50,016 nucleotides of DNA from Gonapodya prolifera JEL478 (taxonomy: Eukaryota > Monoblepharomycota > Monoblepharidomycetes > Monoblepharidales > Gonapodyaceae), in contig KQ965807.1 of NCBI GenBank assembly GCA_001574975.1, forward strand, positions 77,400 through 127,415, read 5' to 3'. Under the pieces are notes generated by a model that saw nothing but the letters and a program-made list of their open reading frames with translations, searched no databases and was not told the origin of the DNA. The position numbers were made by a program, and so were the translations under genes. Of this stretch, positions 1-50,016 are shown piece after piece (position 1 is the first letter of the stretch; every line of letters starts with the position of its first letter).

Positions 1-1080
1 GTCCTTCTTGCCTTTCAGAGGGGCGCCGGTAACATCCCGCTTCTTCCCAGAGTCGTGGTCTTTGTTGCGGAAAGGGGCAGATTGGGCGGAATCCAAGGAC
101 ACGGTGTCAAAGTCTCGCAACTGAGCAGTGCCGGTGGACAACTGTTCTTCGGAGGTCCTCTTTGACTTCACACCGTTTGAAGTAGAGCCGAGGTAAGGAT
201 GAGGGGACGTTACGTGGTCACGAAGTGATTTCAGAGAGGAGTGAGATTCAACCCTTCGCAGTTTCGAGCTTTCCGGGGGGCCATCCAGTTTCGCTCGTTT
301 CGACGATGTCGGAGCGTCAGAAGAGTGTCGTGAGGCGTCCACTTTCGGGGGTTTATGCTTCTCGGTACCATTCAGTGGCTTGCCCGAAGTCTTGCAGTCT
401 CCGGCCTTGGTCTTCCCTGACGATTTGGAAGGTTTCAAGGATGACGATTCATCACCCGAAGAAAATGAGTCCGAAGACTCTGAGTCCGAAGGCGCAGGGC
501 GCTTTCGTCCGTTTGAGTCCGCCTTTCGAGAATCCCCACCAGCCGAAGTCTTTGACTTCTTAGAAGCACTGGCGGCGACGGGTGTATGGGTCGAGGTGCT
601 GTCTTTCGTCGAGTTCTTCTCCCGTTTGATATCCTTCGGCGCTACGCCGTTCGCTCCACGGTTTCGTGACTTGAAATCCTGGGTTGACTTCTTACTCTTC
701 TCTGACCTATTGTCCTCGCCCGCACCAGCTTTCCGCTCATTCGCCTTTCCCGATGCGCTGTTTCGTGATTCATTTACCGATTTTCGGACGTCTTCCTGTC
801 CATCCCGTGTGGTTGTGCCATTCGCAGCACTGGCGGAGCGTCCGTTGACCTGAACATCACTTCCCATCCGCTCAAGGGCCGAGCTCCCATTGATTCCCGA
901 GTTTTCGACGTCATTCTGTCCCACGGGAACGTAACGGACTCTGCTGATGGGAGGAAGAGGCCCTTCTGCAAGAATTCGATTGTGAACCTTCAGAGGGACC
1001 ACGGCATTCGAGGAAATGGCTGCTTCTGCACTCTGCCAAGGCGGTGAAGGTGTTGGCACTGCAGCTACTTCGGCAGACAT
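1..1080 (-). CDS. Partial Ser/Lys-rich, probably nuclear protein (unknown family)
   Basis: One open frame of 360 codons runs from an ATG at 1080 to the left edge without a stop, so the 3' part is missing. It begins MSAEVAAVPTPSPPWQ. After about 60 residues it becomes low-complexity, rich in Ser, Lys, Asp and Gly, with basic clusters such as KRAKL and GKKRD that could serve as nuclear localisation signals, and an acidic serine run near residue 205. No catalytic or folded domain is visible, and I do not recognise the family. Composition suggests an intrinsically disordered nuclear or chromatin-associated protein; this is inference. The start is the first ATG of the frame; an upstream exon is possible but not needed. 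It lies 129 bp downstream of the UTP12-like locus, on the same strand. Confidence 0.7.
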   Translation of the reverse strand, partial: MSAEVAAVPTPSPPWQSAEAAISSNAVVPLKVHNRILAEGPLPPISRVRYVPVGQNDVENSGINGSSALERMGSDVQVNGRSASAANGTTTRDGQEDVRKSVNESRNSASGKANERKAGAGEDNRSEKSKKSTQDFKSRNRGANGVAPKDIKREKNSTKDSTSTHTPVAASASKKSKTSAGGDSRKADSNGRKRPAPSDSESSDSFSSGDESSSLKPSKSSGKTKAGDCKTSGKPLNGTEKHKPPKVDASRHSSDAPTSSKRAKLDGPPESSKLRRVESHSSLKSLRDHVTSPHPYLGSTSNGVKSKRTSEEQLSTGTAQLRDFDTVSLDSAQSAPFRNKDHDSGKKRDVTGAPLKGKKD

Positions 1081-1209
1081 TTTGCCGTGGGTTCTGGTGG
1101 GATTGATTCGGATTGTGTTGTCGAAATTCGAAGAAGTCCGCGCCACCCAACAGATCTTACGTCGTGAGGTTTAATGTTTATAGTACACTGCAACTGTACA
1201 AATCTAACA

Positions 1210-3240
1210 TCATATGAATCCTAACCGTTTCCGATGTTTGCCCTGCTTTTTCGTGCCTGTAAAGTAGTCCGAATCCCGAAGTGCAAATCGAATGGCTGCA
1301 AGATTAAAGCCCATGATGGTCTGCAAAGGCGGTTAGACGAGGGCATTTGTCACAATGAAGTCACTCAACTCACCTTGTGGACTTCAAGATTCGACCTGAA
1401 CTTCCTTCGAACAGTCTCCAACGGAATGCGAAGAGATTCCATTGCAGTTATTTGGTTGAAGTGGGTATTCGAATGATAGGTAAGAATGCGAGAGCACAAG
1501 ACGGAATTCCATCCCTGGAAGAAAAAAACAAAGTTTTCAGAACAGGCAAATGTACAATGGCCAAACAGTTCCAGTTCAGGTATCCCTTTCACTGATAATT
1601 GTCCACTGAGTTACTTTTGCACAAGTTTTCCTTCAACGGGATCCACGGAGATTAGATCACGTTGTACACACATTGTGCGTCTTGCAGGATTAAGAAAATC
1701 CCAGAAGTTTCGAAGAGGGAAGCTCACCTTTGTAACCCATCTCGAGATAACATCGATTAGAATTGGGAGCTTGGATAAGGGTAGTACGAGGAGTGCCTCT
1801 TCGAGGTCAGCCTGACGAATCCGTTCGAACACTCTGAGAACATAACGATCGGCGGACATATCAGGGTCTCCTGTAGCAACAATGTAAGGACTTCGAGGAG
1901 GTGGAGGTGGCGGGTTTGTCGGATATGAAGATCTCGAGATGGCAACTTTTGGTACCCACGAGAGCCTTTCAAATACATCACCATCCACAGGGCCGTTCGA
2001 TTTCTTGCCCTTCTTCTTCTCCTTTTCGCGGACCCTTCGCTTCTTCCGCGCTTTCGTTTTTTCGACTTCGTCCATGGACCGAATCCGATACAGCTCGATG
2101 GATTTATCAGCCGATTGAATCCCGAGGTAAGGCTAGGCACGGTGTGAAAGCAGTGAAATGCATCTGTCCTTCGATTGTCGCAAAAACAAAGACCACAGTT
2201 TCACCGATTGGAGTGAGGTCGGAACGTCGTCAGCGGCGTCCTGCGCTTCGTCGGCCTCAAGTGGCTTCGGGGCGATGTCGGGGAGTTGGGCGGATCGAGG
2301 GTCCACACTTTCACTTCTGCATCCACCGATGCTATGAGGATAGTGACCGTAAGCGAGGAAGAATCCGAAGAAGTCAGACCGCTCTCCAGTCCCACACCGG
2401 GCAAAACGTCAATACTCCACACCTCATTGCCGGTGCGCAACAACCGTCTCGGCACAATGCTTAGTGGAGAGACCCCAAACCGTCATGAGCGAGTCTTTTG
2501 CGGTGGAGATGAGATATTTTGCGGTGCTTCTCGGGCTCGAGTTTTCTTCGCTGGTTTGTCCCGAAGAAATCTCCGAGAAATCAACAAAGCGCAGTGCCGT
2601 GATGGCATTCTTGTGGCCTCGGAAGCGACACATCCCCGTTTCGCTGACAATATCCCATACAATGACGTCCGTGTCAGCCGAACCTGAAGCCTTGTAGTCG
2701 AAGGATAATGCCGTTATCGCTGCCCTGTGCCCGTTGAATGTCACCAAATGCGCGACGTGTCCAGGAAGCCAAAGGAGAACGGCAACGTCAGAGTAACTTT
2801 GAAAAAGATTGGGTTGGACTTTCTCGCCCTGATATGTTGGTGGACCATGTACCACTCACCCGACGGCAAAAGGGGATTCCGTACGATCACTGGAATTGAG
2901 AGAAGGAGATGCTGCGATGCATGTGACCTCTGCGCGAGTTTTGGGGTCGTGCCATGTAAACAGCTTGGAAACAGAAAAGCGAACCCGTGAAATGATCTGC
3001 CAGAGACGTTGGAGCAACAATCACTAACTTTGTTCCTGTCTTTAAGTTCCAGCCGACGACATCTTCCAGTGCCGGTGCGATTGCAGTGTGGGTCAACGAG
3101 TTTGTCCCCGAAGGACCATTTTCGACAACGGATCCATTCAGCGCTGTGGAGGAAAGTGTTGCATACACGGCGTTCGAAGCCCTTGATGCAATCACGCAAA
3201 ATGAGCCTCCATCAGAGTATCGTAAATATGTTTTTACCAT
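1210..3240 (-). pseudogene. UTP12/WDR3-like WD40 protein, internally deleted and frameshifted
   Basis: UTP12 (Dip2; WDR3 in animals) is a UTP-B subunit of the small-subunit processome needed for 18S rRNA maturation. The start MVKTYLRY at 3240 matches the family N-terminus. WD repeats follow (ADTDVIVWDI, KDSLMTVWGL, DAEVKVWTL), then an acidic linker, a repeat end (ADKSIELYRIRS) and a Lys-rich stretch. The Utp12 domain comes next (DLEEALLVLPLSKLPILID; HFNQITAMES) and the last exon begins IMGFNLAAI. Family members are about 900 residues with two propellers; here the Lys-rich linker runs almost directly into the Utp12 domain, so the second propeller is absent. The frame shifts by one base near 2430 (AHR to NEVWSIDV) and again near 2295. 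Introns elsewhere have clean GT-AG ends. Because UTP12 is essential in yeast, this may be a decaying extra copy or an assembly fault. Confidence 0.75.
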
Positions 3241-3652
3241 TTGGGAGAGGAAAAGAGCCGCAAGGGGGACAATGCACGGACCAGGACCCACCACTCCTCA
3301 GAAAAGCGAACTTGCTTTGGACTCAAGTTTGACTCTGGTACCCGAAGAAAGTCATTGTGGAATGAATGCACAGGCGAAATCCGTAATTGGTCTGGCGATT
3401 CTCTTGACGAATCTATTTCTATGGATAGTATGACTAAATGGAAGTCACAATAAGATGTACCTCCTCTTTCTATAGTCAGCTTTGAAATTGACTTCCTTCA
3501 GTGTATGGCGGAGTTCTCAGGTTCGCCCCCGGCTAAACATGTTCAATCCTGCAGGGAAAGTGGAGGTGGGGAAGCAAACACAACCCATCCGTCGGCCGAG
3601 TGCTTATGCTGTGCTGTGTCTGCGCATCCAAGTGAACAATTCAGTCCGGGAC
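3241..3652. promoter_or_regulatory. Divergent intergenic region
   Basis: About 410 bp lie between the UTP12-like start (- strand) and the probable start of the Zn2Cys6 regulator (+ strand). It should contain both promoters. I see no clear TATA box and no ORF that looks real. Confidence 0.3.
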
Positions 3653-6600
3653 ATGTCGGATCGTCTGGACAACAAAGTGAAGCTGGAGGATGCCCACTCC
3701 TCTGCCCTGGCCGAACCTGCGGAAGCACTGGAGACTACCGACGGCGGAGGAGTGGCGAGAGTGCGGAGAAAGAGAGTTCTCAAAGGTCCCATTACCCCAC
3801 GGGCGGTGAGTGACAAATTGCAGGAAGTGTTGTAGGTAGAAGGCGGCCTCAGTGAAATGTCCTTGCCGCATCCGCCACGTCGAACATCCACGGAATCAGT
3901 GCGACGCATGCCACCGAATGAAGATTAAGTGTGACGGTGTCAAGCCTCGCTGTGGAGCGTGTTCGTGAGTGGGGATGTGGCTTCTTATTGCGACGTTCAA
4001 TGATGGGACCATCCACCTCCAGGCGTCGAAAGAGAATTTGCGACTGGGATTGGAAACCTGAAAAGGGAAGGACCGACTCTCGAGCAATGGATCCCACACA
4101 GGCAAATGTGAGCAAATTGTTACCTACCCCTCAAACATCACTGACAAACAGAGGTACTAGGCCGCACTACAGGGAACACCCGCCAAGCTGGATGTGCCGG
4201 AATCACAAACACCTTGGAACTCTCGCGATGTCGTTCCGCCGCTACCCTTACACCCCAGCAACTCCTCAAAGGGACGGACACGGCATCTTCCATCTCCAAC
4301 TTCCTCAGACGACCTCGAACCATCCACCGAGCCGCATTCACAAGCTGCGAATCTCACTGCTGCTCGGGAACCAGTCACCGACCCTTACAGTGCTCTTCTT
4401 ACCCTTGGATACAACGGGGCTGGAGCAAATTGGTCCGATTCGGGAGACTCGCCCCCGAAACAACGCCACGGCGAACGGTCCGAGTCTGGCAATCTCAGCG
4501 TATGGAACGGAGCCCAAGGATTTCCCTCGCCGGAGTTCGGTTCTGACTGGTACAACTCGTCCGACACTTCGGCCCACGATCTCGACCAGTTGCACAAAGC
4601 CAACATCCAATCTGCTACCCTCCATATGAACTGGTCGTCAATCGATACGTCCAATATATCGGCTCTTGCGTCCATCCCCGGGCAGCCAATGTTCCCACAG
4701 ATTGATCATTCCAGTTTATACACGAACGGAGCGCAACAGTGGTCGCCCGGAGGATCATTCATTCCCCGTGATACAATTGATATCAAGCCTACACTTTCAA
4801 TCTCCTCCGGCAGCACTGGAATTCCCCCATCTGCGCTCGTATCAACACTGCCTCAAACCTCTATAAGCACAACTGTATCGACGACCTATAACACAGGAGC
4901 CCAAGTATCTCAGGCTCCCCCCAGACGAGTCCCTCTCTTTGGAGGATTGTCTCTACTACCAGATCAAAGTGCAATGAACGAATGTGTGCAACTGTATACC
5001 CACGTATTGCAGCACAGTGAGTAATCGGTCACCATTCACTGTGCAAGGAGCAGATTTTATTAACCTCTACCCCAATTTACAGCATTTCCGATCCTTCACA
5101 TCCCCAATTTCCTTCTCACCATAACCCAACATCGTGTACACCCCGCGTTATATCTCGCCGTGGCGACCATGGGAAGCCTTCACCACCCACGTCGATCTCA
5201 AATTCGCAACGCGATTGCCCTGCAACTTCACGCCACGATCAAAGCGTGCATGGGTACCCTGGACCTTGGACTCGTTCAAGCCCTTGCGCTTTTTTCGACG
5301 TTCTTGATGACGGAAGCAGGACGACTCGCGATTGGATTAAAGTGGCACAGGGGAACTATCAAAGCCGCCAAGGCTTTGGGCGTTAATGTGAGTAAATTTT
5401 GAGGCTTTCTATGAGTGATGTCTCACCTTGCGCGGTTGCAGATCGAGTGCTCGTCAGAGAACTGGATAGAGCAAGAGGAGCGTCGTCGACTTTGGGCGTA
5501 CTTGTACCAAGTGGATACGTACGTTTGTTTTCATATTTGAGGGAACAATTTCCGACTTAACACTGCAATTTCGTCACAGACTTCTGGCTGGAGGGTACAA
5601 ACAGAAACCGATTATAAAGGACGCGGAATACCTCGTGGGGGTACCATGCAGCGAGTCTGAATTTTGGTCTTGGAGTCGTCCCACCAAACCAGTCCGGGAG
5701 CCGCAGAGTGTGTTCCGAGAGAAGCAGGTATGTTGGAACTGTTCCTCTTTCCCCCGGCAGATTCTTGATATTCCGAGCTGTTACCTCCTCGGCAGTTTTT
5801 GGAGTTCCCGGAAGAATCACGCATTTGCGATGACGGTGAGCGCAATGTCCGATCAAAAATATCCTGACACGACCGCTGACCCGTTTGACTGTACTTGACC
5901 AGATTTTCACCTGATGCAAGTATCACTCGCCTTTGTCTACAGACGTCGAATGGAGAACCTCGCCTTGGGACAAGAGGGTGATGACTTCCGTTATCGAATT
6001 GAGACGCTCTTGAATAAATGGTTCGAGGTGAGTATGATCTCCGATTGTCTGTGATACTGCAACGGCTTCTCAGTATTTGGATTTCAGATATTACCTCCGG
6101 GATTGAAAGCAGTGGCCACCCAAGTCGAGACTGAAGGAATAACCCCATCTTCATTCTTTTTCCGCACTGGCTACGAAAGAGACCAGTATGGACGGCCAGG
6201 GGTTGCTCATCAAGTCGGACATCTTTTGATGAGTGAGTTTGGTTTCGTTTCCGTGTGAGTGATGGATCGCTTGTATTGAGAATATGTTGTTACGCCTTCG
6301 TACCAGTGGCCGTCGTTTTGTTCCTGACTTTGGTGAGTGTCAAGTTAAACAATGCTTGTGATTTTAGGCTAAATATAATCGACTATTCCAGTTTGGCCCT
6401 AAAACACCGAACAACTACCTCGCCGATGTGGAGTGGTCCGAGTCCCAGAACTTCTCCCGCTGCATCGAGAAAGCTTGTCAGGGAACTCGTGTTTTGGAAT
6501 GCATAATGCGGAGCTTTATGGGCCTTACTCCCGTCGCAGGAGGAGCGATCTCGTACCATGTGTTTCAGATTGGAATGGTTCATCTGGTTCATTTGAAAAA

Positions 6601-6974
6601 TATCGTTGGAAGACTGCAAACCACCACGGAGACTGAAATCGAGCAACTGCAGGAGACTGGCAGGTACGCTATTGTGAATTTGTGTTATTGCAGCAGGATC
6701 GGGTTTTGACCGCCGCCAAACCATTTTTAGGGACGCCCTTCGGCAAGTCGAAGTACACGGAGAAGCGTTGAAAACACTTGCATCACTTGCTTCTGCTCCA
6801 GGAGCTCTCTTGCATCTGTGGGAACAACTTGTGCGGGACCAAATACCCCCAACGATATTATGGGGAATGGCGGAGACCACGGCGAGTCTGGCAGAAATGC
6901 ATACAACATTTCCTCGAGTTGGGGATGAGGTGTTTGGTGGAGACAAAGAACCTGTCGAAACCTCTACGTACTAA
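3653..6974 (+). CDS. Zn2Cys6 fungal transcription factor with fungal-specific TF domain
   Basis: A binuclear zinc cluster regulator. The cluster is split by an intron: CDACHRMKIKCDGVKPRC and GAC at 3900-3967, then SRRKRIC from about 4020, giving the spacing C-2-C-6-C-6-C-2-C-6-C. A Ser/Pro/Thr-rich linker of about 300 residues follows, typical of the region between DNA-binding and regulatory domains. From about 5160 the fungal-specific middle homology domain appears: GRLAIGLKWHRGTIKAAKAL, then WIEQEERRRLWAYLYQVDT. The remaining exons (RRRMENLALGQEGDD; SRCIEKACQGTR) finish with a TAC-TAA at 6974. At least eight short introns separate the parts. The proposed start (MSDRLDNKVKLED at 3653) is uncertain because the first intron's phase does not join cleanly to the zinc exon; an earlier in-frame ATG at 3482 is possible. 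No frame breaks are seen elsewhere. Target genes are unknown. Confidence 0.85.
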
Positions 6975-7226
6975 TGAAAGGATACGGTTGATTTTGATGC
7001 AGTGAGGATCGTAACGATGAGAGTTTCCCCAGCTCACGAAAAGCATCACTTCGATTTGCATTTCGCACGATTCCTGCTACATGTAGCATATTTCACTGTT
7101 TTGTTTCATTGGATGATAATTGATGTAACTGATGCTTAATGGAGATTGCCAATAATCTGACAGTCGTTTTACATGCTGTTCCCAGACAATAATCATTAGC
7201 AATGCACTGACCAAATCGCGTATGTT
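6975..7226. other. Short convergent intergenic region
   Basis: The regulator (+) and the orphan gene (-) converge here. The 250 bp are A/T-rich with no recognisable gene. Confidence 0.4.
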
Positions 7227-10200
7227 TCAAGGTAAGGATCCATTTGAACTCCGTGGTCCTGGTCCAGTGAGGTCAATAGCACGACTTTCAGAAACCGATG
7301 AAACTCTCAGGAAAGATTTTAGCTTTGATTTGAACAGTTTACCGAAGGATTTGACTCCAGGGGAAAGCTATATTGATGACGTGGGTGATTAACAATACCG
7401 AAAACAGGTTTTTTCGAACCCGCCACTTACCCCGTCTGTGATCTCAATTGAACGTTGATCCCTCGAAGGACAGCTCTCAGTAGTTTTTGGCCCACCAGAG
7501 AGACCGCTTAAGATAGATTGTTGATGTGTATCAAAAAGGGAGGGTCTCGGACAATGGCCCTTCACGTATGCATCCCGAATGCTTTGAACTACACCATAAG
7601 AGGCATCATCAGCACTGTTTAATATGCACGCTATACTAACTTACTGTATTCGCGTATTTTCGCAGCAGTCTCCTCGTGCGGAGTGAAATTGGAGAACTGT
7701 TCACTCTGCCACGGATATGAACACCACCTATAATACAATAAGAATTGAGAACAAAGTTAGCCAGACCGTATAATTGTGTCTCTTAGAAAGCTAACCTTGT
7801 TTCGTTCCCGGTGCGGTCCCGCTGCACGATGATAAGAGTATCTGTATTCAATGACTTGTAAATATTCAATGGCGAGTCATCCAAAATCCAATCAACTCAC
7901 CATATTGGCTCAAGACCTCCAAGTTTTCATCTTCAAACGTTTCGTCTGGTCCAGTGAATGCGATCGCAACCAACGTTTTCGGGACTGCGTCCTGCGCCAA
8001 AGCATTTGCATAGATCACCACGAAAGTATTATTGAAGTAACACTCACATCGTCTTTGCTGATAACTTTATCGTAGTCCTTGCTCGCATAACGATGTGCAG
8101 AGCCTTCCAAACTCCGACGAAAATAGCAAGGAGACCCGGTACTTTCATTCATTCGAAATACGTCGCTCTTTGCAGGTATCTTTTGCGTATACGAGCGAGT
8201 AACACAATCAAAGAATGTCTGGCGGTCGGTTGGATCTTTAAAATCAAGTCGAATGCTTTGTTTTCTCTTGTAGTTTGTGGTTGAGCGAAAAAGTATAAAA
8301 ACTGGGGGTGGTATCGCTTTCATTCCTGGTTTGCAATCACTTAACGGGAAGATATCGTACCTGTGTTCTTTTCTTCTGCCTCGCACAGAAGGACTTGCTC
8401 GTAAGGAACATGTGCAATCACATTCCACTTCATTTCGTCGTCAAAGGAGCGAACTCGATCTTCGCAAAGGACAAGAGTATCCTTGAAGTAATGGCAGCTG
8501 CCTTGAACGGAGCTCGACGCTGGAATCTGACCAGTTATCTTGACGTCTGTCTCGACCTTCTGGGGCAATCCTCCCGATACTAGAACTGGCTGGACAAGTT
8601 ATCGTTAAAGTTATTGTCCAGTGGTTTTGCTTAATAGGCTTTGTGATTGTGGCCTCACCGATAACCCATTATATGTACGGCACATTGCAAGAGCGTCCAG
8701 CTCTGTTTCTTTTGTCATGAACTTCTGTGTCAGGTCATCCCAGATGTGTAGAATGTCGCCACCTATGCGAGTCAGCATCAAACAAATGTCGGTGAATCGG
8801 CGAGCTGGACACCGGGCGAAAGTAGTTGACTGAGGAACTTAAATACCAACCACCACGATTTGACATTGGCTCACCATGTTTTGCAAGAAGCGAAGGAAGC
8901 CTCAAGGCACTTACTCCAAGCCTTTGCCGGTGTCGATCGTAAACTTCATTCTACTTTCAAGCCGTCATGAGGAGAAAGAAAGATGTACCGTTACTATGCG
9001 ACCCACCAACAGCTGAGTAACTTTCGATGAGCTGCTTTGCGCCTGTTCTTCGCGCATTATCAAATCGACGGCAAGACGTACAAAAGCACAGTAATTGATC
9101 TGATTTTCGAACTCCGACGCCTGTACATTTGAAAATGACCACTTTATGAGTTGGCGCGGAGGGACAGAACGTACTGTTTCCCTGAGCACTGAATCAAAAG
9201 CTTCCCGAAAGTCGTCAGAATCATGTGAATCGCTTTGACATCGGTCGAGCAGCTCGCGTAGCCGATCCCGAAACATCATGTGGATTTGCATCATCGCTGT
9301 TCGTTGTCTGCCTGTGGTGATCTGATCTATAAGAGCAGAAGGTACGTCGAAGCTTGGTGCAAGCTTTTTGGTGGTTTCGCAAAGCTAAAGCGGAAGATGA
9401 GAGCTCGTGAAGTGGGCCAGAAGAATTATTTGAGATGCTTACAATTTCGAGAAGGCTCAGGTCAGCTACAAAGTGTTCCTGAGTTGCGCAAAGCTCTTCT
9501 AGTGTTTGATTGTACAAGTCTGTGTCCTTTGCTGGGTCAACTTGGATACTAGAAGCGACCTCTAAGTTCGCATCGGTCGCAGTTCCCTTCAGCGCTTTCA
9601 AGAATGCTGGAACGACCACGATTACAAAGAACATAGGTCCTTTGATTTGGCTGCATCAAAAAACTCACCTTCATCGTGCGTAGATGTGAATATAATGTCG
9701 ACGAAGAATGTCACATAAGCCTGTATGTGGAAATGATGATCACCAGAAACTTGGGTGCTCGGTCCGTTCACGGACGCACGTACCGTCTTCGGAACTATAG
9801 CTGCACCATCCCTAATCTTACTGACTCTTTGGTCATCCTTCGGGGAACTCAATGATCCGCTCGTTTGTAAGACCCTGTCGACCTCTCCAACTGTGCTCTC
9901 CAATACCACGTCGAACTCGTCGGTGTCGGCATACACCAAAGGGTCCCGAGAACCGAAATGCTGAATTACACAGAAGTAAAGGTCAACGGAGTGAGCAGGC
10001 GCGACACAGTGCCATTGTTCTTACATCAGTTCTGATATACGATTTTATGCCTTCCTCTGTCTTGACAAGCAGGCACGCTACACTCTCAGTTCCAACTGTC
10101 CATTGATAGCCTTGAGGACGACCCGTTCAAAGATCTGAAGGCCTCTCAAACTCCATCAATGGTGGCTCACATCGGGAAGGCTCCAACAGTTCCGCAGAGC

Positions 10201-10443
10201 GAGATTCCCATGACCTACGGCTCGCGTCACGACCGGTAAATCGATTAATTTCATTGAGATTTGCCTATTGGATTGTGGTTGAAGTCCATGGCACGCTTGA
10301 TGAGGCGTAATTACCAAACTCGATCCCAGGTGATCACGCACTCTCAATTGGGAATCCAGATCTGCATTTCGCGCCGACAGACGCGATAGATACTTCGATA
10401 GACCTTCATCCACGATCGAGCTTGTACTGGATCGCAGCATCAT
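7227..10443 (-). CDS. Large multi-exon orphan protein, weakly RhoGEF (DH-PH)-like
   Basis: About eleven exons read in order on the - strand. They start at MMLRSSTSSIVDEGLSKYL (10443). Next come LELRVACLLVKTEEG, DEFDVVLESTVGEVDRVL and TLEELCATQEHFVADLSLLE. Then LCETTKKLAPSFDVPSALID, HIWDDLTQKFMTKE and KDTLVLCEDRVRSFDDEMKW follow. The gene ends with LSPGVKSFGKLFKSKL and a short tail with its stop at 7227. Most junctions show GT-AG with consistent phase; the one near 9650 is unclear. The TLEELCATQEHFVADL stretch resembles the opening of a DH domain, and the LVLCEDRVRSFDDE region could be a PH-like strand pattern, which would make it a Rho-family exchange factor. The resemblance is weak, and no diagnostic conserved block is clear enough to assign it. 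It is 117 bp downstream of fimbrin on the same strand. I am confident of a gene, not of its function. Confidence 0.6.
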
Positions 10444-10559
10444 TATGTGAGGAAAATTTTATTTGGCCACAGTTGCTGCAATCACAGGCATCCGCTAAAT
10501 CAATGGAATGAGAACGGGAATACCAATTACATCCAAGTAATTAAAGATGTTCCGCAAGA

Positions 10560-13438
10560 TTAGCTCTGACCCAGTTGCCTGTCAACACCCCACAAACTGC
10601 CCACAAATGTCATGATCATCTTTGGTTTCACTTCCACTGTGGAAGTGAGAGTGTATGAGGGTAGAATACTTTTGCTTTAGTCAGCAGAAGCTTACCAATA
10701 TCCTCGTAAGAGCAAAAAATGGCAGCGCCGAGCTTTCGCGCGAGTGAGATCGCGTACTAAACAAATCGAAGCCTGATGTGATATACGAAACTTGAGGCGA
10801 TAACATGTGAACTCACTTTGGCATTCAACTCTGCATCCTCCCCTAGAACGGATCGTATTCGCATCAGAAAAAATGATCAGCCTACCAAACCGGGTGTGCG
10901 ATTCTCAACGGCGCGATCCCACCTTTGTATCCGGAACTGACAAGCCCGTAATCAACGATACCCTTCTTGATTCCGTTCAGAAGGTCGAGTAGGAAGAGCC
11001 CCGTCTTTAAGGAGGGGTCCTTGAAATTGGTAATGCTTGTCGACTTCGCCCCACGTTTCACGGTGGCGTTGGCCCATTTTATAATGTCATTATCTAAGAA
11101 CGCAAAGAGTAGGACTTGTAAGAAGCTTGGTGTGCCCAGCTGAAACCAGTACACTGACCGGTGACCTCCTTCCCATCTTTCGACAGCGATTTGATGACCT
11201 GAATCACGTTATCACGCATCAATTGCCATGTAAGCGCCAGCGTGAGCATTTGGTTTCCGTCCACGATATCCGAGCCTTGAATTCCAACGAGTGAGTACTG
11301 TTGAAGTTAATACTTGACATGAGTCTTCATGGTTCTGATGTTGCAGGAGCACATGCACCCAGCGTACCTTGAACTGCTTCCCGAGCTCAACCGCATAGTT
11401 TGCGTTTTCCACCTTCTTGAACTTGGAAGTGGTGTTCTGGTTCACCCTCTTCCACGAAACAGCACCCGGGTGCACTTTGTCGGCCACTGGAGAGCAACAA
11501 AGAAATACCAGTTTGCGATTAAGCCAGTCATAAATCTTGCAGGGGATTGCTCACCCTGGAGGAGAACCTTTCCATCTTGCAAGTCCTCGTACAGGTTCCG
11601 GACGAATGGATCAACATCCAGACTGTGTATAAGCGCAGACTATGTCAACGAGTAGAGGCGGTCAAATCCACGTCGCATTCTCACGAATTCATCCACAGTG
11701 CGAACGCTCTGGCTTCACGGTCTCCTTCGGAGTCGAACAAGGCGTCATCGAGGGCTCCTTTCTCGGCTTCTGTCAACTTTTCAAGCCCAGGGTACTTGTT
11801 AAACAGATTTGCAGTGAAGGCGAAATTCAACCTTGGGTTCCCCGCCACGACTTCAGTACCACGCGAGTATCAGTATCCTAATCACAACTGAAAACTTGGA
11901 TGTCATCACGCACTAGCTTTCGGAGTCAAGTACTGTCGACACCCGATCTTGGCTGCTTCCGAAAGCGTTGCCTCGGCACGCTGGGTGAGGTCGTTCACTC
12001 GAAGAGGGTCCCTCGTGCATTGTCCTGGCGCAACCTGTGACAAGATGATGGTGTAGGCCTCCGAGTCTTTGATGTCGTTGGTGAAGTTGTTGACACGTTT
12101 GGAAGAGCCGGCGCGGTGGAGGTGGTAGTTACACCAGCGAAGAAGGATTTGTTCCTTGGGTGCAATTCAGTGAGGCTTCGTGTATTACCCGGATAAAGTC
12201 AGCCGCATACCGCCGGAAGTTTCAAAAATTGCTCCAGAGTCTCGCCCGGTTCCAGAAGGCGGAACAATTCGGGGTGAATCTTGATGTCAACTGGCGAAGA
12301 GCTATGGTCAGTAGTATTCGAGAAGTTGCTGTTGACTATACGCACTCTTGGCTGAGAGACCCTGTTTTACGATTTGCTGGAGAAGAGTGGGATACATGAG
12401 GCAAACGAGCAAACTCTTGTTGGCAAACACCGTCTCACCCAAATCAGCGCCAAAACAAGGTGTGGGGTTCCCTCAATTATGTCCTGAGCACCAACTATGA
12501 GAGTTTAAGCAGACGGTCCAGAAAATGGTGTGGATCAACAAGAAGTACACAAGCTCACTGTTTGTTACTTTGCAGCCAATCGCCTTGGCACTGTTGACGA
12601 CTAAGTTTCCATTTTCGGTCATTTGGTACTAAGCGCAGCGGGATTAGACAGGGCAAACTAAGTTGTGCGGTCTCTCATAAAACTCACCAGGTTGAGTTTT
12701 CCAGCATTGATTACTCGTTCGTCAATTGTCCCGGGAACAGCGTCGTTGATAAGTTTGCAGAGAATAATCCCATCCTTTGTCTTCTCGAACAGATCCATGG
12801 TGTGCGTGTCAATGGGGAGGTGTTTCGCGGCGTGCTTGTCACCATAAAGCACTTGGTTAGCGTGTTCAGCGAAAGACTCCTTTTCGTCTTCGTTAAAGGA
12901 GTGTTGGGACCATTCTGTGCTACCTCCGAGAGTGACAACCTTCTTTTCGGTCGAGGTGACACCTTAAAGTCAACAAATGGGTGGATTGCTGGATTGGTGG
13001 GGTGCGATTCTACCGTACCACTTCGAAGGCACATACCAAGGCGAGAAACCTTGTGCGACCGAACGTTGTTGAGGATCTGAGCGCAACGTCGATGAGAACG
13101 AGGAAAGGAGTGAGTGAAACAACTGATGGCAAATAGTTGGAGAGACTCACCCCTAAGAAACCACGGAAGTCGACTCCTCTGCCTCCAGCTCCCTGAATCT
13201 CGTCCGTCGCACTCTCTCCTATTCTCGAAAGTGCTTGCTTCAGCTCAGTCTCCGTGAGCCTGCCATCTCTGTTTAGATCCAGAGTCTAGCGGGGGTGAAA
13301 AAGATCCGGTGAGACTCCTGTCGAAAAGACATCGAGATGGCCGCCAATCACCCTAAACTGGTCCTGAAGTAAGTCAATCTCAGATTCTCTGATGTTCTTG
13401 AACTCGCGCGCAAGACCGCGGATGTCCCCAGCAGCCAT
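10560..13438 (-). CDS. SAC6: Fimbrin (plastin/Sac6), actin-bundling protein
   Basis: Fimbrin crosslinks actin filaments in patches and cables. The start MAAGDIRGLAREFKNIRES (13438) leads into an EF-hand region (LDLNRDGRLTETELKQAL). The linker STEWSQHSFNEDEKESF and the first calponin-homology domain follow, with the hallmark DGIILCKLINDAVPGTIDE and then TENGNLVVNSAKAIGCKV. Later CH blocks include GAQDIIEGTPHLVLALIW, DIKIHPELFRLLEPGETLE, LTQRAEATLSEAAKIGCR, DPFVRNLYEDLQDGKVLLQ and GSDIVDGNQMLTLALTWQL. The C-terminus is KYAISLARKLGAAIFCSYED, then VEVKPKMIMTFVGSLWG and a stop at 10560. All four CH domains appear present and every exon stays in frame, so this gene is a useful control for base-level accuracy. 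There are about twelve introns. Confidence 0.93.
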
Positions 13439-13792
13439 CGTATCAAAAGTGATGCTGAGTTCGGTTTCTGCTATGGTCCGTCAGCCGTATTTGTCCACTG
13501 CACTCTTTCGTTTTTCTTAGTCGCCACAGGACTGAAAATATTCCTAATATCTACTTCATTCGTTGCTGCTGGTTGAGCATAGAAAAGGACACTCTGTAAT
13601 AGTGGATACTTCCCTCGCATTGATTCACTGAAAATTATTAACTTCTTTGAAGTTATTATACATCTCAGACTTCGTTTCGTCCAATATTACATCGAAAGGA
13701 TATCACGTGATAGTTCTTTTTTGTCGCACCTCTTTCCCTGTGTTTCGCAACTAAACACATCCACAACACTATTCAAACCCGATCGCGCAGCC
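13439..13792. promoter_or_regulatory. Divergent promoter region between fimbrin and YOP1
   Basis: About 350 bp between two divergent genes. It is A/T-rich with pyrimidine runs before the YOP1 start; no specific site could be assigned. Confidence 0.3.
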
Positions 13793-14816
13793 ATGGTCGA
13801 CCAATACCAAAAGCAACTCGAGACCTTCCTCACCACGATTGACCGGGAACTCGAGGCGTTTCCCCCAGCAAAGTGAGTTGGAAGCCAAGAGTTCTCCCGG
13901 GACCAACACACCACGTCCGCGAGACGAATCCGGGCATCATGTTAATTCCATCGTCTAACAACACCGTAGAGAGCTCGAAAAGGCCACCGGAGTGAAGAAG
14001 AGCTACTTTGCTATCGGCGGGGCCGCGTTCGTGACAATTCTCATCTTTTTCAACATCGCGGGACAGCTCCTGTCCAACCTGGTGGGTTTTTTTACCTTGA
14101 ATTTTTCCGGATTCACGTCTGGCTCACGAATCACGGCGTGTTCACCTTCTGTCCGCGGGATTCGTCCTCGTGACCGGCCTGTCCCAAACAAACCTCAGGT
14201 CGGATTTCTGTATCCAGCATGGGCATCTTTCGTCGCCATGGAAACATTGTCGACTTCTGACGACAAACAATGGTATGTCTTTAGTAATTTCATACTTTTT
14301 CATCGTCTCTAACGCTAAAACTTGAATTCCGTCTCAGGCTCACTTACTGGATCGTATTCGCCATCTTCAACCGTTAGTGTTGTTTAAAGTCCAAGTAGTA
14401 CCACACTTCTCTCACCGGACATTCTTTATGTATCAGTCGCTGAACACTTCACCGACTTCCTCCTCTATTGGATCCCCTTTTACTTCTTCTTCAAGACCAT
14501 CTTCGCCGTTTGGCTTTACCTTCCCCAGACCAGAGTACATATCCACCTACCATTCTTGAAACGAAGCCTCAACTGACTTTGCTTTGCTCCGCTGTCTTTC
14601 AAAAGGGTGCCGAGGTTCTTTACACCAAGTTCGTTAAGCCCACCTTGTCCCCTTTCATCGCCAAGGGACAATCGCTCGCAGCTCAGGCTAAGGTGCGTTT
14701 CGCTGTTGCTTTCACTCCACCTAGAAGTCGTATTCACCATGTTGTTTCCCTGTCAATCGCAGGCCGCTGCGTCTAGCGTCTCTTCCGATGTCGCCAACGG
14801 GCTGAAGAAGGACTAA
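13793..14816 (+). CDS. YOP1: YOP1/REEP5 (TB2/DP1/HVA22) ER-shaping protein
   Basis: This family bends ER membrane into tubules through paired hydrophobic hairpins. Exons: MVDQYQKQLETFLTTIDREL (13793); ELEKATGVKKSYFAIGGAAF and the first hydrophobic hairpin (VTILIFFNIAGQLLSNLVG); FLYPAWASFVAMETLSTSDD with the family's YPA-S element; LTYWIVFAIFNLAEHFTDF; the second hairpin (LLYWIPFYFFFKTIFAVWL) ending LPQTRGAEVLYTKFVKP; and an amphipathic, Ala/Lys-rich tail (AAASSVSSDVANGLKKD) with its stop at 14816. The total is about 180 residues, as expected for the family. Introns are short, with good GT-AG ends, and there are no breaks. The gene is divergent from fimbrin. Confidence 0.93.
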
Positions 14817-15280
14817 ACCGGATATCTTTTGTGAACGAGAAGTTTATGGGCGCGAAGGTGGTTTGTGGAAGGATTTTCGTAATAGAATGGACTCGACGGT
14901 GTTTGCGTGGTGAACTCCCGGAGGATTGCCCAAATACTACTCTTGCTCGGTGGTAGTTTATGTCTAGCTAGGGCATCCGAGAGTCGGGAAGCTCCCCTTT
15001 AGTTTTTCATCCAGCTGTATGACAATGAAAGTTTGACTTGACTTGTAATTTCCTCGCATTGACCCATCTGTTAAAAAGTACAACGGACGGTCTCCTGATC
15101 AACGACTCAAACTATATATACACATATATATAAGGTTAATTCGCTCGTCAACCAGCGTCTTTTTGACCAGATCTGGGTCGAAGTCATTTCCAGCTTATAT
15201 AAATAAAAACGTCCATTAAGTCGCTGCTTGTGATATTGGATCCTACCGGCCTCCAAAACTCATGACATCGGCCGATGTAC
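14817..15280. other. Intergenic, AT-rich
   Basis: About 460 bp lie between YOP1 and the repeat that carries the LRR gene's 3' end. It includes an (AT/AC) dinucleotide microsatellite at 15112-15133. No gene is seen. Confidence 0.4.
15112..15133. repeat. TA-rich dinucleotide microsatellite
   Basis: An alternating ta run interrupted by cac (actatatatacacatatata). Confidence 0.8.
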
Positions 15281-15406
15281 AATTTCAGGACGTCGAGTTG
15301 CACAGGCTTCCTTCTGAATCAGCGGATGCAGCCCGTCCAGCTGAATTTCAGGACGTCGAGTTGCACAGGCTTCCTTCTGAATCAGCGGATGCAGCCCGTC
15401 CAGCTG
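15281..15406. repeat. 63-bp perfect tandem duplication
   Basis: The 63-bp unit beginning aatttcaggacgtcgagttg occurs at 15281-15343 and again, identically, at 15344-15406. The unit is 21 codons long and spans the stop codon of the LRR gene on the - strand, so the 15281-15343 copy lies in the 3' untranslated region. Identity of the two copies points to a recent event. Confidence 0.95.
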
Positions 15407-16922
15407 AATCAACGAGCAGTGATGATATCGGTGTTGAGTCCGTCACAGGTGCAATAACGTCCCCATCAGACATTGAAAATTGGCGTTTAGGCTGACGCGA
15501 CATTCTTTTACTTATCACAAGCTGAACGACCCCAATGATCATGATCAGGCCCATCACTGCGCCAACAGTTCCTCCAATTATTGTTCCAGTGACGTTTGGT
15601 GATGAGACCAACGACGATGAGGAAGCCGAGGAGGATTTTTCGAGTTCGCGCGGTGTGGATGAGTGAAATTCAGTATCGGTGGCGGAAAGTGGATCCAGCT
15701 CGACTGGGGTGGATTGCATATTGCAGGCGTTCCTTTAGGCACGGAACACGTTGCCGGGAGCTTTCGGTCACATTTGTACAGTCCCGAATAATTACCAAGT
15801 CTGCACGAAAGGTACTTCCAGGACCGAATGTTGATCAGGCAGTCCACGTTTCCGGAAAAACGGTTTTGCGAAAGGTCCAGTGTATAAAGACCCACGGCGT
15901 TCCAAAGGTTTGGTATCGGTCCTGTGAGTCTGTTGTATGAAAGGCCAGTGATCCGAAGCTGCGTGAGGCTGTCGAGTGGTGGTACTGATCCACTGAGGTC
16001 CAGCGTGGATAGTGCGACTGTATATCGCCGGAAAGTCGATTTCCGTTGAGACGAAGGTCGTAAAGCTTTTTGAGCCCCATCAACGGTGAAATAGATTGGC
16101 GACGAGGTGTTCGCGTTGGGTGAGGTACTGGCCACGACGACGGCGACGAATTGGGTTGAATTGACCGGGAAGGCGTTGTTGTTGCCGACAAAAGTCGAGA
16201 TGGGATACACGCCGGGGGAAGGCAGCCGAGAGAATGTGTCTTTGTCGGCGATGTAAGCTCCAAGGACGAGTTCGGTGTTGTACCCATCGACGTCAGGGTT
16301 TAGGGAAGGAATGCCGGCTCCTTGGTTGGGATTACCCGAGATGTCGACCGTGAGGTTGAACTTGATCGCGAGTTGAGCAACGGTTTCGACCACCGCTCTG
16401 TAATCCGCTGAGGTTATTTCTGGACATTAAAAGGCTCGTGAGGTTGACAAGTGCCGATCTTGACGTGGGAATAGGTCCCGACAGCTCATTAACCTCAAGG
16501 CTCAAACGTGTGAGCTTTGTTAACCCCTCAAGTGTCGGTATGGATCCATTGAGAAGGTGACCGGACAGATACAATCACTCCAGCTCTGTGAGGGCCGATA
16601 AATCTGGAATCTGCCCTCGAAACTGGAAGTAGACTGTGTCGTCCGGGGATCTCAAAACGACAGCCGTGACGCGATCAGCCTTGCAGGTAAACAGCGAGCT
16701 GTTGCAACAGGCGCCTGCTTTCCAGGTGTACGCTCTGCCCGTCTGGTTGAATAATTGCTCAAACGGGGCACAATCCTGTGTTTGACTCTGGCAACATGCC
16801 GCACGAGGTGCGAGAAGGACAAACACGGACAGAGTGACGGAGAAAGGGACGACGACTGCATAACCTCTGATACGAGGGGAGTGCACGTTGGAGCAAGCGT
16901 GATCCGTTGCGGTGGATGGCAT
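15348..16922 (-). pseudogene. LRR receptor-like membrane protein, frame-broken
   Basis: A plant-style extracellular LRR protein. The start at 16922 (MPSTATDHACSNVHSPRIRG) leads into a hydrophobic signal segment (YAVVVPFSVTLSVFVLLAPR). A Cys-containing N-cap follows, then LRRs (LEGLTKLTRLSLEVNELSGP; LKKLYDLRLNGNRLSGDI; LYTLDLSQNRFSGNVDCL) and a Cys cap. The final parts are a Ser-rich stalk, one transmembrane helix (GTIIGGTVGAVMGLIMIIGV) and a short basic tail. The frame is disrupted several times: an in-frame TGA at 16575-16577 between LTELE and LYLSGH, and frame changes near 16410, 16085, 16030 and 15725. None has room for an intron of normal size. A non-LRR stretch (DGYNTELVLGAYIADKDTF) lies between repeats. 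Either the gene has decayed or the local sequence contains indels. Confidence 0.7.
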
Positions 16923-17559
16923 CGTCTCAACCCCTGATCCGTTGAAGTCCACAGTGTGGCAATGCTGTCCACGGTCCTCGAAGTAAAGCAACTTATATAT
17001 GTAGTGCTACAGGGAAACTGTTTAGAAATTGTTTTGTTCTATGCCGGCTGCCGTCTCGTCCAAATGCAGTGGGAGCTATCGCGTTCGTTGATCCCTTCCC
17101 CTCTCTTTCAGGACAAAATTTCGAGCTTTTAAAATGTACTTTTAGACTTCTGGACTGGATAGTGCTGTTAGAGGGTGTCTGTAGATATTGGAGTAGAAAG
17201 TTTTGATAGCTCTCAGGTCTGAATTATTGTATGGCGACGTTTTGCTGGTGTCGGTTCGTGTTGTTGGTAGTTTGAGGGAAATGCAGTAGGCAGCTGCGTG
17301 TAATTCAAGGTTGGACGTTATAAAGTATCCCAGAATCAACTGTCAGACTCGGGACGCAAGAACACGGAAGGGGCGGACCCCTGCATGACAGTCAGTGAGA
17401 AGGGACATGGGTGGGGCGGACAGCGAAAGAATTCGGTAACGACAGTCGGTGCTTCTTCGAGTACGTATAGTATTTCAGATATATGTTAGGTACACGCACG
17501 CGATCGACGACAGCCTCGTTCCCTTCAATGATCGGTTACCCTCTGAACCGGGAGTTATT
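16923..17559. other. Intergenic, no gene seen
   Basis: About 640 bp upstream of the LRR gene's start. There is a short pyrimidine tract near 17090-17120. The ORFs here are short and lack any family signature. Confidence 0.35.
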
Positions 17560-17901
17560 CTAAGACATGGGTGCCTCAGCAATACCCAGCGCCGCCGGGC
17601 TGATGGACGCAGTTGGGTTGCTTGATTGGGGGCCACCTTTGCGAGCTTCAATGTGTGACGCAATGGCGGGATTCTTGTCCACTGGGGCGCCTTTTGAAGC
17701 AAAGGTGGGTGTTGCTGGGTGAATGAAAACAGCACAAGTGTCGCCACGAATGCCTTGAAGGCTCACCAATGGCTCCCAAAAGGACCGAGAGCAGGACGGT
17801 CAGGGCGAGCGGGAGGTTGAGAGCTTGGACTTATGCGGGGACAGATGGGATACTGAGTGCGACGTTTCCGACCTCTGGTTGACTTTGTGGTCACCACGCA
17901 T
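17560..17901 (-). CDS. Candidate small secreted protein, 74 residues, three exons
   Basis: Assembled by eye from 17901-17895 (7 nt: ATG CGT G), 17829-17767 and 17714-17560. Introns are 64 and 52 nt, both GT-AG and phase-consistent. The product opens with a classic signal peptide (MRVQALNLPLALTVLLSVLL, then GAIA), with a plausible cleavage site after Ala24. A polar mature region of about 50 residues follows, including KGAPVDKNPAIASHIEARKG and a Ser/Ala/Pro-rich end. It has no cysteines and no recognised domain. A longer open frame (17560-17769) covers only exon 3 plus intron sequence. The first exon is so small that the start remains tentative, but exon 2 has no ATG and is preceded by an in-frame stop, so an upstream exon is required. 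Function is unknown; secretion is inferred from the leader only. Confidence 0.55.
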
Positions 17902-18685
17902 CTGCTTTGATTTCCGGGATGCCAACACGCTAACCAGTGGCGATCAATGGTTTTTATCTCCCCCGCTTTGATGCAAAAAACGGCTGAGTACCTGAGCACA
18001 GTGACCCCACCACCCTGCACCACCCTGCACCACCCCAGGTCCCCCAGGTCTCCCAAGCGGCTCGAACAGCCATTGCTACACCAGTGCCCAAGAAAATATC
18101 ATCAGGCCTTTGGCGCCTCCTTTCGGAATGTCTATGACCCCGTTAATTAACGAGGTAACATGGCGCTGCCGCTTGCATATGTCAGGTTAATGTGCCTGCT
18201 CAAACTCCATGAAGGAGTGAAATGTCACTCTCTGTTTATCGCTCATAGACTGCCGTGTGAATATCATGTGGGAATCGGTTTTTGACTTCGGAGACAGGTG
18301 CCCTGAATCTCACTATATTACAAGCATATAACTTTCCGCGAAGGAAATGCTACCGTGGCCCTATTGGAGAGACCACTGAGAAGGAAGAGGAATACTTCTA
18401 TGTTACGTTTCACTTATGTGATTAATATTCTTCTCGCCAAAGCCGACGCAAATCTGACCAACCACGAAGCAAAAACGTGCGGTATGGTGCGGTTTGAATT
18501 CAAATTGCTACCTCCACAAATACAGGTCGAGTGCTTTTGCTGTGCTCAGCTATTGTTCGTAAACAACGCAACTAACGCCCAACATCCACAACCATATCCC
18601 CGCGAGTTCTGACACATCCCGCACGCCAACCCGGTACCGTTAATCCGACCCTGGTTGATATATAACGCCCGCTCCCTCCACCCCC
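17902..18685. other. Intergenic, no clear gene
   Basis: About 780 bp between the small secreted protein and the NDUFS5 3' end. It holds a short direct repeat of caccctgcac (18011-18030) in a C-rich patch. No convincing gene is present. Confidence 0.35.
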
Positions 18686-19630
18686 TCACTTTCCACCTGC
18701 CGCAGCCTTTTCGGCGGCCTTTTCTGCCACTTTTTTGCGCTCGAGCATTTCGCGGACGAGTGTGAGACGAGCGGCCTGCATGCAAAGTCAGGTGACGAAA
18801 GCGGGACACGAAACGAACCAAGAAGCATAGAAAGAGACGAGTAAATATGGTTAGAAGAGTTCAAGAGACAGGCATAACTTGTCAGTGAATCTTCGCTCGT
18901 CCAAGCCCTTCTCCTTAAGAGACCCGTCCAGCTCTCCCATCGGATAAGATCCAAAGCATAACACAATTGCTGGAAGACATGCCCCTTTATCGCACATTCC
19001 AAGGTCCTTTCACCGTCCTCAGTGACATCCCACTGGCCTGTTTGGTCGGCGTTGTAACAATCCCAAGAAAGTTCAAGGATCAGAACGACACGTCAACGCC
19101 CGCGTCGACGAGGAGATTGATGGAGGACTCCACTTTCTTGGGGACGCATTCTTTCCTTAAGCACGGCAGTTCATACCCGGTGTATGGTTCACGCTCCGCT
19201 CCGTCGACAATCGGGCTTGCCGTGGTGCCATCTTTGAATGATTTCAGACTACACGTGCCGGCACCGCGCGAGGCAGTGCCATCCGTCCTCACACAGCACA
19301 GCGCTTCCCCTTCCAATCGAATTTACGGGTTCGCTGTCACCAGCGCCTCGTGTTCGACCTGGGGATATGCCCACCAACTCGACAGCACGGTTCAACCCCA
19401 TTCCCAAAGTCCTAAACCCGCCAATCACCCATTTCCTGCACACAACGACCCCATCAGCAGCCCCGCGAACCCATACAAACCTCCTTCCTGTGAAACAAGC
19501 ACTCCTGGTAATCTTCGAACTGCAGTTTGCAGTCGTCCGGGTGGTCAGCCGACCCGTAGCACTTTGTGAACTCTTGCCAGTGCGGGAAGCAGCGACCACG
19601 TCCGCCACGGAGACCGAAGCCGGATGACAT
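18686..19630 (-). CDS. NADH:ubiquinone oxidoreductase subunit NDUFS5 (15 kDa, CHCH type)
   Basis: An accessory subunit of mitochondrial complex I on the intermembrane-space side, with a CHCH-type cysteine pattern. Exon 1 (19630-19481) encodes MSSGFGLRGGRGRCFPHWQE, then FTKCYGSADHPDDCK and FEDYQECLFHRKE, which matches the family's GG-RCFPFWQE and ECLHHKKE blocks and keeps four cysteines. Exon 2 (18775-18686) supplies the charged helical tail AARLTLVREMLERKKVAEKA, ending at a TGA. Joined they give 79 residues, close to fungal family size. The intron between them is 705 nt, many times the usual length in this window, and has a GTTTGT donor rather than GTGAGT or GTAAGT. If the intron were not removed the protein would end after seven extra residues. 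Presence of the gene implies that the organism retains complex I. Confidence 0.85.
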
Positions 19631-19884
19631 GATGTTTCGGGAGGGAATTTTTTACAAAAATGGTGGCATTTGTGGACCGCAGGGGCCACGCATCATTTCT
19701 TCTTCCCCTTCCCTTCTGCAAACCTCGTTTATTAATTGATAAATTGTGAGAATACACGTCACACCAAACAGAGTTCACTAAATCCCGCACCTCGAAGTGT
19801 CAAGTCCCAGTTCCCAGCCAAAACCAGCTTGTTATTTATGGGGGTCATCCGCGGGCAAGACAGTTTGAGCGCCAGTCAATTAGC

Positions 19885-21245
19885 TTACAGACATTGGGCT
19901 TCATCTGTGACAGTACACCGACCTGAGTTTAATGTGACGCGGCTGACTTTCCACCTGGTATCCTCAAACGAGGTGCATTTCAGAGTGTGGCGTGAATGTA
20001 CTCGGGATGGTACAGTTCTTAGGTTCTCAGTACACAACAGTGGGTCTTTCTCAACATGGATGAAATTGAAGATTTCATGGGGCCTTGGGTGGAGATTGTC
20101 TTTTACGAAAATAGTGGCAGAAACTTGAGGGCAGGAATCAAGGAGCCGCTTTAGTGCCACTACAGAGTCAACAGACGAATCTATATTGGCTTCGTACTTG
20201 TCCATGACGTCCTCGCAGCCCTCCGCGATCTTCAGCTCCAGCAAATAATTGAACTCGAGAGTGTACAACCAAAGAAAGGCTCCACCACGGATTGCTGCAG
20301 CCAGGCGGTCAATCCCAGGAAATCCGAATCTGTCCAGATCACCCAGGTTGAGTTTTTCCAAGTGATTGTGCGAAGTTCAAGGAGCATATGGCGCAGAAAA
20401 TGTCAAAAGGGTCCACCCATTCCTCCAACCCTTCTAAATATGCACGTTGGGGAAACAAAATAGCAGGGACACGGGAATGAAGATTAGAGCAAGATCGGTG
20501 GCACGAAGTCGGTGGATTGTACTTTAAATGCGCCAAATTGATGCGATGATTCAAACAAACAGATTGAAACGTGGAGTAAGGTCCTAACCTTGTCCTGAAA
20601 GTAATCTTCCAGAGCATTTGAATGTGTGTCCAAAAAGTAGTAGTCCGCATCGAACTTCACTTTGGCAACGTTGATCAGGCGGTTTGAGAACTCCACAACC
20701 CACGAGATTGGGAGCTTTCCGTCAATCTCGATAGCAAGGCTTTCCAGCTTCAAAGTGCCGAATGGAAGCAAACACCTTAATGCCTCGGCAACGGTTTCCG
20801 CCGCTTTCTTTGCTGATATTTCTGCGAGTCCACTTCGTTTGAGATTAAGCTTCGGCCGAAGACAATAAGGAGACCAGGATTCGCTGCGACTATCGGGCAG
20901 AGGTTGCAAAATTTCCCTCCGTAAGTGCCGTAAGTGGGAGATCGCGTTGGATGGAGGAACGTCCTCAAGTTGTTCTTTGTTCCCGGAGCAAAACCAGGTC
21001 TGGGATCGACAAGCCATAATCGCTAGACTCGATCGATACACAAATACTAACAGTGGACGCTTTCAACGGAAAAAGTCAGTGAGGGCACCTTTGGGGCTTG
21101 AATCATTCATTGATTCACCTTGTCGGATCTCCCACTGGATCTCGCGGAATCGACGACACATTCGCGGCACATAGGTGTAGAAGCCTCTGTTTTTGGCAAG
21201 GAGAACGAGGATGCGGAGGAGGACTTCGGGCGGGATCGCGTCCAT
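19885..21245 (-). CDS. F-box protein with LRR-like body, possibly frameshifted
   Basis: F-box proteins recruit substrates to SCF ubiquitin ligases. The start MDAIPPEVLLRILVLLAKNR at 21245 carries an F-box-like helix set, followed by VPRMCRRFREIQWEI. The body reads AAETVAEALRCLLPFGTLKL, SWVVEFSNRLINVAKVKFDA, ALEDYFQDKV, and after an intron EKLNLGDLDRFGFPGIDRLA and CEDVMDKYEANIDSS. The spaced Leu pattern is LRR-like. Around 20365 the frame changes within LLELRTIT to LEKLNLGD, as though one T is missing from a T run, so the gene may be inactive or the base call wrong. The C-terminal exon structure is uncertain: the frame ends at 19885, but similarity to a remnant at 21384-21640 suggests further sequence to about 19740. 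Confidence 0.55.
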
Positions 21246-21383
21246 CGAGTTAAAAATGGGGTTGGTTCAAAACTGCGGACACAGAGATCGCTTCACGGAA
21301 GTTCCTCTTCCCCTTCCCGTTTATCTATTGCTAAAACAGCCACCTGTGATTAAAGAAGGCTGAGGATTCTCATCTGCAATTAC

Positions 21384-21640
21384 GTATCTGTTGATTAACA
21401 AATTATAATTATACCATGACACGTCAAACAGAGTTCACTTTTTCCCTCATCTCGAAGTGCCACATTCCATCTCACCGAACCTAGTAGTCGACACGTCACC
21501 ATGGTGGGACGTTGCCTGCGGAAAAGGCAAATTGAGCAGTCACCGGCCAGCTTACAGATTTTGAAGATCAACTGCGACAGTACACTGACCTGCACTGCGG
21601 AGTGCGGGTCCATTATGTCACACCTCGGGATATTTTGCAA
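21384..21640 (-). pseudogene. Remnant of the 3' end of a second F-box gene
   Basis: Nucleotides here resemble 19730-19925, the 3' region of the neighbouring F-box gene. Both contain cagagttcact, a tcgaagtg motif and the reverse-strand context of gtcRgtgtactgtcRcag. In translation VLSQLIFKICKLAGD here corresponds to VLSQMKPNVCKLIDW there. No F-box or body is found upstream; instead the segment abuts a P450 5' fragment. It is best read as the surviving tail of a duplicated gene. Confidence 0.55.
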
Positions 21641-21808
21641 CCGACATCAGGCGGGACTTCTTCCAAGGCTAAAGTGCCCTTTCGCGTACCTGTGACGGGA
21701 GTCGGATAACACAGAAGAGCCGCAGGAACTTCGGAATTCAGTTCCAATACAAACGACCCGAAAGCGTGGACCCTTGAGCTGCGTATCCAGCACGTTGATC
21801 CCTGCAAG

Positions 21809-22150
21809 ATGGCGTTTAGCTCGTGGATCTTAGCCGCGGTCGTCGTGTACCTTTGCGTCGAGGTTGGTGGCAAGTCGGCATCGGAACTTCGGCTCAGCTT
21901 GACCCCAACACATGTGACTCGACATGTGTACATTCACAGCTGTACAAGATGGCTTTTCTGACTTTCGAGGGCGACAAGGGCGTACACACGATGATTTCCC
22001 TCCCATTTGTCAATAAGTGAGTCTGGCGATTCCCGTCCCAATAATCCCCGGCGCTCACGTCGTCGGCAATCGACAAGCCCTCCCATCTCGTAAATTAAAG
22101 AAGTAGGTTTCTGGTCCGTTTATTGCTCCTTTGAAAGCCGTGGTAATCCG
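21809..22150 (+). pseudogene. Cytochrome P450 5' fragment (copy 1)
   Basis: This holds the first exons of the P450 family present further right. Exon 1 at 21809-21862 is a membrane anchor of 18 codons (MAFSSWILAAVVVYLCVE). Exon 2, 77 nt at 21940-22016, encodes LYKMAFLTFEGDKGVHTMIS and LPFVN, with GT-AG borders. The next micro-exon (SPPIS) ends in a TAA where the other copies have a CAA or CGT codon. P450 sequence then stops, and a fragment of F-box family 1 begins on the other strand. No oxygen-binding or haem region is present, so it cannot encode an enzyme. Confidence 0.8.
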
Positions 22151-22226
22151 ATCCCCGAAGCGTCATGTGTATTCTGAAAATTGTCCAGATTGTGGTGCCA
22201 TACAGGCCTCCAACAAAGTGGAAACT

Positions 22227-22457
22227 TCAGAATATCTCCACTTTGTCGATTCGCGCGGGCTGACCAAGTCTGTTTTCTATATTAGACAGGACTGCGACCT
22301 CGTAGCTCACTCCAAACGTGTCGCCAGGGCATCCTGGGAGCGCGCCGAGCGCGGCATTCTTGATTTCGCGAGAGAGGCGGGGGAGTGTGGAGTAGAACGT
22401 TTTGCGAGGGAGGAAACGAAAGATCCGTTGCAGGATTTGGATTTGGATTGATTCCAT
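22227..22457 (-). pseudogene. F-box family 1, N-terminal fragment
   Basis: MESIQIQILQRIFRFLPRKT, then FYSTLPRLSREIKNAALGAL, aligns with the F-box segment of the intact family member at 24498-26138 (EVLHRILRLLPPTVFYRVLP). The reading frame ends about 75 residues on and the several-hundred-residue body is missing. Upstream on the same strand (to about 22546) sequence is open in other frames only. Related pieces lie immediately to the right. Confidence 0.65.
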
Positions 22458-22689
22458 TCCAGATTGCGGGAGGGTGCCTTTGTGCTGCACCGAAAAGTTG
22501 CAGGGACTTCAAATCGCGCTACGTCGCCAATACTTTGATCCGCCAAATAATGAGCGGGAAGGCAGGATCAAAGGAAAAATTTTATGAATGTGTTCATGAT
22601 TGGAACATTGTGGTCTTCCATTTCTTTCAAATATTCGCAACAGTACCACATAAGAATCACCAGAGAGCTCCAACCAGCTCTCCTAATTA

Positions 22690-24286
22690 CTTGGCGCATT
22701 GCCCAATGTTCAAACCCACTTTCTCTGCCAACTGCACCACAGCCTGCCTTAGCACGAGGCACGCCTTTGTCACTAGTCCTGATCCTCGGTTTCCACTCGA
22801 CCCCACAACAACACTCGGACCAGTTCCCCACTCTCCATTAACATCATTGATTCCATAAAGTCACATCTCCAAGTAAAATGGTTGCCTGTCCCGCCTACTG
22901 CTCGTTTGATCTCACTGTGTTGAACAACAACTTGCTTATTTCAAGTGCCAGTGTCTCTGCCATTTAAATGTACCGCTGCTCTGATGCGAATCCCCTCTTT
23001 TCTACATGCAGGAGGAACGCGAGGTGGACAGTCGCAAGATTGGGGAGCTTCTCCTGGACCCATCCTGTAGCCGCCAAGATGTCGTCGGGCAGTCTCTGAC
23101 CTTGGTTACTGCTCAAGGATTCGATTCTATGTGGAGTGTAGTGAGATCCGCAGAACGCTGCTGGGATATGCCTGGTCGCTCCGTAAAGGGAACCTTGGTC
23201 GTGGTGAAACCCAGTATGGATGATAAGAACAGAGGCTGAGTACGCCAAACTCTGATATCTTTGGGAAGGCGCGGAGCATATAAAGGAGGGAGTGTTGCCA
23301 CTCCGCCGAAGAGGTTTGCCGTGTGCTTTTTGCCTAAGTTGGTGTCATTATAACTAATCGTATTCTTGACCTCTGGTCCGCTTAGACGTGCCGCTATATG
23401 TCGGTATCCCAAGTCGGATGTAAAAGGCAGAGATCACCAAGTTTTGTTGCGAAGGGGAATGACATCATGAGGTAAACAAACGCACTCGACCCATCCTGAA
23501 TTGACAGTGTTATTCCTGCAATGAGCTCCGAAATGTCCGTAACGCCATTCCAAACCGCAAATTCAAATTGATCTTCCCGTCGCGACTGGAACCATGCAGA
23601 TAAATGGGGAGGCGCCACCGTCCTCAAGCTTTTGCTACATTCGCTCGCGGCAAACATCCTCATTGACACCACAATGGTCAGGTAATAGAGCTCAAGATTA
23701 ATCTTGACAATGGAGGGCTCGTATTGTCGCCCGCCCATGAATAGACCTTCATACAGCAAGTGTTCTCCGAACAAGCTCGCAAACGTTTGTCCCGGCCTCA
23801 CCAGCCACTAAAAGCTGTATTGAGCCAAGAGCAAGTTCCGCTTCGCAAGCTGCCCAAAGCATCCTCCCGTTGTCGGGCGGCGGCAGTGAACAAACTGTCA
23901 ATGGCTCAAAACGAGGAAGCGAATCCGCTTGTCCACCGCGCTCAGCCGCGTCGGGCCAGTCCCACGAACCGGCAGTGTATGGGCGTATCCCACCAAAATC
24001 GTGCAGAGGACGCCAACAACGCCATCGGAGTTTCCAAGAAGTGCAGTTCGGGCAGCTCCTCCGATGCGCCTCGATAGGAGGGGAAGGACACGATACATCA
24101 CTCTGGGAAGGAGGAGCCGGAATATGCGATGGAGGATTTCCAACGGGAAATCGACGCGCGACGGTTTCTGGACTGTTGAGGGGCATCAACTGAGGTGTGA
24201 GTACCCCCGGCAGGCGAGTTGACAATCATTCGACGAGGGCGAAGGGTCATCTGACTAGACGAGGGCTTGCTGTTATGTGCGGGCAT
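22690..24286 (-). pseudogene. F-box family 1 copy, broken by frameshifts
   Basis: Pieces in different frames line up in order with the intact neighbour. They run LRPRRMIVNSPAGG (N-terminus), EILHRIFRLLLPRVMYRVLP (F-box), GRMLWAACEAELALGSIQLL, MRTFAASECSKSLRTVAPP, ATKLGDLCLLHPTWD, ILAATGWVQEKLPNLATVHL and RGFASEQRYI. A degraded C-terminus matching the family's LGLRQAVVQLGEKVGLNV comes last. At least four frame changes separate the blocks. It is adjacent to, and in the same orientation as, the intact copy, so it probably arose by tandem duplication. Confidence 0.8.
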
Positions 24287-24497
24287 CTCCGCGGTTCGTC
24301 CTCCTCAAGTGAGCCCGGTGGGGACTGAATTCGGTGTTGAGAAGCGGTTTGGGTTGCGAAGACAGGCAACAGACACGAAAATGCACCTTTTCCCGTACAA
24401 TTCAAGGAGTCATGATCTATATGTATACGTTCATAATTGGAGTATCTCCACCCATTCATTGCTTACTTCTCCAATCGAGTGCACGAAACGCCACTCG

Positions 24498-26138
24498 CTA
24501 CAACTCCTCACGTCGCCGAACGTTTAGTCCCACTTTCTCTCCCAACTGCACCACAGCCTGCCGAAGTCCCAACCGCAGCATTGTCCCGGCACTCCCTGCC
24601 CCGTCCAAGCTCGGATCCACAAGTCTCCTGTTCGAGTATCCCTGATAAGTTCCCGAAACATTGGTAATCTGATATATTACGTCTCCCACCACGATATCTG
24701 TCCTAGGTTGGTCGCGCCCCTTAACGCGCAGCGACTTGAACAACAGCTCACACATGCGGAGTTCGCTCTTCTCCGTCATTTTAATGTACTGTTGCTCGGA
24801 AGTGAAGGCCCAGTTCTCGAGAACCACGAGAAACGTGAGGTGGATGGTGGCGAGGTTGGGAAGGTTCTCGATCCACGCCAAGGCGGCCAGGATATCCACA
24901 GGCAGCTTGGAGCCTTCGTTTACATTGGACGCCTCGATTCGAATGTGCAGGGTGGTGAGATCGGGCAGTTCGCCGCTGGGGTACGCTTGTTCACCCCAGA
25001 GAGGGAATTTTGGTCGGTTGGAATCGTAGTAGCGTTTTGAGGCGCCAAGGCTGATGACGCCAAACTCTGATACCTTTGGAAATGCGCGAAGCATGTGCAG
25101 AAGAGCATGTGGCCACACTGTTGGCGAGCGGTGATCCTGAATAGTTTGTGCTTGGTCTGGTGTCACGAGAACTGACTGAACTCGTGACCTTTGCTCCAGT
25201 GAGATATGCTGACATACCTCGGCGTCCCATGTCGGATGTGGAAAGCAGATACCACGGAGCTTTGTTGTGAAGGGGAATGTCTTGAACAGGTTCACAAATG
25301 CTCTCGACCCTGCCTCGATAGGCATCCTCCCTGTGATTTCTCCAACTCCAACCTCCGTGACACCGTTGCAAATTCTGAGATCAACCGAGTTGTCGCCTTC
25401 TGGTGGCAACCATGTGGATAGATGCCCGAGTTCAATCGTTCTCAGATCATCGCCACAATAGCTCGCTGCAAACGTTCTCATTGCGTGCCATTGTTGCTCG
25501 CCAATTGATACAGCTCTGATAAAGTAGTCAAACTCCATTCGGACGACCGAGATATCACATCGGCGGCCTCCCAAAACGAGCTCTTCATCCCATCCGCCTG
25601 CAATGTTTCGCCTGATTACATCGCCAACGTTGTATCCCGCGACTAGGAGCTGATTGATTCCTAAAGCAGTCTCCACCTCACATGCGGCCCAGAATACCCT
25701 GCCATTGCGAGGCTGCTGTGAATGGTGAGTCTTCTCGAAACGAGGAAGGAAACGAAACAGCTTCTCTACCGCGTTCCACCAGTTCGGAGCAGTCGAATTT
25801 CGCGGTAGATCACTGAGGGGTCGTACGACAACGGAGCAGATGATCCCGACTTCGCCATCGGAGCAACCAGGAAGTGCAGTTCGAGCTGCAGCACGAATGC
25901 TCTTCGAAAGGCGGGGAAGAACGCGGTAGAACACCGTAGGAGGGAGAAGCCGCAATATTCGATGGAGGACTTCCAGTGGTAAATCGTCGAGTGAGTTTTC
26001 CCCCCTCCGTTGAAGGGAATCCGCATGAGAGCTCTGAGTAAGAGCGGCAGGTGATTTGATGGTCGTTCTCCGAGGCCGAAGAATCCTGCGACCAGGCGAA
26101 GATTCGCTGTCAGGCGTGGGCTTCTCTGCGTTGCGCAT
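24498..26138 (-). CDS. F-box family 1 protein, intact, 546 residues, single exon
   Basis: One uninterrupted frame. After a polar leader (MRNAEKPTPDSESSPGRR) comes an F-box-like motif, DDLPLEVLHRILRLLPPTVF then YRVLPRLSKSIRAAAR, at about residues 50-90. The body contains conserved family landmarks seen in the broken copies: NGRVFWAACEVETALGINQL, GRRCDISVVRMEFDYFIRAV, FPFTTKLRGICFPHPTWDAE, ALLHMLRAFPKVSEFGVISL, ENLPNLATIHLTFLVV and the C-terminal LGLRQAVVQLGEKVGLNV. Spaced Leu/Ile segments suggest an LRR-like solenoid for substrate binding. Its likely role is as an SCF substrate receptor, by family analogy; the substrate is unknown. Lack of introns contrasts with the rest of the window. It is divergent from P450 copy 2 across about 380 bp. 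Confidence 0.8.
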   Translation of the reverse strand: MRNAEKPTPDSESSPGRRILRPRRTTIKSPAALTQSSHADSLQRRGENSLDDLPLEVLHRILRLLPPTVFYRVLPRLSKSIRAAARTALPGCSDGEVGIICSVVVRPLSDLPRNSTAPNWWNAVEKLFRFLPRFEKTHHSQQPRNGRVFWAACEVETALGINQLLVAGYNVGDVIRRNIAGGWDEELVLGGRRCDISVVRMEFDYFIRAVSIGEQQWHAMRTFAASYCGDDLRTIELGHLSTWLPPEGDNSVDLRICNGVTEVGVGEITGRMPIEAGSRAFVNLFKTFPFTTKLRGICFPHPTWDAEVCQHISLEQRSRVQSVLVTPDQAQTIQDHRSPTVWPHALLHMLRAFPKVSEFGVISLGASKRYYDSNRPKFPLWGEQAYPSGELPDLTTLHIRIEASNVNEGSKLPVDILAALAWIENLPNLATIHLTFLVVLENWAFTSEQQYIKMTEKSELRMCELLFKSLRVKGRDQPRTDIVVGDVIYQITNVSGTYQGYSNRRLVDPSLDGAGSAGTMLRLGLRQAVVQLGEKVGLNVRRREEL

Positions 26139-26514
26139 CCTCCACTGAGAACAACGGAATCAGTTCGATTGGGGGTGGACGGCAGAACGTTGCCAAATCT
26201 GCCGGGGGTGCTTGCTGGAAACTACTCATACACGAATCCACGTAAGAGTTACTGGAAATAATAAAGACGTCGAAATTTCATTCTTGTGCGTACCACACGC
26301 TCTCTAAATAGGGAGCTTCTGAGCCTCTTCGTGGTTCAACATGATCCACAAACACAAGGTATTCCTTTTCATTGAAGTCCTCTGATACGCTTTCGAGACA
26401 GTGGCTTTGCTTCTCCGAAGTACAACCGTTCGATATACCGCAGTATATTTTAACCGGCTTCCTTTGAAGAACGTGTTCCCCACATCCCGTGGTTCGGCGC
26501 ACAGCTCGAAAAAA

Positions 26515-29035
26515 ATGTTGCTCGTCTCATGGATAGTGACGCTGGCGATCGTGTACCTTTGCGTCGAGGTTGGTGGAGCGCCTGTCGCCTCGCGGAGCTC
26601 AATCTTGTCGATCGTTCACGTGAAACCGTGTCATGCCTTTCCCGCATAGCTGAACAAGATGGCATTCATGACATTCAAGGGCGACAAGGGCGTTTACACG
26701 ATGATTTCTATCCCGTTTGTCAACAAGTAAGTCTCGTCGTGATTCATATATAACGTTGATCCACACTAACAGCTGTCCACAAGCCCTCCAGTCTCGCAAC
26801 TCAAAGTGGTGGGCTTTTTTGTATGCTTCTTTAAAGTCCTGTCGTAGCTCAAACGGTACCATGCACTGCAGCGAGACATGGTCAACCTCGAGCAACACCG
26901 AAAGTAAGTCCTTCGTTTCACCCCTAATTTGTTTCTTGCATTGAAACAACTTGTCCGTTATCCTACTTGTAAAGATACGGCTCTTTTATCCGCATTTTCA
27001 ACCCGTTCGTCCGCCAAATCTTCATTACCAAGCCAGACCTCCAACAAGCAATCTTTGTTGGCAAGGACTGGGAGCGGTTTCACGCGCTACCACCCGAATT
27101 CCGAACTGTTTATTCCGCTTTCGGGGGGGGCATGATATTTCAGGCGAATGGCAAGGAATGGCGGTGGGTGTTCGCGTACCACCGAGGAAAACTTTGTACC
27201 CTCGCGACGTGACAGCACGGACCATCCCACCCAATCTGCATCTCCAGAGAGGCTCGGGGGCTGTTCTCGAGGACTTTTACCACCGTCACCGTTCGCCAAT
27301 ACATGCTTGTCATCCACGGTACTCCTCCGATAATTAGCCAAAGAGCAGGCGTCAAACCCGGCAGGATTCGACGTTCAGACCATATACAACCTGTACACCT
27401 TTGACGTCATCAGCTGGTACCGTCATTATAATGCAGATTGAAGTCTCAACGAAACGATCGCGAGCCTCTTATCACCCCTTCGGATCATTTCCGCTTCCCG
27501 TCCCCCTCAAGATCTCGTCTTCGGCGCCTCCCTCGACATCCTCAAAGCGCGCGACCGGCACTACATCAACGCGTGGGACAAGGGCCCCATGATAGCCACC
27601 ATTCATGTGGTCCTCGGAATGCTCCTTGGTGGTGCGCCGTGGAGTGCGCAGCTGAGGGATAAGCTCTTCCCAGGTGAGATGGGAACTCATCTCTTACTGA
27701 GGGGCTATCCCAAGTGCGGCAATGATCTGTAGCACCGCCTGGACTCTGCACGCGCAGGACTCCAAGTCAAGTTCAAGGAGCAGTACGACTTCATCGACGA
27801 TCTCATCAGCACCAACATTAAAAGAGCGCATTCGGAAAAGCGCAGCGATCTTAGGTCTATCTTGGACGACACGCGACGGAGTGAGAAGCTGCCTGCCTGG
27901 ATGGACGCGGTTCAGGTGAAGAAACAACTTGTGGGTTTGTTGTCGAGGGATGGTGCCATGCACTCGAAAGGATCACCACGCTAACGCCTTGTGCCTTAGA
28001 TCGCCCTTTTATTCGCCGGGGTACGTTTAAGTACTCACCATCTCTCGACGCATTCCCGTCTCAATCCACTTACAGCACGACACAACCGGCGGTACCCTCA
28101 CCTTGTCAACCTACGAACTTTCTCGCTCTGCGGCGTGGCAAAAGGCAATCCGTCAAGAAGTACAGGAGCTGTGCCAGACACTGGTCTCTCTCCTGACGCT
28201 CTGCTCCCGTTGGAGCCTTTGGAAGACTGCAAGAGCCTCGACGCCATGATTAAGGAGACGTTGCGGTGAGTCCATCTTGCCAGGCGGGAGGTAGGCGGAC
28301 CTATTACTAACGCAGAAACACCTATTTCAAAGGATGTATCCGGCAGCTCCTATCGGTGCAGGGCGAGTTGTGCACGAGGACTTTGTCGTACCGTACGTGG
28401 ACACCTTAACAGGGAGCATAAATCTGTCGATTTCAGGAAGGGCGACATGGTGAGCCCCTCCTCTTGCTGCATGCGGTAGCCATATTGTTCCCCGCACTAA
28501 TCGTTGCTTCAGATTGTAACGAACATTTTCTACGCTGGCCGCTCCTCTGAGAACTTTTTGCGACCTGAGACGTGGGGTCCTCAGCGGTGGTGAGTGGGCG
28601 CTTTCTTTTGGTACAGAGGTACGATGCCCGAGGAGCGATTGGGTATGTTTCTGGCGATCGCAGGATCGACGACGCGACCGGAAATGGTGGAGCAATTCAT
28701 CCATTCTCCAACTCACCATTTGGGAATGGTGCACGGAAATGTCTTGGAGAGAGGTTGGCCCTCGGTGAGTCTTCATCTTGTGGCTCAGCTTTTACAGATC
28801 ATCGCGAAGGACAAATGCTAACATGTTGTTGCAGCGCAACTCCGTATGTGCTTGCCTCAATTCTGCAAAAGTGGGAGATTGGATTCTGTGACAACTACAA
28901 GGTGAGAATTCGTTACTTGCGACTGACTTGATCCGATCCATAAGGGCGTTCTTTTCGCAGTTTGTCATCGAGTCTCAAGGCACTATCAAGGCCAGCAATG
29001 GAGTCAACATAAGACTTTTTGACAATTTCGACTAA
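26515..29035 (+). pseudogene. Cytochrome P450 (copy 2), near-complete but broken
   Basis: A microsomal haem-thiolate monooxygenase gene with recognisable exons in order. These are: anchor MLLVSWIVTLAIVYLCVE (26515); 77-nt exon KMAFMTFKGDKGVYTMISIP (26650-26726); micro-exon PPVSQLK; RDMVNLEQHRK; YGSFIRIFNPFVRQIF with FVGKDWERF; RGLFSRTFTTVTVRQYM; VFGASLDILKARDRHYINAW; the I helix LLFAGHDTT; the K-helix region IKETLR with MYPAAPIGAGRVV; and the haem loop PFGNGARKCLG (about 28725). The end is ESQGTIKASNGVNIRLFDN. Breaks: a small deletion plus TAA near 27320-27335, a one-base loss near 28180 before GLSPDALLPLEPLE, and a missing G near 28420 in TLTGEHKSV. An apparent TAG at 26845 lies inside an intron. 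Catalytic motifs survive but no continuous protein is possible. Confidence 0.85.
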
Positions 29036-29364
29036 CTAGCAATGTTTTCTGTACGGCAAGATTTTCCACGACTTTTCCACGTGTGGAAAAAAAACCCATG
29101 GGAAATCTTGGAACTCCATGGAATGGGAAACCGACAATCTTTGTTGTGTTTCCAGAACTTGTCGACTGACCAGAGGCTGGACTTGGTGCGCGAACAATTG
29201 TTCGGCGACGGCGAAGACATCTCGCGGTACCCGAACGCTCTTCAGAGGACAGAGGCTATGAGTGTGTGGTCGTCTCTCCGTTCACTTCACACTTCACAGC
29301 AAAACCTTGAATTTGGTGTGACGTTTGAGGCACTTATTCTTTACAACGCCGCCCATATCTGCTA
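29036..29364. other. Intergenic between P450 copy 2 and an F-box remnant
   Basis: About 330 bp with a short inverted repeat, ttccac-gt-gtggaa, near 29078-29091. An open stretch (STDQRLDLVREQLFGDGE) looks codon-like but matches nothing I recognise. Confidence 0.25.
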
Positions 29365-30804
29365 TAAGTTGTCGACACTATTACAAACGCTCCGGATGTT
29401 TAAGTCCAGCTTTTCACCCAACTCCACAACGTTGCGCCTCAGCACAAAGTGTGCCTGCAACTCCCTTTCCATACCGCAACTCGGTACCACTATGGTCTGC
29501 TGCCAATAATAACCACATGATACTTCGAGAATTTGATACACAACGCTCTCCAGTACGATGTCTGTCACAGTTCCACGATTCAGCTTGTTCGAGCGTACTC
29601 GAACAGTAGCGTGCATGTATCAAGGGCAACCTTCTCTGCCATTTGAATATAGTGCTGCTCCGATGTGTATCTCCTGTCGTCAACAGCCAGGAGAAACGTG
29701 AGGTGTATGGTCGAGAGATTCGGAAGGCGTTTGATCCATGCCACAGCCACCAAGGCATCCTTGGTTGCTGCTTAGGGATTCTATTTGAACGTGCAATGTC
29801 GTGAGATCTGGGAGATTGCGGGTGGGGTGCCCACGCTCGCCAGAGTGGAAACCTGGGCCGGTTCACAAAGTACGGGTGAGTTGCACCGAGGCTTATGACA
29901 CCAAACTATGAAATCTTTGGAAAGGTTCGCAACATGTACAAGACTGAGCGGGGCCACCTTTCGGGAGAGATGCACGACACAAATTGTGCAGCTTGTTGTG
30001 ATGAAACAATTACCGACCGTACCCTGGACCTCTGTTCAAATGACACACATTTGGCGTATGTCAGAATCCCAAATTGAACTCAAAAGGCAGATCCCACGAA
30101 GCGTCGATGCACGGGGGAAAGTCTTCAGCAGATTCACTAACGTTTTCGGCTAATGTCATGCTTCCTTTGAACATCCCCACCCCAATGTCCGAAACACAAT
30201 TTCAAGGGCCAAAATCATAGTTGAATTTCATTTTGATAGTGGAGATCAAACATTGACGTCCAGCTAGCATCAGTCTGTCGGTGCACTCACTCCACGGCCA
30301 CCCAAGTATTCTCCTCATAAGTTCCCCAACCTCGTAACCTTTGTTGGTTGCGAGTCATTCTATCAAAATCCAAACAGCAACCTCTGCTTCATATCCCGCT
30401 CTAAATTCTCTGCCATTGTTTGCCTGCAACGAATGACGTGCTGTCATAAAGGAAGGAAGGAAACGAAGCCGGCTCACAAGGGGTGGTGTCAACGACGTGT
30501 CTGTTTCGCTTCGTGGAAGGTAATCCGACGTCCCCACGATAATTGAGCAAACAACTCCAATTTCGCCCTCGAAGCAGCCTTTGGCTGCTTCGTTGATGTG
30601 TTTTGATAGAAAGGGAAGGACGAGATAGACCACTCTGGGAGGAAGAATCCGGAATATGCAATGGAGAATTTCCACGGGGAAATCGTCGAGGGAGGGCTTG
30701 TCGGAAGGCTGCAGCTCAACTGAGGCAGGGCCACGCTCCGAAGATACGATGGTTCCGTCACGGCAAAGAGAGTGCAGGGGTATCGAAGGCTCGCCAGCAT
30801 GCAT
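29365..30804 (-). pseudogene. F-box family 1 copy, broken
   Basis: The N-terminal part is open from 30804 (MHAGEPSIPLHSLCRDG). It carries the F-box SLDDFPVEILHCIFRILPPR and GEIGVVCSIIVGTSDYLPRS, and ends at an in-frame TGA near 30357. The same frame continues with family-like sequence (GYEVGELMRRILGWPW; RQCLISTIKMKFNYDF). Further right-to-left pieces in other frames cover the body, and the C-terminus appears at 29616-29362 (IVLESVVYQILEVSCGYYWQ; VVELGEKLDLNIR). Stop and frame changes make it non-coding as a whole, though a truncated F-box peptide of 149 residues could be made. It is divergent from the family 2 array with only 118 bp between starts. Confidence 0.75.
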
Positions 30805-30922
30805 CGAAATCTCAAGTTCGCTCTAATGAGCCAGCAAGGAGCCAAGTCTGGTTTGCTGTTCGAAACTGAGGCCACAAACCGAGGGTTGGCTCCTCCTTTT
30901 TTTCCAACGCAGAAAGTTCCGA

Positions 30923-32343
30923 ATGGCCACTCCTCTAAAAATCGATCTGCCAAGCGAGATTCTTTCCTCCATCTTTCTGCTTCTTTCTCCATCTCAGGTG
31001 TTCTGCTCGGCGAATCGGGTCTGCAAAGCGTGGCACGAAGCAGCACGGTTTCTTCTCGACAGTTCGGGGAAAGTAGCCCTTGATGTCACGATCATTGCCG
31101 CCGTGAAGGAGTTTCCGCCGTCGTCTGTGCAGATTCCCCCCTTCGGAGGACGCACACTACGCGTCCACCGACGCTTTCGTCGCACAATGTATCCAACTCC
31201 AGATGGCGGGACGGTCACCAAGGGCATTAGCGTGGGATCGGTGGACGTGTGGGCACCACTGTCGTTCTTGGAGCTCGCTGCGAAGGAGATGGAGCGGCTT
31301 GGGACAGAAATTGCCGATCGTTGTGGACGCGGGTTGGAACGTCTGGGTGTGAAACCAATCGTAGTCTCGGGAAGCGATTTCAGTCACAGCTGGAAGGCTT
31401 CTGAGCGTGCCTCGCTCGAGGCGCTCTCGGCGTTCTTCCGGCGCGCCGCGCCCGTTTCCATGTCCGTGAGACTCGCGTTTGGAGAAGATTGGGCCAACAA
31501 TCAGCTGGAGCCACTTCCATCCGTTACCCATGTGAAGTGCTGGGCTTTGTCCCCTGGAATATCGTGCAGAGGCCTCTTTGACGCATTTCCAAACGTTCGG
31601 TCCTTTGCCATAGGTAGAGTCATGTGGATTGGCGATTCGATCGAAGTGTTGTTCAATATTCCTCATCTCTCCCACCCACCTGATACCATCAAGACCCTAT
31701 ACCCTGGGACTTGGGAGATGTGCTTAAATCTTTACCAGCTGCCTCAAAGTCCATGTTAACGTCACTTCATATCATCAACCACCCGAGGTTCTATTATCGG
31801 TCGTCTGTACCATACCACTGGATATACCGTGCCAACGAGGCCATCCTATTCAATGCTGTCACAAAATTGCCGAATCTGAAACGACTTGGTATCTTGACTC
31901 TAGACCCTGGGATCTGGGACAGTCACCAAAACAAACAATTAGTGCCCGATCAAACATGTCTTCACTCGATCTCGGAGCTGAAAGTTCGCGTATTGCCGTA
32001 TGAGTGGGCCCAAAACGCGGACGAGTCGATTAAGCGTATGGCGACTCTGTTTTCCCAGTACTGCCCGTCGTTGCAAAATCTGGACGTGATGCTGATTTTT
32101 GATCCCCGCGAGGGTGCCAAATACATGAGCGAGGATCAAACGCGGGACTTTAAGAGAAAGTGGGAGATATTTTTTCAGCTGGTACACGTGCGGCGATTCC
32201 GCTTGGTACCGGTGGGTGTGTGGCCTGACGTGCCTTTATACGGTGGCAGCGAAATGCCGCAAAAGAGTTTGCTCGTATTTAATGAGGTGAAGGAGTGTGT
32301 GGTTAGACTTGGGAAGAAGTTGGTGGAAGGAGAGTCCGAGTGA
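30923..32343 (+). CDS. F-box family 2 protein, 446 residues, two exons (first of array)
   Basis: Exon 1 (30923-31613) starts MATPLKIDLPSEILSSIFLL, a clear F-box, then SQVFCSANRVCKAWHEAARF. The body includes VHRRFRRTMYPTPDGG, SVDVWAPLSFLELAAKEMER, DWANNQLEPLPSVTHVKCWA and GLFDAFPNVRSFAI. A phase-1 intron of 80 nt is removed. Exon 2 (31694-32343) continues DPIPWDLGDVLKSLPAASKS, ANEAILFNAVTKLPNLKRLG, MATLFSQYCPSLQNLDVML and VKECVVRLGKKLVEGE. The exon junction and length match the copy at 34452-35867 almost exactly, which supports the model. Leucine-rich segments suggest an LRR-type substrate-binding region of an SCF receptor. No disruption was seen. Confidence 0.85.
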
Positions 32344-32402
32344 GAATATTGTCGTAGAATTTATCAGCGGACTGCAGTTAATTTAAGGCGCCAACAAGAA
32401 CG

Positions 32403-33268
32403 TGAAAGAATGTGCTGAGTGTCTTTGGTCAGCTGTTCCACAACCAGGTTCTGTGTTCGTGACGAACATATTTTTTGAAGACTGGAAACGCAATCGACTC
32501 GGAGCACTTCCATCTGTGGAACACGTCAAGTACTGGGAGCCCCACCCCGGGACGTCTTTTCGAAATCTTCAGTCTCCAGCAATAGGTAAATACATAATAA
32601 CGCCGTTTTACACTGTGATATAATGTTCTTTAGCGACCATTTATTATTAAGATCCCATGCCACCCGATTTCACAAACAAAGTCGAATCCCTACCTTTACT
32701 ATCACGGTCCGGTTTAAAGGCGCTTCGTGTTTTCAACCACCCAAAAGGTTACAATTGGTCCCACAATCACAACGAGGCCATCTTGTTAAATGCTGTTATA
32801 AAGCTACCAAACGTGAAGCATCTGGGTGTTCTGACGCTTCAACCCGGAATCTGGGGCAATCATACAGATGGAGAGGTAACTGAATGGTGTCTCCACCAAA
32901 TCACAGAGCTCGAGATCCGGGTAGTGCCGCATGACTTTGCGCAACTCAAAGATGGTTCAATTGAGGTAATGGCTTCCCTTTTTTCCCATCACTGCCCGAA
33001 CTTGGAAACTCTCAACGTGTTACTTGTTATTTATCCTCACGAGGGAGAGGAACGACAGCTTCAAGACCAATTAGCGAACTTTATTGGGTTGTGGAAGACT
33101 TTTATTCGGATGGTGCACGTGCATCGATTCCGCGTTGAGGTGGCACGAGCCGTGGTCTCAACCAACGTGGTACCCGTTTTTGCGAAAAGATCTGTCCCCA
33201 CATGGGGTAATTTGGTGTGGAACGAGGTCAAAGACTGTGTGAGGAGACTTGGAAACTTCCCTTGGTGA
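32403..33268 (+). pseudogene. F-box family 2 copy lacking the F-box (second of array)
   Basis: Begins mid-gene. LGALPSVEHVKYWEPHPGTS corresponds to the end of exon 1 of the intact copies but misses several residues before the splice site. After an intron that ends ttaag, exon 2 is nearly complete: DPMPPDFTNKVESLPLLSRS, NEAILLNAVIKLPNVKHLGV, MASLFSHHCPNLETLNVLLV and VKDCVRRLGNFPW. Upstream of 32403 there is only about 60 bp before the preceding gene's stop, so the F-box half was deleted. Exon 2 itself remains open. Confidence 0.8.
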
Positions 33269-33339
33269 GGGGAAACCGGAGTTGCAGATTCAGCACTGTT
33301 TCGCACCACAACTACCTTTTACCAAGCAGCTCCCTTACC

Positions 33340-33960
33340 GTCCGACTTTCGTAACGTGCTGGAAACATCATCTTTGGCTTCACGGTCGGCCTTAAGGTCT
33401 CTCCACGCATTCAACCAACGGCCATTACGCTTGAACGAAGCTAACATACTCAACGTCGTCATACACCTCCCAAACCTGAGTCGACTCGGGAGTGCTTACA
33501 CACAGCCCTGGAATCTGGAACAACCGCCGGAACTGGCGAGCGCCCGAACAGTGCCTGGACGGGATCACAGAGCTCAAGGTCCGCGTCGTGCCGTACAGTT
33601 CACAAATAACCCGCATGGCGGGATTGAGAGTATGGCGACTCTGTTTTCCCGGTTCTGCCCATCGTTAGAAAGGCTGGACGTGTCGCTGTTTTTGATCCAA
33701 GTGAAGGCGGCCGATCGATGAATGAGGACCAAACGCTGAATTTTCTAAGACTGGGATCTTTTTGCTTCAGGGTGTTTGTGTATCGATTCAGGTTCGAGAT
33801 TGTGGGATCCGGGTCGTCTTCAGGAGATGTTTTTCCGGACGATGATATCGATTTCTCCCAACAGGGGGTTTTGTCCGAGGTCAAGGAGTGTGTGAGGAGA
33901 CATGGAAACGTCGTGGTCAAGGAGGACGGCCCGAGTGGGAACAGTGACTTAAATTTTCGA
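33340..33960 (+). pseudogene. F-box family 2 remnant (third of array)
   Basis: Only the second-exon region survives: DFRNVLETSSLASRSALRSL, ANILNVVIHLPNLSRLG, then a frame change. A second recognisable stretch (MATLFSRFCPSLERLDVSLF) and, in yet another frame, VKECVRRHGNVVV follow. It is more decayed than the copy before it. Confidence 0.75.
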
Positions 33961-34451
33961 ACCGGCAGCCGGTGGACCATCTTCATCTTCGGATTCTATG
34001 GTGAGAGATGTGAGGCTCGTGGTGCTAGGTGGTGACTTTGGATGTGAGCATGAGCAACAATATAAGACGCGTGATTTGGTTTTTCTGAGACGAGCAATTC
34101 AGTATGCAAGTGCGTGCGCAGACTTGGGCGGAAATCTCGTCTTGGAACCTCGCACCTATCGGCGGGCGGGCGTGTTTGCGGGTCGAACAGCCCGCTGGTC
34201 ATATCGGATGCTGTATGTAAATGTCCCCGGCTTCGGTTTGAACAGACTCACTTCGTGGCCTGAATTGTAATCCCCTTCACATGCTCAAGAAAAAGGGGGA
34301 GCAACACAAAACACAAGTGAGCAATGGGGTATTAATCGGATCAAGTGCGTCAGAGATCGACTGGTCGTGGGGACGGTGGGTTTTGGTGAGACGATAAATT
34401 GGAAGTGAGCTCCGTCCCTCCCCACTGTCAACCTTGGCAGGGAACATTGAA
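33961..34451. other. Intergenic within the F-box array
   Basis: About 490 bp that presumably includes the promoter of the last array member. No gene is seen; the ORFs are short and unrelated to the family. Confidence 0.35.
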
Positions 34452-35867
34452 ATGCCCAATTCATCATCCGTCCACCTCCCAACTGAGATCCTCTCCACCA
34501 TCTTCTTTCTCCTGCCACCTTCCCACGTATTCACATCCGCGAACCGAGTTTGCAAAGCGTGGAATGAATCCGCCCGGTTCCTGCTCGACGAATCGGGCAA
34601 AATAGCGCTCGACGTCACCCTTTTCTCCATCAAGGAATCTCCGTGGTCCTCGGTCCAGATCCCGCGCTTCAAGGGACACGCCCACACGGTTCACCGTCGA
34701 TTTCAGCGCCGGGTCTATCGAACCGCGCGCGGAACGGTCGTCAAGGGCGTTACGGCGGGATCAGTGGACGTGTGGGCGTCGCTGCCCTTTTTGGAGCTTG
34801 TTGCGAACGAACCAGGGCGGCTAGGAGCGGAGATTGCGACTCGGTGTGGACGCGGGTTGGAGCACTTGGGGGTGAAAGCGGTCATTATGACAGCAAACGA
34901 CTTCTCGTACGACTGGAAATCATCTCACCGGACGTCTTTGGCGGCGCTGTCGACGTTCTTCCGTCACGCGCAGCCGGTGAACATGTTTGTGCGGTACGCG
35001 TTTGCCCAAGACTGGGCCAACATTCGTCTGGCCGCAATTCCGTCGGTGAGGCATGTCAAGTGCTGGGAGTTCTACCCTGGAACGTCGTGTAGAGCTCTGT
35101 TTGATGCGTTCCCGAATCTGGCGTCGCTTTCCATAGGTGGGTGAATGTGGATTCTAACGGCGTATAAATCAGTGCTATTCCTCACATCACGAACCTGATA
35201 CCACACAGACCCAATACCGCCCAACTTTGCCAAGACGCTGGAAACCTCGTCGGTGGCGTCCCGGTCCGGGTTAACCTCTCTCCGTGCATTCAACCACCCC
35301 AAAGCCTACCCCGGGACGCTTCGCGCCAACGAGGCCATCTTGTTCAACGCCGTCACGCAGCTCCCCAACGTAACGCGACTTGGAGTACTGACGCTGGACC
35401 CCGGAATCTGGAACAACCACGTGACGGCTCAAGCACCCGAACAATGTCTGCACGGAATCAGGGAGCTCCAAGTCCGCGTCGTGCCGCATGAGTTTGCGCA
35501 GTTCGAGCAGGGCGAGATTGAGACCATGGGGACGTTGTTCAGCCGGTTCTGCCCGGCGTTGGAAATGCTGGACGTTGTGTTCATCATGGACGCTCGTGAA
35601 GGAGGCTCAGCGCGATTGATGGACGGGGTACAAACCGTCATCTTTCTGCGGCTGTGGGACGTGTTCTGTCGAGTAGTCCATGTGTCTCGGTTCCGTGTCG
35701 AGGTACCGGGAGTGAGTCTCGAGGTGCGCCCCGCGCTTGACGTGCGTGTGGACGTGGAGTACCACGTCTCTCGTGTGGGTGTGTTTCTGTTGGCTGAGGT
35801 GAAGGATTATGTAAGCAGGCTTGGAAAGCGTATCGTCGAAAATATCCTATCCGAGTGGGAATTGTGA
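34452..35867 (+). CDS. F-box family 2 protein, 447 residues, two exons (last of array)
   Basis: Exon 1 (34452-35136) encodes MPNSSSVHLPTEILSTIFFL, an F-box start, then HVFTSANRVCKAWNESARFL, SVDVWASLPFLELVANEPGR, DWANIRLAAIPSVRHVKCWE and LFDAFPNLASLSI. The phase-1 intron (72 nt) ends ccacacag. Exon 2 (35209-35867) reads DPIPPNFAKTLETSSVASRS, ANEAILFNAVTQLPNVTRLG, MGTLFSRFCPALEMLDVVFI and VKDYVSRLGKRIVEN. The start at 34452 is preferred over an in-frame TTG 18 bp upstream. Its layout is identical to the 30923 copy; the two intact genes flank two decayed ones. Role inferred: SCF substrate receptor. Confidence 0.87.
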
Positions 35868-36037
35868 GGACTCTTGCAAGGATGTCAACGTATTAGTTGT
35901 CTCCGCGTCTGACGGGAGTGGGTACGGACGATCAAAGTTTTCTATCTAACGGAGCTGCCTCCGATCCAGCGATTGTATCGACATGAAATAAATTCACTAT
36001 ATACGTTTACACGCCAATCCTCGCATACCCTCCCTGC

Positions 36038-37389
36038 TCACTCCATCACCACACCCCCCCTCTTCATCTCCAAAAACGTCTTGTACGCCGGCGCCGTCGG
36101 GGGCTGGATGGGGGGGGTCCACACGTAGGCCGATCCTTCGGCCGTGGGCTGGGTCCGCCCGCGCGTCGCGTGAGTTGCGTCACGTCACGGAAAATGTTAC
36201 AATGTGAGATAGAAGAGAGACTCACATCGAGAGGGTAGGTTTTGTCGCTATCGAACGCGCTCAGATCCCCCGCGGCCACGAACGGTGCCACGGCGGCTGC
36301 GAAGGTTGTTGGCGGTGGTAAGGGGGGTGTGGGGAGGCCCTGGACAGGTCGGACGGAGAAATCGGAGTTGGGGGAGGAAATGATGGAGTGGGGGAGGTCG
36401 AGGAGGGGGTTCGCCATGGTGGGGACGAAGCCGGATGGTGGGGCGAAGTATTGGCAGACGATGAAGGCCTCTAGAGCAGAGCGGCCAGCGGGAGGGGGAG
36501 GGTTCGTGTATGGCAGGATGGGCAAAGTTGTGGGCAAAGTTGCAACGCAAGTCTCACCGATACTTGAGTTCCTCGAGCTTCGTGGCTTGCTGCATGTGAC
36601 GCTGCGGAAGTACATTCGCAGCTGGGCGTATAGGAGCGTGATGTCGCGGCCGCGGAAGATTTTGGCAACGAATGTACCCCCGGGTTTGAGGACGTGCGTT
36701 GTGATGTTGAGTGCCTGAGGAGTGTCTGGTCGGCGATGGCAGGGGAAACGGTGGGGAAAAGGGAGGGAATACGTACGGCGAGAAGGAGCTGTGCTTGGAT
36801 GTATTCGTCCATGTCGTGCAGGCCCGTGACTGTCCGCGAAAACAGACGGTGATGTGGGAAACCGCGTTCCGAAGTGGGGGGTGACAGAAATCTCACCATC
36901 AGGCGCGCCGTCGCATACCACCAAGTCTGCCTTCACCCCATCAAAGTGGTTCACGATGCCCTCTGCAGTTTCGCGCAGGGTGATGTCGCCTTGGAGGCAA
37001 ATAACCCCAGGAATCGGAGCCTTCGGGACCACAGGATGTCAAGAAATCACAGAGATGCGATTGATGTGACAAAAGGCGAGGAATCGGCGTACCATTGGCT
37101 GCAAGTCCACGGCTACAATCTTCACGTCCGAATCCTGTTCATCCGTCGCCTCTGTCTGCCCACTCCTGGCCCATAGCGCCCTGCTCAGCACCTGGCTCCA
37201 GCTTCCTGGTGCAGCGCACAGATCGACGACTCTCCTGACTCTGCGAGGTCTCCCGCTTTCGTCTGTTGGATGGAACAGCGCGAACTCCTCGTCGAGTTGG
37301 ATCAGCTTGAACGCAGACCGCGCACGCCAGCCCTGCTCTTTCGCCAGGCGGTAGTAGCGGTCGCGTTTGTCCTTCGATTGGCGGCCCAT
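36038..37389 (-). CDS. TRM7: TRM7/FTSJ1 tRNA 2'-O-ribose methyltransferase
   Basis: This enzyme 2'-O-methylates positions 32 and 34 of the tRNA anticodon loop using S-adenosylmethionine. The start [20 protein letters not shown] (37389) is diagnostic, followed by [19 protein letters not shown]. Next are the SAM-binding motif [92 protein letters not shown] and PRSSRNSSI. The C-terminal part holds [31 protein letters not shown] and [19 protein letters not shown]. Catalytic residues of the K-D-K-E tetrad fit this pattern (K in RSAFK, D in CDGAPD, K in VAKIF, E in EAF). There are six or so short introns and all exons are in frame. Only about 100 bp separates its start from the truncated 3' end of P450 copy 3. 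Confidence 0.95.
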
Positions 37390-37492
37390 CAAAGAAATAA
37401 AGTGGATCGCGTGTGTCCGCAGCTCGTGTAATTACCCGCAAGTCCCCTTCCTTGTACTATAAGTCCCCTTCCTTCTTCATTTTGTGTAGCAT

Positions 37493-38648
37493 TTACAACA
37501 TTTGTTTCTTCAGTTCCGCATTGTTCATCCACTCGGGCAGTTTCTCACTTCTTAGGGCGTCGTCCAAAATAGATCTCGTCGTATCGTCTTTACCCGACTG
37601 CGCGCGGTCTATGTGAGACCCGATAAGATCGTTGACGACCTTGTACTGCGCGTCGAATTGAGTTTTGAGTCCTTGTTTGTGTGATCGTGTGAGTGTTGGA
37701 TTTCGCACCTAATCTGAAGACTTCGAACGTACCTGGGAAGAACATGTCGCGTATCTGAGCACTCCACGTCGTACCGCCGCCGAGGAGGAGGTCGATAAAA
37801 GTACGCACGGTCGCGATCCCGAGACCCTGATCCCACGCGGTGATGTAACGGCGGTCGCGGGGGCGAAGACTGTCCACGGAAGCGCCGAACGCGAGTCTTT
37901 GGCGGCCGGCGGGTGCAAGGAAAGACTGTATGAGATGACAGAATTTGAAGAAACAGTGCTCGTGCGTGACACCGACCTGCTGATGACGTCGAATGTGTAC
38001 AGGTTGTAAATGGTCTGCACGTCGAAGCCGCTCGGATTCGCAGCGTTTTCCTTGGCGAGCTGGTCGAGGAGAATATCGACGTGCTCGTGGATGATGGGCA
38101 TGTACTGGCGGACAGAGGCCGTGGAAAAGGCTTTTGAAAATAGCTCCCGCCCCTCTGTGACAGCAATACAGGGGAGCGAGCGGTTCGAGTGAGGAAGAGA
38201 CATTTGGATAGCCGACCTGTATCAGACGAAATGCATTGCGAACGTACCGCCACTCCTTGCCATTTTCTTGCGTCAAAGCGCCCGTGGGAATAGTCAAGAG
38301 TAAGAAAAATCGTACCTCGGTTATTCGAGAGAGTGTGAGAGTGTAAGACTGTACAATATGTGTGGAGAATGTTCTGTCAGGACGATTGCAAAAATGTCGC
38401 AGTTACGAAGTGAAACGCACTTATTGACGAAGGGGATGGATATCATGGTGTAAACGCCCTTATCGCCCTTGAGAGTCATAAAGGCCATTTTGCACAGCTA
38501 TATGTCGTGCGGCAGGTGGGATGCAGGTGCATCGAGGTCAAAGACCCAGTTGCAGCTTGACAAGGGCGCCGCCGCACAACAATGGCTCCATGCACCTCGA
38601 CGCAAAGGTAGACAATGGCTGCGCTACGATCCATGAGACAAGCGACCT
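37493..38648 (-). pseudogene. Cytochrome P450 (copy 3), start lost, internally deleted, 3'-truncated
   Basis: Exon 1 aligns with other copies, but the start codon is AGG (38646-38648) and one G is missing, moving the anchor (VSWIVA, then AIVYLCVE) out of frame. The 77-nt exon 2 is intact at 38421-38497 (CKMAFMTLKGDKGVYTMISI). The exon carrying the FVGKDWERY region is gone; only GALTQENGKEWR remains. Then follow GRELFSKAFSTASVRQYMP, GFDVQTIYNLYTFDVIS, AFGASVDSLRPRDRRYITAW and DDTTRSILDDALRSEKLPEW. The gene stops at 37493, just before the I-helix exon, so the oxygen-binding and haem-binding parts are missing. Confidence 0.82.
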
Positions 38649-39164
38649 TTTTGCAAGGGGCCGTGTGCAGATGTGCCAATCGTTGGCTTCTGCTTTTAAA
38701 AGTCTCAGGCGAAATTTTGTCGGCACGACCCTGTCTCCCCGTTGCTCCGCCAAACGCCTTTTTTCGTTTTCAAATACATTTTTGATGAAAGGAGGTCTGT
38801 CTTACGCTACAACCTGTACACGAATGCTACCTTCAAGGTGTTAATCGAGTCTGAAGTATTTTGCGCAGAAATCCGCAATAAGCAGAAATCGGGGAGCAAG
38901 TGAATCAGTAGGTCTCAGAATCGCTCTTGGTTTACTTGGGAGTTCGTAAGTTGGCTTTGCTCGACGTGATAGCTATGGGATAAAATTTTGGGTCGCCAGC
39001 TGTCTCCCCCCCCCTCCCCCACCCCCCATTTCCTCCGCCACCGAACTTTAGTAAATCATTTTTAAGATGAGTTTTGAAACAAAGAAGGCCAGTTGGCAGG
39101 ATTACAATAGTACGAAACTTGCACACCTTACGTGCCCACTGTCGCTTCTACTTAACTTCTACGG
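38649..39164. other. Intergenic, C-rich tract
   Basis: About 515 bp between P450 copies 3 and 4. It includes the C-rich run at 39005-39028. No gene is recognised. Confidence 0.35.
39005..39028. repeat. C-rich homopolymer-like tract
   Basis: Nearly pure C, interrupted by t and a (cccccccccctcccccaccc type). Prone to slippage and misassembly. Confidence 0.85.
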
Positions 39165-41853
39165 CTACGCTGCTACAGGAAGCAGCTTTACATTCACTCC
39201 ATTCCCGGCTTTGATTGTCCCTTGCGACGCGACGACGAACTGCCGAGGTAACGTGCAAATTCTCAGGTTGTTGGTTATGCAGAAAGCCTTGACACGTCCA
39301 CGGAAACTCACCTTGTGGTTATCGCAGAAGCCAAGCTCCCATTTCTCCAAAATCAATGCGAGAACAATTCGAAGTTGGGCTGTCAAAGCGTTATGCGATG
39401 ATTTTTAACGTCAGCACTGGCAGGTAAAATAAGCGACATGCAACGACCTCACCTAAAGCCAATCTCTCTCCCAAACACTTCCTGGCGCCATTTCCAAAGG
39501 GCGAGTTCGCGAATGGGTTGATAGCACCTCCGTTTCCGGTCGCGTCATCGATCCTGTGGAATACGCACTCGGTCCATGTTTGTTTACAGAGGAAGTACAC
39601 AGTGACATACCACCGCTGCGGATCCCACGTTTCCGCGCGCAAGAAGTTTTCCGAGGATCGCCCGGCGCCCATAACGAAGGGAGAAATCTTTGACGGGCGC
39701 AGTCCGAAGTGGGTTAGAATACGGTCAAGCGAGCGCGAACATCAAGCTGATTTCCTCACCAGGTCATTCTTTTTGAACTCGACCGACTTATGCTCCCCAG
39801 TCAACGTGTCTATGTACGGCACGACAAAGTCCTCCCCCACGACCCTCCCCGCACCGTTTGGGGCCGCCGGGTACATTCTACCACATCAAAGTGGCAATTG
39901 GCAAACGCACGCGATATGTCAATTCACGTTCTGCCCAGACGTACCCCACCTTTCAGACGCCATTACTCACCTCAGCGTCTCCTTAATCACCGCGTTGAGG
40001 TTCTTGCATCCCTCGAGGGGCTCGAGGGGGAGCAAAGCGTCGTTTGGAAGGTTTAGAGAGCGTCGCAGCTCCGTGACCTCTTGGCGTATAGCCCGCTGCC
40101 AAGAGGGGGAGCGCGAAAGCTCGTAGGTCGCGAATGTGAGCGTGCCTGCTGTCGTGTCGTGCTGACCAACAGCAGCAAAAAGGCTTTACGTGTCAGGCTT
40201 CTTTGACGTCGGATCTCAAACAGCACATATCGACTCACCCCGGCAAACACCAACGCGATCTTCTCACCACAGGCTCGTGTCACCATACCTCACCTCACAC
40301 CAACACCAAATCCCAACTCACCACCTGCTTCACCAACTCTTCCGTTCCCATCCACCCGGGCAACTTCTCGCTACGCAGCGTGTCGTCCAGAATCGACCTC
40401 GTGCCGTCATCGGTGCCTGACTGAGCGCGAGCGACGTGTGTGTTGATGAGGTCCTTGATCACGGCATAGTGCTCGTCGAAGCTGTCTTTGAGGCCTGGAT
40501 AGGGATGAAGGGTGAAAGGAGAGAGCTCTTTGTTGCGCGAGGGAGAAGTAATCTTAAGTCTCAAGTACCTGGGAACAGCTTATCGCGCAAGTTGTGACTC
40601 CACGCCTCGCCGTCCAAGAGAAGGAAAAGGCCCGTACGTAGGGCGGCCAGACCGAGGCCCTTGTCCCATGCTCGGATGTAGCGGCGGTCGCGAGTGCGGA
40701 GACTATCAACAGACGCGCCGAAGACCAGGCTGGAGAAGCGTAGGAACAGAGCAAGGTGAGAGCGTCGAATGATTATGACAATCACGATGCAAAATGAACC
40801 ACTCACCGGCTAATAACGTCAAACGTGTACATATTGTAGATTGCCTGAACTTCGAATCCCTTTGGGTTCTCCACGTTCTCCTTTGAGAGTTGGTCGAGGA
40901 GAACCTGCACATAGTCGTTAATGATGGGGACATACTGTCGGACAGTGACGGCGGAGAAGGTTCTGGAGAAGAGGTCTCGAGTGTCCCTACAGGGTGGGGT
41001 TGACAAGCATAAAGTCAGGGTTGTAGAACACATTGATCACAGTTACAAGTCTTTCTTCCCTCATATGGACTTGAAACCCCCCCAGAGCTCGCGTACCTCC
41101 ACTCCTTCCCATTCGGCTGGAACAGTAGTCCGCCCGTAATCGGGCGAAACGGCTCTACAACAGGATGAGTCCCTCGGGTGTATCGCTCCCAGTCCTTCCC
41201 CACAAATATTTCGCGGAGGAGATCCGGGTTTGTGATGTGGACGACCCGCAGGAAGGGGTTGGGAAGCATGATGTGGCGGATGACGGAGCCGTGCCTGGCG
41301 CCGTTCGAGAAGCAAAAGTTTGATTTATGTTTCAAAATAAGGAACGTAAATTTGTGGGAGGACCGTGGCAACGCACTTGCGGTGAGATTCGACGTTGACC
41401 ATGTCGACCTTTATGAGGAATGTTCAGCCAAAAGATTTGAGCGTTGGTGTAGTTGATGAATCAGAACGGTATGCTGGACGTCTCCATATCTCCGAAGCGC
41501 GAATCGTCGAATTATAAGTACCTCAACCAAACGAGAGATCGGAGGGCTTATGGCAAATCGAGTTCTCTGTCAGCTCCACTTTCGAGGTCCGCGAAAACAG
41601 TTGACGGATCTTCACCTGTTGACAAAGGGGATCGAAACCATCGTGTACACGCCCTTGTCTCCCTTGAATGTCATGAATGTCATTTTGAAGAGCTTCGGAC
41701 CGGAAATGTAAAGATACAAAGGTCGATGGGGGACAGGTAGAGAATTAGGAGAAGACGGGCTTCAAAGACTTGGCGACGAGCTGCAGAGTCATCACCGACC
41801 TCGGTGCAAAGATATACGATGGCTCCCGTGACGATCCATGAGATGAGGGTCAT
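39165..41853 (-). CDS. Cytochrome P450 (copy 4), the only complete member
   Basis: An ER-anchored haem-thiolate monooxygenase of about 550 residues in some fourteen exons; substrate unknown. Exons: anchor MTLISWIVTGAIVYLCTE (41853-41800); KMTFMTFKGDKGVYTMVSIP (41692-41616); a 25-nt micro-exon SPPISRLVE (41546-41522); VDMVNVESHRK (41408-41377); HGSVIRHIMLPNPFLRVVHI with FVGKDWERY; RDLFSRTFSAVTVRQYVP; LVFGASVDSLRTRDRRYIRA; SILDDTLRSEKLPGWM; the I helix LVFAGHDTTAGTLTFATYEL with the ETLR K-helix motif; MYPAAPNGAGRVVGEDFVVP; GRSSENFLRAETWDPQRW; the haem loop NSPFGNGARKCLGERLALG (about 39490) with the cysteine ligand; LALILEKWELGFCDNHK; and ASQGTIKAGNGVNVKLLPVA. Every junction has GT-AG and matching phase, so I read it as functional. 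The overall pattern recalls CYP4/CYP52-type enzymes, a loose inference. Confidence 0.88.
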
Positions 41854-42277
41854 CGTGAAGTGGTCGAAGGTCGTTGAACAGGTACTGGTTCTGCGGTCAA
41901 TCGGTTCCGTAACATTACATAGAAATGAAGGGATACTCATCAAATGAAACATTCCAGGAGTCATCGACACCGCGTCCGTCAGCATAAGTATGGCAGAGGA
42001 TAGCTTTGACATGAATTCAATTCCAGGAACACAGGATTCTTGTCCCCAAACTGCGATTCCTATCTATAAGCTCACTCGTACGTGTCACCAAGGCAAGCAG
42101 GAGAGTGATTTTGCAGAGTATGAGGAAATTGAACGATGTAAAATTGAATGTGTACATAGAAGCCTATGGAAAAATCGCAGTGCGGCGAATGGAGCACAGG
42201 AAGATAACCCTACTTCAAATAATAGCAAGAAAATCATTCAGGGTCTAATGCCGGTACACAGTTCCGGCGTAGTCCAT
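41854..42277. promoter_or_regulatory. Upstream region of P450 copy 4
   Basis: About 420 bp upstream of the only complete P450 (- strand) and downstream of the truncated family 3 gene. An open + strand stretch from 41990 (MAEDSFDMNSIPGTQDS) looks unremarkable and overlaps the neighbouring gene's 3' end antisense, so I do not call it. Confidence 0.3.
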
Positions 42278-43078
42278 TTATACTTTAGCGCTCAGCTTAA
42301 CGTCTTCACCACACGGAATGCAGAGGCTCCACCAAGAGGAGCCTTTCCTAAACATGTGCTCCCTGCAAAATAGCTTTTCACAGTTTTTAGAGCGAAGAGT
42401 CTCGGCACACGTATGGCATTAGAATGCTCCGCACGAGGGTTCCCAACAAGAACGACCCTGCACAGGCCTTTGCAGACAAGCCTGAGATCCACATGTTGGT
42501 ACATCAACCCGAGAGCAACCAAGGCACCAAATGAATACAATCTCCGAAGTTTGTCCGGGAGGAATGTTCAATGCCTCCTCACAGACGTCACAAACACAAT
42601 CTTGGAGGCAGATCAAGCAAAGGCGCTTTGATAGCTCAATGGCTATTGGATCCTTGAGGTTCCATTTTCGGTATTCAGGAGATCTATCTGCTGCTGAAAG
42701 TCCATCCTCGCAACCCTCGCAGATGGTCGGTCGGAATTTGAGATTTGGATACAATCGTCGGAGCTGGTGCAGAAGCCGAGCATAATATCGTGGGCGCTCT
42801 CTCGTGGTGGCAGAAGTTAAGTCATTAATCCGCAGAGTTGGCTCCTTATCCGAACGGTTTGTCGAGCGACGTGGTGCTGGCGTACGCATGTAACTCGCCA
42901 AGAGCGAACACAGTGGTTCGAAGTCCAGTGCGCAATTCCGAAACGAAAGCCTTCGAATCCTCGGTAGTTGCATCGCTGCTATTGCTGTCCAGCTGGAGAC
43001 ATTTGAGCCGTCAAAGATGAGATGCAAGATACCGTCCGTCAGGCCTGGCTGCGCCATCCTAGACATTACTCCTGGCAC
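42278..43078 (-). pseudogene. F-box family 3 copy, 5'-truncated, Cys-rich C-terminus
   Basis: Aligns with the body of the gene at 44470-45495: ILHLIFDGSNVSSWTAIAAM, QLPRIRRLSFRNCALDF and LRRLYPNLKFRPTICEGCED. Then come IAIELSKRLCLICLQDCVCD, a dense CxxC region, and, after a frame change near 42420, LFCREHMFRKGS and LCIPCGEDVK with its stop at 42278. The F-box part is missing at the 5' side, where the sequence adjoins the broken end of P450 copy 5 and a small inverted piece. Cysteine and histidine spacing suggests zinc binding. Confidence 0.7.
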
Positions 43079-43090
43079 CAGCAGTCTATC

Positions 43091-43121
43091 TCAAATCGCT
43101 CGATGGATCGTCCCATTACTG
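43091..43121 (+). other. Probable inverted mini-segment of F-box family 3
   Basis: Read on the + strand these bases encode QIARWIVP, which matches KIARWIAPSM of the - strand family 3 gene (about 45293). That is the part expected just upstream of the truncated copy, but here it lies in reverse orientation at the P450/F-box junction. Confidence 0.5.
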
Positions 43122-44214
43122 AACTGCTCAGTGACTTATCCCAGGCAGTTATGTATCGGTAGTCTTGCTTCCGCAATCCATCCACAGAGGCACCAAATGC
43201 GAGACTTGAGTTGTTCAAAAGTGCATTTTGCTTTCCATCAGCTATCATGTCTCGCCGCTGGGAGTATGGAGTATGGAGACCTCACAGGCTTATAATATCG
43301 AAAGTAAACAGGTTATAAATTTCCTGCACATCAAAGCCGTCCGGATGTTCTGAATTCTTCTTAGCAACTTGATCAAGGAGCACTTGGACGTATTCGTGAA
43401 TGATAGGAACTTATCGGCGGACTGAGACCGACGAGAAGGTTCTCGTAAAAAGCTCTCGAGTTTCTCTTGAGGAATAAACATAGGTGCCGACGTTAGTGTT
43501 ATTGGAACTACCATTCAAGTAGAGTGCACCCTCACCTCCACTCTTTGCCGTTCGGCTGCAAAATTAGCGCTCCACCCACGATAGAATAAAACGGCTCTCC
43601 GATGATAGGGTCTCGAGAATACCGCTTCCAGTCCTTCCCGACGAATATCGCACGGAGGAGATCTGGGTTGGTGATGGAGATCTGCCTGAAGAAAGGGTTT
43701 GGCTGCATGATTTGGCGAATCACGGAACCGTGCCTAGCAGGGCAAATATATAAACGGGTGAGCAATGCAGATAACGGGCGCCAATCGCGTGCGCGATTTC
43801 GTTTGTACGTGCGGCGTGGACCATATCATGCTATGATGGCAAGCCGTGGGTGAGAATCGCCTCACACAAGGAAGATAAGAGTCCCTGGAATCCGATAAAG
43901 AGAGCATTGTCTCAGCCAGACGCGACAGTAGACTGTTACTCTCCAAGACAACAGTCAGAATGTTAGAATGTTAGTATAGCGCGAAGCAGAGCCACCTCAC
44001 CTGTTCACGAAAGGAATTGCAATCATCGTGTACACTCCATTGTCTCCTTTGAATGTCATGAATGCCATTTTGAACAGCTTGTTTCGTGAACAGTGGGTCA
44101 GCCCGAGACGCCAGTTACCAAACAGAGAATTGAAACCTGAGCCGACTTCTTCCCACCAAGCTCGATGCAAAAATATATGGCCGCAGCCGCGACGATCCAT
44201 GAGACAAAGCCGTG
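43122..44214 (-). pseudogene. Cytochrome P450 (copy 5), 5' half only, start lost
   Basis: The anchor exon is recognisable (FVSWIVAAAAIYFCIE) but the start position is CAC (44212-44214) and the first donor reads GAG-CTTG instead of GAG-GT. Exon 2 is intact, 77 nt at 44001-44077 (FKMAFMTFKGDNGVYTMIAI). Later parts: HDMVHAART, HGSVIRQIMQPNPFFRQISI, IFVGKDWKRYSRDPIIGEPF, GGALILQPNGKEWR, RELFTRTFSSVSVRR, GFDVQEIYNLFTFDIIS and GASVDGLRKQDYRYITAWDK. The match ends near 43120 at the junction with F-box family 3. No I helix, K helix or haem loop is present. Confidence 0.82.
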
Positions 44215-44469
44215 TGCTATTTGTACATCGACTGAAAATCCAAAGGGATCGATGGTCAGGGTGACCGAGGCAGACCGAGGCCAACCACATTCCCAGCGAC
44301 AACGTTATGTGCTACCGTAGAGTTGAGAGATGCGAGTCACCAGGAGGCAATCCCAAGAGGTAACGGGTGGCTCTCGGATGTAATGGTTTACTAACGATGT
44401 AGCAAAGAAGCACAATCATCATGAAATACATCTACTTTGGTGGGAGCTACTTCAAAGAAGGATGATCGA

Positions 44470-45495
44470 CTACTGTTCTCTTTGCAACCTCGTGCTTTCA
44501 CCACAGGGAATGCAGAGGTACCGCCTGGCAGGGTCCAAAGGATATTTGTGCTCTTCACACAAAACCAGTGCACTCTTTGCAAAATGGCCCTCCCTGTGTC
44601 GAGGAGCAGTTGCGGCAGAAGAACGTTGCGCAAGAGCTTTCGACACAGCAGGCACGATCCAGAGGATATCGACAAAGCTCCGACCTCTTGCAGAATAGCA
44701 CACGACGTTTACAGCAATTGCAGCTTACCCGTCGTGGTTTGGGATCGGGAAGGTCGTGAAACTCTTGGTTGCTCAGAAACATTGCAGCAACTTTCTGTGA
44801 GGCAACCCCAACACAACTTCTTCGATAGCTCAATCACAGAGGGTCGCCTAAGCGGCCAGCCATCCACATGTGCGCCGTCTGCGGATGCAATACTTTTGTC
44901 ACATGCATGACACAGTGTCGGTCGAAACACAAGGTTTGGAAAGCTCTCTTCGAGGAGGCGCATGACTTGCATAACTTCTTCAGTTGGCTCATCCAGAATA
45001 CTAAGGCTGAATTCGATTATGCGTAGAGTTGAGTCTCTGTTTCAAAGTCGTGTATTGCATTGCTCAGTCATATAAATGAGGTGTTCGTCCTGGAACAATT
45101 TCAAAAGATGTTCTGGAACAAAGTTGTCGCAGTTCCGAAAGGAGAGTCGTTCGATCCGGGGCAGGTTCATGGCTACTATCACTGTCCAGTTGGTGATTCG
45201 ACTCCCATCAAAGTTGATTTCCACAATCCCGGTCGCCACAAAGGCCCTCGCCATTTCAACGTCGTCCTTCATCGACGGCGCAATCCACCGTGCAATTTTG
45301 TGACAGGCATCCGGTGTATTCACCGTCTGTGAGGCCAGGAGAGAAGTCGGAGAAGTTCAAGCGCCTCCAGACGTCGCAAAACCTCACGATGGAGCGGAAG
45401 GAGCGCGATGTGGAGGAGAGTCGAACGATGGCGCGGACTGTGAGGAGACATGCTATTTCTTTCGCGACTTCGAGAGGGATGTCGGTGAGTTGCAT
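44470..45495 (-). CDS. F-box family 3 protein with Cys-rich, probably zinc-binding C-terminus; frameshifted
   Basis: The start MQLTDIPLEVAKEIACLLTV at 45495 then RAIVRLSSTSRSFRSIVRFC forms an F-box. After an apparent one-base shift near 45340 it continues DACHKIARWIAPSMKDDVEM, IVEINFDGSRITNWTVIVAM and NLPRIERLSFRNCDNFVPE. An intron or break follows, then RLLEESFPNLVFRPTLCHAC and VIELSKKLCWGCLTESCC. A cysteine-dense region comes next (SCNCCKRRVLFCKRSELCRY; CCVESSCATFFCRNC), and finally LVLCEEHKYPLDPARRYLCI and PCGES. The Cys/His order implies two or more zinc sites after the F-box. The reading frame changes at least twice, so the functional state is doubtful. F-box plus Cys-rich tail is an architecture I do not recognise. 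Confidence 0.55.
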
Positions 45496-45727
45496 TTTTT
45501 GGCGAGGTGCATGGCAGAACTTCGACCTTCAGCTTCAAATCAAAAAGATTGTGGGACAAGGGACGGCATCGAAGAGCAATGGACACGGTCGGACAAAACA
45601 TGATAAGTGCGCTCGCATATTCCTCTACAATCAACACAATACATTCCGAGTGACGCTGCAGGCAACCATCAGATCCGGCACCTGTCCGACCGCTCCACTC
45701 CCCATCCACCGAGTCCCAGACAACCCT

Positions 45728-46530
45728 TTACTCGTTCTCCGCCGTCCTCAACTTGGCACCACCGTTAAGTACCCTGACGCCGAGCTGCGCGGCCTTCTCG
45801 ACAATCTTGACACGCTCGCGGGCGCTGACGCCACGGGCGACCTCGGCGGCGTAGGAGCGGTTGTGCATGAGGAGCAGGTCGAGGTCCGAGGTGGAGCGCA
45901 CGGAGAACTTGTAGAAGCCGGAGGGGAGGAGGTGGCGGGTTTTGGAGTTGGATCCGTACCTGTGGTGGAGCGGAATAGAAGGTCGAGTTAGAAACGGGGT
46001 TGTACCACATCCAGCCATATTATCAATTGAGAGCTTCCTCTCCTTAAGCGACTCAAGAAGCAGCCGTTCTGAACACTCCCAGTCGCCTATGCAGACGGTT
46101 CACTCCAAAGACAAGCTTAACGTCCAGAACCTCCGAAGTGTAAATCACTACCACCCCCGCGGGTGTAGTACTCCGAGAATAACATCCTTAATCGCACAGA
46201 CTCTGTCCAGATGTCGGCGTCCATGAAACTCCACCGACAACCTCCATTCCTCCCCACATCCCCGTTCCTCCTGACAGTTATGTACTGACCCAATCTTGGG
46301 CAGAGGGATGTTACCTCTGAACCGACGGCGAGCACGGTTGTCAATACCACGGGGGCGGCGCCACGAGGTCTAAGATGCAATCGAAAAGGTGGTCAACGGA
46401 TTTCAAGAACACATGCGACATACACAAAGGAACTCACGGGAACCCTCATGTACCGGTCCGAGTGGAACCGGTTGAACTTCCCGGTGCGCTTCTTCACGAT
46501 CTTCGTCTTGTTGACAGGAGTAACGGTCAT
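45728..46530 (-). CDS. RPL32: 60S ribosomal protein L32 (eL32)
   Basis: A large-subunit ribosomal protein. Three exons: [20 protein letters not shown] then [11 protein letters not shown] (46530-46438); [20 protein letters not shown] then IPLPKIG (about 46371-46292); and [60 protein letters not shown] and RTAENE (about 45960-45728). Each block matches the universal eL32 sequence, including KIVKKRTKKF, WRKPRGIDNR and the RAAQL region. Splice phases agree (the second intron splits the Gly codon of KIGYGS). Total about 130 residues, normal for the family. The second intron (about 330 nt) is longer than most in the window. Confidence 0.95.
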
Positions 46531-47187
46531 GGCTTTAGGAGTGAAGTGTTCGGAGCAAGGTCAGAAGGACGAGGTGGACGAAAGCACAGGAGTAGCAGTC
46601 CAGACGAGTAACAGGGACGCAGCTTTTGTGGAACGGCCGCGCGAGGCTCTCGCAGTCCAACTGCGGCTGTTCACCACCAACACAGTCCACCACCAAGAGA
46701 GGGTCACTCCGTTCAACAGTTCTCCCCATTCGCCGATGCCTCCCTCAGTTAAGTCTTCGTCGTTTCTCATCCTTGTGATGCTGTCGCCCTGTCGCCCTGT
46801 CGCAGTGTCCATGCCCCGATGCTTCCCGCCACCCACTTCCATCCATCCATCCATCCCATCCATCCATCCATCCATCCCTTCCCCTCTCATCCCCTATCCG
46901 CAGTACACCTCATTGACTTCCTCCCATCGACATCTCCATTCGGCCGGCGGTCCATATCCTCACCTGCTGTCCTTCACCGGTAATCGTCGTCGTTCCTCGG
47001 TCACAAAACTCGGCAGTGTGCACAGACCACTTCGCCATCAATTTTGTATTTACCAAACCACAATCATTCGCTCAAACCGAAACAATCGATGTCCTCTTCC
47101 TCGCTTCGAGGTTCCAAGTTACGGGGAACGTTCCGAGGTCAATCCTTGGAGAATGCAGCCGCCTAACTTCGTCCTACCTGCATCTCT
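46531..47187. other. Intergenic with CATC repeat
   Basis: About 650 bp upstream of eL32 and of the divergent F-box family 1 copy. It contains the tetranucleotide repeat noted separately. The ORFs here are compositionally biased (Pro/Ser/His), with no recognised product. Confidence 0.35.
46839..46878. repeat. CATC tetranucleotide microsatellite
   Basis: About nine units of catc with one interruption (ccatcccatc) in the eL32 upstream region. Confidence 0.9.
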
Positions 47188-48575
47188 CCTCTCGAATCAC
47201 TGCCCGTCGAAGTACTGCATCGCATCTTACGACTTCTTCCCCCAAAAACCTTCTACTCTGGGGCACTCCGGCTGTCCCGCTTCATGAACACAGCAGCTTG
47301 GAATGCCATCCCGGATGCCTCAATGGGGAGATCGGTGTATTCTGCACCCTCTAGGGCTGTTGGCAACTTTCTGATATTCAATGAGACGCGACCACCGCTG
47401 GACAGTTTCCTCGTTCTCCCTCGCTTTGAGCTTTGAGGTCACCTCGGGATCCAGACCATCGGAAAAAGTGTGGGCCGCATGCAAAGTTGGATTGAAAGTT
47501 ACTCTCGGTCAGCTCGCGTCGTCCGGTCGGAATGTTAAAAGAATTATCTACGGATCTCTCTCGGGGGAGGGGCAAAGGAATGTCTTTCCCCACGGACGAC
47601 TTCTGAATTTGTACCCAGTCAAATTCGTATTGGGTTTTCCAGCAAGAGGAGGTCGAATGCTTCCAAGTAATCAGGAAAAAGCAGCAACAGCCCTCACTGC
47701 GTTCGCAAACGCAGCAGGAGTAGAGGAGCGCGTGGAGCTGCGGAGCTCCCACTTTTTGCAGAATGTGGACGAGCTGTGGAACCATGTGAAAAAACTCTCC
47801 GTCTCCGACCTCACTGGTATGGGAATTGACCGTGGAGTGATGACGCAGGGCGTGGTTGTGGAGATGTCCTTGAAGAAGTTCCCCCGATTGACGCACATAT
47901 TTGGGTTATGCTTTTACAACGGAAATTCTGCGAATTTCGTGATACAAAAAGTAACCCTGGAGAGAAGATCCCGCATTCAGTCGGTAATTGTACCTCCATA
48001 CGCGAGCGACAACCGCTTATGGCTCATTCGGCAGGAGGACATATTTTTGACCTTTCGGGTTTTTCCTCATTTGATTTGGTGCTATACCAACCGGTGCCAC
48101 AAGTGGATTTAACCCGTTTGAGTTTGAACCACAAATGGGGCAACCTGGGCACCCGAACTTTGTTCTTCCCAATGTCACCAAACTTGTGATCGGTGCAGAG
48201 GCACGCAATATTGATTCTGGGAAGCCGACGTCGTCATCCACGAAAAATCTGCTACATTGGATTACCAATGCTCTTCCTGGACTCACCAATGTTCTCCTCC
48301 TGCTGCAAATAATGTACGATGATGGTGAACTCCATCCAGAAGCTGTTCAGCCAGCTGAGGACGCGGTTGTCGACCTTGCCCGACAGATCTTCATGGCGAT
48401 TCCGCCGGACTGTCGAGTCAGTCTGACTTACATTGGGTTCTGCAGAAGTCCTGGATCTCTTTCAAAATGGTCCGATGAGCAAAAGCACTCTGTGAGACAT
48501 TCTTTGTCGGACAAAGTTGTGGAAGTTGCGAGGAACACAAGGCTTGAGTCGGGCGTGGTCTGTCGTTGGAGCTGA
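47188..48575 (+). pseudogene. Divergent F-box family 1 copy, frame-broken
   Basis: The F-box block LPVEVLHRILRLLPPKTFYS followed by GALRLSRFMNTAAWNA closely matches the intact gene at 24498-26138. The frame then ends at TTTGAGCTTTGA near 47430. In a second frame the body continues: EKVWAACKVGLKVTLGQLAS, FPRLTHIFGLCFYNGNSA, LERRSRIQSVIVPP (matching LEQRSRVQSVLVTP) and FLTFRVFPH. In a third frame it goes on MGQPGHPNFVLPNVTKLVIG, HWITNALPGLTNVLLLLQIM and HSLSDKVVEVARNTRLESGV, with a stop at 48575. An in-frame TAA at about 47167 separates the F-box from the nearest upstream ATG (47089). It is the only family 1 copy on the + strand and lies more than 16 kb from the others. Confidence 0.72.
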
Positions 48576-49917
48576 GCTGGACGTCGTGATTTGATTGTCG
48601 ATGTTAGTGGAAGAAAACAACGTTCTTTTTTGCATAGATTTGAAAATGAAATTGAAGAGAAATTTTCCAAGTAATGGCTTCTGTCTTTTCTTCGATTATA
48701 CCGCCTCAAACAATACAATATGCAACACGCGCTATAACTTTTGAATAAACCGGATTTTGTATTTCCCAATTTTGACGACACTAGATCAAGCCAGTTGTTC
48801 AAGCAAAATCGAAGATACCCCCCCTTTCAAGGGGCGAGGGGGGGTTTGTGAGGAGACAAGACTTATGAATTGGGGGGGAGGGGGGGGGGAGCTGCATTCT
48901 TTCTGCAGGCTGGATGAAGCGGCGTGGACATTTCGTGACTCATGCTGCTGTGCCACGGACCAAAGTTTTGATCAAGGTGTTCCCTCCCATCTCTTCGCAA
49001 CACTTCCCATTGGATGTCGGAGGCGCCAATCAGCAGCACGCGCTCGAAGCAGCATTTTACTTCGATGACCCGTGGGGGTCTACCCGCAGTCACGTGCGGG
49101 TGGAGCAGTGTGGCGTCTCGCTGGTCCATCCCAAGACATCCGGCATCCAGGGTCTCCTCGCAGGCTTGCTGAACGCTCGGGCGAGGGTGGTGTGGCCATT
49201 AAGCCAAGGGTCAGCATGGGAGTGTGTATGATGTAGTTATGGGACATAAGAGCGACAACCTCCTCGTGGTGTGTCCTGGGCAACGGCTCAGAGGGGAACT
49301 GCCCTCTCTGGGACGGCGAAGTCGCTTTGCTACTGTGTACTAGTGAACTGTCGAACGATGGAATAAACCGCGATGGAACTCCGGTGTTGGAAGAAGACCC
49401 GAATTGAATGCCATCAACCAATAGATGATCGAACACTCTGACGGACTCCCACTCCTCCCAATCCTCGCCAGATTCCCAACCGAACGGAACTGCCATCGGT
49501 TTATGCCACTGTGTTGGGGTCTTCCTTCGTATTGTTGCCTAGGCCACAGCATCCAGTTCAAGCCCTCCATCAAAACAGGATGGAACCACCACGTAATCAC
49601 AGCCGTGGCGATTAGTTGCTTATGGTTTTATATGTGGTGTAAGTCCTGGTTGGTGGGAAAGGATATTGTGGTGGATTGCTCACATTGCTATTGCAAGGAC
49701 CAATTCAATCTATTGGCGAAGACTTCCACCCAATCTCCACCCACCTACCCACCCCGTTCCCTCTTTACTATAATGGCGAAATCTCTCTGTGGATGCGCGG
49801 CCAAAGATGAGGTTGATCGATGACCCAGGCGGCCAAAGGTGAGTCTCCTCGAGGAGCACTCGAACGTTATAAGAAGACCTCCGCAATGAATTTGCACCAA
49901 ATCAATTCAAGACCGCC
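48576..49917. other. Long gene-poor stretch
   Basis: About 1.3 kb with a G-rich tract and only compositionally ordinary ORFs on both strands; the longest, 49080-49496 on the - strand, has no recognisable domain. A gene with unusual exons cannot be excluded. A cgttataagaag motif at about 49863-49874 could be a TATA-like element for the gene that starts at 49918. Confidence 0.3.
48872..48890. repeat. G homopolymer tract
   Basis: Seventeen of nineteen bases are G, interrupted once by a and ending in a; another G-rich run lies just upstream at 48834-48845. Confidence 0.85.
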
Positions 49918-50016
49918 ATGAGACTCTCCGGCACTCCGTCGTGGTGGACGCTCGCGGTCTTCATCGTCGCAATCGCTCACTTCTCCCAAGTCCGCGGGGT
50001 CGTCCTCAACGAACGC
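49918..50016 (+). CDS. Partial secreted or membrane protein (signal peptide only)
   Basis: The ATG at 49918 opens a frame to the right edge (33 codons). It reads MRLSGTPSWWTLAVFIVAIA followed by HFSQVRGVVLNER, a typical signal peptide with n-, h- and c-regions and a plausible cleavage around the Gly-Val. The remainder of the gene is outside the window, so the product cannot be named. Confidence 0.6.
   Translation, partial: MRLSGTPSWWTLAVFIVAIAHFSQVRGVVLNER

Follow-up and report, generated by a model that had tools for sequence, protein, structure and literature searches.

An old cluster of F-box, cytochrome P450 and Trm7-type genes at an inversion breakpoint of Gonapodya prolifera, in two versions that are most likely haplotypes

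Large F-box gene expansions are found in mushroom-forming fungi. F-box orthogroups specific to complex multicellular fungi have been described for this group, in a passage that treats orthogroups and not physical neighbours (PMC8893723). According to its abstract, the P450ome of Phanerochaete chrysosporium contains tandem P450 genes with many small introns, which are attributed to extensive duplication and rearrangement (PMC1184071). In Laccaria trichodermophora, the two nuclei of the dikaryon are reported to carry different allelic versions, to diverge in gene composition and synteny, and to inflate the assembly (PMC10995626). The locus of G. prolifera JEL478 described here resembles each of these systems in part. 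As in mushroom-forming fungi, F-box genes are abundant in its genome, with at least 150 matches (the best 150 of 523 candidates). Like the white-rot clusters, it has tandem P450 genes with many small introns, but most of its copies are broken and not alike in the two versions of the segment, and the white-rot abstract names no F-box genes. Unresolved haplotypes, as in the Laccaria assembly, are most likely present here too, although that abstract covers whole assemblies and carbohydrate enzymes and names no F-box/P450 cluster or inversion. No description of an F-box/P450 cluster was found among titles and abstract beginnings of open-licence literature, which is no proof of absence.

The window, i.e., the whole stretch of 50,016 nucleotides that was analysed, lies on a contig that we call C77. 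Between 19.7 and 48.6 kb, it contains 12 F-box-type loci or fragments belonging to four sequence groups (five of group A or A-like, four of group B, two of group D and one edge locus), together with five relatives of one P450 (Table 1). The preliminary description of this DNA had portrayed an interleaved cluster of some eleven F-box-type loci from at least three unrelated families and five relatives of one P450, only a few of them intact. This portrait holds: the mixture is real, all five P450 relatives (P1 to P5) were located, and four of the 15 loci tested for lesions may be intact. A Trm7-type methyltransferase gene, absent from that description, sits amid the F-box and P450 copies. The same F-box/P450 mixture was found at one other place only, on contig C41.

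Table 1. Positions of genes, gene fragments and rearrangement junctions in the window
Feature	Position	Strand	Description
Edge locus	19888..21266	-	F-box-like, fourth group; left edge of the cluster, beside the inversion junction
Left inversion junction	21252..21590	.	Left side maps to C41:281.5-281.8 kb, right side to C41:204695 (best-hit map)
P1	21591..22144	+	P450 truncated at 22144, with its 5' flank and first exons left; protein at 21821-22017
Small inverted stretch	22146..25463	.	A-like fragment, A1 and part of A2; mainly opposite to C41:218387-215261
A-like fragment	22230..22508	-	Piece of a group-A-like F-box gene; blastp to A copies; no Pfam match
A1	22705..24298	-	Broken group-A F-box gene; 6 frameshifts, 4 stops; 49% identical to A2
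A2	24501..26159	-	Group-A F-box gene; single open frame without stop, 546 aa from first Met
P2	26515..28904	+	Whole-length P450 copy, broken; 5 frameshifts
A3	29392..30714	-	Broken group-A F-box gene; 9 frameshifts, 2 stops
B1	30830..32340	+	Group-B F-box gene; two open frames (309 and 219 aa) separated by a probable intron
B2	32387..33265	+	Broken C-terminal group-B piece without F-box; 3 frameshifts, one stop
B2b	33269..34032	+	Broken C-terminal group-B piece without F-box; 3 frameshifts
B3	34398..35864	+	Group-B F-box gene; frames of 248 and 222 aa, probable intron between
Trm7-type tRNA 2'-O-methyltransferase gene	36067..37389	-	Introns present; the open frame ends at 36067, the true stop may lie elsewhere
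Presence/absence block	37373..42428	.	About 5 kb carrying P3 and P4, missing in C41; flanks on both sides join at C41:228095
P3	37496..38645	-	P450 N-terminal part, covering 2-297 of the 482 query positions; 3 frameshifts
P4	39309..41853	-	P450 copy; no stop or frameshift found
D1	42422..43090	-	Group-D gene without its F-box end
Deletion junction	43061..43124	.	About 1.8 kb of C41 (228715-230509) missing, with D1 5' end and P5 3' half
P5	43069..44205	-	N-terminal half of a P450, one stop; abuts D1
D2	44712..45528	-	Probably broken group-D F-box gene; contains a stop and a change of frame
A4	47191..48605	+	Distant group-A-like locus; 38% identity, 5 frameshifts and 1 stop under the A2 model

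Lesions were scored in 15 of the 17 loci, the exceptions being the A-like fragment and the edge locus. The P450 copy P4 and the F-box genes A2, B1 and B3 are possibly intact, and the remaining tested loci are broken or truncated. The counts, made with our own aligner, cover aligned codons only; start, stop and splice sites fall outside them, so that "intact" is tentative. Frameshift counts vary with the query and the penalties of the aligner, and stops within inserted codons (present in P2, A4, the P450 copy X and two C41 copies) were excluded.

P4 has a hydrophobic N-terminus and contains ETLR and FGNGARKCLG, which we take to be the ExxR motif and the heme-binding Cys loop of P450 enzymes, respectively. 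The exon-joined protein scores 148.2 bits against PF00067 (cut-off 22.8) over profile positions 25-438 of 462, and matches 176 PDB sequences, the best being CYP3A7 (E 1e-19). The lesion query was built from P4 itself, and its alignment therefore shows only that the P4 exons are open. FGNGARKCLG is also present in X and in the C41 copies C41#1 and C41#2, all three of which have ETL at an exon end; dN/dS values among these three copies and P4 are 0.05-0.19, which shows that the enzyme was under constraint in the past. C41#2, in which the alignment revealed neither a stop nor a frameshift, has a 5' end (C41:204695-205246) that is 93.5% identical to P1. The counterpart of P5, C41#4, retains the C-terminal half and carries 3 frameshifts.

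Among the F-box loci, B1 and B3 pass the cut-off of PF12937 (31.8 and 27.5 bits; cut-off 24.3) and D2 that of PF00646 (30.4 bits; cut-off 20.5). A2 (PF00646, E 0.007, 16.7 bits), A4 (PF12937, 20.9 bits) and the edge locus (PF12937, E 0.018, 15.3 bits) remain below these cut-offs and are therefore called F-box-like only. The group-B lesion query was built from B1 itself; B3 has no frameshift, and its one aligned stop lies within the probable intron. The irregularities of B1 and B3 are confined to one short common stretch resembling an intron.

The product of the Trm7-type gene matches the FtsJ profile (68 and 58.7 bits), and its best PDB match is a tRNA (cytidine(32)/guanosine(34)-2'-O)-methyltransferase (E 3.3e-86). 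Two such genes were found in the genome, one each on the C77 and C41 segments, a third hit, on C54, reaching only 43-48%. The similarity between the contigs extends far beyond the cluster: in the corresponding pieces that were sampled, from C77:28 kb with C41:355 kb through C77:233 kb with C41:152 kb, the two are homologous end to end over about 200 kb, with gaps, mostly at 75-95% identity, and the homology takes in Trm7 and ordinary genes. C41 had been considered an independent second cluster, a reading rejected once the flanks were compared and proved homologous too. C41 is a homologous counterpart of the same region and hence no independent case of the mixture.

The two versions differ by an inversion of 69-88 kb, the presence or absence of 5 kb with P450 copies, a deletion of 1.8 kb and a small inversion. 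The large inversion was implied by the first aligned blocks and then confirmed by the sequence of C41:266-296 kb. Its breakpoint lies at the left end of the cluster, between the edge locus and P1: the adjacent positions C41:204695/204696 are split in C77 to 98990 and 186726, and C41:273305-281531 is split to 185215 and 98650. One 71-base piece within the small inverted stretch maps elsewhere. D1 corresponds to C41:228095-228715 at 72%, and 32444-33255 (in B2) to C41:225797-226627 at 91%. With a large-inversion breakpoint at its left end and three smaller rearrangements inside, which break genes, the region is recombination-prone, one of two possibilities that the preliminary description had put forward.

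An origin of the inversion through inverted repeats was also considered; homology between the two C41 breakpoint regions was looked for and none was found, which leaves this route unsupported. The two C77 junctions carry inverted relatives of the edge locus that are 69% alike (the second at C77:186578-185348; the C41 counterpart runs from 281.8 kb on). As the inversion flanks at C41:204.7 kb are 93-95% alike, these relatives are too dissimilar to be a by-product of the inversion. The junctions are repeat-rich and, beyond the window, C77 continues with 8 kb of N (127416-135424), as might be expected if the cluster or the inversion were an assembly artefact. We regard this as very unlikely, since C41 independently has the content of the cluster and, in large part, its order, and matches both inversion flanks for many kilobases.

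The ages of the copies were compared by means of dS. For 12 flanking frames, dS between C77 and C41 is 0.07-0.57; these frames run from stop to stop, and the stops and frameshifts in them, which include untranslated or intronic parts, were not used as lesions. Cluster copies compared with those on C41 gave 0.15 (X/C41#1) and 0.53 (P5/C41#4) for the P450, 0.53 (A1/C41c), 0.67 (A2/C41b) and 1.30 (A3/C41d) for group A, 0.23 (B2/C41b) and 0.66 (B1/C41a) for group B, and 0.35 (D2/C41b) and 0.71 (D1/C41a) for group D. By comparison, pairs formed by two window copies (P450, A, B or D) all have dS above 1 or undefined, and most window copies are closest to a copy on C41. In trees of nine P450 and nine group-A copies, P5/C41#4, P2/C41#2 and A1/C41c are strongly paired, X/C41#1 and A3/C41d less so. 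P1 was too short for dS and trees; it competes with P2 as the counterpart of C41#2. No clear counterpart in C41 was seen for P3, P4, B2b and B3. Most duplications are thus older than the split of the two versions. With possibly intact genes beside broken paralogues, and paralogues that predate the split by their lesions, dS and the P450 and group-A trees, the cluster has evolved by birth and death.

The other possibility raised earlier, co-duplication of an F-box/P450 block, is not supported, although the old duplications may still have arisen in this way. Duplication as a unit would leave repeated A-P450 and D-P450 pairs, and such pairs exist: group D lies upstream of a P450 twice (D1-P4 and D2-P5), and group A stands head to head with a P450 in A2-P2 and in C41a with C41#1. 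The D1-P4 adjacency, however, arises at the 5 kb presence/absence block, the pair on C41 sits in the counterpart of this very locus, and recurrence at independent loci of the genome was not found. Every within-contig P450, A, B or D pair with a value has dS above 1, at which unit duplication and independent tandem duplication are indistinguishable by age. Overall, we consider duplication as a unit unlikely.

Genome-wide proximity points the same way. A neighbour test of the kind that the preliminary description had called for used 78 P450 loci merged from 97 rows of matches (92 of 164 candidates scored) and 147 F-box loci merged from 150 rows (the best 150 of 523 candidates, which take in B1 and B3 of the window and not its group A), with expectations from circular shifts. 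P450 loci with a listed F-box locus within 5, 10, 20 and 40 kb numbered 0, 2, 7 and 16, versus 2.4, 4.7, 9.0 and 16.3 expected; in this test, which has limited power and relies on estimated lengths for most contigs (assumed total 43.5 of 47.6 Mb), the listed loci are not closer than chance. At the level of groups, 13 loci related to the P450 were compared with the places of group A (56), group D (31) and group B (17) on contigs other than C41 and C77, after all rows of these two contigs and repeat rows of a counted locus had been dropped; by plain count, none of the 13 lies within 10 kb of a place of these three groups. Within 30 kb, one P450 locus (C75) has a group-A and a group-B neighbour. 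The F-box groups do neighbour each other elsewhere, since A and D lie at most 30 kb apart on C79, C93, C21 and C29, and A and B on C62.

As far as the sequences tell, there is no sign of a functional F-box/P450 link. SCF-dependent turnover might be the means by which the F-box proteins control the P450 or its pathway, with linkage kept by selection, and the repeated adjacency and the low dN/dS of the P450 copies could be read in this way. Given the empty 10 kb surroundings of the 13 other loci and the 7 of 78 P450 loci within 20 kb of a listed F-box locus versus 9.0 expected, we hold this to be extremely unlikely.

The homology of the segments, the positions of their differences and the lesions are direct observations, and C41 most likely represents the second haplotype, the assembly being only partly collapsed. 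The homology runs along the segment and includes single-copy-type genes of which no further copy was found. Doubling is seen elsewhere as well. Of 13 distinct proteasome genes, located at 16 loci, at least three appear to be doubled, and dS over four exons of proteasome pairs is 0.07-0.52; the resemblance of the C77/C41 flanks to these values was counted for the haplotype reading. By inspection, at least four of 22 proteasome and chaperonin genes look doubled, of which the pairs C58/C35 and C25/C18 were confirmed by alignment at the DNA level (90.0% and 83.6% over 4.7 and 6.1 kb) and one of nine TCP1/Hsp60-type genes was judged by matching scores and coordinates only. RPB2-type genes occur at 3 places, and with them included, 4 of 25 single-copy-type genes look doubled, so that the haplotype reading needs partial collapse or purging.

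Alternatively, C77 and C41 might be two loci in one nucleus, i.e., a segmental duplication of about 200 kb that was later inverted and in which both clusters then decayed. The dS reaches 0.57 in the flanks and 0.71 in the cluster, very high values if these are alleles, A3 and C41d can hardly be alleles, and most single-copy-type genes examined occur once. A single duplication would, on the other hand, have to account for the doubling of Trm7 and ordinary genes with no further Trm7 found; one segmental event is insufficient for other contig pairs that carry doubled proteasome genes at like divergence, and the spread of dS along the segment is unlike one event. We therefore give this alternative only a modest chance.

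The reading that we think likely is that of an old F-box/P450/Trm7 cluster in two versions, most likely haplotypes, that turns over by structural mutation. C77 and C41 would be the two haplotypes (nuclei) of a single fungus, dikaryotic or heterozygous in some other way, in which four F-box groups and one P450 family turn over within the old multigene cluster. Repeats may promote breakage, and rearrangements would break whichever gene occupies the junction. Joint decay of F-box and P450 genes would then follow from a common breakage-prone stretch, not from joint function, and the intact copies may be ordinary SCF adaptors and an ordinary membrane-bound monooxygenase that act independently. A more speculative extension, which we think quite unlikely, is that two nuclei carry different F-box/P450 supergene versions, the cluster-anchored inversion blocking recombination between divergent sets under balancing selection, e.g., as a recognition or xenobiotic-response polymorphism. 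A search for STE3, with regard to mating-type linkage, gave no match, and its control likewise gave none.

The multigene cluster is old, recombination-prone and located at an inversion breakpoint. A suggestive F-box/P450 partnership is replaced by a concrete picture, that of one locus in two versions with named junctions that break genes. Where a cluster appears a second time in a fungal assembly, that copy may belong to the other haplotype and must not be taken for an independent recurrence. What the region shows is fast change and rearrangement, not a new partnership of genes; if the inversion were confirmed and kept by selection, it would offer a tractable case of divergence of the F-box repertoire between nuclei.

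Cluster loci were defined by self-comparison, translation, Pfam and a purpose-written splice- and frame-aware alignment; the window occupies C77:77400-127415, and the assembly searched comprises 47.56 Mb in 207 contigs, whose intron-rich genes and F-box abundance may point to a mushroom-forming basidiomycete. The resulting left-to-right inventory, in which P1–P5 are copies of one P450 family, A, B and D are F-box sequence groups and the edge locus represents a fourth group, bears out in substance the preliminary description of mixed F-box and P450 loci. A 5' stretch of about 84 bases (MAFMTFKGDKGVYTM...) ranks with the most strongly conserved DNA of the P450 family (74–89%), and is retained even in the truncated P1, P3 and P5.

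Loci of the window (window positions) and blocks homologous between its contig, C77, and contig C41
Feature	Position	Strand or sense	Remark
Tandem repeat	15281-15409		63 bases, two perfect copies; adjoins LRR-containing frame
LRR-containing frame	15581-16426	-	LRR_1 18.0 bits, under its cut-off
Edge F-box-like locus	21266-19888	-
P1	21591-22144	+	P450 5' fragment
A-like fragment	22508-22230	-
A1	between A-like fragment and A2	-	broken
A2	26159-24501	-	open
P2	right of A2	+	broken
A3	between P2 and B1	-	broken
B1, two B2 pieces, B3 (in this order)	right of A3	+	B2 pieces broken
Trm7-type gene	between B3 and P3	-
P3	right of Trm7-type gene	-	broken
P4	between P3 and D1	-	no lesion found
D1	between P4 and P5	-	without F-box
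P5	between D1 and D2	-	half of gene
D2	between P5 and A4	-	probably broken
A4	right end of series	+
Conserved P450 5' stretch, five copies	21938-22020, 26645-26734, 38415-38499, 41612-41695, 43996-44079
Homologous block	C77:28.2-35.9 kb = C41:355.0-346.0 kb		in pieces; spot check toward contig end
Homologous block	C77:83.8-98.4 kb = C41:296.0-281.8 kb	reverse
Homologous block	C77:99-185.2 kb = C41:204.7-273.3 kb	mainly same
Homologous block	C77:186.7-203.0 kb = C41:204.7-181.1 kb	reverse
Homologous block	C77:228.6-232.9 kb = C41:156.0-151.7 kb		spot check toward contig end

Whole-genome searches with proteins of the P450 and of groups A, D and B found close relatives of all four grouped at a single further site, C41:199-235 kb, as well as another P450, X, at C77:187-189 kb. 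The C41 mixture was considered as strong support for co-duplication of an F-box/P450 block, and was dropped as such once the flanks showed C41 to be the counterpart of the same locus, homologous far past the cluster. The comparison covered sampled pieces, with spot checks toward the contig ends; identity over aligned bases was 83–91% in the longest flanking blocks and 65–95% overall, where most of the lowest values come from paralogous matches within the cluster. No C41 match was found for C77:125.2-137.2 kb (mostly N), 141.8-146.9 kb and 174.1-181.8 kb (retroelement). Immediately right of the window lies an 8 kb run of N (C77:127416-135424), either a gap or withheld sequence; in C41 the corresponding flanks are only 1.85 kb apart.

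Among the listed loci of this genome, P450 and F-box genes were not neighbours above chance, a comparison of limited power. None of the 13 other relatives of the cluster P450 had a match from groups A, B or D within 10 kb, and one (on C75) had such a match within 30 kb. The nearest relatives outside the locus stand alone, for group A at C79:146234-147233 (55%) and for group B at C21:225179-225958 (54%), each with stops counted within the match.

The first two flank comparisons imply an inversion, the far end of which then came to light in C41:266-296 kb. The point C41:204695/204696 is split in C77 between 98990 (window 21591) and 186726, and the other breakpoint, C41:273305-281531, corresponds to C77:98650 (window 21251) and 185215; the inverted segment measures 86–88 kb in C77 versus 69–77 kb in C41. 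P1 with its 5' flank matches C41:204695-205246 at 93.5%, the 5' end of C41#2, a P450 copy whose alignment revealed no lesion. This match ends at window 22144, where an opposite-orientation stretch starts (window 22146-25463 against C41:218387-215261). Window 37373-42428, containing P3 and P4, has no C41 counterpart, and both its flanks stop at C41:228095. The junction at window 43060/43125 connects C41:228715 with 230509; about 1.8 kb is missing, so that D1 lacks its 5' end and P5 its 3' half, and these truncated genes point to a loss in C77.

C77:174292-181689 is occupied by an LTR retroelement that is absent from C41 (site C41:269729/269866); its terminal repeats share 94.9% identity, and it has frames for reverse transcriptase, RNase H and integrase. 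Ten Sel1 repeat stretches occur in a frame of 624 residues at C41:209818-211689, within 7 kb lacking a match in the C77 stretch compared.

The earlier proposal of a recombination-prone region is thus upheld by the inversion and the smaller rearrangements relative to C41; no homology that could have driven the inversion was found between the two C41 breakpoint regions. Breakage and unequal exchange, in a region crowded with similar genes, best account for the arrangement.

Within the window, every pair of P450, group A, group B or group D copies had dS >1 or undefined. The closest C77/C41 pairs (C41 F-box copies being lettered per group) gave 0.145 (X/C41#1), 0.23 (B2/C41b), 0.35 (D2/C41b), 0.53 (P5/C41#4 and A1/C41c), 0.66 (B1/C41a), 0.67 (A2/C41b) and 0.71 (D1/C41a); contrary to this pattern, A3/C41d gave 1.30, and no close C41 partner was found for P3, P4, B2b and B3. 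Trees strongly paired P5/C41#4, P2/C41#2 and A1/C41c, with less support for X/C41#1 and A3/C41d, and did not resolve A2/C41b. Together, dS and trees indicate that gene births mostly predate the split of the two versions and that deaths continued afterwards.

The two versions could be alleles or duplicates. RPB2-type genes occupy three places, as expected of a haploid set. The 16 proteasome loci represent 13 distinct genes (14 are expected), three of them doubled in pairs of common structure. Two of these pairs lie on C58/C35 and the third on C25/C18; the regions so paired show 90.0% and 83.6% identity across 4.7 and 6.1 kb, with dS of 0.07–0.52 across four exons. Of the nine TCP1/Hsp60-type genes, counted without a weak additional fragment on C39, scores and coordinates suggest that one is doubled (C184/C39). 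Only C77 and C41 yielded a Trm7-type gene, a C54 match (43–48%) probably being another FtsJ member. These doubled genes indicate that second versions of scattered segments, of similar divergence, were kept in the assembly, and the three contig pairs are probably further second-haplotype pieces. Against C77 and C41 as alleles stand flank dS values of up to 0.57 and those of B1, A2 and D1 (0.66–0.71). The simplest account is a dikaryon with haplotypes only partly collapsed in the assembly, a difficulty also reported from Laccaria trichodermophora (PMC10995626).

Tandem P450 clusters (PMC1184071), abundant F-box genes (PMC8893723), as in the present genome, and structural differences between nuclei (PMC10995626) are already known. 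Their union at a single locus, not encountered among the papers listed in literature searches, is a modest addition.

P4, X, C41#1 and C41#2 look open; the exceptions, both at exon edges and perhaps intron reads, are a single frameshift call (C41#1) and an inserted stop (X). Their mutual dN/dS of 0.05–0.19 implies past constraint on the enzyme. Going by their families, intact copies most likely function in the usual way: the F-box end would bind Skp1 as part of an SCF ligase, with the remainder binding a target, and the P450, given its hydrophobic N-terminus, would reside in the endoplasmic reticulum.
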